Program-made: the position numbers and the translations under genes | In this document: positions 1-64,000 of the stretch, piece by piece | How the letters are laid out: every line of letters starts with the position of its first letter | How positions within the stretch are numbered: the stretch's first letter is position 1 | The notes under the pieces: model-generated | The model's database searches: none | What the model was told of the DNA's origin: nothing | What the model saw: only the letters and a program-made list of their open reading frames with translations | NCBI GenBank assembly: GCA_023053545.1 | Contig: JAKZAN010000220.1 | Span: 1-64,000, forward strand | Direction: 5' to 3' | DNA from: Lepidurus packardi | Taxonomy: Eukaryota; Arthropoda; Branchiopoda; Notostraca; Triopsidae | Length of the DNA stretch: 64,000 bases

Positions 1-219
1 CCCAACCCCAACCCCAACCCCAACCCCAACCCCAACCCCAACCCCAACCCCAACCCCAACCCCAACCCCAACCCCAACCCCAACCCCAACCCCAACCCCA
101 ACCCCAACCCCAACCCCAACCCCAACCCCAACCCCAACCCCAACCCCAACCCCAACCCCAACCCCAACCCCAACCCCAACCCCAACCCCAACCCCAACCC
201 CAACCCCAACCCCAACCCC
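1..219. repeat. telomere, (CCCCAA)n
   Basis: Uninterrupted C4A2 hexamer repeats, about 36 copies, C-rich strand running 5' to 3' into the chromosome, ending at CCCC/T at 219-220. C4A2 is the telomere repeat of oligohymenophorean ciliates such as Tetrahymena. The block marks a true chromosome end. The chromosome holds at least 64 kb and about 32 genes, so this is not a gene-sized nanochromosome. Confidence 0.98.
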
Positions 220-316
220 TATTCGTGATCACTCCTCTGCAGCAGTATTTCCAATCTGTGCATGCGTGACATCTACTTTACATATTACTGCCGACTATTT
301 TTATTATCTTTGCCCT

Positions 317-3300
317 ATGACAATACCGTTCAATCGCGTCACTTCCGACCCTTACCATATGCAGGATCAAATCTCCTCCAATCAAAGTCTTAGCACCCTA
401 CTAAAAACATAGGCAACTTGAGGTTCTAATTTCTTTGTTTCTTAAGTCTTTATTATAGAGATTTAGAGTATAAAGGTTAGATAGACTGGCGTTGCTTAGA
501 CATTCAAGCTGCACTGCAGGGGATTTGTTCGTATATGTTGTGTTGATTTATATGGTTCGGAGAAAGATCTCGCATATGACTGTGATGACGACTACATCGA
601 AGAAGATGGAGGACTGCCAAATAAAATTGGCAATTTTCCAATTTATTTGTTAGAGTAAAAAGAGCTGTATGTGAGAGCAAACTATCAGACTATCTTAACA
701 GAATGCGAATAGAATACCCGATAGAGTTTATAGCAGAGGCAGATTTATCTAGCCAGGGGCTTCGATAATAGAGTAAGTTCTGTAATAGGGGTCCGATGCC
801 AGAACAACTCTTCAGTGCAGCCGTTAGAACCGTAGGTCGAGCCGGACTACTCTTTCAAGCACGGGGACCTAGACAAGGTGTTGGCCGAGTTGGAGGACCC
901 CTAAAATAAGTATGAATAACCTTTGATGGGCGGTACCAAAAACGGAAACATCCGAATTTTCACGAACGGGTCTAACAAACATTTTGCCTTACTATTAAAA
1001 ATAAAATCGTCATTATTGATAATATCGTTCAGGCTTCACAGTCCCACCGCACATGGCACGCCGCACACCACACACTCACCAAGATATCCCCAAGACATTC
1101 CTCCAAACAGTACCCTACCAGCTCACTTCCCCTCCCTTCCTCCCCTTCCTTTATACCTTTCACCCCTTTTCATTACTTCATCTCTCTGTCTAGGAATCTA
1201 TCCCACTTTCTCTCCCTACCAGCCAAATCAAAGCAGACAAATCCCTGGAACGCAAGAGCAAAGAAGCTTCAAAGGACTTTCTCTTCCAACACAGCTACTT
1301 GAGTGCTTCGCTACCTCACAACTATAACACCCCCTTTGTCCAGTCCTTAAAGGAGTCCGCTAAAGTAGAGATCTTCTAGAGTAAAAATGCGAGCAACAGT
1401 GCGCTTCACCTTCAACACACCGTTTTAATCAACAGTGACGCTATCAAGTATGGGGTGTCAGTGCGTTCTGGTTAATAGCACTGCAATAGCATGGAACATA
1501 GTTTGTCGGTAAAGGGATATCAGCCCTCCCAGCAGTCTCAGTACAATAAAAAGGACAGCAGCAGCATTTAGAGCAACTCTCAGCAGGTATTTCAAGCTTC
1601 TCGGGTGCTATCCAACCAGACGAGCTCTTGTAAAAGTCCAAGTGCATCTGCGACTCACACATTGCACCAACTACAACAGGGAGAAAAACCAGTAGATTTT
1701 AAAGAAGAAGTGAGCAACCCGTTCATTAGGATAACTACCAACCATGCCGATCAGCTTCCGACAAATAATTAAAATGTGCAAACCCTCTTGCGGTCCTACT
1801 AAAGGCGAATATAATAGCTGGAGAACAAACTGGAGACGCACGACCTTGATCGGAAGGCCAATGTAATCTTCAGTAGGTTCGTGGCAGAACTCAGTGCCCA
1901 GTTAAAGATAGCCGAGAGTAGTCCTGATCTAGAACTCATTGAGCTCAAGGAAAAGATCTACTGCATAGTAAGGGAAAACAAACACCTAAGAGGAGAATTA
2001 GAGAAAGCCAACGCAGGCATCCTTCAAATTAGTGATGAGCTCAATAAAGCTCGAAACCTCAATATCCAGATCGTGCTTGAAAGAAACCAGTTTTAGATAG
2101 ATAGCACAAGTGTCAGAAAGGAACTGGAACAGCTACAAAAAAATATGGGCTCCCATCCGAGAGAAAACATCAGGTAGATAGATTCCGAAGTCATGAGGCT
2201 CCAGGTCCACGCGCCTATCATCAAGAAGAGTTCGTCTGACTGGGATGCCAGGGATCATGCTATAGGAAGCCCCCCAGCCCAAGAAAATAATGATGTGAAG
2301 AGTGCAGGAGTCGTATATCGCTCGACGATAATGGGAGCTTCCAATCCAACCAGCAGATAGCAAAGGTTCCTTTATCGGTCTAGCGAGCTAGAGCAGTACA
2401 GAGATACTAACTAACTACCTCTGGAGACTGCACAAAACTGGAACCCCCATGCGCATGAGGTCAAATCAATAAGAGAAAACCACCAGGAAGAAGTCCATCA
2501 GTTACGAGAGAGAGAACGGACACTAATTATGGAAGTGTAACAGCTGAAGTCAATGAATGATGAATTGGTGATGAGTGTGAAGCAGCAACAAGATGTGAGT
2601 GTTAGCAACAGACTTTGTGGAAATAATGAACGTGCGCACAACCTTATGCAGGTGAAACAGGCTGAGGACTGCGATTCATGGACTCAAGGTAAGAGGGTGT
2701 CTGAGTTGAGGAAGGACTTGGAAGCCCTAAAAGTGGAGTGCGAGAACCTGAGAGACAATGAGAAAGTTCTTCTGGAAACAATAGGTGAGCTCGAAACGAA
2801 CCTCGAACAATATCGAAAGAACTAGAAATAGCTTACACTAAGAATTAGTTCCCGCGAAGAAGAAACTAACTAACTCTATCAGAAGAATGACTAATTAAAG
2901 AAAGAAGAGGAAGCCATGATCCAGAAGATAACTGAACTGGAGGCAGAAATGGAACGAGTGAACCTCCAACTCAATCACGAAAGGAGCAACCACTCCAACC
3001 AAGTCGAAGAAACCCGAAGGAAGATCCATCATCTAGAACAAAATCTGTCCTTGAAAGAGTCTCTGATCAGGCAGGCCAAAGAAGAAACCATGTTCTAGAA
3101 CACTGCCTTTCAACAACAAATGTAGGCTCTACAGAAACAACTTGGATAAACTCAAGCAAATGCCAGTAAGAAGATAAGCAGTGTTGAGACTACATACTCG
3201 AGTCGCCAAATCGAGGATGAGCAGAACATTAGACGGTTGGAAAGTGAACTAGCCATCAACAAGGAGACAATACAACTTCTCCAGAATTAAAAAGACTACC

Positions 3301-6300
3301 TTTCTTATGAGCTACAACGTCTAAAATTAAACTCAGAACGATAAAGCGACAATCTTACCTTAGGTCTCAAAGACGCCCTCGCCCAGATAACCCACCTTGA
3401 AGAGGAAAGGCGCATCAAAAACCAAGAAGCAGCCGAGCAAGACTCAGACAACTTACGTGTTTTAGAGCTCGAGCAATAGCTGGAGAGGCTCTCTGTCAAG
3501 AATGGTTAGGATGCGAGGAGGCTGAAGCAAAGTGAGTCTGAATTAGAGGCTACAAGAATTAGCCTCGAGAAGATGCAGACATAGCAGAAGAGAATCAGCG
3601 AATAGGTGGAAGCCATGGTTCATCGATAGCAAGCACTGGTCGAATCTGCCACAAGACTAGAACAGTAGCTTGACAAAAAGATAGTATCATAGGCTCACGC
3701 TCTGAGATTACTAGGATAAGCGCGGAGAGCTTGTGATGACAAAAAGACTGAGCTGGAGAATATGACTGTTCAGCTACAAGCTTTGTAGACACGTTATGAA
3801 TCGGTTAGGAGATTGAAAGCATCGATGAGGTTAACTTTCGGATAACTTGTAAATAGCAAAGTGTCAGGTGACCACGCGGAGGCTTCAGAATCGTCTGAAA
3901 CTGAACATCATTTTAAGACGCAGATACAAAATGATATCACATAGGGTTTAGAAAATGAGTTCGAGGGCATCAAAAGAGAGTTCTTTTCCCTGAGGTATCA
4001 ACTTGAATCTCTCAGGACATAACTTTTAAAATCCCGTGAGTAATCCTCTTAGATTAGGTAGGCCCTAAAAGATGCAAAGTCCCAGCTTGCTGCCAGCCGG
4101 ACCGAACTTGAATTCTCTAAACACAACGAAACATCACTCCTGATGGAACTTAATTTAAGCAGAACCACACTTGAAAATACCCACAAAGAACTAGATTCAT
4201 CCAGAAAGGAGGCCTCTCTGCATAAATTATAGCGAGATGCTTTAAAGTCCCAACTGCAATCTGCATGCTTCGATTGTGAAACAGCCAAATAACTCTTGCA
4301 AGCCAATGTTAAACAGTTCAATTAGTCGAGGAGAGAGGCAGAGAGGCTCTCCCTCGAACTTCAACAACAAAAAGCTACTCTTGACTCAATAAGAGCTTAA
4401 AACTAGAAACTGCAAAGGTAGTCCATAGCCGATCCTAGACTTGAGGACCCTTCACGTCAAATAGAAGACCTGCGTTCTGAACTCTCTAAGCTGGCTAACT
4501 AACTAGAGAGATGTCGAGCGGAGTTCTCGCATACACTACAATAGAACTAGTGTGTGCAGAGCTAGAGGAAGGAATGGGCACAATGCAAGTAAAAGTTGTA
4601 GAACTATATAATGCACTTAGAATTAGGGCAGTGCGCAGAAAAAGGACGAGCAGAGAAATAAAAAGTGCGAGTCGAACAGATAGTGCTCGATATGAACCGC
4701 AAAGTTGACCAGATTCTGATATCAATATTGGCGACTCAAAACCATAACAATACGCTCAGTCTGAGCAAATCGCATCCGAGCCACCAGGTCGAGCTGAGCT
4801 GCAGTCTCATCAACATCAACAGCGATGTCGATCTTCTCTAAACAATGGAGAATTTGAGTACCAAAATAGAATCGCTGCTTGAGAATATCCAGCGGATTTC
4901 CGCAGATAATTCCAAACTCATCTAAAAGCTAACGCTCGCCCAGAACGAGGGGCAGAAGCGTATCGAAGAACTCTAGTCACTCAAATCCTAACTCTAAGGA
5001 AAGGTTAAGGATCATAACGCTCTAGTCGAATCTCACAAATTGTTATTGGCCGAGCGGGAACAGCTTCAATCCAAACTCAGTCAGGTTACACATGATCTGA
5101 GTATCCAGAGCACCAGAGACTACGAAGGTCTCATTGAAAATAGCAACAGACTCGTTGCCTAGAATAACAAGCTGACTGCCTTTATCAAAAATAGTTAGGT
5201 CGATAATCACTCACTGATCAGGCAGATATCGGAGCTAAGATTGAAGCTTCAAACAAAGTAAGCCGAAGTCGATCAATATAAGCAGGCTCAAGTGTTCCTA
5301 CAGGAGGAGCAGTTGCGTGTTGAGAGTAGCATGAACATGAAGCGCTAAGGATTAACAATGAGGCTGGGAGAGGGAGTTCAACAGCAGGTTTTGTAAAGTG
5401 TGATTGAACTTAGTAATGATAACATCGAGCGTTCTATGCAGCATTCGAGCGCAGTCGAAGGATAGAAATCAATGACACAGTTCATGAATGGCAAAGATAT
5501 GTACTAAAAGTATTATCAAGTGCTGACGGAGCTGGAATAACTCAGAATAGACCACAACTCTGTTCGAGACAAAAACTCCTACTTCGAGAAGGAAATATCG
5601 AGCCTCCAATCTAAACTCATTACTTACATTAATGAGGCAGAGACCTTGAAAAAGACCAACCAAAATCTACATTCGGACTTGGAGAAAACTATGGCCAGAT
5701 TATCCGAAACGAATATGGGTGGATCTCATAGTACCAAGGTGGAAACACGCCCCCTCAATATTGAAGGTAAGTGTAGCCAGTGTTATGTCGCTTAGCAGGC
5801 ATTAGAGAAGAGCAGATGCCAGATCAACTCCTTCAAAAACATTGCGACGACACTTGAAAGATAAAACTGCAGTCTCCTCAAACAGATAGAAATCTATTAG
5901 AAGCATTTGAAGCTTGATGGTAATACAGTCACCAAGTCTGACTAAATAAAAAAACAGCTCCAAAGTATCATTAAAGACATCCAAAAAAGCTCTGGGAGCA
6001 GTAGAGTTTCTGAACAAGCAGCACCTTCTTCTGCCAATAGTGACTATAACACTACTAATATGAGAGTAAGGGAATATCAGGCAACGTCTTCAGATCATCC
6101 TGAACGCCAAACAACACAATCTAACTACGTCAGATCGGATAAAAATGGCGAGGGTAAACGAACGTCCCTGTCGGAGTACCAGAAAGTGTAGCCTAACTTC
6201 CTAGGCACAGAACCACCCAACAATATTACGATGCGTCGCTAGGTAACTCCACAATCAAAAGAGGTTATAATTGGGCGCGAAATCAAATCTAATTTCATAC

Positions 6301-7805
6301 TTCCTGTTTCTGCGGAATCTACGAACACTATCCGGCAGGAAGAGACGAAGAATGTAAGCCACAAAACCTCCTCGAACGAGTGTGCCGCCAATGGCCTTTA
6401 TGATAGCCAATAAACAAGGAAATATAGCATCCATAATGAGTGCTCCCAACGCACAGCACAACAAAAAGATGAAAGGTTAACCAACCTCAATCACATCAAA
6501 GTGGCGGTCAGCAGGAACGATCTTATGAGCAATAACCAGATATCCTAACAGAGCATAGCAATACAAAGGATCGATCCCAGTTATGTTTCTCCTCAAAACC
6601 TAGCCTCGGTGCCACTCGGCTCATTAAAAAGAAACACATAACCTTTGAGACTGCAGACCCCTCCCAGACAAATGGCAAAGCAGAATGCTGACAATAGTAT
6701 TAACAATTTCGCCAGAAAAAGCAACAGCAACAACATGATGCTGCCGCCTCCAAGCCCTCAAATAAGGCAGCTGCCGCAACCACCTTCACCAAGAATAAAC
6801 ATGGCCAGCGAAAGATATCAGAGTCCTGCACACATCCCATCTACTCAATGTCCCGTTTCGCCTAATTTTTAAAAAATAGCCTACGAAGTGCCACAACACC
6901 AACTTGGTATTATGAATTTCCCTTTTGCAGGTAACTACACAGCTATCATCAGCCCCAGCAGTCCCAACACGCAAGTCCAAGCCAACAATAATGCCTATCA
7001 ACGTGGGTCTTCGCTTCTCAAAACGATTGTCTAAACCCCCCAGATCGTAAAAGAGAGAGGTGTCTCGAAGGCGCGGGACCTCAACAGTAGCAACAACTCT
7101 CGGAGAAGTGACCTTTGTCCTCGAGCTTGTTACATCACAGAAAATATGAATGGGAACAGCAAGGATAATTCGGCCCGTTCCATAACACCAATCAGCGAGG
7201 TAAGATAAGGGAGAATAAATACAGTCGAAAGTCTGAGCCCTCAATCTATTAACCAGCAGTCAAGAATATTTTTTAAACCGAATTCGAGCAGGCCAGGCAC
7301 CAGCCACCTTGGAAACAATGATCTAGCACTCCGCAGTCCGACTGCCCAGCCACAACAGTTCTGGAAACCCCAGCAACCTCACAGTCCAGAACCACCTTCC
7401 TCCACAAGTTCTCGCGTCAATTTTACTGACTCCCGAAACAATAACGTTAACTTGTTCAGTTTTTGCGCCCAGAGCCCCAACGCACCCTACTATCATAAGT
7501 AGGCGCATACACAAGATATTCAGTTGCAGATCTCCCAGAGGACAAGCAACAATAACTACTACTCCAGTAAGGAAACGACCCCAGTTGGAAGCCTAAACAC
7601 CTTAGCATACATGGCTAAGAATAGGAATCAGCGAGACGGGATGAGCGAAATAGACGAATCTATAATCGTGAAGGATGTGGAGCATGATTTGGGGAGAATG
7701 GGAGGGCACATGGTGTTGAACCTGGAGAGGACAGGCTTCAGCAATGGGCCAGGACTGATGGTGTACCAAACAAACCACGGGGAGTCGAAAAGAGAGTGTT
7801 GCTGA
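317..7805 (+). CDS. giant coiled-coil protein with N-terminal globular region
   Basis: About 2,420 residues if the proposed introns are right. Frame +3 is open without TGA from 1020 to the TGA at 7803-7805 and holds well over 100 in-frame TAA/TAG codons. The N-terminal exon (422-932, another frame) reads as a compact domain (FFVSEVFIIEIESIKVRET near its start, [20 protein letters not shown] at its end). Proposed introns are 933-1032 (removes an in-frame TGA), 1110-1193, and a less certain one around 386-421 joining an ATG at 317. Residues from about 550 to 1,850 are heptad-rich coiled coil; the last 400 are Pro/Ser/Asn-rich and probably disordered. I do not recognise the family. A cytoskeletal or basal-body scaffold is a guess from architecture. 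The start is the weakest part: the ATG lies under 100 bp from the telomere. Confidence 0.8.
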
Positions 7806-8096
7806 TGTGATCTGAAGCATTTAATATTAAAGTGATACATTTTGAGTCGACGATGAATAAGTGGTTCTGGAGTTATTGGAATCAGGTCCATGTTTTCTGA
7901 GATGGTTTGCTAACCAAAACTCGAAGCAGGGATGGATGTTAGTAGTAAGAATAGCAATCCCTAAAACTATAGTGTACTCGACTGCTATCAAAACTACCTA
8001 ATTCCCTTATTCATTGTCCCACAAAGCACACTCCATCTCCCATCTCCATAACAGCAACCCTACTCATTAACCCAATCCCACCCAGTCCAAACTAGC

Positions 8097-9518
8097 ATGG
8101 CACACAAAAATCAAGCCCAATCCTCTCACAAATAGTAATTCACCAACATTAGCGACGAAGAAGAAGACGAAATACATATCCTCCCCAGCCACACATTCTC
8201 TCGCAATCCCCAAAACCAATCCTCCCTCTCTGCCTCCCCGAACAATACTGCAGGAATGCCGCCCAAGCGCCGCAAGGAAGAAAGCATCTTCAAACCCAAC
8301 TCCGAAACCGAAAACATCCAACTAAAAATAATTGGCTATGAAAAAGAAAGCTTCCTCAAGATTGAAACTCAGATCTACAAAATCGAAGTCCGAGACCTTA
8401 AAGCAGACTTGCTCTGGATCATCCGCAGGAGGTACTCTGATGTAGAGTGGCTTTTCGAGGTAAGCACCGAATCATTATCTAATGTGCATGACTTACCATT
8501 TTCACTGCAGGCCCTGACCACCAATCATATCGGATATATCACTCCGTATTTTCCAAGTAAAACTCTGGAGTCCTTCATCACTGCCAAGCTCGGTATCGGA
8601 ATCACGAAATAACGGAAGGACGAGTTCTTGCTGGAGCGAACGTACCAGATCGGGACGTTTCTAACACAAATTTATCGTCACGCGGAACTGAAGTGGAGTG
8701 AGGAAGCAAGGGTGTTCATCCTCCGAAACGACTCGGACTTCATTTCGGAAAGGAGGAAGCTGGATACATACATTGAGGAGTATAAAGAAATTGGTAAGCT
8801 GCTTACAATTTGATGATGTTAAATTCTGACCGCTTATTTAGAAACCAGCACCCTCAACTTCCTGACCATCATCGAGAAAGGAGCCAGTCTATTGTCCACC
8901 TATATGGGTTCCAAAAAACTATCTCGCGAAATCTCCAGAGAGGATCTGGAGTTCTAGACATACCTGCAGAAGATCGTCGAGGATGGCAACATTATTAAGA
9001 TGCTCATGGCCGACTTCGAAGAGTTGGCGGCACTCAAAAAGCAGGAGTCTGAGTTCCAGCCTATCGAGAGTCCGGAGACGAACATTGCCGTCGAAGTTGA
9101 ACACCATAGCGAAGGCAGCCCTGTCACATCTTCAGCGACTGCTTCTTCGCGCAAGAAGATCGAGTCGATTAACAACAGACTGCTGAATGGCAAAGAACAC
9201 AACATCTGGTTGTGCGGGTAGCTATATCAGGACATCCTGAAGCCTCTGCAGAAACTAGCCATGTGGGTAGAACAGGTGTAAATGCAGGTGAAGTACCGCA
9301 AATAACTAGTAGAGTTGGTGTTCAACCTCAAACAAAACATCGAAGACATTTCGCGAATCAGAAAACTCGAACGCAGGATCGAGAAACTCGAGAACAACTT
9401 CCGTCGCGGGTGGGATCCTTTCACTGAAGCCATAGCCCTGGAGCTGAACGGAGTGAGGAAAGGCTTCGACGGGATCTGGGCAGCCTACTGCGATCGAATG
9501 ATGAAGATCTGGAAGTGA
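8097..9518 (+). CDS. PX-domain sorting nexin
   Basis: 440 residues from ATG 8097 to TGA 9516-9518, with introns 8460-8510 (51 bp) and 8794-8841 (48 bp). After an acidic, Ser-rich N-terminus of about 55 residues comes a PX domain, recognised by IIRRRYSDVEWLFE, which carries the phosphoinositide-binding Arg-Arg-Tyr-Ser-Asp signature, followed by a Pro-containing segment (ITPYFPSKTLESF) typical of the fold. The C-terminal 220 residues are helical and fit a BAR-type dimerisation region, as in SNX1/SNX4/SNX7 proteins of endosomal sorting. The first intron is 3n long and lacks a stop, so it is called from its clean GTAAGC...CACTGCAG ends. The exact SNX subtype cannot be decided. Confidence 0.85.
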
Positions 9519-9753
9519 CACCTGATATCATTAGATAATTTGATAAGCAACTATCTGATACCACTATTTTCCCTCCTCCATCCATAAACGTAACAATGCT
9601 GGTCCAAAGTAATTATCGATGGGATCTTCTCAATAGGTAAATATGAATTGATCGGCGAGGACACTTGGAATTCAGCCTGCATGATCTCCTGACAGAAATT
9701 AGTTGACCCTTAGCTTTAGTTTGATCAGGCAGAAGTGTTCCTTTTGAGTGTGG

Positions 9754-11946
9754 TCATAAGGTGCGTTTTCTCTTTTTGACTGCGGCCAGAGCAGCTGTAT
9801 TATAGGTTTGGTACGAGCAGTAGCCTTCCAAATTCATCTACGTTAAGGAAAAAAGGAGTTTGTGAAGTTCAGTTAAGAAGGTAAATTGATGAAAAGCCAG
9901 ATGATGGAGCAAGCATAACGTGAATAAATCAAATAAGGAAATGTATAAAAATCTTACGGGTTGCTCCTAATCAGCAGGAATGTTGAGCTATGGAAATTGT
10001 ATCGGCAGCCCGAAGTACGTCGCACAGTATTGCACAGTCGGCAGTAGATCGAATAGCAGGAACCCAAAAGTCAGTTCCACAAAATGCTTGAACAAATCGT
10101 TAAAGAGGTTCTCCTAGTCCATCATGTACAGCGAAGAGTGTGGGAATTCTGAAACTATCTATTTTGTGGTAAAGGCCTCGAATTCCTTTCCCAGCACTAG
10201 ATACAGGAAAGAGCACACCAACACCTTGGGCTTGTATTGGAACGACTGGATATCCATGATGCAGCAATCGATGTACTGAGTCATCTGGCTGAAATTTGTG
10301 AGCGAATACTCATCCTTCTTGAATCTTGGGATATTGACGCGTCCTTTTACGAGGGGGTGGTTGCGAGCGTACTCGTCCTGCTCGAGGAATGCGTCCCACT
10401 GCAGCATGAACCGGTTGGCCCACATGTATGTCGTGGGAGGGTTGAGCTCCCATTTCAATACTTTGCAGATCCGAGTTTACATCTCCAGAATCTGGTTAGC
10501 AGTATACTTGTCGCTTGTCGAGGTTGCAAACCGCTGAACAGACAGAGGTATGGGCTCTTCGATTTTGGAAGCAACATACATAGCTGCGGCGCCAACTAAT
10601 TGCAGGTCATTCTTGGGCACGTGGTTAATTTTGTTGAAGTAGATATCTGAGATGGCTACAGCCAGATGGAAGGTGTCTCTTTTAAGACGATACTCGGAGT
10701 TGACGTGCATCATCCAGTCGACCAGGATAGCACGCATATGCCATGCGAAGTTTTTCTGACGCTTTTAGATGTAATAAGGGTCGGGGGCATACTGCGCCTC
10801 GACCATGCTGAGGAACTGAATAGACTCATTGGTGAATAAAAGGTTGACTTCTTGTTGTTCTTTTTAGAAATTCATGAGTTCCATTTCGATCTCAGAGGGG
10901 TCTTTTGCTTTATTATTGATTCTATTGAGGTGTGCCCTCAGGTTGATGGGGTTGCTAGTATTGTTTTTGGCCTCCACGTTGTTGCTAAGTGTCACTGTGT
11001 TTCTCGCGGACTTGACGCGTTGGATCTACAGTACCTCATCGCACTCGAATTCTTCGACCGCAGTAAGCATGTGTGTGCTGGGCAGAATAGTCTGCTTGGC
11101 ATGGTTCTTGAATTTGGTTTGTTGGGAGGAGCCTCGACTATTGGAGCTGGCAGTGGTGATCAACTTGTTCTTGTCGGTCGTCGGCTTCTTCTTTGTATTG
11201 TCGTCATTATTCTGTCTATCAGTCTCCTGGGTCTTGAGCTGTTCATGCAAACTTCCTGGAGTGGTGGATTTCTTGGTCTGGAGCATGTTGGAAGGGAGCC
11301 CATTCATACCGGTAGAGAGACCCGACATATTGGTAATGTTAACGTTGATGGAAATGCCTGTAGAGCTGGTGTTTGGCTCGCCACGACATACTAAGTCGTC
11401 CAGAGCACTCGGCCTCTTGTTGTGCAGAGAACGTGGAATATTGGTATTAGTGTCCTTCTGGGGAGGGGCGTTGTTAAGGATAATATTATTGCCGTTGTTA
11501 TTATTGTTATTGTTGCTATTCGAACTGGCATTTTTAGCGAGATTTTTGAAGTTCATCCCCAGGTGGGACGAAGGGTGCTGCACCATCCCCGCCCCAACCA
11601 GATTGTTAGCAGTGTTGGGCTTGCAGAGGGCCGGGTTGTTGTAGCGGTTATTGGCTGACGTGCACGACGAGTCTTCATGGTGGTAGGTGTGGAAGGTAGC
11701 AGTATTTGTCTCGAAGTTGCGAAGATGGTACTGATTAGAAGGTGCATGGAGGTTACGGCTGTTCTCCTTCTCTTTAGAGAGGGCAGTGGTCAGCAAAGTG
11801 GAAGGGGGATTGTTTTGTGAAATGACAGACTGTTGGGAAGATGGTTTTTTAGTAAGGACGTTGGGATCAGGTTTGCTGAGGGAGGTAACGGAGGGGACAT
11901 TCTTGATGTGGTGTCTCTTGCGTGATGCTTCTTCGTGGGCATTCAT
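9754..11946 (-). CDS. cyclin, A/B/E-like, with long N-terminal extension
   Basis: 690 residues, start ATG at 11946, one 120-bp intron (9838-9957) near the 3' end, TGA at 9754-9756. Residues 1 to about 300 are Asn/Ser/Thr-rich and disordered. The cyclin box starts with MRAILVDWMMHVNSEYRLKR, with the conserved Arg and Asp-Trp used to bind a CDK; LEMETRICKVLKWELNPPT opens the second fold. The glutamate after LEM is encoded by TAA (10477-10479), where A/B cyclins have a conserved Glu. About 45 residues before the box, RAHLNRINN fits the RxxLxxxxN destruction-box pattern recognised by APC/C. Cyclins activate CDKs at set cell-cycle stages; the class (A, B or E) is unclear. Confidence 0.9.
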
Positions 11947-12448
11947 GACTTGAAGAGTTGAGGGGGTGGTAGAAAGGCGGGCGGGCGAATGTAGGGGAGG
12001 AGGGTGAGTTTGAAGATGGAGGTGCAGAGGAATAAAAGAGTGAAAGGTAGTTGGTAATTGTAGTTTATAGTAAAATCGATTAAGAGTGTAATTGAAGATT
12101 TAAATAATTTGTTAGTTTGTAATTTCGTGATGTCGTTTGAGGTGGGCCAAGGGAGGGTTATTTAAGCGGTATACGGATAACCGAATACCTACGCAGCCAG
12201 ATTATCGCTCATTTAGCACTGGACATACGCTCTGGCTAGCCACCCCACATCACATTCAACACCTCACCCACCCCCTATTTCTATAATGCATCCCCAGCAT
12301 CTAGATCCAATTGCAAATCTAAACTCAATACGCACATCCCAACCAGTTTTCCAATTAGAATAAAACCAATTTTCCAATATTCCTCTTTTATTATTCTTCT
12401 AACACTCTACATCATCCTTCATTACTGCATACCAGCCCCCCTTCCTCC
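11947..12448. promoter_or_regulatory. divergent intergenic region
   Basis: 502-bp spacer between the divergent cyclin gene and the next coiled-coil gene. It must hold both promoters. I see AT-rich runs but no element I can name with confidence, no tRNA and no credible ORF. Confidence 0.4.
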
Positions 12449-13409
12449 ATGGATAAGACCACAAGCATCGCTTCCGCAGAACTCCGCGCTGCAATGTAAC
12501 CACAAATACAACTATCCCATCCAGCCACTAACTCTACGCATAACAGAAAGCTCTACAAAAAGCAGGCCACTACATGCAGGCGCAATCCATTAAGGAAAAC
12601 CTCATCAAGCTCAGAGAAAGGTACGACAAAAAGTTCAAAGAAGAAACCAAAGAAAGGCAGTTGCAGGAGGTAACCAGTAATCCCACCACAACTCTTCACT
12701 GTCATCTTCTCCATAGAAACAATATATTGACAATGCCCACCAAGAGGAATTGAGGTACTTCAACTAATAATGGGACAAACGGTTGAACCAATACCACGCA
12801 GAGGTCAACGCCATCGAAGAGGAAATGCTGAAACGACATGCCCAGGAAGTGTAGCAGTGCCAAGCCCATATATGCAAAACCTTCATCAAGTCTAAGAACT
12901 CATCCGATATGATGCAGCTAAAGAGGCTATAAGACGAGTTTGCGCGCAAGGAAAACTACATCGAGGCGCATAAGGTGCAGACACAGGTTAGGGAGTTGGA
13001 GCGCGAAGAGACAAAAAAGTACGAAGATGAGCGTGCGCGTAGAATTGAAAAGGCCCTGCAGACTCTGAGAGGCAAACATACCAACGAATCGCGGGTGTTG
13101 CGGCAGAAGGTGGAGCAGACGATCGACGAGAAGAATAAGCAGCGGCAGCATGAGTTGGATAAGATAGTGCTGAAGTACATGAATGTGCGCCGGGAACTCG
13201 AGTTCCAGCACAACCAAGAACTCACCAAAACGGAAAAGCAGAACAATCCCATTCCTGCTCCTTAGAAGGGCAGCGGGATGTCGGGGCAAAACAAGTACAA
13301 GAGCAGCCACAACCTGCAGAATACGGGACTGCCGCAGGGTGGGAAGCTGGAGAGCAAAGAGAGTGTGAGCAGCAGAGGCACTCTGACGCCAATCAACAAC
13401 AGGAAATGA
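12449..13409 (+). CDS. coiled-coil protein with FNxxWD...RH motif
   Basis: 294 residues from ATG 12449 to TGA 13407-13409. A very short intron (12496-12524, 29 bp) is needed to join the first exon to the open frame, giving IHELYAEQKALQKAGHYMQA; the second intron is 12670-12716 (47 bp). The motif ELRYFNEEWDKRLNQYHAEV followed by EEEMLKRHAQEVEQ matches, from memory, a recurrent eukaryotic coiled-coil module with the pattern F..eWD....y......l..rH..E. Three glutamates in that motif come from TAA/TAG codons. The middle is a strongly charged coiled coil and the C-terminus is Ser/Gly/Asn-rich. A microtubule-associated role is possible but not shown. Confidence 0.8.
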
Positions 13410-13645
13410 AGCATTGCTTGGACCACCGGGCTGCCTGATCTCTGGTATAAGCAGAAGGGTTGCTTCAAATTAAATATAGTTTTCGAGTCTTAGGATTTAT
13501 CTCCGACCAATATGAATTAATGCCTGTGCTTGTGCTGACGACTACTTCGATACTTTATCATTATAGGGTAACTGAATTATCGACCACTGTTAACTGGTCC
13601 CGCTAATTACTCTAACCATTCCTCTATAACATCTATCCTACTCCC

Positions 13646-14845
13646 ATGAAGAGCTGCGGCACTAGCGCCCATAAGCAACCTCCAAATCGGCAAAACTCCC
13701 TGCATCTAACACCACAACACGAACTCAATAGGATCCTCAAATAAATTAAGTATGCACTCCTCGCCTAACAACCAAATAAGCAATAGGAAACTCCATCTAA
13801 GAAGACATCCGCCTGCTCTGTAGCCTGTGTGCAGACTGAAGACTTTCTTACCTACTCTCTGGTCGAGTAACAGATGAGGGTTGCTAATGTCAAAATAGCC
13901 GCATCAAAGGAGGATGAGTGCCGCTTGAGACAGAAGTGCACATCCCTCAACGAGTAACTAATTAGGTTTGATGAGAAGTTCCGAATAATGGCCCGAGAGA
14001 AGTAGAGTTTACAGCTGACCATCGGAGAGCTAGAAATGGGGATCATCAGAACCAATGACTAACTTAGCAAGAACAAAGCAGAAATACGCAAGCTCAAGAA
14101 TGACAACATGCTCCTCCAAGAACAATCAAAAGTAATCGACAAACTCAAGGAGGAACTGTAGACAAAACGAAAGATCATCTTTGCAGTCAAGGGAAGAACC
14201 CAAGAAGCAGCAACGCAGTCAGGCGATACCTCAAGAAGCCACGTAGATGTCCAGACGCCGCCCATTTCAAAGCAACAGACAAAGGATGTAGAATGTGAGT
14301 GTGCTTTTTCTGAGAAACTTTAGAATGAACTCAAGCAAACACTCTCTGGCTTATCTGCTAAATTACAAGAGCGAGAGTCCCAGGTCGGACAGCTGCGAGG
14401 AGAACTCAAATAGGAACTATTTGCTCTGACAACGTTGCAGGAACAGTTGCAACTGGTCGAGGAGGAAAACTTTGGGCTGAAGAGATGTATGAGCCAAATG
14501 GAGAAAGACAGGTAGAACATGGAAACAGGGTTAGCAGAAAAAATCGAGAAGTTTGTCCAAAACAGGCTGCAGAAGCTGGAACGAGAGAAGAAGGGTCTGG
14601 AGAAGCAGCTAACTTAGTTACACGGCAGGATGGAGACGATGTTCGACGAGAGCGTGGACTCCAAGCAGAGGATCATGCAGTTATAAGTGCATATTGACAG
14701 GCAGGAGCAAGTGTACCAGCGAGCTTTGGAAGAAGTGAAGAACCTGCACGAGGAGGAAACACGGAAGCTGAGGTACAAGCATAGTCTAGAAATTAGTGAG
14801 TATGAGTTGAAGCTGGGGGAGGTGCAAGATAGTTGCAGTGGTTGA
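13646..14845 (+). CDS. coiled-coil protein, unrecognised
   Basis: 399 residues, single exon, ATG 13646 to TGA 14843-14845. After a basic, Pro-containing head of about 60 residues, almost the whole chain is heptad-rich coiled coil, with a short Ser/Thr/Gln-rich break near residues 185-225. In-frame TAA/TAG codons sit at heptad positions where Glu is expected, for example before LIRFDEKFRIM. I recognise no family. It shares strand and style with its two neighbours, but spacers of 150-240 bp argue for separate transcription units. Confidence 0.75.
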
Positions 14846-15002
14846 TGCCTGTATTTGATTAGGAGGCCGCAATGCTTCGAAGTGTGCTACCTTATGATCT
14901 TTACACTTGTCTTGGTTTTATGGTGTTGGCTGAACATAATCGGATAAAACTAACCGTCATTTTAAAATCGACTGCATTTCAGTCCTTCATTTGTTTGAAA
15001 CG

Positions 15003-16277
15003 ATGACAGCCATGGATCCCAAGGCTCTCTACTTCCCCGAACTACTCCCCCTCTCCCAAAACTACCCTGCTCAACCCAACAACCCACTCAAAATCGACGA
15101 GCGACTCTACCAGCACAGCAAATAAAAACACTACCGTCAATTATAACCATAAAAACCACTCTCGAAAAACACTCTTCCAACAAAGTCCGTACCTCCCAGA
15201 AATCTTGACTCATCTCTTCATTTTGATCAGCAAACAGTTACTCTCGAATCCAGCATCACCATCCTCAACAAAGCCAGAGTTTTCCAGGAGTTAACCCCCC
15301 AAAGGATGGGTGCTCCAAACCAGTATGTCCAGTCCAACTAGCGTCTCCAGGCTGAAGCTTCTCTTCTCTACCATATCTGGGAGCTAATCAACTAGGAGTC
15401 AGTTTCACTCGAGTACTTTCTCACATTGATGACTGCACTTACATATTCCCGATGTGAGTCTTTACCGCACATTCTCCGCAACCTATCTTTGTATAGATTC
15501 GAAGATTTGAGACTATAATGGAACAGCCTCCAAGAAATCCCTTGTCGATCTTCCAGATCTAGCAAAGAGAACCTCGACCCCTCCCCCCATGCTAACGGAT
15601 ATTTTAGCGACAATGAGCCTGAAGGCTTAGAATAGCTGAAAACGATGCGCCATTCGACCCGTAAAATGGGGGTTTAAGAATGCTAGAATCTTATCAGCAG
15701 ACTTTACAATCCTCATTACCTCAGCAAGAGAGAGATGCTGAAGCAGGAAAGAGAGACGGAGAGGCTCAATAAGTAACTTGAAAAGTGCACGTTCAAGCCG
15801 ATCATTGTCTCCAACGAGACACCAGTCTGCAGCAACAATCAGACCCCAGTCCCACATGTGCAGGGTTACTAAAACACTATCAACCGCCTACGAGAGGCTA
15901 ACCGACGCCAAAAAGAACACAAATAGAAACTCTAGCACATCCCTCGAGGTTAGAAATATGAAAGGCTAAAGAACAGTAGCTTCAAAGCTCCCACTTTTTT
16001 GTAACGCCCCACCCGGCGCAGGAACAACGAGGAGAGTTCAGACAGACTTCTATTCTTCATCGAATTCGAGCTGAGCAAGAAGAAACCCGTGAGGGTGAAT
16101 GTGTACAAAGGAGAGAGTCCGAGGAGTATCGCCGAAAATGTAGGTCGCATCTACTCCCTGAATAAGAGCACAGTCGCAGAAATCTAGGGTGTGATTGAGA
16201 AAGAAATCTACAACTATTATATGAGGAATCCGTTGATGCCGATCACGGATATGGGGGAAATGGAGGACGAGAGTTGA
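15003..16277 (+). CDS. protein with ELExCTFKP motif and C-terminal ubiquitin-like-sized domain
   Basis: 424 residues, single exon, ATG 15003 to TGA 16275-16277. Near residue 260 the sequence reads RLNKELEKCTFKP, a motif seen from memory in many protist and ciliary proteins (ELE.CTFKP repeats); its first glutamate is a TAA codon. A second, weaker copy may be ERLKNSSFKAPTF. The C-terminal 85 residues (LLFFIEFELSKKKPVRVNVY, then GESPRSIAENVGRIYSLN, then an Ile/Leu-rich helix) match the recurrent pattern of a beta-hairpin, 'egD..e.lA..f...h.L' and a final helix found next to such repeats. Function is unknown; a cytoskeletal or centrosomal role would be inference. Confidence 0.75.
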
Positions 16278-16509
16278 AGAGCAGATAAGCCCATAGTGAT
16301 AGTAGTTTTTTCGCTGATGCGTTTATAGAGACCAGAGATTCCTGATGGTTGCTTATAATTGTAAAGAAGTGCCCTCGTTCAACACGATTTCTATGAGTTT
16401 GGCCGATCTGAGGGGCCGCCCAAACTAAAAATTGACTTAGCCCTAAACATAGAATCACTTGATGTTACATAGAATCAAATACAGTCCGGGATTCTTTCAT
16501 GCACTACTC

Positions 16510-17253
16510 TCAAATCACAAACACGAACAGGAACACTACTCCGATTGCCAATGCAGAACCCATTATAATCTTCAGCCTGTTGTTCTTCCAGAACGCATCT
16601 TTCTTTACTCTTGTTGCCTATACCATCAAAAACCATACCTCATTCATCTGGATTGGATAATTACCGTATCTTTGATATGGCTCGCCATCTGGTCAGTCTT
16701 GTTAGCACGCTTTACGAAGATGTCCACCTTGGCTTCTCGCTCTAGGATCTTGTCGATGCTATCTACCATCACATTCGTCAGATTTGCCAGTTTTCGGCCG
16801 AGGATAGCCTTCTTGTCGGCCTCCTGGTTAGAGTTGTAGAAGTTGACGAGGTTCTTGTAAATAGGTGCGAATTCGGAGGAGAGACTGAGGTTTGTTGCGA
16901 CCTTAATCTATTCGTTGGCAAACTTTTCCTTGAACTTGGACTTTAGTTCTTCGAGGAAGGCGAAGGCCACTTTATTATCCATCTGTTTGTCAGTCATGCA
17001 GACAAAGGACATGGCGTTGTCCCTCAAGACCTGGAAGTAGAAGCTGTGTCGATGTAAGGAGGGTGGGGGCATATTTTATAGAGAGTTACTCGCCATAGGA
17101 ATAAGCCATTTTGTTCTGGCCCTCGGTGAGCTGTTTGAGAATATTGATGATGATCTGGGGGTAGTTGCCGGCAGCAGTGTCAAACGTGCACAGGGTTACT
17201 ATATCTCCGGACTTCTCGTCCTTCTTGCAGACCAGCGAGTAGATGATGGACAT
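16510..17253 (-). CDS. VAMP7-like longin R-SNARE
   Basis: 216 residues, close to the 220 of human VAMP7. Start ATG at 17253, introns 17044-17089 (46 bp) and 16618-16664 (47 bp), TGA at 16510-16512. An N-terminal longin domain (MSIIYSLVCKKDEKSG to about residue 120) is followed by an R-SNARE helix with ILEREAKVDIFVKRANKTD; the Arg of ILER aligns with the zero-layer arginine. The chain ends with a basic linker and a tail anchor, IIMGSALAIGVVFLFVFVI, directly before TGA, which shows independently that TGA is the stop. It would act in fusion of late-endosomal/lysosomal or contractile-vacuole membranes by analogy with VAMP7. Confidence 0.92.
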
Positions 17254-17569
17254 TTTAAGTGTGGGTGCTTTTTCAAAAACGATAATTAATGGGAAGCGAG
17301 ATTAGGAATAATATTATTGATTTCGGACCCTCATATACTGTTGTTGACTGCTTCCACAACTTCCCACGACGAGCTCACAGAAATCCCTCATACTGTCTCT
17401 TCGGCAAACCAGTTCTCACTGGCCTTCATTCCTTTCCAATCTAAGCATCACTCTTTCAACCTACCGAAGAGTACCAACGACTCAGACACATTTCAGAATA
17501 CGATAGACAACTTGTGCCACCCAATAAGTATAGACAAAGCCTGACTTCATAAAATTCCCGAGATTCTTC

Positions 17570-19870
17570 TCACCTTCTCTTTTGCTTGAATTGCTTCTTG
17601 TTCTCTTTGAACTTCTTTTGTTTGTTCTTATTCTATTGGTAGGCACTTGGCTTGCTTGATTTCTTCCCCTTTTTCTGAATCGGTTTCGTCTTCTTTGCTT
17701 TCTTGCCGCCCTTCTTGCCATAACTCGGCCCCTCCTCTCCTATCTTGTCGAACACGTCTTCGAAGTCTCTCTCTTCCGACTCTGGCTCATCTTCCATTTC
17801 GTCATCCAGGTCATCTTCATCTTCCTACTCCTCTTATTCCTCCATCATCTCTGAACCTTCTAATTCCTCCTAGTCATAATCCTCGCCATCTAGATCTTCA
17901 TCTCTGCCCTCGCCGGCCTAGGCTTCAAGTTCTGGGTCGATTTCGGGGCTCTGGTCCATTTCATTGAACACATCTGCATCATCTGATACGATCTCGCCGT
18001 CATCGTCGCTGATATCGGGTAGCCCTTCATCAGAATATTCCTCTTCTTCTTCATCCAAGTCTCTCTGCTGGAGTCGATCCATCTATCGCTCTATCACTTC
18101 GTCTGCATACTCCTCGATATCCTTTTTAGTTTTCTTCTTGTTCTGATTCAACTCATTTTTTTTCTTCAGATAATTGCCCAAGAATTGCTCGTGTTCTGGC
18201 AGATGGTTGATTGGTTTGGACAGCATACTCTCATACTTTGAGGGTCTGATGTTCGCGAGCACCCTTCTATTCTTGATCTTCCAGGCTTCAGACTTCTTTT
18301 CAGGCTTGAGAGCCATTTTCTCCAAGAAAGTAGTCAGACTGAACTCTAACAGAGGATTAGCGCCCTGGTAATTAAGGTTGCCCTCTTTATCAGTCATGAG
18401 AATAGAAGAGAATTTCCTGACAGTGGGATGGTAATGGTCGAGTAGGGCATTCATTTCCCAGAGGCAGCTAATTTATGCGTGAGCATGGGTGGGTTACCGT
18501 TTGAACATATCATATTTCTCTTCACTTTGTTTTCCTGTGCTGTCGTCATCCACAATGCGGCTGGCACGACGCTGCAGCATCGGTAAAATGTAGGCATGAG
18601 TCTTCGAGACGTTAGATATAAACAGGAGCACGGTGATAATGAATGGAGGAGTGGATGTAAAGCAGAGTTGAAGTAGCCTTTTAACGAAGGCCTGTACTCG
18701 TGAAGGGAGAGGGTCTTGTTTACAGGAAATCAAGAGCAGATCCACAAAAAGTTCCAAGAGACTGGACTCCGGGAGAGTGGGATCTGACAAGAAGTCATAG
18801 AGGCAACGGTAGTATCGTTCGGGAAGTTCCTTGGTGAGGTGTTGATGGCTCTGGAACAGGAATAGAAGGAGCTGGATTTTTATCTTGGTGTTTTCGGTGG
18901 TGTGCACGATGCGGTACAAATCATCAGTTTTCTAGTTAAAAGCTGCGTGGAACTGCTCAGCATCGCCCTTGACTAGTGGGAAAAGTTTATTGATTCCTTT
19001 GATGGTATTCAGGAAAAGTTTGGAGTTGAGATCGTCTTAGTTTTCAGTGACCTTTTCCCCTAGTACCAGTCGCTTGAAGAGTTTAAAGTAGAGCTGCATA
19101 AGGGCAGCGAGCTGCTTCTAGTGCACAAGCTTCAGGTTGAGGTTGCTCAGGAAGTTCAGGCAGTAGAACTGGGCATGGTTGGAAATATTCTTACGGAATA
19201 TGAATTCGTCACATTCGCTCAGGAGAGGGCCCAGCATGAGATAGTCTCCCGCCACCTGCTCCCGAAGAGTCTTGGTCAGGAAATTCACAAGCTGCAGATC
19301 TCCATCGCCAAACTTGTTAATTAGCAGAGAAAGAATAGTGGTGCGCATCTCCTAAAACTTAGCCAGTTGCGCCAGCATGCAAACAGCCTACTTTTTCAGG
19401 AAGTAGAGGTTGTCCTTCAGCAACTGTTCCAACACTCGTAGCAACTCTCCATACATGAACTTGATCTTGTGCTACATGTAGAAGCCACTGAGCTCATCTC
19501 CAGATACTTAGCCCTTCCTCTTCTTGTCCTTTTTAATATCATCCAGGGACTGGCTAAAGGAATTAAACCTGTCCTTGCCAGGCAGGATGGATTCTGCTAA
19601 GATGTCGGTGAGCTCTCGACAAGCTGCGACGGCCTACTTTTTGTTTGGGGCTTTGCAGAGGGTGATGAGTCCTTGGAGAGGTTTGACGGAAAGGGTCGGA
19701 TGTTCGAGTATCATCTTGTTCATGGCAGAAAGCTTGTCCTTGAGCGTACCTTTCTCGGCCATATAGAGTGTGAGGGTTTCGCGTTTGACTTGTTTGTCTT
19801 GTGTTTGGTAGAGGGTGTCTGCATGATTGAAGAGAGCAGTGACTCCTTCAGAGAGTTGATGTTTGACCAT
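17570..19870 (-). CDS. NOC1: CEBPZ/Noc1 (Mak21) ribosome-biogenesis factor
   Basis: About 756 residues from ATG 19870, intron 18468-18497 (30 bp), TGA 17570-17572. The CBF/Mak21 domain is clear: LYRIVHTTENTKIKIQLLLF, ERYYRCLYDFL, VQAFVKRLLQLC and, after the intron, CLWEMNALLDHYHPTV, all aligned with human CEBPZ. The segment FYM-TAG-HKIKFMYGELLRVLEQLL aligns with the family's 'yFEhqLK' block, placing Glu at the TAG (19472-19474). The C-terminus is an acidic stretch followed by a Lys-rich nuclear/nucleolar tail. The family acts with Noc2 in 60S pre-ribosome assembly. An in-frame upstream ATG at 20095 would add 75 residues that look less conserved. Confidence 0.92.
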
Positions 19871-20124
19871 TGTTGATGTTATTGAAACAGATATAAGGAA
19901 AAGGGGACTATTATATAATTTTAGAAAAGCGTTGGTGTTTGTGTTTGACCGTATGGCGTCTTTAAACTGCCTACTTATAGATCTTGAGATGGAGGGAGGT
20001 GATATGTTTGATATAATCTTGGACTTTACTTTGCCATGATCATCAAACTCAACCGAAGTGTCTCCTATTCCTGACTTGTGTAGAGTGCGTGTCAATTATT
20101 TGAGACATTCTTCGCTAAAACTAA

Positions 20125-21081
20125 ATGCCTAAAATCAATAGTAAGCAGCTAGACTCGCAATTAAAATCCTCTATTTAGTTTCAAATATACCCATTTAATC
20201 GGATGCACCAGCAAAACGAAAGGCCGAAGGCCAAAAGGGCAACCTACAACTTTGACCCTCTCATGTCAATCAAGTACCAAGAGATTGTCTACTTCAATAA
20301 CCAGATCTGGAAAGCACACGAATTCAAGGAAAAACATGTTAACCCTCCACAATCGACTATCAAAATACCTGGTTCTCTCGCTTCGTCTATGCAGTCGATA
20401 GGAAGCAAAACTTCCTCCAAAATAACTGCCATGCAAGTAGTTCCTGTAGAGAAGACCACACAGAAACCTCCTCCAGTGAAACCTGCTGCAGAAAGAAAGG
20501 CATAGAGTTAATAGTCCTCTAAATATCCTACTAAATCGATCCTTGACTCTTCAGTCAATTCCGAGACTAAAAGTAGAGTCGATAATGGAAGTAAAGTGAT
20601 GCTAAGTGGACATAATGTAATTCCAAAGCCTCTCCCACCTCCACTCCTCCACCCATAAATCCTGTCCGAACTTCCTAGTATTAGGGCTCATCCTAAACAG
20701 GAAAATACTTAGCCAGACTCTGCTTTTAAGAAAAAGATCCTTGCCGATCCTGTGTCTATGAACTCATCGCTCACTTTAACCTAAAAAGAATCCTCTGAAC
20801 GTTCGAGCCCCACAGAAGAAAGCGGTCCATCTTCATCTTCATCTTCATCTTCATTTTCAATGATAGCATTGCGGTCTAGTGAGGTGAGATCGGAGGACGC
20901 ATTGAGTCAATTAGATAATGCATTTGATAAGCTAAAGCAAAGTGCGCTGAAGGCTGGGGAGACAGAGGTTCTAAAGCAGTAGAATGACTCGTTGAAGCAG
21001 AAGATGAAGGAAATGGAATAGAAGATGGATATGATGATGCGGATGTTTTCTCAGATGCCGCAAGGAGAAGGAAAGAAGTGA
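20125..21081 (+). CDS. unrecognised Ser/Pro-rich protein with C-terminal coiled coil
   Basis: 318 residues, single exon, TGA 21079-21081. The ATG at 20125 and another in-frame ATG at 20203 are both possible starts. A conserved-looking head (KRATYNFDPLMSIKYQEIVY) leads into a basic, Pro/Ser-rich low-complexity middle, a run of serines encoded by TCT/TCA triplets (about 20830-20860), and a C-terminal amphipathic helix (LSQLDNAFDKLKQSALKAG, then NDSLKQKMKEMEEKMDMMM). I recognise no domain. It is divergent from the Noc1 gene. Confidence 0.65.
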
Positions 21082-21297
21082 ATAAACTTGAGTATTGGAG
21101 GTGCGGAGTCAAAATTGATGAGAAAAGGGTTAAAACTAGTCTGGCCTGACTGAACATGTATTATTGCTCATGCGATCTGACTAATAACCTTCACTTGCAT
21201 ATCTTGAATAGCGATATACCAGGGTCTGCAAAATAGAAGTACATCTATCAACCAACAAATTACATCCCTATTTACACATCCAATAATTAAAATACCA

Positions 21298-22010
21298 TCA
21301 ACTGCTCAGACCCAGGCTCTGTAAAGAACTAACCTTCTGCATTAGCGACCCCAGGTCCTCAAATGGCTCATTGTTCTTGAATCTACCGTCGTCATAGTAC
21401 AAAAAGTTTGAATGTGTTCGAGAAAGCTTCAACCCACTTATCGTGCTGTTGTCCAGTCTCAGCTCTGTTTCCTCACATTGGCGAGCATACTCTTACCACT
21501 CTTGAGCTGGTCTTGAAAGGGGTTTATAAAATTTCTTTAGAACAGGCCACATGCGCCAAACTCTTTTATCCGTGGACCATTCACAATTGCCTGCAAAGTA
21601 CTTCATTTCGGTGTCTTCCTGCCTGATGATAATGCGATGGAACTGGAGAAGGGGTTAAAGGTAGGAGGTCTCGAAAGACTCGAGAGTAATTGAATGAGAG
21701 GGTATGATGATATAGGTTTACTCGAAAAGACCTGCCGTGAAAGATTTAAGCCATCTTAAGACATCGCTATTTACAGAGGGTGAGAGGGTCGATGGACTAT
21801 GATTGGGAGACGTAGCGGGTACTTTCTAGATTATAGAAATCGTGGTGCTGGAGGTGTGCGTGGGAAAGACAGACTGTGGAAAGAGTAAGAAAAAGTGAGA
21901 GCCAGAGTTTCTACATTGGAGTATTAGGGACTTCAATATCTGAAATAAAACTTAACATAAAGGGACTTAAATTTTGCGTATCTCTTGGCATATGCAGCTC
22001 TAGATTTCAT
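21298..22010 (-). CDS. small conserved-looking protein, unrecognised
   Basis: 209 residues from ATG 22010 (MKSRAAYAKRYAKFKSLY), one 83-bp intron (21874-21956, GTTAAG...CCACAG) and TGA at 21298-21300. The second exon is convincingly coding: VLRWLKSFTAGLFEETYIII, then SHSITLESFETSYLEPLLQF, then KRVWRMWPVLKKFYKPLSR and WEEYARQCEETELRLDN. Several of these glutamates are TAA/TAG. The aromatic-rich core suggests a folded domain with helical tail, but I cannot assign a family. A GTTAGT...TTACAG string of 15 bp near the 3' end could be a further intron; it keeps the frame either way. Confidence 0.65.
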
Positions 22011-22400
22011 AGACCACCCGATTTCAGAAGCCGCACATACAACAAGGACTCTTGCGCATCAGAGTATGCAGATATGTAATGACGCAGGTCACAGTCTGGT
22101 ATCGGAGGCTTCGGTAGGCATGTCATCTCGCTGGTTCGCTTCATGAAAGGGCAAGAAAGACGTAACTGGAACTGCTACGAGTGCCCGTTTACGGTGAACC
22201 CATTTGATGCTTATTACTTTATCTGCGATGGACATAGGAAAGGTAGGTGTGATGTAGTCAACCCTGCCGTATTTATTCACCAAATCGAACCTATTGAAAT
22301 CCTCTACTCTTTCTATTTGTACCTTTTATTTCCAAAAAACCTCCGACGATGCCATTCTCTATAACTAATATTACATATCTTCCAAATTCCATACCTACCC
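22011..22400. other. intergenic, nothing recognised
   Basis: 390 bp between two divergent genes. No RNA gene or convincing ORF seen. It presumably holds both promoters, including a T/C-rich tract just before the secreted-protein ATG at 22401. Confidence 0.4.
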
Positions 22401-23154
22401 ATGAACACTCGTCGCGCAATCCTCACCTTTTTCTCTCTCCTCTTCCTTCTCGTTCAGGCTAATACTACCACCCCGGTACCATCCACATCCTTCATCATTG
22501 TCCTTTCCACTATATTCATCTCCCAAGTCCTCTCTAACTCCTACTCAATCAGCCAACCTCATCGTTGGTTCAGACAATAAGATAGCCGGAATCAATACAG
22601 TAGTGGTGGGTTCCGGAAACAATTTGCGAGGCAAAGAGGTCAGCATCGAGGGAAACAATAACAACCTCGTTGGAAAGGAAGTTAAGGTCACTGGAAGCAG
22701 CAACGTCCTCAAGGCTAACTCCTCCACAATCGAAGGTAACAGCAATGTCGCTGTGGGGGTTGCCTTGGTGCTGAAAGGCAGCGAGAATGCGGTCACCGGC
22801 AGCAATACTAAGATCGAAGGGAGCCAGAATAAGGCCCAAGGCTCGGGAAACATTGTTCAAGGGTCCAAAAACAATGTTAATGGTGATAACAACTCAGTTA
22901 AAGGAGGAGACAACAAGATTAGTGGCAAAGATCACGACATCCACGGCGAAAACAACTTGATTAGCAGCCAACCTGCCGACCCGAGTGGAAATGTGATGGA
23001 CAGTCAACTGGAGAGGATCAAGGCTGAAATCTAGAGGAAAATATCAGCGTAGCTTTCGGAAAGGCTCGCGACGAAATTCAACGCGAAGCCATCAAGTCGA
23101 GTGATCAGGCCCCGAACAGGTTTCACGACTGAATTCATAAAGAGGGTGCCTTGA
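22401..23154 (+). CDS. secreted Asn/Gly-repeat (beta-solenoid-like) protein, copy 1
   Basis: 233 residues: exon 1 from ATG 22401 encodes a signal peptide (MNTRRAILTFFSLLFLLVQA), then a 52-bp intron (22476-22527), then the body to TGA 23152-23154. From about residue 35 to 165 the chain is built of degenerate 7-residue units with G-x-x-N/D-x-hydrophobic-x-G spacing, for example IVGSDNKIAGINTVVVGSGN and GSQNKAQGSGNIVQGSKNN. Regular Gly/Asn turns with alternating Val/Ile suggest a parallel beta-solenoid, resembling repeats of bacterial surface adhesins. Family not recognised. A paralogue lies immediately downstream, so this is a local duplication. A role in extracellular matrix, stalk or surface coat is inference only. 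Confidence 0.8.
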
Positions 23155-23779
23155 GTCTGATAGCTGCCACAATGAGTGACTTTACTTTTTGATTTTCAGA
23201 AGATTTTTGTCGCCCCGAAATACTTAAAGGGAAGAAAACATAAAAGGAAAGGTTTGAATTAGTAGATGAGATTTGTGTGGTAGCCAAAGAGGGATAGTAG
23301 GCTGGCTAGTGTGGGAATGAGAAGAATGCACCTGACGAGGGAGGTGTGCTCAAAGCAACAAACTTGTCGGCCATTACAGGAGTAAGGATCGGATTGGCAG
23401 ACAGTGGATTAGATGTTCAGGAAGAACAGAAACAAGTCCATGGAATGGTGAGAAGATGAAAACAGTCATGTTAGTTTGAGGCGTGGAGGGATTGATGACT
23501 GGGAGGCAGGCGAGTGTTGGGAGAAGACTGCAGACTTTGGGAGATGGGATAAGAGGGTGAATACATAAATGAAATGGCGTAAGTTTTGGAATCTTGCCAA
23601 TGGTAGTTTCCGTGAGAATAGTCCTCTATTCCCAGCATATATCTTCGCATACAATCGAATGCTTCTAATTTATTTTGTTCGATTCCGCCCCTATTTCTGA
23701 GTTCTTTCTATCCTCCATAAACAATAACCAAAAAGCAATTAATACCCTACAACCCATCCTCACCCCTATCCTCAATACT
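23155..23779. other. intergenic, nothing recognised
   Basis: 625 bp between the two secreted-repeat paralogues. Only short TGA-terminated ORFs on either strand and no repeat or RNA motif that I can see. The distance would allow a promoter for copy 2. Confidence 0.4.
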
Positions 23780-24812
23780 ATGAAGTTTCTCAAAATCGTA
23801 GTCTTCAACCTCCCTTTCCTCGCACTCGCCGCTCAGCAGTCCAATCCACATCCTCCTTCATCTGACACCCAACAAACTAAAACAGCAGACGATGTGCGCT
23901 TACTTAAAACCCCCATACCTCAGCCGCCCGTCTAGAAAACATTAGCTCCTCCCTCGGTTGTCTCCCGTCCTCCACCTGTTCGGGAATAAGACAATATCAT
24001 AGTTGGTAAATCCAATAAGATTGTAGGCAAGGAAAATGTGATTGCTGGAGAGAGAAATATAGGCGAAGCTAACACTTCCACAATCATTGGAATCTAGAAT
24101 TCGATCAAAGGAAGGTATAATATAGTTGAGGGGGAACATGAATCGGGTCAAAGGTGACAAGATCCAAGTGTACGGAGTGATGAATCGGGTGGCTGGACAA
24201 AGCAACAGGGTTGAAGGGGATTCTAACTCTGTCAAAGGAGAAAAGAATGACATCAGTGGATAAACCAACAGGATCAATGGCAACCACAACGTTATTTCCA
24301 GCGACATAGATTTTGACTTCGGGACATCTTCTGATATATTTCAGTAAGCTCCAAATCAAACAAGGCAGCCTGTCTCTAATGTCCTAACTGCGAGACCAGC
24401 TATCCCGGTCTCCAAAGAGGCTGTTGTCAACGTCGTGCCTAGTGCCCCTAAAGAGTCCTCGACCGTGGTGACCAGAACCTAAGACAAAATCGAAGAGAAG
24501 CCAACCGCCAGGTTCATCGCTAGGCCAGCCTTTAACAATATCAACAGTAATGACTTAGACAGACCATAAATAAATATACATAAGTCAAACATCTCTATTG
24601 GGGCCCAGAAACCTATCGTTGCGAACACAGATACATAATCAGAGAGACCAAAGACTAAGGAATAGTAAAGAGTTCGTTATGTGCCAAAGGAAAAGAGAGC
24701 AATGCTCTGGACAGAGGTGTACCCTCGCTTGATTCAAAGCTCGAAGGACTATAGGGGATTAAGCAAGAGTGCGATTGCTGGATATCAACAACGATTTAAC
24801 TCTACGAAATGA
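23780..24812 (+). pseudogene. secreted Asn/Gly-repeat protein, copy 2, frameshifted
   Basis: Paralogue of the gene at 22401. It begins with a signal peptide (MKFLKIVVFNLPFLALAAQQ) at ATG 23780, continues through a Pro/Ser/Thr linker into IIVGKSNKIVGKENVIAG repeats, and in this frame meets TGA soon after a run of five G at 24130-24134. Dropping one G from the run puts the downstream repeats (MNRVKGDKIQVYGVMNRVAG and on) in register, and that frame stays open to TGA 24810-24812. The C-terminal 150 residues are Lys/Thr/Pro-rich and end in a basic, aromatic segment. Either a real frameshift (pseudogene) or a homopolymer sequencing error explains this; downstream codon periodicity looks intact, which favours error or recent loss. 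Confidence 0.75.
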
Positions 24813-25345
24813 GTGTACTATTGATTTGGTAAAACCTATTTGAAGAGATGATGTTATTAGTTATTTTGTGGCTATTATTCTTGGACAACATCTATCAGAT
24901 TGGGAAGGGGTTCTCGAGTTAAATGGTGGTGTTCCATTAAATCGAGCAGGCCTCCGGTCTTGTTTGAGATTAAGGCCGAGTGCGTAAATAGTCTTAATAA
25001 ATGCGGAGACGGCAGCCTCAAAATCAGAGTAATGAGATGAGTCATACTACTATTTATACACATTCACATTTTCTATTAACCCAAGCTCTCGAAAATAGAT
25101 ATCTGGCTATCGGAAGGACCCATAACGAGGCAGGATAAATCATATCAAATATTACAGCCTGGGTAGGGATAGGAAAGGAGAACACGACTAGAATAGTCAG
25201 AGCAGTCGAACGGGACTAGTTTTTCCGAAGGTTGAACCTCTTGACTTGCTGCAAATAGATGGGGTCACTTAAATGATATGCCTGCCGATGTTTGTATGTG
25301 CATTAGTTATGATAGGCTGACTAGCTTGCAAAGCATGTCCCAATA
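24813..25345. other. intergenic, nothing firm
   Basis: 533 bp. Open frames exist on both strands, but with TGA as the only stop such lengths are expected by chance. No RNA gene or repeat recognised. Confidence 0.35.
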
Positions 25346-26100
25346 TCAATTATTAGATATGAATACAAGATTCCATCGATGCTTATTTATATGGGGAAGT
25401 ATAGATATCTCACCACTGTAGATGTGGAAGCGAGTTGTTAAATCGGGAATCAGGTCGCTTTCCACCCTCATATAACTTGGCTTTATGGTTTGCCAGCGTT
25501 GGGGCCGGGCTCGCACCAAATCCCACAATCCAATGATATTTAGATAGAGTGTCTTTAATCTCGGCCCAAAGCAGAAAAGCCTCTGATCGCCAAACGACTG
25601 CCTTCGCCAAAGAATGAGTATTACTTGGGTATAGATGAAATATGGAGGGCGGGAAGGTGCTTGGATAGTCAAGTATTGGAGCTTGCTGATCTTTATGTGC
25701 AGAAGAAAGTCAAGACATTCAATGGAGTTCTCTGTGAAACCAAGAGATTCGAGTTCCAAGTGATCCATGTTGAGGAAAGCCAGTCAATTGTCAGTCTAGT
25801 TCGAAGGGTCTTGAAAATAGTAGTGCAGAAGTCCTCTAGTTTTAGAAATACGCTTCACGATGGAGGCGTAGGCTATGACGAAAGATCGACGCTTCGGAGA
25901 ATAATGGTAAGGTCGCTGGTGATGATAAGAGGGATATCTGGAGGGTGAGCCTTCTAAATGGATATCATATAGTTTGCGATAGGAGTGTCGTGAAAGAAAG
26001 AGGGCAGTTGGTTGGGAGGAATGGAATAGGGACTTTAGACAAAATATGCAGGACGAGATTAGGCTACAATGTTAAAATATCTGGTTTGGACTGTCTAAAC
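25346..26100 (-). pseudogene. LRR-like locus with in-frame TGA
   Basis: The clearest part is an ORF from ATG 25768 to TGA 25346-25348: MDHLELESLGFTENSIECLD, then ISKLQYLTIQAPS and RLKTLYLNIIGLWDLV, which have leucine-rich-repeat spacing. The same frame continues upstream through a TGA at 25784-25786 into KRISKTRGLLHYYFQDPSN and LYDIHLEGSPSRY, which also look LRR- or F-box-LRR-like. No GT-AG intron removes that TGA. It may be a decayed gene, a sequencing error, or two chance ORFs. The upstream limit is only approximate. Confidence 0.35.
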
Positions 26101-26215
26101 AAGGAGGAGGCCGACATCCAAACAACGCAGGCCTCAAAAAAATATTTGAATCTTCAAATATCACACCATAAGACTCCTAATATTTATTATACACGAAGCC
26201 ACGAACATTAACAAT

Positions 26216-29200
26216 ATGATCAAGAAACTCACCAATACAGCTCCCCACTAGTCCCACTCCTTCACCCTGCCCCAGTATGCCCCCCTGCCCCAGACGCCCT
26301 AGTCCACACCCTCCAATGTCGTCCACTGCTACTTCTCCGAAATCTACGACCTCGCTCAGAATATGGATCACTCCGAACTCTCTAAAGACAAACCTCTCAC
26401 CAAACCCATCCAACTCCTCCGCCAGCAAAAAACCAATTGCTACGTTCAGCCCCTTTAACAAGGTCTTCTGGTCATAAGCAAGGGAGGGAGCAACTTTCAT
26501 ATCCCACTTGAGCACAAAGTAGAGAAGATTTTTGCGCTCAGTGAAGGTCTCCTCATCCAGTTCATCGTGAAGCAAGACCCCAAGTTCTCTGAAATATTGC
26601 AGTATCAGCGCACCAAGCAGTTCCAAAGTCAAGCCAATCTCGAATAACAACAACGCTTCTCGTATGTCACTCTTAATAAGCACCCTCTTAATCCAATTAA
26701 GGTCCTGGGCGTTCTGCGCAAAGAAGACATCGTACCTTGGATCAACTCTCACTAGAAAATAGTGTATGTGAGCAGCACTCTCCCTCTGGCCATCTCATAC
26801 AATCCACTCCTGCAGCGCAATGCCTTCCATATTCTGAAGACTAACATCTAGGAGGCGGAACGTGAATCCTAACGCATAAATTTCCACAACAACTTCTATA
26901 CCATAAAGGATCTGTGCGACAACACAGCAGTAGGATACAGTTTTCCTCCTAACCTTTCTCTTGAAATCGTAGCAGACATGTTCTTTGAAGAGAATACCCG
27001 AGAGGAGTGTCTTTGTGAAGCTATCCTTTCCAGAGGAAACGGCCCAGCGCACTTCCTTCTCCACGCACTCCTTGAAGACCCAACTTCACAAAGCTCAAAG
27101 TCTTTAACAATTTATGACATCAGGTTGTTAGACAACTGTAGAGTAGAGGTTGTACACCGTAGCCCCGAAGTAGTCGGAATCTTCCGTACCGCTGTGTTCG
27201 AGCCCGAAGTAAAGATCCCCAAGGTGCAGCATCTGTGGAATCCTCGCCAACAACAAGATATCCAAATGAATATTCTACTCTAGGCTATCAAGAAGCTTCC
27301 TGAAGCAGTATTGATCGTGGAGCAGACCAACTACTTTTTAAGTTATAATGGTAAGCTAGTCTACACGGCACCTATCCCTTCGCAACCCTATACTATTGTA
27401 TCTGCGAGTCTATTCGATTAGACCACCCTGCATTTGAAAAGTAGTTCGTCGCAGCCCAACTCCAAGGTCATCGAGCTTATGATCCCAAAACGCATCAACG
27501 ACCCCTTGGTTTGCGCCATTTTAAAGCTCCTATACGAAGTTGTGGATGCTGCCATGTCTACAAAGTTCCTTGCCGACTATCTTTCTGAAAGAAACCAGCT
27601 TGGATCCACCTTTAGTGAGTATGAAATTCTTGAAAAGTATCTGTTGAAAGTGTATGAGGCACCATCAAATATCAATAACCATGCGCAGGGCGTAGGACTT
27701 GCTTCCCCAGATTTGTCTGTCAAGAGTCGGCTGAGGAGAATGCTTCATCTGCTCTACCAGGAATCGCTACTCAACAGATTCTGCCCCTATTCCTCACAGC
27801 TTGTCCAGCTCCTTTATAATATTTCTGTGGCTGACTGCAATTTGGCCAATGCCAATCTATATTGTGATTATTATCTCCGGCGAGGAGCCAAACCATCTAG
27901 TAAGAGGGCGGGACCTCAGTTGCCAGCTTCTCAACTGGCCGAAATAGAACTGCCAGACTTAACAGACTTTGTGTGTCTGATGCTGGCTTCTCATAAAAAG
28001 TAGCTAGAGCTGGGGATAGCAGATCAAAAGAACAAGTTCCCCATAGTATTCAAACGCACTAAATTTGTACTGCGTCTGTTTGAGTTGCTGATAGACGGAG
28101 AGACAGGCGGGAGAAGTTATTACCCAGACAAATTCATAAATAAAATCGCAAAACAAGACCTTCCAGCTAAAGACATGCTTTCGGAAATGTTCCCTCTTCT
28201 GCATCAGAAGGTCTTCTACATGAAGTACTACCGCAGAAAAATGGATGGCTTTTAAAGACTCGAAAGGACCAGAGAAATGCCACAGATTACGGATCGACAG
28301 CAAAAGGTCTTCCTCTACCTCATCCAAAAAGGAGTCACTTTGGACAAGTTAAGAACCTATCCCTATAGTGTGTCTACTCCAATCTATGAAACCCTTAGAG
28401 CCATGCGCAGACAGCTGCCCAGCCAACTGTACGAAGTTATCCCTAGACTTGGGTTCAGCCTTATCAACAGGGAAGATCTCTACAAGAACATTAAACTCTA
28501 CAAACGAAACTCAGTGCGTGCTCCCTATCATCTTCAGAATACTTCTCTGAGCTCGACAATTCAAACTCTTATCCATTCTTCAACGAGCGAGGAGTACTAC
28601 CTGACTTCCAACACTTTCGAGATGAACCGCCTCAACAACGATGCTGTGTTTTCTGAAGTTACTAAGCTCCTTGCATCCAATAATTAGATGAAAATCAAAC
28701 CACGATAGATTGTAGAAATTCCTGAAGACAAATGGGAGGCCGATAGTCAACTCATTATCTCTCGATTCGCCAACTATCGTTTGGCAGTCCTACCAGGTCA
28801 AGGTGCATTTACCCTTGGCACATCGCAGACTTACATTACCGAAGTCATCAAAATTAACAAAATTAATGTTAGCGCGCTAATGCCTAACGATACCAAAATC
28901 GTCTTAGACCTGAAGGATGATAAGGAGACCATGGTATTCTGGCCTGAATTCCATAATGGAGTTGCAGCCGGCCTGAGACTCTCTCGACACATCATTCCTC
29001 TGAGCCAAGATCATCTCAAGACTTGGATCTTCTACCAGAAACCAGAAACTCCCAAGAGAGATCATTCGGGTTTTCTTTTGGCTTTGGGTTTATTAGGCTA
29101 TCTTCAATGCTTCTCTCCGACTGATATATACCAATATCTTAAGCCTAATAATGAATTCACAAGCGCAGCGATCCTTCTGGGAGTTTCGGCTTCAAATATT

Positions 29201-31511
29201 TCCAAATCTGAAGAGTCACTCTCAAAGACCCTTTTCCTGCATATTCCCAGTATCTTGCCCCCTTCGACTGATCTGGAAATACCTATCAATGTCCAGACAT
29301 CAGCGATCATCGGTATGGGTCTTATCCATAAAGGCACAAGCAATAGACCCATGACTTAGATGACTCTCTCGCAAATCGGTCGGAAGCCCCACTCTGACAA
29401 ATGCCTGGATCGGGAAGGCTATTCTTTGGCAGCGGGCTGGGCTTTGGGAGTCATTTGCCTGGGTATGGCTGGAAAGAGATAATCTTTGCGTGACCTACAG
29501 CTGTAATAACGTCTGATCAGGTTTATTGAGGGAGGCAAAATACTTGACCCCCCTCAAAGTGTGATTTCTTCAAACTTCCACACTGAAAGTAAATGCTCTT
29601 CTATCAGATAGGGCCCGAACGTAAATCTGCATATTACTGCTCCTTCAGCCCTGATGGCGATATCCCTGATGTATCTGAAATCGAACAACCGATCAATTGC
29701 AGCTAAAATCACAATACCCAACTCCTTTAACACTCTGGAGCAGTGCAATCCCAACCTAATTCTCATGAAAACCACTGCCAAAAACCTTATTCTCTGGGAT
29801 AGTGTTAGCAATACGTCTGAATTCATCCACTCCCAAGTCCCTGAGTTGATCAAATTCGTGTTTGAAAATAGCATCCACCAAGTCCACTAACGCTACTACC
29901 TCGTCTATAATGTCTCTTAGATTGATTACCACACAATAACTGTTGTTTATACCAGTGTGCTGACAGGAGCTATTGTGGCTATGGGTATGAAGTATGCCGG
30001 CACTGGAGACAAGCAAGCAGTTGCCACCATCAAATCTCATATTGAGATGCTAAAGAATGTCAAGATCCTCAAATGTGAGCTTGCTAATGATACTCAAAAC
30101 AAAAACTTGATCGACCAATATACTCTGTTTGTGCTCCTCTGTTCATCGCTGCTTAGTCTTAGTATTGTGATGGCCGGCACTTGCGATGTATAGTGTCTTA
30201 GGATTGCGAAGATGATTCGCCGTCGAATCAGAGAGAGCAAGACTTTCCACTACGGATTCAACATGGCTGTTGATATGGCTATTGGGTTCATTTCTCTCGG
30301 GTACGGCAATTACTCTTTCAACAGAAATGACATGTCTATAGCTGCCTTACTTCTATCGATCTATCCTTACTTCCCGAACAGCCCTACTGATAACAAGTGG
30401 CATTTGCAGGCACTCAGACACTTCTATGTGTTGGCTGTCGAGGAAAAGGTGTTCCATGCTGTGGATGTGGATTCAAACAAAGTGGTCAGCGTCGCAGTAG
30501 AAATGAAGTTTGAATCAGCAGGCACAATACATCGGGAGAACCTGCAGACTCCAGTTCTTCTGCAAGAGTCCCAAAAGCTGTTAGGGCTCAAAATATCGGA
30601 TTCTGATTACTTCGACGTGGATTTCTCATTCGAGGGCCAAAAAAACAGTAATGTCTTGCCAAAAGTCATCTATATCATGAAGAAATATGCTAAAGACGTC
30701 GACAAACGACTCTCTAAATGTCTGGGCTCTGCCTCCTCAGAACATGACCTATCTGTCAAGCAATTCAGCAAGGAACCCAAATATCTAGCTTTGATGGCCC
30801 TCTCCAAACCGACTTAAGTCTCTTTTCCGGAATCGGCGCTATCCTATATTTTTGGGAAAAGCCAGAACAAAAGTGCCATTCATGCAGCTATTCTTCAGAA
30901 TGACTCGAATAGAAACAAGTCATGGGCAGGCGACTTCAACTACGACAAAATCTACTACAACTTTATGAAATAGGACCGACTCGATGTTTTGGAACCTTAC
31001 CTAGAATTGGCCACGAGGGTTAGCTCTTTCAGAACCATACCTTCCGCAAAGTTAGATAATCTACACCTATTGGTCTCTTTCTACGAGGTGAGCGAGATCA
31101 TCGGCAGTTTGGACAGTCAAGGCTCCAAGTTCTTAAGCAGCACCAGGCTAGCCCTTCTAAACTAGCACAACTACACACTCTCCCTCAAGGATTATCAAGT
31201 AAAGAAACTCACTCATATTTACCACTCTTACTACTCAGATGTTGCGTAATACTGCTTAGTTCAAACTCTACATGAACGGTTCTACGACTGTAGATTTGCC
31301 GGAATGGGGTTATAAAGTACTTGCGTACTTGCGGTTCCCCAACCCATATGAGTTAGGATTGGTGAAGAAGTTCTTCAGTAAAGTAACTAAGGATGAGTCC
31401 GCCAAAAAAGGACTGATGAACACTGCTCAAATGTACCTGTACATGTCCTTCCCCTTGTGTCCTGTGGCGATTCTTAACGACATCGGAGAGTTCTATATGA
31501 GTACTGTTTGA
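26216..31511 (+). CDS. APC1: anaphase-promoting complex subunit 1
   Basis: 1,751 residues (human APC1 has about 1,940), ATG 26216, a single 40-bp intron (31199-31238) near the 3' end, TGA 31509-31511. The C-terminal half matches human APC1 block by block: SGFLLALGLLGYLQCF, SAAILLGVSASNISK, DREGYSLAAGWALGVICLG, MAISLMYLKSNNRSIAAKI, MAVDMAIGFISLGYGNYSF and HLQALRHFYVLAVEEKVFHA. These cover the proteasome/cyclosome (PC) repeats that form the toroid holding the complex platform. Family Glu positions fall on TAG codons (for example 29357-29359 before the conserved Ile-Gly-Arg). APC1 is the largest scaffold of the E3 ligase that ubiquitylates cyclins and securin. Its neighbour APC8 lies 9.4 kb downstream. 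Confidence 0.96.
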
Positions 31512-31912
31512 TGATAGTATAGTGGAAGAGATGGGCGTTTTATTTAGAATTCAAGACATGAGTTGATTTATTTCTACAAGAAGGTATAGTTGGGTTGTGA
31601 ATTCGAGTTGTGGCATGATAAATTGGTGGGAGTGTTTGTTTGGTGATGATATTAAATTTCCAACGCCACTACACCCGATGTGACGCCCCGCAGTCCCTAC
31701 TCATCGCTACATATATACCCCATACTATCGATCTGTTCCAGCTAGTTTATCCTACCAACCCACACGCCTCATTTGCTCTGCAAGTATTCAATAGCACCTA
31801 AACCAAAGCCTGCTTTAGTATAACATCCCTTTAACCCAAGCACCAGTCCACTCCCACCAAATATATATCTACTCCATAAACTCCACGCAACTTCTTAACA
31901 AAAAATTACCCA
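31512..31912. other. intergenic, nothing recognised
   Basis: 401 bp, moderately AT-rich, between two genes on the same strand. No ORF, repeat or RNA gene identified. It should contain the 3' end of the APC1 transcript and the promoter of the next gene. Confidence 0.4.
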
Positions 31913-33229
31913 ATGCACAGCAAAATGCTGCCGGCTTGCTACCAGACTGCCTCAGCCTGCGCAGACGCCCTCTACCAAAACCTCAAGCAGGAAGTGGTCG
32001 TTAAGGGTGCCAATTCTATTCTCGACTACTTCCTTGATCTCCCGACTCTCCACATCATCCAGACTCATTACATTACGCCAGTCCCGGTGCCTCCTTCATC
32101 CAAGGATATTCGACTGGTCGGAATAAAAATGTTCCTGATCTACCAGAAGCTTATGCGCAAACTCCACAAACTGGTCAATAAAGGCACCAAAGCGAAACTT
32201 AGAGTGAAGGGATGCATTGAGCCGATCTATCAATCAGTTTCTCTCTTCGTTAATAATATAGTGTTCCACAAAACCAAGACGCTCATCGACCTCAATCAGC
32301 TCAGAATTAGCAACCTGGCTCAGGAAACTGTGGCTAAACTCAGAAAAATCTATGGAGATATGCGCTATTCAAAGACCACCAATACTTTAGAACTCATAGG
32401 AAGAGATTCTTTGACTATAGGCATGTGGGTGCTGGAGTTCCTCATCCAAGTAACTCTCGATGCCCTCGAGTTAAAACGTTCCCGACAACTCTATACCCAC
32501 GTCGTGAAGAAATACTACTCCATCAAGGACGGATACAACCAAATTAAGTAACAGAGCGAAATCCTTTCCCAACAACTCTTCTCTGAGGAGGAATCTCATC
32601 AACGTAAAGTGTAATTCTAGGATCGTGATCTCAAGAAGAAGACCTTTGGAAATCGGTTTCAGCGCAGCATGAAAAGTGAGGATAACCTATATAATCTTCG
32701 AAAGATAAGCTTCAGCTAAAATAAAGAGATACAGGAGGAGTCAGAGAATGCCTGGGATGATGAGCATATCGTGGAAGGTAGTAGGACGATCCCGGATCGG
32801 GTAATCTCCAGCGACCAAGAGGAGAATTGCGATCCTCACTTGTTGCCCATCAATGAAGCCCTAATCGAAGAGAGTCCGAAGATGGAGCCACAGACCAGAA
32901 AAGAAATGAAGGTAAATCAAGAGGAGCATATTGTTCCTGAGGCATTGGCAGAACCACTGGTCTAAGTTACTACTATAGATTCCATCGTGGAAGCCCTTGT
33001 TTAGCTTAAGGGTGCTGTGTCGGAATAAACAGAGTTGAATATTCCCGACATCAACCCAGAAGGGATGGCTTTAGAAATAGCGGCAACGGAACTCATAAGG
33101 TAGGATTTAGATATTAGTCATGCAATCACTGAAGATAGTCCAAGCAGAGGAGAAGGAAAAGAAGGGGGCGAGGAGGGCTGCAGATCAAAGAAATCAAAGA
33201 AAAGTCATAAGAAAAACAACCATAAATGA
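31913..33229 (+). CDS. unrecognised protein with helical N-half and acidic C-half
   Basis: 438 residues, single exon, ATG 31913 to TGA 33227-33229. The first 215 residues look folded and mainly helical (LPACYQTASACADALYQNLK, TIGMWVLEFLIQVTLDALEL) with several hydrophobic segments, none long enough to call a membrane helix with confidence. The C-terminal half is Glu/Ser-rich, contains many TAA/TAG glutamates, and ends in a Lys-rich tail. Tetrapartite motifs or catalytic residues were not found. Family unknown. Confidence 0.7.
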
Positions 33230-33461
33230 TAGTGAGAAGGCATGTGTTTTAAGGAGAGTAAGGTGTCGAGTTATTTGATGTTGGTGCCATTTTAATATGA
33301 GTGATGTGGTTTGTGGGGGAGCTGTGTGTTATACAGGAGCCTCCCCGATGAGCTGGGTAGACAAATAAAAATTATATCAATTACTCATGCATAATTTTAT
33401 TCGTGTTTGTTCAGAGAAAATACTATGATACATCCCAAAAGCTGTCTTTTCTGCTTCATAT

Positions 33462-34283
33462 TCAGAAGATCTGAGAATTCTACATCTATAGTTTCCTCTC
33501 GAAGTACCCTTTCCCCATCGTGTCCCCTCCATTCCACTGCCCCGTTGACGCTAAGCTCTTACTCAGAGTCTCGTTCCTGCTTCCCTTTGTTTTAGTATCT
33601 ATTTATGATCGCATCGTGGACCATTTCAGCTCCTATAACACTCTACACTTCTTGCTATAGCATGTCTTCTTCGGCCTTCGCGGCAATGGCTTGCTCTTTA
33701 CCATTGAGTTCATAGAGATCTCGAAAAAGTCTAACTCCTTGTTGTTGGTTTCTATCCTTGAGGCCTGCATTAGATTAGGCTTGTAGTGGACTTCATTCAA
33801 ACTTCTCCTCGCGCGAGTGGATAGTAAGGACTTGGAATTTTGATCCAGGACTGTGCTTTGCATCTCTGGCCTATCAGTTTTCTTTTCGTAAAGGCTCTAA
33901 ATAACTTTGCGAGTTTTAGGGACGGAGACTGTTAGGAACTAGGGAACTCCTGCTTCTGGGCCGTTGCTCTTATAAGGGTACTGGGCGTAGCCGACAAATT
34001 TGTTGGTAATCGGAGTGTACAAAGATTTATGTTTGGAATAACTGAGGTCAGGAGCATAGTGCAAAGCTGCCTTATCCTTTTTGGCATGCTCATATCGGTC
34101 GCTGACGCTAAAAAATCCAGTACCTTAAGGGATGAACTTATTAAGCATTTTTCCTGTCTTATGAACTTGAGTTTTGGCATTGCCTGAGTGTTCGAGGAAA
34201 TACTTTCCGGTCTGTTAGTCATAGGTGTAATGATGGGGGATGTTTTAGTGTGTGCGGCTGAGGTAGGGATTGCGTTCAAGCAT
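33462..34283 (-). CDS. basic protein, unrecognised
   Basis: 273 residues, single exon, ATG 34283 to TGA 33462-33464. The reading MLERNPYLSRTHENIPHHYT, DEQTGKYFLEHSGNAKTQ, GTGFFSVSDRYEHAKKDKA, LYTPITNKFVGYAQYPYKSN is clearly protein-like and needs TAA/TAG as sense codons. It is rich in Tyr, Lys and Pro, in the style of microtubule-inner or cytoskeletal proteins, but I cannot assign a family. The C-terminal 100 residues are basic and Ser/Thr-rich. It is convergent with the gene before it. Confidence 0.75.
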
Positions 34284-35112
34284 CATAAGGCAGGGTGGAC
34301 GAGCTCGGGATTGGGACTGACGACGGAATGATGAGTTATGGGTTTTGGGTGCTTAACGTTGCAAAAGTGTGTTATTTGGTAGGTAATGTAATAATATTTT
34401 ATGTATGTATGTATGTATGTAACAGCGACAAGAGCTTTAATCATGAGTCCGTGTAAACACGATGGCTCATGGTCAACTATCAAATGTTGTGTCGTCAAAG
34501 GGGAGCCCACAGCAATGGAGCAATCCCAGGGGGAAGCTAGTCTCCATCTTACTGAATCTCTTCCTTTCCTCTCGTATAAGTTTTCTACCCGAGGTCCGAT
34601 CCTGTCCAGTACCTGGTAGGTTGTTCACGGGAGAGGTCCGTTTCGTCGTCAAGCCATCCTTCCTTCCTCTCTCTCTCTCTCTCTCCTCTCCTCCTTCCGT
34701 CTCTCTCCTCACTCTCCACACTCCCAACTCCACTTCAGGTTATACAGATATAGATGTACTGCCTCCGCTATCTCGGTCGTTGTGAGGGCCGGATACATAC
34801 ATACATACATATATATAATATTTTATTGAGGCTGGGTTAATCAGAGATTTAGATCGATACTATTGGGCTTCAGAAAGTGTGCTGAGTATGCTTAAGATCA
34901 TAAGTGCCCAATGTTTTTTCATTGGTGGGCATTTTATATTTTCATTTTTGTTGTGCTCAATTAGAGTCTATCCTGCCTTTCGCGATCCAATCCCGCCTAT
35001 TACTTTCTGGTCTGCAATCCCACGCTTTGCCCTAATCCTAACGCTTATACTTATAAATTCATGATCAGTTTACTTATCCACTCTTTTTTGCCATAAGGGT
35101 ACCAGCATCAAT
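34284..35112. other. 829-bp noncoding stretch with inverted microsatellites
   Basis: Longest stretch without a gene. It holds (ATGT)5 at 34401-34420 and the inverted (CATA)n counterpart at 34794-34815, each flanked by AT-rich sequence (AATATTTTATG and its near inverse), so the 430-bp block is bounded by about 30-bp imperfect inverted repeats. Inside are a 12-bp-arm hairpin at 34442-34471 and a (CT)n pyrimidine tract at about 34669-34690. No convincing ORF. It could be a small mobile-element remnant or an RNA gene; neither is shown. Confidence 0.4.
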
Positions 35113-37755
35113 ATGTGGTTCCTCCTCGGTGTTATTGCTGTCATCTCAATCATCCTCACCGTCACGATAGGTCGCCCCCTAGAAAACTACAAGTATGCTT
35201 TCTACGGGCTCCTCTGCATCCTAATGGCTCAAGCTGCTTGTCTACTCTTATACTTTGCTTTACGCATCCGTCGTCTACTGGCGCCATCCAACATAAGCAT
35301 ACGGATCGTCCCGACGGGCACTATAGATCACCAACTGGAACAGCTTGCATTTCGAACATAGTATAAGAAAACGATGTTCATGAATCGGTATTCAGAAGAG
35401 GCAAAGCTCGCCCGCTAAAAGCTGAGAATCGAGGAAAGGAAAAATATCAACCTCCCCATTACGAATTAGGAAAAACAGAAGCCCACTCATGACTATAGCA
35501 AAGCCAATGCAGAATTTGTGAAGATGGTCAACCGGTATCAGCTTATAATGGACAGATTCAACTAATGTCCGATTGCACTTGGTGAGGGACTAAAGAATAT
35601 TGGGGTAGTCAACCTGCTCGAAAAGAGACTTTGGCATTTTGTCGAAGTCGAAGAAAGGTGCGAGGCCGGTCTGGACATAAGGGAGTTTTCAGACGATTAA
35701 AAGTTTCAGTTGCGCTAGTATACAGGCAGTCCCCAGAGCCCTTTTAGATGGGAAATACAGGATATGCACTGGGTGGTGCTACCAGGCTGGAGAAGCATCA
35801 AGGCATTCTTCGATGGGATGGGAGGGGTATTTCACAGATACTTACTACAGACCAAGAAGTGCAACTCCTAGCTCCTAGCCGCAAACAACAAGGAAGTCAT
35901 GGCGCAACGCGAGTATCTTACCAACTAAATCGCAAACCTTAACTACAATATTGCTGAGACCAAGGCTGCCCTAGACGATTTCAAGTCTCAGGAGAAAAAG
36001 AGCAATTTGAACAGGCCCGAGGAACAAGCGCGTCCAGAGAACCCCGAAGCTCACATCAAGTGGGTGTACTGGATAAAGAAGAACTATAGATAGTTCACAA
36101 ATATTGAGTTGAAAATAAAAGTTAATGAGGCAAAGTTGGAGGAAATGAAACAAAAGGTTAAACACTATCAACAGACTCTTGATAGTTATCTCGATAAGCA
36201 CAAACAATCCTTCTTCAAGGCTCTCAAAACATCCTTAAGGGTCTTTCTCGATGGTTATTTCGACTCCCTCGAGGGTTCGAGTGAGATATTGATGAGGGAG
36301 ATGCATTTGGCACATGAGCCTCGAGCAGTACAAGCACCTGTGGTCTCCCAGATCGCAGAACCCTAGACATACGAGCAGGTGTTGAACTATGAGAACAGGT
36401 ACAAACAGTAATACTTCCAGCGAATCGAGTATTTCATGCGAGAAGCCTGCTTTTTCGAAAGAGCAATCAACGATATCTCTCTTTTCCTAGCTGAGATTGA
36501 GAAGGTGTTCGATAATTTCAAATCAGATACCAAAGCCTAGATGGACAAGTTCGGTGGTTACAACTATGCCAAATTCTACCTCAAGTTCTTTGAGTCGATA
36601 GTCTGCATTTGTGATAAGTTCAAATCGGAACTCGAAGGACTGCTTAGCCTGAACAGCAGATTCTACTCGATGAATGTCCACCAAGTCAAAGCGATTCGGG
36701 CCAAGGTTAGTAAGTATAAATAGGCAGTCAACATCACACTGAACGAACTGGATCAGTGCGACCCCAACCTTTTGTATGATTTCTACCACAACACAGCTAT
36801 TCCCAGACTGGGCGGCTATTACTCCATCATGGAAGAACAAATTAAGCTGCTCTAGTAGTTCAGAAATACCTATCTTATTCACAGCAACATAGTCAAGAAA
36901 AGCCTTATCCTGATTTCACAGAAGCTCCTATCCAAGCAAATCCATCTTTGCAAATAACTTATGCACAAGATTGACTCTAAGTTCTTCAGCCTCCATGCCA
37001 CTACTTATCACGAGATCTCGCAGATCGGGGATCCCGATTTTGGAGCTATCTAGCACCCATTGTTGTCCGAGGAGAGTGAATAAGAACCTGATGGCGTTGA
37101 GTAGATCATCGTCAGCAATGCTTTCGTCAATATGCTCAACCGATTCTTTTTTGTAGCCTGGTCCTAGTGGAAAGTGAGCCAGTCCTTTAAAAATCTGATT
37201 CTTGAATAGCTATACATGGTTTTTAACAGCAAGCCGAGTGAGAGCTTCTCGATCATTGAAGTCAGTAACCTTTAGCTGGTGGGGGCTGCTCCACGCATCC
37301 TCGCCTTCAAAGGTCTTAAGATGGAAGACAAATAGTGCTTAATAGAGATGAATATATCAGTGAAGGGGAGCGTCATGCTGCAGATCAGGACTGAGTACAA
37401 GTTCTTCCAGTCTTCAATTCCTCTGATCGCTAATGGGGAGATCAAGGAGCTAAACTGTGTAGCGCGCGTCTGTTTCGTACCGTCGTCGATGGGGAAGGGA
37501 TGGTTTAGCTTTATTGGGGAGCCATGTATGCGTGTGAACATAGTGCCCAACATTGGTAGTTTCGCACTGGATTACATGGCAATAAGGAAGTACATCGAGA
37601 ATACTCTGTTGTAGGCGATACGGAAACAAGTCTACCCGATGAAAGAGAAGCTCAGGGTGCCCTTGACGAAGAAGAATAAGAAAGACAAAATCATTAAGTA
37701 GCGACTAAAGAAGGCCTTGAAAGAGGCCCCCAGGATATTCTCAGGGGCCTTATGA
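35113..37755 (+). CDS. SMP-domain lipid-transfer protein, N-terminally membrane-anchored
   Basis: 880 residues, single exon, ATG 35113 to TGA 37753-37755. Two N-terminal transmembrane helices (WFLLGVIAVISIILTVTI and the segment CILMAQAACLLLYFALRI) are followed by a long, largely helical region of about 500 residues. The C-terminal 230 residues read as an SMP (synaptotagmin-like, mitochondrial, lipid-binding) domain: IIVSNAFVNMLNRFFFVAWS, IIEVSNLELVGAAPRILAF, VKGSVMLQIRTEYKFF and ending near RKQVYPMKEKLRVPL. SMP proteins such as E-Syt, TEX2 and Mmm1 move lipids at ER contact sites. Usual C2 domains are absent here. The SMP call rests on the strand pattern and the terminal VYP motif. Confidence 0.75.
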
Positions 37756-37878
37756 TTGATCCCTCTTCGACAAAGGCACTATCATTAATTTAACGCAACC
37801 TGTCAAGAAAAACTTAAACCAAACTCACTATTTTAGTGCCCGCCAAGGTAACCATGAATCAGACTTAGAAGGTACTCG

Positions 37879-39309
37879 TCACGGAGAAAGTTAGAAGATC
37901 TCTTCAGGGTTGAAAACACCCACTCGTGAACTGTACATCCGCTCCCTCAACTCATTATAAGAGTGTTTGAGTTTCTTGTTGCATTCCATCAGTCTATTTC
38001 TCTACTTAAGAAGGGCCTTCACACTCTCATTCTGGTACTTTCTTTGCTGGTGCACCCGCACTTCTGCCTACAGATACTTCGCGCGCTCATTCAATTTTTC
38101 AGTCCATTACTTATACTGAGCGATAGTCTAGTGTAGGTCCTGTAGAGTGTGGAGAAGATACTGATTCTTCAGTCCCAGATTTCGATACTGTTATTTTTGT
38201 GTATCACAATCAATCCTTTAGGAGTCTAGTCTGACCTGCATGAGGCTAGCTGCTTCCTCCAGTCGTCTTATTGTTTCTTATCTCGACTTGACTATATTCT
38301 CAGTACTATTCAATCGAGATCCCATATCTTCCATTTCAATGGCATGCCTAGACACTCGTACTTAGAAACCCTCGAGTCTTTCCCTCAAAATGGTGTTTTC
38401 CTTTCTGAGCTTATTGTTCTCTCGCGCGAGTCGCGTATTGCTTTGGACTTGTCCCAAGTATTCTTGATTCAAGTTGAATGTGTCTCGTTGCGGCTGACCG
38501 AACTATGCTCGAGGAGTGGCCAGAGGTGATATTAGAAGCTCTGGAGGAAGTATGCAACCATCTCTGGTGAGAGCTGGCTGATCATTTTTATCTTTGCTGT
38601 TTTGGTTATTGAAAGGTGGGATTATTCGAGCGACACATATTCTTTAGGTTATACCGATAGTTTAGCTATAGTTTTATTTATCTTCGTTGAATTTTCCTGG
38701 TGTAGGACTTACCAAAGATGCTACCTTTTTGTCTTTCTGATGTCTACTTGATTGGTTGTCCAGATCCTCATGGCTGTTCCAAAATGACTTAGAGGGAGGG
38801 GTTCTCAGCAGTCTGTTGTCCATCTATGGGTTACTAATCTCCAAAGTCTCACATAAGCTTGTGCTATCCACTAAGATATATGGTTTCTAAGCCATCCTCG
38901 AAGCAGAACATTTCCCTGCGAGCGAGGAAAACTAACCATTGCTCAAACTCTCAGAATACTTGCAAATATTAACCGTAATCATAGGATTCTTGGACTCGCA
39001 GTTCCCTGAATCCTTCCCAGGCAATACTTTGTGGAGTTCTATTTTTTTATCTAGATGCTGGTAATGGGTGGGAGAGTAGAAGCCAGCGAACTCCTTGATA
39101 TTCTGTTGGGCCTTCTTAGGTTTAGCGTCACGTTGTCGGGTGTTAGGGTCGAGAGTAGTGGGCTTACGGGAGATGAATTTAGGGTTGGGAGAAGAACAAT
39201 TGGAAAAGGGAAGGGTGTGGATATGGAGATTAGAAGGAGGAGGATTTGGGGAAAGGGGAGAGATGTGGTTCTGAGGAGGGGGGAGTGTAGTTTTGGGAAG
39301 GGTAGTCAT
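37879..39309 (-). CDS. coiled-coil protein with disordered N-terminus
   Basis: 476 residues, single exon, ATG 39309 (MTTLPKTTLPPPQNHISP) to TGA 37879-37881. An upstream in-frame ATG at 39426 is less likely. Residues 1-220 are Pro/Ser/Lys-rich and disordered; from about 260 to the end the chain is a continuous coiled coil (LARENNKLRKENTILRERL, SREETIRRLEEAASLMQVRL, LNERAKYLEAEVRVHQQRK). The many in-frame TAA/TAG codons fall at heptad positions where Glu reads naturally. Family unknown; centrosomal or ciliary structural roles would fit the architecture. Confidence 0.75.
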
Positions 39310-39691
39310 GAGTTGTAATAGAGTGGGTGTATATTGAATATTGGGGTGTCGATTTGAGAAGAAGGAGGATATTTTGCGAGTAAGAAGGGAGTGATATTTG
39401 ATAGAAACGCGAGGCAAAATACGCAAGGGAGTCTATACTTTGGAAGAGTTAACAACTAGATTTTATGAGCGAGTTTTGTTATATCGATCCGATAGCTCCG
39501 AGATCTTACTGACTTTTATAGCATTGCCTCCCACTGTCAATCGTGCTGTTTTATTCTTAAATTTATTCGTCAGACTCAATCCGACATCTTCCCCCATCTT
39601 AATTCTTCCACACCCAACACTCCACCCATCCATATTGCAACTACAAATAACTCTTTAAAGTAGTCTAATCCATATTCTAGGGCTTAAACTA

Positions 39692-40759
39692 TCACCTAGC
39701 AAGAAGTGAGTTAAGTTTTGTGTCGTAGTACTTGCTTATCTTGATTGTTTTGCCCTGCAGACCTTGGAAGTAAGGGTCCTCTAGCAGCTGTTTCGTCGAT
39801 GGACGCTCCCGAGGATCCAACCTCAGACACCACTACATTATACGGGCTGTCTCCGGAGTAACCCCCAGGACCTTATCGAAGGCTTTCCTAGGGGCAGGCT
39901 GGAACTAGATAACCTTAGGCATCTTATTCCAGCCTTTCCAGGTTTCATCGCTTGGAGTTCCCACCAAGTAGAATATGCGCTGCAAAATCACGATGTCATT
40001 CTGTTCGAGCCCAGGAAAGATGTCATCGCGAGTGAACAGGAAACCCAGGATACATCCCAAAGACCAGATATCACACTTCTAGGTGTAGAGGCGAGTCTGA
40101 AAGAAGATCTCAGGCGCACGGTATTCGGCAGTGCAGACAGTCCTGGTGAACTGGCGGTCTGGTGTTCCGAACTCGCGTACGAAACCAAAATCTGCTATTT
40201 TGGCGATGCCAGCTTTTGAGACGAAGATGTTCATAGGCTTTAGATCGCGATGGAACAGGTTCTTTTCCTCATGCAAGTAGTGAAGACCCTGGAGAATGTG
40301 GTACGCGATTATTTTAAGGGTCGTCTCGTCCTTAATATCGTTCTTGATGATCACTTCGTGCAGATCGAGCATGAACTCCAGCACCAGGTACAGTTGATAG
40401 CGGTGCTCTTTCTTCTTGGAGAATACTTCTTCTGCTTTGATGATATTGGGATGGTTTAGCATGGGCAAGAGTTTGATTTCGCGCAGGGTAGGGTGATCGC
40501 AGCCGTAGTCTTTATCTCTGTCCAGCTGCGTGAACTTTTTGATGGCGACGTATTGGCCTTTTCCAGGGTTGCTAGCAGGGCTATTATACGGTTTGCTTCT
40601 AAACTTGTTCAGGACGAAATTGTTGGGTTTTTCGCGGACGCGTTCGCACAAAAACACAGTCCCAAAGGAGCCCTAGCCGAGGGAACAGATGCGGCTATAC
40701 GTATCATTGAGCAGTTCGCGCTCCATGGGATAGTCTTGAGTCTCTCGGAGCTCTATCAT
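39692..40759 (-). CDS. CMGC-type protein kinase
   Basis: 355 residues, single exon, ATG 40759 to TGA 39692-39694; essentially only a kinase domain. Visible motifs: glycine loop LGEGSFGTVFL, where the Glu is a TAG codon (40673-40675); YVAIKKF with the ATP-binding Lys; HRDLKPMN catalytic loop; ADFGFVREF; TRTVCTAEYRAPEI activation segment; and YTEKCDIWSLGCI. All catalytic residues are present, so it should be active. A 30-residue insertion lies between the glycine loop and the VAIK strand. The PEI-segment and C-lobe layout fit the CMGC group (CDK/MAK/CDKL-like); a closer assignment is not possible here. Confidence 0.9.
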
Positions 40760-40955
40760 GCTTGAAAAGATAGTGGATATTTATAATAGTTGGGAGTATT
40801 GGTTTGTGGGAGGTGGGAGTAAATCGAGTTTGGGCGAATGCAAGAGACGTGAAAATTCAAATCGGGAAGTCAAACACAATATAAACATATATCTCAAAGT
40901 TCTTCATTATAGTTCAAAAAGTCGAGAAATCCCTCATCACCCTCGACATCGACCC

Positions 40956-42843
40956 ATGAATCAAAATTTCAACTTCCCCCAGCCTGCCTCCGACCTCGCC
41001 AATCTCCTCCAGTCCGATAAGCTACTCGTCAAAATGCCTCTCTTCCCTGTTCTCCGCCACGAAATCCGTCATAACTTGAAATATCTCCACGACCACCAAC
41101 TCCTACAATCATCCAAATGGCTTGGCGAACTCCTTCTTGGAATCACTCCCGAATAAGACCTGGACGGTTCTTTCCTTCTCAAGTCCTTCATAAGCAACAA
41201 TACAGACCCTAGCTACCGATTCTCGGCCACCGTCAGCTCAACCACCGAAGAGCTAGACGATGTGCTCGGATTGGCCCGCACACTCTTCGAACTCCGCTAA
41301 TATAAGAAATGCGCGCACCTGCTGAAGCCTATCCTAACTCGCTACCCTGGCCAACAGAGTGTCATTTTCTTCCATTACTATAGTTTATGGATGGCAGGCC
41401 AGATCCGCAAGGAAGAAGAAGTCTATGAAAACGGTACTATCATATGTTATCCTCACATTCGAAACGCATAGAGGGAACAAACAGACAGCCCACCAACCCT
41501 GAACTGCAACTCCTCGAACGATAGTTCCGGCAACTGCACCGCGATCGCAAGCTCAAGGATATTAACCTCTTCCTTTACGGCCTGATCCTGAAGGAGCAGG
41601 AGCGCCTGGAGGAGGCTAAAGACATCTTCATCGATGTGCTGAATAGCTTCCCGTGTTTCTGGTCGTGCTGGCTGGAGCTGTGCAGGCTTGTTCAGAACGA
41701 TGACATCGTAACACCTGATACTCATCCAAATTACTAATCTAATTTAATAGAGAACGGTGCTTTCGCGATTGCAAGACCACTGGATGAAGAACTTCTACTT
41801 CAGTTCCTACTGTCTGGAAAAGTATAAGAACAATATTTCTACCGAGATCAACTATGGGTTGTTCTGCTACTTCAAAAACTCCACCTTCATCATGAACCAG
41901 ATCGCTCACTCATTCTACAACAGCCAAGACTTCGATGTCAGTCTCGAGTGGTTCGAACGACTTGTAGAGGTCGACCCCTACCGCTACGAGAACATGGACA
42001 CATACTCTAATATTCTCTACATCAAGGAGAATCAGGGAGAACTCGCAAACCTTGCTCTACGCTGCTTCTACAACAACAAATATACTCCTGAGACTTGTTG
42101 TGTCGTCGGAAACTACTACTCCCTTATGGGCGAGCATCTAAAGGCCATCATCTACTTCCGCAAAGCCCTAAAACTCGACAGAACGTGTCTTGCGGCATGG
42201 ACTCTCATGGGTCACGAGTATCTAGAACTCAAGAATATATCGGGTGCCATAGAGGCCTACCGTAGCGCTGTGGAAATTGATCCCAAAGATTTCAGAGCCT
42301 GGTATGGTCTTGGTCAGACGTACGAGCTTCAGAATATGAACCACTACGCTCTGTACTATTTTACTCGTGCCGTGATGTCCCGACCCAAAGACTCTCGCAT
42401 GTGGAATGCCATGGCGAGTTGCTATGACAAGATGAACACTGGCAAGAACGAGTCTTCCAAGTGTTACGAGCGTGCAGAAAACTGCAAGGATAGAGAAGGT
42501 ATAGCGATCCACCAGCTAGCTAAGCTATATAACCTGATGGGGCCAGAGTTCGAGTCAAAGGCGGTAGAAACCTTCGAGCAGAATCTGAAGCGCAAAGACT
42601 AAGAAGGAGTGACGGATAAGGAATTGGGCGAGTGTTTGCTGTACTTGAGCAGGTACTACAAGAAGCATAATAACCTCGAAAAGGCCATCCAGTACGCCCG
42701 TCGACTGTACGATTTCCAGGGCCCCGAAAAGTAAGTATTAGTATTTAAAGAATGCCAACCGACGTAGGGACGAAGCGAACCTGTTGCTGCAAGAGCTGAA
42801 CATCCTATCGAACCAGGGCACCGGCACCATGCATTACATTTGA
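40956..42843 (+). CDS. CDC23: anaphase-promoting complex subunit 8 (CDC23)
   Basis: 589 residues, close to human CDC23 (597). ATG 40956, introns 41434-41471 (38 bp), 41708-41750 (43 bp) and 42731-42767 (37 bp), TGA 42841-42843. Matches to the human protein run through the TPR array: LQDHWMKNFYF, DPYRYENMDTYSNILYIKEN, CCVVGNYYSLMGEHLKAIIY, AWTLMGHEYLELKNISGAIE, DFRAWYGLGQTYELQNMNHY. The last exon gives ANLLLQELNILSNQGTG, like the human NQG-containing tail. APC8 is a TPR subunit of the APC/C arc lamp, contacting APC1 and the co-activator. Exon joins are supported by restored homology. Confidence 0.96.
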
Positions 42844-43004
42844 TAGTTCAGATATTTGTGTGCATGCAATTTGTTATTGGGGTGCATCCCTCGCTATATT
42901 TGTCATAAACTGAAGTGTGGTCGTTAAAAATGAAAATTAGAACTAACGGAGATTCAAAATCATCCATTTGTTTAATCTAATACTCGCCACAGGATCCAAC
43001 CCCC

Positions 43005-43716
43005 ATGTCTACCGAGAATCACGAGGACGGCCCAACCCCCAAGCAATGCTTCCTCCAGGACTAACAAACACTCATCCACTCCTTCATCATCAACTCGCGT
43101 AAAGTCTTCCAGCAGACCGGGGAATCCTTCGGCACAAAATACGAACATTATACTTCCCAACTCACCCACAATAGTAACGAGCCTCTCGAGGCTCTTCTAG
43201 AAAGAAACACCCGCGAGTTTGAGGCATATTGTTTCATTAATCGAAAGGTACCCATCTTCACCCACAGCTATCCAAAACTACTGCTTAACATCGTCACAGG
43301 TTGAGTACAGGGAGGAAGTCATCGAGAACTGGGCAAAACATTACAATAAACGCTGCACTCTCGCCAGCTATCTCAACATCTGGAAGCAATTTAATGCGAA
43401 GCAGGCGCACTTAAAGAACATGCACCAAAAGGCTGAAGAATTCCACCTGCGGAGTCTCCAGAAGAGGGTGCTGAAGAGTTGGAACAACATTATGATGAGC
43501 GAAGTCAAAGCCAAAATCAAGCACAATGTACTGCAGCAGGCAGACTCGGAGATCCTGAGGGTGCAGAGACAGTACTAGAAGATAATAGAGGAGATGGAAA
43601 AGACGCTGACGATGAAATTGGTGGAGCTGAAGAAGGAGTAAGAAGAGCATCGGCTGCTGCATAGCAAGTACGAGAACATGTATAATCGGAAGAGGGTCGA
43701 CCCTGTGGAGATGTGA
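43005..43716 (+). CDS. helical protein with Sfi1/centrin-repeat-like Trp motifs
   Basis: 219 residues, ATG 43005, 52-bp intron (43248-43299), TGA 43714-43716. Two spaced helices carry the pattern A..H.....L....W: ENWAKHYNKRCTLASYLNIW and KAEEFHLRSLQKRVLKSWNN, similar in spacing to centrin-binding repeats of Sfi1 and POC5. The C-terminal 60 residues are coiled coil. A centriole/basal-body role follows from this resemblance only and is uncertain. A short (TTCC)n microsatellite lies just after the stop (43728-43746). Confidence 0.65.
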
Positions 43717-43961
43717 GCGAGGTGTTCCTTCCTTCCTTCCTTCCTTTGATTTGTGGTGCATTAATCTAGAAGCATTCATGATATTTGTGATATTCAGCTC
43801 AGACATAATAAGAGAAAAAGCATTGTTTAACTGACAATCCAGCGCTCTTTCACATATTCCCTAGCCATTATTTCAAATAAGCAACACTCGATATAGCCAC
43901 TCCATCTTGCAAAGTTATCAGGCAGCAAACACCCTCTAATTCATAGAAACAACCACTTTCA

Positions 43962-44558
43962 TCACTCCTCAAATATCAGCGCTTCAGCCTCTTTCAGATC
44001 AGCCACTAGATCAGCGTCGTATTCCTCGTTCGTATCCTCATTCTCTCCAATCCGTGCAGGCACACTCTGCCTGAATAAATTATTGTTAGCTTGCCTCTGC
44101 CCGAAGCTCATATCGTTGTGCAGTGGGGATGTCTTCCTTGTATTAAGGTTTCGCTCGCGGCTCTCGCAGATTTGCTTAAAACGTGGGTCCTCCTTTAATT
44201 TCCTTAGGGCTTCGGTGGTCTAACTTTTCTGATGCTCCCGGAAGGCGTTAGGGGACATCCTAGCGATACCTACAAAGCGGTGGATTTCAGTGCTAAGGCG
44301 CGCCATACGGGCTAGAGTGTAAACGCAGAAGGCAAATAGACCGATACAGATGGCAGAAAGCCAGGAAGTGACTGCAGTTATGCTGACTGCATAGCTTTGG
44401 AACCCTTTGAAGATGAGTTCTAGTTGGATTAGAATGACGATGATCATGCCAATGAGGAGTAGATTGGAAAGAAAGTTGATGTTTGGCGGTGGGGCATGCT
44501 TGGAGAGTCTGGAAGAAGTTGGTGGCATTGGGTGTGTTTTGAGAGAGATGGAGTGCAA
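43962..44558 (-). CDS. small membrane protein, two transmembrane helices
   Basis: 198 residues from ATG 44558 (or 188 from the in-frame ATG at 44528), TGA 43962-43964. Two membrane helices are evident: INFLSNLLLIGMIIVILIQL and TSWLSAICIGLFAFCVYTLA. The remaining C-terminal 100 residues are charged, acidic at the very end (DADLVADLKEAEALIFEE), and probably cytosolic. No family recognised. Confidence 0.7.
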
Positions 44559-44933
44559 TAATTAGAAGGAGTGATGAGCTATAGGTTTGTTAAAATGTTA
44601 TGATGGGAAATAATTGAGGGGGTGGGTCTCACATTTAAAATGTTAGAGGGAGCAGCCCATGTGAATTAAAGCAAAGGATCAAAATAAGTATGATTGTTCG
44701 GGAGCGACGCTAGCATCCCATTCTGAATCGCATGTTGATTAGTCCAGACTGGCTCATTCCAATGTCCATCCCTCACATTCGTAGTATCACTTTGGCATAA
44801 CTACTAGACCAATAAAGATAGGGCAATAATCGTGGTTGGGCAGACCCAGGCCGATTTTCAGTCAACTTTTCGATTAGAACCACGCTACTCAAACATAAAT
44901 ACAACATCATTGGAATCCACACCAGGCTATCCT
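44559..44933. other. intergenic, nothing recognised
   Basis: 375 bp between two minus-strand genes. Contains AT-rich sequence but no ORF, RNA gene or repeat I can support. Confidence 0.35.
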
Positions 44934-45239
44934 TCAGTACTATTTGTCCAGCTTCACTTGTGTCGCCAGGTATTCGATCAACTAGGGTTTGATATACAAT
45001 CTTCTCTTCGAGCTGTTCCCGTATGCCTTCATGTACAGTTCCTAGAGGCTACTGTCGTTGCGCACAATGTTGAGGAGGGGGGTGGTTGGTTTGCTCCTGT
45101 GCCTGGGCTCGAGGGGAGCGAGCCTATTGAGAAGAGGGATTTGGGGGTCGTGGTCGAGTGGTATATATTTTTTTTTGAGAGGCTTGATCCTGAAGGAATA
45201 GGTGTAGGAATGGGTGAGGTTGGTGGAGGCGATGCTCAT
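44934..45239 (-). CDS. small basic protein, unrecognised
   Basis: 101 residues, ATG 45239 to TGA 44934-44936. The frame includes two internal TAG codons and ends KPELIEYLATQVKLDKEY, which reads as an amphipathic helix with Glu at the TAG positions. The N-terminal half is basic and Pro-rich (PLLNRLAPLEPRHRSKP). A small ORF of this length could arise by chance when only TGA stops translation, so this is a moderate call. Confidence 0.45.
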
Positions 45240-45659
45240 GAGAGGTATAGCTGCTGGGAACGGTGAATACGTGTAGATATATGTAAATGATAAAAAAGTA
45301 ATAGAATAATGAAAGGAACGATGTGGAGGGAGGGTATCGAAGGTTAGAAGAACAAATATACATATAGAAACTTAAGAATAGCTGCAATTCCGTAATGCAT
45401 GAAAAATGCTCATCTTCGGCTCCCTCAGGTCTGTCCCCTTTCCATTCCATGCTAGTCTATTCATCCAATGAAAAGCATCTACTCCCTCTATAACTTATAA
45501 ACTCCTAAGACTTCCTCATATCATTTTACCAATGCCAAAGATAAGTCTAAGGGATTCAGATCCCTCCGACCACTCCACACAGCAGCCATCATTACAAGCC
45601 TGTCCTCCCTTCCGGACACCCTTTGCATTTCCACTTCTTTATCAATCCTACAAATTCAC
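45240..45659. other. intergenic, nothing recognised
   Basis: 420 bp, AT-rich on its left side. No credible ORF or RNA gene. It separates two minus-strand genes. Confidence 0.35.
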
Positions 45660-46409
45660 TCACTTCTTTACTAGCTTCACGTTTTCCCAACTCGGCTCTT
45701 CCTCTACGAGGATCTCTGGCATCTCTGGGTACTACACTCTTTCCTCTTTGTTATTGTTCAGACTCCGATAGGAATTTTCGTATTATTTCTTTACTTCTGG
45801 CCTCTTCTGCGCTAGTTGTGGTCCTCCCTCCTGCTGCCTCTTCTTGTGCTGATCTTCAATCTGCCGTTCATACGCTATCTGCTGCTGCATGTAGTTCGGC
45901 TGTAGAAACTTGGGCACCCTGTTCACCGTGCCGCACTTAGTGCACCTTATAAGCTCAGAAACACCCAGCTGGTAACATACTTGGGCCCTGCATGCGCAGC
46001 ACATGAATAGATTGAGTGTGGGCTGGCACTCGTTCATATTCAGGCACATACTGCATGCAAACATCTGGCTGTTTCCGGGCACTGTCTGCTGCATTGTGCA
46101 GAAACGGCATACCACCTTCATTTACGGGATTCTGTTGCGTTTAGGCTACTGCGGAACTTGCTGATTGGGGAAAACCATACCATTCATTCGCACAGGGTTA
46201 TTCGGGGGATTGGAGTTAGGTTGCTGGTGATGGGGCGGAACGATGGGGTGTGGAGGGGCTCTTCTAGACTGGTCTTGAGGAGGAAATTGTGGGGAATTGG
46301 TGTTCTGAGGCGGGGGGACATTTTTGGGTACACTAAAGTCTTGGAGTTCGATCATCTCCTCATCTTGATCGTGGGCATTCTTGTTGTGGGTAGTAGTGTT
46401 TTTGAACAT
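45660..46409 (-). CDS. LSD1-type zinc-finger protein
   Basis: 249 residues, single exon, ATG 46409 to TGA 45660-45662. Residues 1-90 are Pro/Gln/Asn-rich. A Cys-rich block from about 97 to 165 contains VVCRFCTMQQTVPGNSQMFA with CSMC, then CCACRAQVCYQLGVSELIRC followed by TKCGTVN. The second unit matches the LSD1-type zinc finger CxxCRxxxxYxxGxxxxxCxxC known from plant LSD1/LOL proteins and protists. The C-terminus is a charged helix rich in Gln and Glu. A zinc-binding regulatory role is likely, with unknown partner. Confidence 0.75.
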
Positions 46410-46608
46410 AGGCGATGTGTGGTTTAATGATGATGTGTTTGATGCAGTGGGATAGCTCTGGCAAAATAAATGGGAAATGTAGAATATACACTATTCTGGA
46501 GACGAGGCTCCCTCTTTTTCTCCCTATATCCAAGATCACTCCCAATAAAAAATAATTAGTCCACAATTCCCAATTACTACAAAATCACTTGGCCCTTCCC
46601 AAACAACA

Positions 46609-48351
46609 ATGCTCAGCCTCAAAATATAAATACCCAAAGGCAGTTCCGAGTGGAAGCAGCTCGACTACCGTCTACAGGTTTGTCTTGGCCTCCCTGCAGC
46701 CACTCCCATAGCTATACACAAGTTCGATCACGCCGACAGGGAGCTCGACGAAATCATTGATAGGTACCGTGCAAAAACATGGGTCGATGCTTACCTCAAC
46801 GTCACTGGTCTTGAGGAGCAGACTCTCAAGAAGCTCTACTACCGTAAAGTCCGCCCAGAAGATCTCATTATTGAGACAGGACACATGGTTATCGATGTGC
46901 AGAATGAACCCAAAGAAAAGAAGTACACAGTCTGGTTCTTGAAGGCTGTCACGGGCGACAGCTACTATATATCCGATAAGGAACGCCCCCAACAGACGGC
47001 GCTCGGCATCCCTGCAGGCTTTGACTCTCTGTATCTCAGCCATTCTGATGAACTGTCACAGCTCTACCGCCACAACTACATCCTGCGTGATTCATCACAG
47101 TACTCGATCCAGTACGAAGTCACTTTTAAACTTAATCGTGATCGCTAGTACAGTGCTCGGGAAGTTCTGTGTAGCAAATGTGAGAAGAAACCTGCAGTCG
47201 CCTACTGCAAGCCTGAAGAGGCGTACTTCTGCAGCGAATGTAACGTGCTCCACCACAAAGACAAGCTCCTGACTAACCACTATCGAGAAGACATCAGTAA
47301 GCTTAATACTCTACCCACATGCGATCAACACCAGAAGAAGCTAGAACTTTATTGTGAAGAGTGCGAGCGTTTCCTTTGCGTGGAGTGTACGCTCCACGGA
47401 GATCATAGCAACGGACAACGTCTGATGCAACATCAACCCAGACCTGTGAAGAAGCTATATGAAGATAAGTCCCAAGGCAATCAGGAGTACGCCCATCGAC
47501 GTAAAGACGAATTATCTCTATGCATCAAGAAATTAGACGACTACATCAGAGAGGTTGACGAACACTCCAACGCACTTCAGAAGAAAATTGCAGATTTGTT
47601 CAATAATGCCATCAAAGATCTTCAGAGGTACACCAAGGAGAAGTTGAGCGATCTGATGGTGGTCAAGATCGAGGCCAAGCGACAATATGATCAGTGCGTC
47701 TGGACTGACAGCTTCATCAAATATCAGCAGCAAATCCTCAAGCCGGTTTTCTATCTTGAGGCACAACGTCAATATGATATCTTCAAACAAGGCGCTTCTG
47801 CCAACCAAATCCGTATACCTCCTGGATTCAATGCAACTAATATTGATGTCGATGGAAATGTGACGGTTTTCCTCACCGATGCACGCAGCCGGAGCGGAGA
47901 CAGCAGTAGAGTACGGACAGACTTCAAGCAGTATTTGAAGTAGGACAACACTAGCAGCCCATACGCACCGAGGCAGCAACAGCAGTCCAGGAACTATGCC
48001 ACAAACAATGACACTAACAACCCTAAGCAGGTATCCAAGTTCACAACGAACAGTGCTTAGAGGAATCAAAACCAGGGCAGTGGGGATAAGTACTACCGAT
48101 TCGACGCGAACAACACGAATGGAAACAGTATGAATAATGGTGGCGGAGGCGAGTCTCCGAGTAAGGTGTACCAAGCCCAGGCGGGAGGGTCTAGGGTGAG
48201 CAGGAGGAGCGACGAGTACTACGGTCAGGGAGAATTAGGAAGTGGGTCTCCTTCTGCGACGATCGGCACACAGAACCAGTAGCGGAGCAAGGCAATGTCG
48301 ATTTTGTAGAACAGCATGAAGAAAGCGAGATTGACTTCAATAAAGTTCTGA
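46609..48351 (+). CDS. tandem B-box zinc-finger/coiled-coil protein
   Basis: 580 residues, single exon, ATG 46609 to TGA 48349-48351. Residues 1-180 form a folded N-terminal region (LEEQTLKKLYYRKVRPEDLI, IETGHMVIDVQNEPKEKKYT), possibly a BAH-like domain. Then two B-box-type zinc fingers: CSKCEKKPAVAYC...CSEC and CDQHQKKLELYCEECERFLC...CTLHGDH. A coiled coil of about 110 residues follows, then an Asn/Gln/Ser-rich tail. This is TRIM-like order without a RING finger, so it is unlikely to be an E3 by itself. B-box/coiled-coil proteins often oligomerise. No PRY-SPRY or other C-terminal domain is seen. Confidence 0.85.
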
Positions 48352-48509
48352 TGTGGGACGATGGTAGATGGTGTAGAATGGCTAAATATAGTTTTAGCGA
48401 AACAAAACTAATTGTGACAGTTTGCCGTCTCACTATTGACTTCAATTTTGAATATTTATTTCCTAAACCTTACTCCGACCCTCGCCTTAGCTAAATACTC
48501 ACCCAGAAA

Positions 48510-49199
48510 ATGATTCACCGATAGCTCCAGCACCTCAAACAACTCATCCGGCAAGTCTAGACTCGTGCCAAACCCTACTCCCAACTATATCATAAAATCG
48601 ACAGCATCATCCAGCTCATCCAAGCTGACTCCGATTAAGACTCCCTTGAACAACACCCTTCGTCCTTCATCAAGCCCATACAGGGTCTCCTGAAGACCTA
48701 CCAGTCGTCCATCTAAAGGATTAAACAGTAACACGAATCCATCCTGTATAGCTCCCGACCTTGTGAACAGATTTGTCCGAACAAACCCAGAAATGCACTA
48801 ACTATCACGGCTTCGAATATAGAAACAACATAGAATGACCCGAAGAGCGGCAACAGTGAGTTGATCAGAAACCAACAACCTAGACTATAAATGTTGTCGA
48901 CTATACCTATCAATCTTGGTCCTGCTGTGGCGATCCAGGAGTCTCGAAGCAAAAGCCAACACGCTAGTATCTGCAGTAATCGCATTGAAGTACCCATTGT
49001 AGTTTCTAAGCAGCAACCGTTGGATAACAAAGTTGTAAGAGTGCATCTATTAGGTGGGAAAAGCATGAACAGCCAGTGTTAAAATGCACAGTAATATAGT
49101 ACGGAACTAAGGAAGGCGGGGAGGAGACCAATGACAATAGGCGAGCTAGATGCTTAGATTCTGATGCTGACGAGATAGATAAGAGATAGTCTGCGCTGA
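48510..49199 (+). CDS. unrecognised helical protein
   Basis: 229 residues, single exon, ATG 48510 to TGA 49197-49199, reading through about fourteen TAA/TAG codons. The N-terminal 80 residues look helical (LQHLKQLIRQVETRAKPYSQ); the middle is Ser/Asn-rich with a hydrophobic stretch at MLSTIPINLGPAVAIQES; the end MTIGELDAEILMLTREIRDS is an acidic helix. No family recognised. It could also be a subunit-type linker protein. Confidence 0.65.
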
Positions 49200-49327
49200 C
49201 GCATGATCAATCGGGTGTAAAGTATTTTTTATGCCAACTGAATAGTAAGGAAGATCATCAAAAACAAAAGGGAGGGCTTTGATTTTTATTCATCAGAATC
49301 ATATATTACCCCATAATAGTATTATGA

Positions 49328-50704
49328 TCAGTATCTCAGGGATTCGTCCCATTACACTCCTACCGACTCATCTTTCTTCAGCTTCCTCCACATCACCCGT
49401 CTCTCTGCACTTTCCTTCACAAAACTACTATTACTCTTCTCGACCACTTCCAGGTTACTAGCGTTGTAGCTGATCAGTACCACTTTCACCAACACTTCCT
49501 TCTCACTGTGGTTTGAAATCTACAGCTTCTGCCTCGAGTCATACCCATTACTCAGTTGGGTCCTGCTCGAAACTATCTTTTTGCTACTAATATCAAAAGC
49601 ATTCCCTATCTTGATGGTAATGTTTTAATCTCGTGGAGTGTGATCGACCGAGTCTTCGCCAATGAACTCGAGTGACGAATCTGCCGAGTCTTCCTTGAAC
49701 ACTCTGACAGTGCCTTTGGGTATTGCGATCCCCAAACCATTGTCCTTAGAGTTTAGGAAATGAATGGTACTGGCTGCTTTTAGATTGTCTTCGGTATACC
49801 CTCCGGAATTCACAGTAATAACAAAGTATTTACTGATACTGATGTGACGCACTGGGATGAACTCAATTTGCTTTTTTGATGACTCGTTAATATTCACTTT
49901 CCTGCTCAGAGAATACATGTGATAGTCAGCGAAGGATTTCTCCGTGAAGCCTCCGACGTTTGTTCCACCCTTCGCTAAAAAGACCAGGTTAACAGGAGTC
50001 TGCCGCTGGTTGCTATTGACATCACCCGCTATCAGCTTGACAGTCGCATTCTCATATTTCTTCCCGCTGTTGTTGTCTATTGTTACCCAACCATTAAGGT
50101 CGAGGGATGTCTATTCGGGGTTGAGGGTTGCTAGGTAGTCAGCATTCCAGTTGAACCCGTTAGCTCGATAAGCTAGTTGACAATCCGTCATGATCTTTTG
50201 ATTAGAGTTAATTTTCCATACAAGTGTTGGCTGGGTTAGCATTCCTTGAGGGAGATCCGGGACTGAGACTGAGGCAACAGAATCATATATACTGACACCT
50301 CTTGATGTTTTAATTAGGAAAGCGGGTTGGTAGGCGAGAAGAATGCCTTTGACATTTTTGGCGCTCAGTCCCTGTACAATATCGATGGAGACTTCCTTGT
50401 TGATATAGTTTTTGAGAAGCTCGTATTTAGAGGCAAGGTTGTTCTAGAAATTCTGTTCATAGACCTGCAAGGGAATATTTTTGTCCAGTGCTTTGAAGGT
50501 AACGGTTTCAGCCTGAATGGTGGCTGCGACATCCGTAAAGTAAAGGTCAGAGACGCCCTGCTCCAAATTGATGCTGCGTACGTCCTTGACCATGGCGAAG
50601 TTTCCATTGTAGACAGTGATGGTAAGGTTGACATGCTTATCGACAGCTGAACCAAAGCAGACCAGGATTAGAAGAGAATAGACAGTGATGCTGTTTATGC
50701 TCAT
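49328..50704 (-). CDS. secreted DUF4139-domain protein
   Basis: 458 residues, single exon, ATG 50704 to TGA 49328-49330. A signal peptide (MSINSITVYSLLILVCFGSA) precedes a beta-rich body. Near residues 170-220 the text LAYRANGFNWNADYLATLNP and LNGWVTIDNNSGKKYENATV matches the DUF4139 pattern: a Tyr-x-x-x-Gly-Phe-x-Trp-x-x-x-Tyr strand, then 'W..i.N.sG..w.na...L.aG'. DUF4139 proteins are widespread in bacteria and protists and have no fixed function. The signal peptide suggests secretion or entry into the endomembrane system. Confidence 0.75.
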
Positions 50705-51067
50705 AGGTACGTGGTTTATTGAAGTGGAGTGTTATATTTTAGCTGTGAGCTCTATATAGAAGTCAGGTAAATAGAGTAGATATACGGATAAGGTGGTATT
50801 GGATACCAGGAAAGATAGAGCAAGGATGAAGGAAGGTAGGGGCGGCGCGGAAGAGTTTTTTTGTGAGGTTTAGTATTGATAGGGCGAGAAACTTTACTAG
50901 GCAGACGAGAGGAGGGTGAGAGGCTAGGTTTTGTTCTAGCTTTCTGAAAGTTGCCCATGCCCTGTTCTATCAATCAATTCCCGACTTGCTTTTACTTTAG
51001 TTTGAAATTTCTGCAATTGAAACTAATAATTGCTCAAAATATATACATCCACCTTTCCACACTCAAA
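50705..51067. promoter_or_regulatory. divergent intergenic region before IFT139
   Basis: 363 bp between divergently transcribed genes. A TATA-like ATATATAC lies about 30 bp before the IFT139 ATG (near 51038). Nothing else stands out. Confidence 0.4.
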
Positions 51068-54000
51068 ATGTCCAAAACTAAACTCATGGAACTCGAGATC
51101 GCAGAAGCCACCATCTTCTTCCTCCTCAGGCAGAAGTTCTGGCAGTCCCTCGAAGACTACTCCCGCGAAGCCTTCAAGAAAACCAATGACCCTTTCTTCG
51201 TCTTCTGGAAGGCCTTCGCCTGTTTCAAATTGGGAGACCCCAATAACTCCATCAACGAGCTAGCCACTATCCAGCAGAAAAAATAGATCTCATATGCTGC
51301 CTATGTCGCCCTCATCTACTATCATAACCAAGCAAGGAACATCGACAAGGTACACCCCTCTTTTCGATCGTGAACCCACCTCTATTGATATGTTTAAAAT
51401 ATTCTTCAGGAATAACTTGAGCTCCTCAAAAGCAAGGAAAGATAGGAACGGAGAAATGGAGCCGATAAGGCTTTTATCCAGGCTGCGTACTTCTATATGA
51501 ATGTGGGCGAGTACCGCAGAGCAGCAGACCTCCTGGCCGAAAAGAATTCTAAAAACATGGGGTTCCGTATCGCTAAGTGCTGGCTCGACTTCACGAACCC
51601 TGAAAATAACAAGCCAGAAGCCCTCGAAGAAGAAGTCGAAAAACTATACATGTAGAAGGATCGCGTGGTTCCAAAGATCGAGATCTTCGTCTTGAGAGCA
51701 CAACTATGTAGCGCTCTAAAAAAATTCGATGAAGCTTTGAAATCCGTGAATGAAGGTTCTGTGTTTTACCCAGATTACCTGCCACTACTGAATGAGAAAT
51801 GCACTTGCCACATGGCCCTGACCCAGTGGGAACAATTCTTTGAAGTTGCCAGAGAAATTATAGAAAAGGACCCCACCAATATCCTTGCATGCAAATGCAT
51901 CGCCTTCAATGAACTAGCTCGCGAAGGCAACATCGATGGGGCTTTTATGAAGCTTAAAGAGTTGGAGAACATCATTGAGAGGAAAGAAGCCAAGAATACC
52001 AACTTACTGTACGAAATCGCCCACCTTTTCTCGAGAATCTCGGGGCGGAACCTTAAAATCGTCAACCTTCTTCAGAGATTCATCGGAAAGTGCAGAAAGC
52101 TGGACCCTCTCAACGCAGATTACGCCGTCTAAATGGCCAACCAGTACCTTATGATCGGAGACTTAGAAAAAGCCTATCAAACATTTTAGGAAGCCTCGAC
52201 CCTTGATCCTTCTAAAATCGAGGCTATTTCAGGAATGATCGAATGTAAAATTAACCAAGGTGAGATGGACGATGCCGAAAAACAGATAGAATTCGTGAAC
52301 TAGCTACAGGCCAGTATCGGCCAAAACAGCACCATTGCCTTCCTCGAGGCTCTGCTGTCTATCCGAAAGCCCAACTCTGGTTCTCATGATGACTTCATGC
52401 ACTCCATGTCATTCGTTGATAATGCCCTCAAAACTCAGATCAACTACAGCAAAACCTTAACATCAGGCTTCAGTTTCTATTCTAAACTCAATCCAAACTT
52501 CCTCTATAGTCTAGCAGAGCTCTACCTCCATCATATATCTATGAAATAAATGATGAGAGGTACTTAGAGCAATAGCCAAGGTTCCCCTGTCGGCAAAGGC
52601 TTGAAGTTGTTGGAGAGTCTGCTTAAGCATATTCCTGGGTTCCTCCCAGCCTATCTTCTCATGGCCAAGGGTAAACTTGCTGCTGGAAATGAAGTGGATG
52701 CTAGTTCTTGCATTGAAAGGGTTCTTCAGTTTGACCCGAAGAACGAATAGGGTTACATCTTGGAAGCGATGATCAAATCGAAGAAAAAGGATTTTGAGGG
52801 AGCTATGTCGAGTCTGCAAGAAGCTATATCGCATAACTTTAAAATTAGGGAAAATCCTCTCTTCATGCTGATCAAAGGTGAGATCGAGTATGAAATCAAA
52901 GACTTTGTCACTGCAGAGATGACGATGGAGCAGACTGCCAACCTGCAGAGTATAAAAGACAAAGAGGTGCCTGCTGAGATTAAAAGATATAAGGTTCTAA
53001 GCTTCAGCGACAAAGACCGCTGTTCAATCTACTTGCTGTTGGCCAAGTGTTATGCAAAAAACAAAAAGACCAAAGAATCCAAATCAATCATGACCCAGGC
53101 GATCGGAGAATTTGTAGGCACTTCAGAGGAAGTAAATGTCTTGTTGACGAATGCAATGATTTCGTTGGAGACAGGCGATATCAAAAAAGCTATCAGCATC
53201 CTTAAGGCAGTCAAAAGTGACTCTGCCTATTTTGTTGAGAGTAGGAAAATGCTGGCTGACATCCACCTCAACTCCCTCAAAAGTCGAAAGAACTACGCCA
53301 GGTGTTACTATGAGATCATCGAGACTGATCCCTCCTTCGAAAACTATAAACTATACGGTGATGCTCTGATCAAAATCAATGAGCCTGAGGATGCAGCAGT
53401 CGCCTATGCGAAGGGCTATGAGCTTAATCGTGAAAATGAAGGTATAATCAGGGATCTGGGCAGAGCTTACTCTATGTCACACGACTACGAAACAGCTATC
53501 AAATTCTATGAAAGTAATCTGCAGAATATCAAGAGAGTAGATCTGGCCTTAGACCTTGCTAAGCTTTACATCCAGCTGAAAAGATACGAAAAGGCAGAGG
53601 TCCTCCTGAACATAGATCAGTTCAATGAGCAGGACGACACAACAATGGAGAAAATAAAACAGAACGTGGAAGGCTTCTATACTCTCTACAAACTCTACCT
53701 CAAAAAACAAGGAGTGTTGGATTATACCCCCAACTAAAACGCCAAGAAGGCTATCAAGAAATGTATGAGTGAGCAGCAAAAAGTCCTTGCGAAGGCGAAG
53801 GAGTAAGGTGGAAATGTTCTTGAGGAAAAGAAACATTTGTCTAACCTCCTATATGACTTTGCCAGCTACCTCAATAACTATGAGAAGAGGAACATCGAAA
53901 ACACAATCCATGCTCTTGTGGAGTGTCTGAGACTTTATTCCGAGCACGAGAAAGCCTTAGAATTGTTATGCACAGAGTATCTCAAGCAAAATGAAAAGGA

Positions 54001-55242
54001 AAAGTGTCAGCATCATTGTGAGCTTTTACTGAAGGTGAACCCTAAGAACGACCAAGCTAGTTTTATTCTGGCTGAGATCATGCTCAAAAACAACCAGTAT
54101 GAAAAGGCAATAGAACAGTTCAAGAAGATCCTGACTGAAAAGCCTGGGAACTATCCTGTGCTAGCCAAATTGATCGACTTTTTCAGGAGAAACAACGAGC
54201 TTGAAAAAGCCAAGACGTATCTCGATGCAGCCCAGAGCAAAGCTAGCAACACTAACGATGCTGGCCTGTGTTTCTGCAGAGGGCTTTACAACAAATATGT
54301 ACGCAACCCCAGGGAAGCTCTCAGCGAGTTCAACAAAGGTAAGAAACTCATCTCAGCATAATGACCTAAACTTAATACTTTACAGCCAAGAAATCAATTC
54401 GTTATGCTGAGGATTCTCTGTACCACATGATCGACATCTACTTAAACCCCGACCAAGACATGTACTACTCCTGCATCGAGGAGAAGACCAGGATGGTGGA
54501 TCCTGAGAACATCAGGGTGTGCGAGAACCTGCTGCGGGAAATGCAGACACGAGCGTCTAGCCACCGGTTTACAGTGATGGAAGCATACGTGACGATCATG
54601 AGCAACAAACCATACAACAACGAAGATGTGACCAAAAAGTTGGTGGAACTGCTGAAAACCGTAAACAATTGTCATTAAATAAAAATATGGGAGGAGTTTC
54701 GTACATATCTTGGTAGAGGAGTGACTTCGCACCTGCAATGTTCGGAATAGCGATTTTGAAGTTCCTCGCTAAGAAGGAGACTGAGGCCAAGAATTTCCTG
54801 AAACTCCTTGCCAAAAAACCCTACGACAGCGAATGCGGAGAGGAGCTGTAGAAAGCCTGGCTGCTCCACGCTGAGTCCTTCATTAAGGTACTGCACCTCC
54901 AATAACCACCATACGACTCAGATCCAAAAATATGATAATGCTGAAGAGACTCTTCGGATGACTCTTAAAGAAAACAAGTCATGCGGCAAAGCTGAGTAAT
55001 TCATGGGGCTGATCAAGGAAAAAGAACAGGCCTACGTGGATGCAGCCAACCACTATGACAACGCATATAATCTGACGTTGAGGAAGTCTGTATCTATCGG
55101 TTATCGGCTGGCTTTCAACTACCTGAAAGCGAAACGCTACATAGAGTGCATCGAGATCTGCAGAAACATCTTGGAACAGTACCCGAACTACCCGAACTTG
55201 GAAAAATAGGTACTGGAGAAAGCCATTCTTGCCTTGAAATGA
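51068..55242 (+). CDS. IFT139: intraflagellar transport protein IFT139 (TTC21B)
   Basis: 1,325 residues, against about 1,316 in human TTC21B. ATG 51068; introns 51350-51409 (60 bp), 54339-54385 (47), 54661-54716 (56), 54888-54921 (34); TGA 55240-55242. It is TPR throughout. Strong matches include AEKQIEFVNELQASIGQNST, YSKLNPNFLYSLAELYL, EPEDAAVAYAKGYELNREN, SLYHMIDIYLNPDQDMYY, ECGEELEKAWLLHAESFIK and EFMGLIKEKEQAYVDAANHY. Conserved Glu positions are TAG or TAA at 52301, 54849 and 54997. IFT139 is a peripheral IFT-A subunit in retrograde ciliary transport. Splicing at each intron restores homology. Confidence 0.97.
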
Positions 55243-55549
55243 CAGGAGAGATCACATATTCTGAGGTAGCAATTATGATTGATTGTCAAGGTTGATTCGT
55301 AGTCTGGCGTAAAATATCATAACAGATGATTGGATAGAATCGGGATGTCTGGAGAGTATCAACGGATAGATAGGGGGATACGAGTCCTTTATTTTGATTC
55401 TGTGGGGAGTGAGGATTTCATCAAATAAATCCTAAGGTTCTCGATTTTAGATGGGATGGGATGTATGGCTTCTATCTCAATATCTTGAGTCCTCCCAAGA
55501 CTTCCTCATGCTTGCTTATCGCGCTCTTGTCGATCATCCTATTGACCTA
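55243..55549. other. convergent intergenic region
   Basis: 307 bp between the convergent IFT139 and the next gene. No ORF, repeat or RNA gene seen. Confidence 0.4.
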
Positions 55550-56170
55550 TCAAATATAGATCTCCCTCCTTTCGCGATTAAGAGTGCCGGGCAGATAATT
55601 ACTACCCTGGCATCCTAGCCCCGAAATGTGCAGGAAATCGTTAATGGCCGGTAAGGACGATGGATGTACTTTGTTGATGTTGGCCAGCACCGGCACAGAG
55701 TTGGCTGAAAGTTGTTTGTTCTCTTTGAACTGGTAGGTATCCATAATATCTTCGATGTGGTTTATTTTTTTGTGCAGCGGAGTCGAGTATTTTTGCTGGA
55801 TGTTGACTACCCTGGTGTCCGTGCGCTTCAAGGAATTCGTTTAGTTGGGACGCAACTTGCTTTCGACCTCAAACACGGGGCTCCTGCATGCGCCACCATT
55901 CCATTAAACTTGCACTGTGCCTAATCAGTTGAGTTACCTTGCATACGCAGCCAGCTTTTGTCGGATTTTGGCATAGTCGGTCTCCACTTGTGCGATATTG
56001 ACTAAACTTATCCTCTGCTTTTCGTGGGCCACGAGCTTGTGTATCATGCGGCCGATCTCCTTCCTGGTAGCATTGCTCTGGGATCTGTGGAAAGAACCTG
56101 CGACTATTTCGAGGCCTGGTACTTTGAGGATTGCCTCTGGTTCGATATTGATAGAAATGAACTGGGACAT
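55550..56170 (-). CDS. unrecognised small protein
   Basis: 188 residues, ATG 56170, one 54-bp intron (55884-55937, GTAACT...CATGCAG), TGA 55550-55552. The splice removes an in-frame TGA and joins KLAAYARSPVFEVESKLRPN. The N-terminal region (KEIGRMIHKLVAHEKQRISL, VNIAQVETDYAKIRQKLAAY) is helical; the rest is mixed and basic. I recognise no family. Confidence 0.65.
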
Positions 56171-56453
56171 GAGGCTGTACAGTAATGTGGATAATAGGAA
56201 TTTTAGAATAGAAATAGTTGTTATTAGACTGTTTTCTCTGGCATATTCTTTTAGATGGCTCTTGCTTGGAGATTTTCTGGATGGGTCAAGGTCTTAGCAG
56301 ACATCCACTTACTTTTAAATAATTCAATGCAATCACAATAGCACATACCCCCTTCCCTAACCACCCCATAATATTAAAAATCCCCCATTATTCCTTTAAT
56401 CCCTAAGTCTCGTTCTCTTCTTTCACAAACTAGCCATCATTAACACACTCACA

Positions 56454-56951
56454 ATGGACAACATGAGTATGTGCATCTTCTGGAGCCACGAATGCTACTT
56501 CATCTTCAGGTCCTGGGAAACCAAGTAAAACGATCAGGGGCTCTTTGTGCTTGCCTGCTTTATTTGCATGCTGTTTGCCTTGATTACTACCTTCAATACC
56601 AAACTTAAGCGAATCATTATTCAAAAGTTATCGCCTACAAGATGCTGTGAGTCTGGGCCAGTCTCTAGTGAGCGTAGAGGAATCAACTCGGAGGAGGACA
56701 CTCACTTAATTGAGGGGAGGAAAGTAGTGGTGTCTGGGAACTACAAACTGCGGGCAGGTCTTTGCGTCTTCTATGTGTACTATGGATTTGTGCACATCAC
56801 TACAATGTTGCTGATAATGACGATGAACGGATATGTGAATGTGGCGCTGGTGGTGGGGACGTGTATGGGATACTCGGTATTCGAGGAAAATAGGTCAAAA
56901 GCAGAACAGGCAGACGATGAATTGCCCGTGAATTGTTGCGCCGAGTCGTGA
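56454..56951 (+). CDS. Ctr-family copper transporter
   Basis: 165 residues, single exon, ATG 56454 to TGA 56949-56951. The order fits the Ctr family: a short Met-bearing N-terminus (MDNMSMCIFWSHECYFIF) before the conserved F..W segment, TM1 (LFVLACFICMLFALIT), a cytosolic loop, TM2 with LLIMTMNGYVNVALVVGTC where MTMN carries the expected Met pair, and TM3 overlapping GTCMGYSVF with the GxxxG packing motif. It ends in Cys-Cys-Ala-Glu-Ser, close to a CxC-type tail. It would import Cu(I) as a trimer at the plasma membrane or vacuole. The N-terminus is poorer in Met than in yeast or human Ctr1. Confidence 0.85.
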
Positions 56952-57123
56952 ATGCCTTCGGATTGTTGCCATGATTAATTTGCATGAGATGATGAGTTTA
57001 ATATCTATATCGCCAGTACCTAGCAAAACAACAGAAATCCACATACTTTCAAACAGCCAATCTCACCCACACTCACATGCTGCATCCAGCAATCAGTAGA
57101 ATACTCATTCAATTCAGATTCTT

Positions 57124-57714
57124 TCAATAGACTTTGTACTTTCTGATCAGGAACTAGAACCTGTCGTCTATCTGTGTAGCCGCAGAAATGTGCTTCTACA
57201 GATTTAGTCTGACTGAACTCATACTCCTCTTATCGCTTTTATTGCTGCTTGCGGAAAATAATTTATTGGTCTTATTCGGAGCAAGACTAACGATTGAGGA
57301 AACACGTATTTGTTGCGAGTTGTCTGCGATTGCTGCGAACGATTTCCGAAGGGTCTGCCCGTCAGATCCTTATCGCCTTTTATTAGAGGAGACGTTGTGA
57401 GACTACTTTATAGGATTGGGAAGCGAAGGGTTGTTAGGGATGACTGATGCCTTTTTAGGGTTGAAGCAGGTGGTTCTGTGGCTGTGTGATCGAGGAATGG
57501 CAGAGTCGGACTTAGATGGGTATTTGTAGGTTGGTTCATCGTAATAGTCAATAAAGTTGAGACTGAGGATGGGATTGACGGAAAGGAGAGCTTTCTCTTT
57601 GTAAATGGTACGCATGTAGCGAGGGAACTTGTAATATGAGTTTATAAGTGCAGATCGAAGTGTGTATGCTGAGTTTATTGAATGATGTAGTAGGAAAGCC
57701 TGATCATGAATCAT
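57124..57714 (-). CDS. unrecognised small protein
   Basis: 196 residues, single exon, ATG 57714 to TGA 57124-57126, reading through several TAA/TAG codons as Glu (for example REGSDGQTLRKSF). The N-terminal half is Tyr-rich (SALINSYYKFPRYMRTIYKE), the second half Ser/Asn/Lys-rich and probably disordered, ending in EFLIRKYKVY. No family recognised. The start could lie further upstream, where the frame remains open. Confidence 0.55.
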
Positions 57715-57736
57715 TGTGGTCTTTAGGCGAATAAGA

Positions 57737-59246
57737 TGAGCATTCAGCTCTACTTACAATCTGTGTCTTTATTGTTTGGATATCGCTCTGTCTAGAATTA
57801 ACACCGGGCCACTGGCCCTTCTTCGCCTTTCGATATCCATATTGATTATTTTCCTTCCCGGTTTACCTGCTTCCGACTGCTTCTATTTGCTGTGCCTGGC
57901 TCCCCTTTCTTTCTACTCATCCTTCTCTAACTTAATTGCAACATGTACTCATATTCGCCAGCCTATCCGAGGAGTTGCTATCCGTGCCGATCACATATCT
58001 GGTACCCTTGCATTCGCTGGCATTCTCAGATTATATTCTTCACCGACTTCGCTCCGACCTACTTATAAATATTCAACTCCTCTTCAACATTCTGATCTCC
58101 CCTGACAAAAAGTATGTCATCGCTGCTGCGATAATGGTACGATTGGAAGATTTGTTCTCGACAATCAGACGAAGTACTTATTATGGACCTACCTGGTACG
58201 CGAGGTATTTATCAGAGTACTAATCGCCAAGGCTGTGAATGGACACTTTAACCTACTCCTCAAGATTTTTTTATTTTTTATCACCCACAGTTTGTGATCA
58301 TGGGCTGGAACATAGCACTGTAGATTTATCTGTCTGCTGGGAGTCAGTGGATCTAAATGCTGATGCTTCTCGAATAGTGTTGGTGTGCACCCACAAAAAC
58401 ACACATCACAGCCTAGCATGACCAGACTGATGTTCCTATTTTCTAGAGCAGTGGGCAGGGATCTACCAGTAATCATGTACACTTTCAAACTGTACCAGAT
58501 GCATCTCTTAAAGTGTCTGCGAAGGCTATTCTCGGGAAATTCTCACAGATCGAGTGTCTATTGCCTGTTCCAAATTCGTGTCTGGTTGATTGTCAATCAT
58601 TTAGAAGGACGTATGCGCTCGATGCTCGACAGGTTATCAGTTGATCGAGGGCTGCGATATATGTTATGTGATGGTTAGATTGCTCAATTGGACTTTGCGA
58701 TCCAATGTATGAGTTTAGCTATGGGAAGAGTGTGAGTTTTTAGGATAACTTCGTTTGTGGATGGAGATATTGGAGCTAGTGACTTTTATTTTGTTGGGTG
58801 TGACATTATGAAAGTCATGATGAAGAACCAATATGGTATATGCAGGTAATGAAAGCATGATATCACACGATCGTCTGAAAAGTGAGCAATATATTAGACT
58901 CGATAAACGATCGAGATTAACATTTGTGAAGAAAATAAAGGAATACTCAGTTAAACAAAAACCCGAATGCCTCAATCATTTTATCCACTGTCTTAGATTA
59001 AGCTGGTTCGCTGGCCACTTTTACCTGATGCTCCCCTCCTTTGATTGGTGTCGCCTCGATGTAGTACAGTGTCATCTTGTTCATCACCTGTACAATCCCT
59101 GTGTATCTCTTCTCTGCTCTTCTCCTCAACAGCCAACGCTAGAATTGCTCAAGCTTTAACCTCTTCAGTACCACCTGTTTGGAGTACTTCTGATGAACGA
59201 TATTAGAGTCATAAAATTACTCGATATTGTGGATATTCTGGAGTGA
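57737..59246 (+). CDS. unresolved multi-exon locus
   Basis: Coding-like text switches frame several times, which suggests multiple short introns I cannot place with confidence. Examples: FSRAVGRDLPVIMYTFKLYQ with MHLLKCLRRLF (frame ending near 58740), LRSDLLINIQLLFNILISPD near 58050-58108, and the ORF 58833-59246 (SRLTFVKKIKEYSVKQKPEC and further). A rival single-exon reading is ATG 58114 to TGA 58642-58644 (176 residues). The last ORF ends at TGA 59244-59246, but the same frame continues in coding-like fashion (LRYLDELKNISGYGENDSSF) past it. Family unknown; a decayed gene is possible. Confidence 0.35.
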
Positions 59247-59463
59247 CTGAGGTATTTAGATGAACTTAAAAATATCTCTGGCTATGGGGAGAATGATTCT
59301 TCGTTTTCCAGATGTTTAGGTCTTAATGTTGATGGCAAGAGTGGCATAGTATTAGGAGTGGTTGAATCGGGGGAAGTAGATCTACTGGATGAGGAACTGT
59401 GCGGGAGGCAAGTTGGGGATGTGGATTTGGGTTGGTCTGGCGATTAGCCGTTATTCTAAAGCA

Positions 59464-62400
59464 TCAAGTTTGGGAGAAGAGAACATCGATGTTTAATGAG
59501 CAATTTGAATTACGTGACTAAAGGCTTACCTTCAGCTACTTGAAGGCAGTATTTGATAGATTCATGAACTTAATGTTCACGCGCACAAGCTTACCCTTCT
59601 CATAATTGTCCACAACTGTATACCGAGTGCACACGCTCAAGTAGTCGCTGTGGTAGATGTGTTTGTTCTCACCTATCTTCTGCTAAAATAACTTTACATA
59701 ACCACTACTCCTCCCGTACTCTTCACTTAGGTAAAACAGTCGGTAGCAGCTGTAGCGGTTCAATCCCACGTTCCCAGGCGTCTAACTCTCCGATTTCAAC
59801 TAAACTTTAGCCGGAGAAAAGGGGCACTCCTTGGAAAGCTCATTCTGTAATTTCTAATTAAAAGTAAGAGGAGATAGGTACTCTTTCGCTCTGAGTTGCC
59901 TTTTCACCTCGAGCTTATCCTGAATCAAAGAGGATAGTTTTTACAGCCTGCTCAGAAGGCTGACAAGAAAATCAGAGTTCTCTTCTTAATTGGGGATCGA
60001 AACTTAGCTTGAAGAGGTGTGGAGTAGTTTCTAGGTATTGGAAAAGTAGTTAGACACTTTCGACTTGAGTTCGTAGAATTTCAAAAATATCTAATCGTCT
60101 TGCTGTTTAACTTACTTAAGAGACTAGACGACCCGATCTAGTGTGAGAGGCAGGCTAGATGATATCTCAATAAATTTATTCTCAAGCTAAGATAATCTTG
60201 AAGCAGGTTGAGCTTATTTATGATGGGCAGGAGGGATTTGAATTTAGTATTTGACAGGAGGAACAGTGTGAGTCTCAAGGTTATATCGATCTGTCTGGTA
60301 TTGTTATGAGATGCTATCTGAAATAGCATTAAAAAGATTGTTCATCAACTATCGTTGTTGATTAGAAGCTGAAGATCCAGAAGCGAAAAGAGAGCTAGGC
60401 AAAACAGCAGAGCCGAATCCAGAACCAGAAAGTTGCTTGAGAAAAGACGAATGCTACAATACAGGTGGGAGAAAAGATTGCGAAATATTTGAAGATTAGA
60501 TCTCACCAAAGTCATCGAATGCTGGGGATAGAGGAGGAATGAGAACAGGATCAAGAGAACGAATAGGAAAAGGCTAGGAGGAAATAATATTGACGGAACT
60601 CTCCACTCCTTTGCTCTTGTTGCTGCTCACAGATCCAAAGTCTGACAAGTTGTGCTCTTCGTTCTTAACTGACTTGACTGACTTTTCCTTCATTTGGAAA
60701 CCACTGAATCCAAGGTCCTGTTGTTGAGACTGTCCTGGTCTGCCCATGTTCACGGAAGGCTCAAGACTGGACTTCATGTTGTCGCCAAAGTCTGAGAAGT
60801 TCAGCGACTCTTTTGGCTTGCCCATGTTCACGGAACTCTCCACTCCTTTGCTCTTGTTGCTGCTCACAGATCCAAAGTCTGACAAGTTGTGCTCTTCGTT
60901 CTTAACTGACTTGACTGACTTTTCCTTCATTTGGAAACCACTGAATCCAAGGTCCTGTTGTTGAGACTGTCCTGGTCTGCCCATGTTCACGGAAGGCTCA
61001 AGACTGGACTTCATGTTGTCGCCAAAGTCTGAGAAGTTCAGCGACTCTTTTGGCTTGCCCATGTTCACGGAACTCTCCACTCCTTTGCTCTTGTTGCTGC
61101 TCACAGATCCAAAGTCTGACAAGTTGTGCTCTTCGTTCTTAACTGACTTGACTGACTTTTCCTTCATTTGGAAACCACTGAATCCAAGGTCCTGTTGTTG
61201 AGACTGTCCTGGTCTGCCCATGTTCACGGAAGGCTCAAGACTGGACTTCATGTTGTCGCCAAAGTCTGAGAAGTTCAGCGACTCTTTTGGCTTGCCCATG
61301 TTCACGGAAGGCTCAAGACTGGACTTCATGTTGTCGCCAAAGTCTGAGAAGTTCAGCGACTCTTTTGGCTTGCCCATGTTCACGGAACTCTCCACTCCTT
61401 TGCTCTTGTTGCTGCTCACAGATCCAAAGTCTGACAAGTTGTGCTCTTCGTTCTTAACTGACTTGACTGACTTTTCCTTCATTTGGAAACCACTGAATCC
61501 AAGGTCCTGTTGTTGAGACTGTCCTGGTCTGCCCATGTTCACGGAAGGCTCAAGACTGGACTTCATGTTGTCGCCAAAGTCTGAGAAGTTCAGCGACTCT
61601 TTTGGCTTGCCCATGTTCACGGAACTCTCCACTCCTTTGCTCTTGTTGCTGCTCACAGATCCAAAGTCTGACAAGTTGTGCTCTTCGTTCTTAACTGACT
61701 TGACTGACTTTTCCTTCATTTGGAAACCACTGAATCCAAGGTCCTGTTGTTGAGACTGTCCTGGTCTGCCCATGTTCACGGAAGGCTCAAGACTGGACTT
61801 CATGTTGTCGCCAAAGTCTGAGAAGTTCAGCGACTCTTTTGGCTTGCCCATGTTCACGGAACTCTCCACTCCTTTGCTCTTGTTGCTGCTCACAGATCCA
61901 AAGTCTGACAAGTTGTGCTCTTCGTTCTTAACTGACTTGACTGACTTTTCCTTCATTTGGAAACCACTGAATCCAAGGTCCTGTTGTTGAGACTGTCCTG
62001 GTCTGCCCATGTTCACGGAAGGCTCAAGACTGGACTTCATGTTGTCGCCAAAGTCTGAGAAGTTCAGCGACTCTTTTGGCTTGCCCATGTTCACGGAAGG
62101 CTCAAGACTGGACTTCATGTTGTCGCCAAAGTCTGAGAAGTTCAGCGACTCTTTTGGCTTGCCCATGTTCACGGAAGGCTCAAGACTGGACTTCATGTTG
62201 TCGCCAAAGTCTGAGAAGTTCAGCGACTCTTTTGGCTTGCCCATGTTCACGGAACTCTCCACTCCTTTGCTCTTGTTGCTGCTCACAGATCCAAAGTCTG
62301 ACAAGTTGTGCTCTTCGTTCTTAACTGACTTGACTGACTTTTCCTTCATTTGGAAACCACTGAATCCAAGGTCCTGTTGTTGAGACTGTCCTGGTCTGCC

Positions 62401-64000
62401 CATGTTCACGGAAGGCTCAAGACTGGACTTCATGTTGTCGCCAAAGTCTGAGAAGTTCAGCGACTCTTTTGGCTTGCCCATGTTCACGGAACTCTCCACT
62501 CCTTTGCTCTTGTTGCTGCTCACAGATCCAAAGTCTGACAAGTTGTGCTCTTCGTTCTTAACTGACTTGACTGACTTTTCCTTCATTTGGAAACCACTGA
62601 ATCCAAGGTCCTGTTGTTGAGACTGTCCTGGTCTGCCCATGTTCACGGAAGGCTCAAGACTGGACTTCATGTTGTCGCCAAAGTCTGAGAAGTTCAGCGA
62701 CTCTTTTGGCTTGCCCATGTTCACGGAACTCTCCACTCCTTTGCTCTTGTTGCTGCTCACAGATCCAAAGTCTGACAAGTTGTGCTCTTCGTTCTTAACT
62801 GACTTGACTGACTTTTCCTTCATTTGGAAACCACTGAATCCAAGGTCCTGTTGTTGAGACTGTCCTGGTCTGCCCATGTTCACGGAAGGCTCAAGACTGG
62901 ACTTCATGTTGTCGCCAAAGTCTGAGAAGTTCAGCGACTCTTTTGGCTTGCCCATGTTCACGGAACTCTCCACTCCTTTGCTCTTGTTGCTGCTCACAGA
63001 TCCAAAGTCTGACAAGTTGTGCTCTTCGTTCTTAACTGACTTGACTGACTTTTCCTTCATTTGGAAACCACTGAATCCAAGGTCCTGTTGTTGAGACTGT
63101 CCTGGTCTGCCCATGTTCACGGAAGGCTCAAGACTGGACTTCATGTTGTCGCCAAAGTCTGAGAAGTTCAGCGACTCTTTTGGCTTGCCCATGTTCACGG
63201 AAGGCTCAAGACTGGACTTCATGTTGTCGCCAAAGTCTGAGAAGTTCAGCGACTCTTTTGGCTTGCCCATGTTCACGGAAGGCTCAAGACTGGACTTCAT
63301 GTTGTCGCCAAAGTCTGAGAAGTTCAGCGACTCTTTTGGCTTGCCCATGTTCACGGAAGGCTCAAGACTGGACTTCATGTTGTCGCCAAAGTCTGAGAAG
63401 TTCAGCGACTCTTTTGGCTTGCCCATGTTCACGGAACTCTCCACTCCTTTGCTCTTGTTGCTGCTCACAGATCCAAAGTCTGACAAGTTGTGCTCTTCGT
63501 TCTTAACTGACTTGACTGACTTTTCCTTCATTTGGAAACCACTGAATCCAAGGTCCTGTTGTTGAGACTGTCCTGGTCTGCCCATGTTCACGGAAGGCTC
63601 AAGACTGGACTTCATGTTGTCGCCAAAGTCTGAGAAGTTCAGCGACTCTTTTGGCTTGCCCATGTTCACGGAAGGCTCAAGACTGGACTTCATGTTGTCG
63701 CCAAAGTCTGAGAAGTTCAGCGACTCTTTTGGCTTGCCCATGTTCACGGAAGGCTCAAGACTGGACTTCATGTTGTCGCCAAAGTCTGAGAAGTTCAGCG
63801 ACTCTTTTGGCTTGCCCATGTTCACGGAACTCTCCACTCCTTTGCTCTTGTTGCTGCTCACAGATCCAAAGTCTGACAAGTTGTGCTCTTCGTTCTTAAC
63901 TGACTTGACTGACTTTTCCTTCATTTGGAAACCACTGAATCCAAGGTCCTGTTGTTGAGACTGTCCTGGTCTGCCCATGTTCACGGAAGGCTCAAGACTG
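59464..64000 (-). CDS. giant FxDFG-repeat protein, continues beyond right edge
   Basis: More than 1,510 residues; the start lies beyond the window. One frame runs without TGA from 64000 to TGA 59464-59466. The upstream part is a tandem array of two modules: B (53 residues, opening NMGRPGQSQQQDLGFSGFQM and containing HNLSDFGSVSSNKSKGVESS) and A (26 residues, NMGKPKESLNFSDFGDNM plus a short tail). After the array comes SPAFDDFGEIE, a Ser-rich linker, a coiled coil (about 60190-59890), and a C-terminal beta-rich region (YRLFYLSEEYGRSSGYVKLF, KLVRVNIKFMNLSNTAFKEL). FxDF/DFG-type short motifs bind appendage (ear) domains of clathrin adaptors in proteins such as synergin and aftiphilin; the Ser/Asp-Phe-Gly repeats suggest a multivalent adaptor-binding scaffold. 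That function is inference; no single family is recognised. Confidence 0.85.
60594..63984 (-). repeat. tandem array of 78-bp and 159-bp coding units
   Basis: Twelve B units (159 bp) and nineteen A units (78 bp), in frame, order from high to low coordinates: B-A3, B-A4, B-A, B-A, B-A, B-A3, B-A, B-A, B-A2, B-A, B-A, B. The sum (12x159 + 19x78 = 3,390 bp) fits the interval. Units look identical at the nucleotide level by eye. A partial A unit touches the window edge, so the array continues. Such identity means recent unequal exchange or conversion, and assembled copy number may be unreliable. Confidence 0.95.

Follow-up and report, generated by a model that had tools for sequence, protein, structure and literature searches.

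A ciliate chromosome end in an assembly of Lepidurus packardi, with UAA and UAG read as glutamate

Contig JAKZAN010000220.1 is filed under Lepidurus packardi (assembly GCA_023053545.1), and the 64,000-nucleotide stretch of it analysed here, hereafter the window, raises the question of which residue its in-frame TAA and TAG codons encode, and in which organism. The initial annotation had answered glutamate, in the peritrich code (NCBI table 30) and not the glutamine code of Tetrahymena and Paramecium; with Glu at both codons and TGA as the terminator, our results bear this out. We hold with high confidence that the window is one end of a ciliate macronuclear chromosome, capped by a telomere, and that this ciliate uses the peritrich code of table 30, with glutamate at UAA and UAG and UGA as the sole stop.

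Reading frames bounded by TGA

With TGA as the only stop, the window has ten open runs of at least 600 codons (2261, 1733, 1511, 991, 896, 854, 831, 660, 653, and 647), whereas none of 30 first-order Markov sequences reached that length, their longest run being 483 codons. These runs agree with the earlier claim that genes interrupted by TAA or TAG stay in frame to a TGA. One or more in-frame TAA or TAG codons occur in 20 of 23 segments chosen by codon usage; pooled, the segments contain 48 TAA and 81 TAG against 368 GAA and 385 GAG. The main features are listed in Table 1; the 1511-codon frame lacks any TAA or TAG at 60772-63924.

Table 1. Features of the window and their reassigned codons
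Feature	Position	Strand	Remarks
Open frame, 2261 codons, TGA-bounded	1020..7802	+	38 TAA, 40 TAG; no Pfam match at E 0.001
Cyclin (Cyclin_N)	9757..12249	-	6 TAA, 6 TAG in open frame
Noc1/Mak21 (CBF domain)	17579..19870	-	5 TAA, 11 TAG
APC1 (anaphase-promoting complex subunit 1)	26150..31348	+	11 TAA, 15 TAG in open frame
Protein kinase, best matches CDK-like	39710..40735	-	4 TAG
CDC23/APC8, at least 2 pieces	40968..42731	+	3 TAA in two segments
IFT139/TTC21B, several exons	51044..55242	+	5 TAA, 9 TAG in aligned exons
TAA	52130..52132	+	Glu common to Tetrahymena, human, and Chlamydomonas chains
TAG	54849..54851	+	Glu common to Tetrahymena, human, and Chlamydomonas chains
TAA	54997..54999	+	Glu common to Tetrahymena, human, and Chlamydomonas chains
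Open frame, 1511 codons, open at window edge	59467..63999	-	Mostly tandem repeats; 8 TAA, 13 TAG

UAA and UAG could be sense within genes and yet terminate some of them, a context dependence that would suit the less biased stop codon usage reportedly found in three peritrichs (a 2020 paper). We find this very unlikely, since IFT139 ends at a TGA at its conserved C terminus, precisely at the end of the Tetrahymena chain (residue 1334 of 1334). Neither are TAA and TAG depleted toward the 3' end, where they make up 16/67 of the Glu-type codons in the last 30 codons, 34/175 in the next 70, and 125/757 further in, although this test on 23 segments has low power and each frame was prolonged up to the following TGA, in some cases through introns or past the gene.

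Glutamate at TAA and TAG

The two codons were scored separately, because a ciliate with UAA as lysine and UAG as glutamate has been published. The columns came from protein kinases of the same assembly, namely the best 66 of 127 matches on contigs C73-C337, without two that contain an internal TGA (C252 and C215); 64 domains were counted after dropping 2 duplicate copies, and the window's own kinase lies outside the set. At 104 TAA sites, Glu scored +84.4, Gln -1.2, and Lys -62.6 nats, and at 116 TAG sites the values were +76.1, +12.2, and -23.1 nats. Glu thus exceeded Gln by 85.6 nats for TAA and 63.9 for TAG (95% intervals of 46 to 132 and 31 to 98, bootstrapped by kinase), and the control codons recovered their own residue in 12 of 12 cases. 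In columns conserved at 50% or more, the residue was Glu for 28/32 TAA and 16/22 TAG (the latter also with 4 Pro and 1 Gln), compared with 134/163 GAA, 117/133 GAG, 4/26 CAA, and 13/61 CAG. Gln topped 1/32 of these columns for TAA and 1/22 for TAG, against 13/26 for CAA and 29/61 for CAG. At 70% conservation or more, Glu was found for 18/18 TAA and 8/9 TAG, but such columns tell little about Gln because true CAA and CAG codons fell on Gln in 0/6 and at most 1/13 of them. The column statistics and their controls therefore favour Glu over Gln for both codons, as had been claimed from a handful of alignments.

The split code just mentioned, with UAA as Lys and UAG as Glu, comes from Oligohymenophorea sp. 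PL0344, a ciliate of the class Oligohymenophorea according to PMC10553269, and its TAG half is compatible with our data. Its TAA half is opposed by the kinase columns (Lys -62.6 against Glu +84.4), by two kinases in which Lys falls below Glu by 5.2 and 9.9 bits, and by the best orthologues, where Lys stands opposite TAA at 0/18 sites. The G+C content given there for PL0344 (30.6%) also lies below the 42-47% of the window, and we give this reading practically no credence.

Individual sites and proteins vary, TAG most of all, and some single-protein Pfam tests show no preference for Glu. In two kinases (L095 and L086), Glu at TAA was the best of five residues tried, by 5.2 and 8.2 bits. At TAG, a third (L124) had a slight preference for Lys or Gln (K 205.2, Q 204.7, E 204.2); in a fourth (L108), Glu led with 223.5 (D 223.4, Q 222.5), and its second kinase model placed Gln (109.5) and Lys (109.4) above Glu (109.2). 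Five TTC21 Pfam models applied to the window's IFT139 gave Glu at both codons the highest sum among 10 codes (589.0 bits), although only 1/5 ranked it first alone and exchanging Glu for Gln at TAA cost just 1.4 bits of the sum.

Against the best solved orthologue, TAA faced Glu at 8, Asp at 3, and Gln or Lys at 0 of 18 sites, and TAG faced Glu at 8, Asp at 3, Gln at 5, and Lys at 1 of 27. This comparison covers 45 of 75 TAA/TAG sites; left out were 14 in APC1 beyond the aligned range, 6 in the acidic tail of NOC1, 5 in the cyclin (4 outside and 1 in a gap), 1 outside the kinase alignment, 3 in Pelota upstream of the first Met, and 1 in CDC23. The solved orthologues are in line with Glu at TAA and argue less strongly for it at TAG, for which the evidence is weaker outside the kinase set.

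All seven positions named in the initial annotation do carry TAA or TAG in the context described there, and most of its residue assignments stand. The cyclin TAA at 10479 lies opposite a Glu of cyclin A2, the Noc1 TAG at 19474 opposite a Glu of MAK21, and the APC1 TAG at 29357 opposite a Glu of its solved orthologue. For IFT139, we compared the Tetrahymena chain (structure 8hmc, its source confirmed) and two chains that we take to be human TTC21B and Chlamydomonas IFT139, which scored 827, 439, and 349 bits, respectively. Glu at 54849 and 54997 is shared by all three; position 52301 faces a human Glu, as claimed, yet a Gln in Tetrahymena and an Asp in Chlamydomonas. The codon at 40675 in the kinase glycine loop is likewise present, but it does not discriminate for Glu, because this position of the loop is variable, and it falls outside the printed alignments.

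Glutamine at both codons (table 6) has in its favour that it is the commonest ciliate variant (PMC10553269), that certain Pfam models, taken singly, favour Gln at TAG, and that TAG stands opposite Gln at 5/27 orthologue sites, of which three lie in IFT139 aligned with Tetrahymena. In seven of the printed IFT139 blocks, however, the window's GAA and GAG codons face Tetrahymena Gln as well (7 of 64, with 27 on Glu), TAA and TAG face Glu 5 and Gln 3 times in 10, and CAA and CAG face Gln 9 and Glu 2 times in 23. With the margins of 85.6 and 63.9 nats, both bootstrap intervals above zero, and the scarcity of Gln-topped columns, table 6 is highly improbable. Glu over Gln at both codons is supported by the in-genome column statistics with their controls and, on balance, by the solved orthologues.

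UAA and UAG might also be mainly Glu and in part Gln, either because an ancestral Gln code has left a remnant or through a near-cognate tRNA-Gln. McGowan et al. infer that the ancestral residue in Oligohymenophorea was Gln, and a two-component fit gave Gln weights of 0.21 for TAA and 0.17 for TAG against 0.08 for GAA and 0.06 for GAG, with 95% intervals that overlap (0.09-0.34 and 0.02-0.31 against 0.03-0.13 and 0.01-0.11). The Gln excess hinted at by this fit was not upheld by direct comparison, in which the Gln frequency of the columns was 0.060 for TAA/TAG and 0.058 for GAA/GAG (permutation p 0.39). Moreover, one C-to-T transition leads from CAA or CAG to TAA or TAG and could yield Gln-like columns without mixed decoding, so we see only a slim chance for the latter.

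Suppressor tRNAs and eRF1

Decoding of both codons as Glu would follow the usual mechanism for reassigned stops. tRNA-Glu genes may have been duplicated and gained UUA and CUA anticodons, the ordinary glutamyl-tRNA synthetase would charge these tRNAs so that UAA and UAG are read, and an eRF1 narrowed to UGA would no longer terminate at either codon.

A partial search by patterns, DNA search, and ARAGORN confirmed no suppressor tRNA-Glu with a UUA or CUA anticodon. A tRNA-Glu D-arm pattern with the anticodons UUC, CUC, UUA, or CUA had 41 matches against 26 in the reversed control; contigs C73 and upward carried 6 of the 41, among them a UUA-like match on C265 and a UUC-like match on C194. The other four were inspected: one (L070) is a tRNA-Glu(CUC), the CUA-like match on C161 proved not to be a tRNA, and according to ARAGORN neither of two UUA-like matches (L071 and L072) is one. 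A DNA search with the tRNA-Glu(CUC) recovered itself alone. A first pattern from anticodon to T-loop was swamped by a satellite on contig C4 (350 matches against 80 in the reversed control), and further patterns of this kind gave no clear excess (21 against 33 and 50 against 46). One UUA-pattern match (C332:14539) is most likely a tRNA-Lys(UUU), because its start offset equals that of the tRNA-Lys matches on the large contigs. ARAGORN reported no suppressor tRNA in 134 sequences. The eRF1_1 family search returned 5 matches and no ciliate eRF1, in a contig set that may be incomplete; one match (L129) is a ciliate Pelota, and another (L130) resembles, by eye, the Pelota of the other organism in the assembly.

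Source of the contig

The window begins with 36.5 copies of CCCAAC at the contig end (1..219), a telomere of the C4A2 (CCCCAA) type. C4A2 repeats are ciliate telomeres, and the nearest relatives are ciliates, with IFT139 closest to Tetrahymena, so the present analysis demonstrates a ciliate source. Within the ciliates, the lineage is probably a Vorticella-like peritrich; we infer membership in Peritrichia because the code matches, and the G+C content (0.42-0.47) is compatible with the 25-46% of published peritrichs (2025 study). Should the ciliate lie outside the peritrichs, which we consider improbable, it would represent a second, independent origin of UAR as Glu in ciliates. The step to Glu would then be easier than a single known origin suggests, Glu being one base away through GAA and GAG and reached by a duplicated tRNA-Glu.

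The multi-megabase contigs of the same assembly belong to another organism, probably an animal. A nematode, guessed from six large contigs, was dropped when Col_cuticle_N gave no match, although no control genome matched either, and a (TTAGGG)5 search for this second organism found none. It seems unlikely that the large contigs are the ciliate's own micronucleus, since a search, though not a sensitive one, found no second copy of the ciliate tRNA-Glu there. Of the 9 kinase matches on these contigs, moreover, 4 are free of stops, while 3 of the other 5 also contain TGA.

Beside large contigs that are something else, the assembly thus contains a set of long macronuclear contigs from what is probably a peritrich, and this set needs a correct label. 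Table 30 is the one to use for translating the ciliate contigs, since tables 1 and 6 give broken proteins or Gln in place of Glu. Seven peritrich assemblies of the 2025 study are fragmented (N50 of 2.3-57 kb); therefore, these contigs could help in studying how Glu came to replace Gln at these codons in Oligohymenophorea.

Comparison with known codes

Glutamate at UAA was reportedly described in a 2003 paper. The peritrich nuclear code (table 30) is assigned to Campanella umbellaria and Carchesium polypinum in PMC4967479 and PMC10553269, and the window shares its assignments: UAA and UAG are Glu, with UAG weak or mixed in single proteins, and UGA is the stop. The PL0344 code (PMC10553269) is alike in UAG as Glu and UGA as stop but has Lys at UAA, where the window has Glu. 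Blastocrithidia (PMC12153298) also reads UAR as Glu in its nonstop code, but it is a trypanosomatid with UGA as Trp, whereas the genes here are bounded by TGA. Tetrahymena, to which the window's IFT139 is nearest, and Paramecium share UAA and UAG as sense codons and UGA as stop; their residue is Gln, contrary to the kinase columns and the Gln frequency found here. The code is thus one already known from peritrichs, and the present case is a well-supported new example of it, not a new code.

Open frames under a TGA-only reading

With TGA as the sole stop, the window contains 10 open runs of at least 600 codons, a length reached in none of the 30 first-order Markov controls (maximum, 483 codons). 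The initial annotation had described nearly every gene as interrupted by TAA or TAG, and this was borne out, with one or the other found in 20 of 23 segments. In these segments TAA/TAG made up 129 of the 882 potential Glu codons, a share that does not come from a random sample because the segments were picked by kinase codon usage. TAA or TAG was also present at all seven of the positions cited in that annotation, and its gene names (IFT139/TTC21B, APC1, Noc1/Mak21, cyclin, CDC23, and kinase) agreed with Pfam and solved structures. Other features of the window and the assembly are collected in the table.

Features of the window (plain coordinates) and of other contigs
Position	Feature	Observation
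1020-7802	2261-codon frame adjoining the telomere	No Pfam match; of 263 Glu-type codons, 78 are TAA/TAG, roughly double the proportion in the 23 segments
22552-23031	Frame with a match to LbR_Ice_bind (Pfam, ice-binding beta-roll)	57.5 bits
24042-24809	Frame matching LbR_Ice_bind	30.4 bits, barely over the cut-off of 30
52187, 52301, 52565	IFT139 TAG codons	Tetrahymena residue is Gln at all three
60593-63829	Extensive array of tandem repeats with periods of 237, 78, and 315 bases	Encodes a repetitive protein, minus strand
60772-63924	1051 codons	Zero TAA/TAG, though the genome uses both freely elsewhere
C4:405125-462347	Dense satellite-like repeat on a large contig, core TTTAAACCGGTCTAAACCAGTTCAAACC	Swamped the tRNA pattern search
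C5:8034756	Pelota exon (L130)	Similar by eye to Pelota chain 5lzw

Glutamate at TAA and TAG

The claim that both codons encode glutamate held in a test of 64 kinase loci, in which Glu scored highest at each. The loci were drawn from the 127 kinase matches listed for the ciliate contigs; 66 domains were aligned, two duplicate copies were dropped, and the residues of other kinases at TAA/TAG columns were scored against background. TAA and TAG were treated separately because Oligohymenophorea sp. PL0344 is described as reading UAA as lysine and UAG as glutamate (PMC10553269). At 104 TAA sites the scores were +84.4 for Glu, -1.2 for Gln, and -62.6 for Lys, and at 116 TAG sites they were +76.1, +12.2, and -23.1, respectively. 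All 12 control codons recovered their own standard residue.

Where column conservation was 50% or more, Glu was the top residue at 28/32 TAA and 16/22 TAG sites, compared with 134/163 for GAA, 117/133 for GAG, 4/26 for CAA, and 13/61 for CAG; the other top residues included Pro at four TAG sites and Gln at one TAA and one TAG. At 70% conservation or more, Glu was on top at 18/18 TAA and 8/9 TAG sites, but this cut is not sufficient by itself to exclude Gln, since Gln columns are nearly absent there (genuine CAA fell on Gln in 0/6 cases and CAG in at most 1/13). The frequency of Gln in the kinase columns was 0.060 at TAA/TAG versus 0.058 at GAA/GAG (p = 0.39), which makes a mixture with Gln unnecessary, although the weight of Gln at TAA/TAG came out somewhat higher in a two-component fit, with overlapping intervals.

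Five residues were also compared at TAA by Pfam score in two kinases, and Glu led with margins of 5.2 and 8.2 bits. The kinases L108 and L124 do not discriminate the TAG residue (L108, first kinase model: E 223.5, D 223.4, Q 222.5; second model: Q 109.5, K 109.4, E 109.2; L124: K 205.2, Q 204.7, E 204.2). Summed over five TTC21 models, the IFT139 of the window scored 589.0 bits with Glu at both codons. With TAG kept as Glu, the sum was 587.6 for TAA as Gln and 584.6 for TAA as Lys; with TAA as Glu and TAG as Gln it was 584.6, and with both codons as Ser, Asp, or Gln it was 584.5, 584.0, and 582.9, respectively. Only one of the five models singly ranked Glu at both codons first. Because these margins are small and single models are mixed, the window alone would be only modest evidence, and the case for Glu at both codons is carried by the kinase set.

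As an outside reference, solved orthologues were aligned to the translated proteins, in which each TAA/TAG stood as X, and a script extracted the residue of the best chain at 45 of the 75 sites. The 18 TAA sites faced E (8), D (3), I (3), P (2), L (1), and M (1), and the 27 TAG sites E (8), Q (5), D (3), T, S, and P (2 each), and K, V, G, M, and N (1 each). At 52130, 54849, and 54997, Glu is common to the IFT139 chain of Tetrahymena and to two other chains, presumably human and Chlamydomonas. In seven of the printed alignment blocks against the Tetrahymena chain (structure 8hmc, as described in PMC10023715), GAA/GAG codons faced Glu in 27/64 cases and Gln in 7/64, CAA/CAG faced Gln in 9/23 and Glu in 2/23, and TAA/TAG faced Glu in 5/10 and Gln in 3/10. 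The Gln residues opposite the three tabulated TAG codons may be due to chance, since GAA/GAG also face Gln. If the Tetrahymena gene also has TAA/TAG there, the codon would have been kept and its meaning changed.

A single ciliate tRNA-Glu was found, with anticodon CUC, and a partial pattern search of the assembly contigs confirmed no suppressor tRNA. Matches with the spacing of tRNA-Glu(CUC) occurred for UUA on C73, C79, and C109 and for CUA on C227, and two further CUA matches (C97 and C188) had longer spacing; these are no evidence, as such matches were not clearly commoner than in reversed controls. No ciliate eRF1 was confirmed in the assembly.

TGA as the stop codon

The proposal that genes end at TGA is supported by IFT139, whose TGA falls at the same terminal residue as in the Tetrahymena chain. 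The TAA/TAG share of Glu-type codons was 16/67 in the last 30 codons, 34/175 in the next 70, and 125/757 further in. In this small sample, with frames prolonged to the next TGA, no depletion was seen in the last 30 codons, and the tally shows no sign of a context-dependent code.

Composition of the assembly

The assembly comprises 108.6 Mb in 344 contigs, the window being bases 1-64000 of contig 209 and starting with 219 bases of telomere repeat. In a list of 136 kinase matches read by eye, TAA or TAG lay inside the domain in 120/127 matches on C73-C337, and TGA in 5/127. On the multi-megabase contigs C1-C6, 4/9 matches were stop-free and three of the other five also contain TGA, as introns would give. 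This contrast indicates a ciliate plus a second organism. The likeness of the C5 Pelota exon to 5lzw, which we take to be mammalian, suggests that the second organism is probably an animal, either host or culture partner. C1-C6 gave no match to Col_cuticle_N or (TTAGGG)5. The contigs C206, C78, and C76 measure exactly 60000, 110000, and 125000 bases, which suggests cutting at round coordinates in scaffolding.

Lineage and comparison with known ciliates

IFT139 matched Tetrahymena best (827 bits, versus 439 for human and 349 for Chlamydomonas); judged by this similarity, the source of the window is a ciliate. The code with UAA and UAG as glutamate is already known, and the ciliate of this assembly is a further user, whose long contigs may be a useful resource. 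Among ciliates, this code is reported from peritrichs in PMC11687900 and PMC10553269, and the two peritrichs concerned were also analyzed in PMC4967479. The window has a G+C content of 42-47%, close to two entries in Table 1 of PMC12411067, Trichodina acuta at 42.4% and Vorticella sp. at 46.3%. Most species studied there are described as epibionts, with host material often co-isolated, and the mixed assembly fits such epibiont-host co-isolation.
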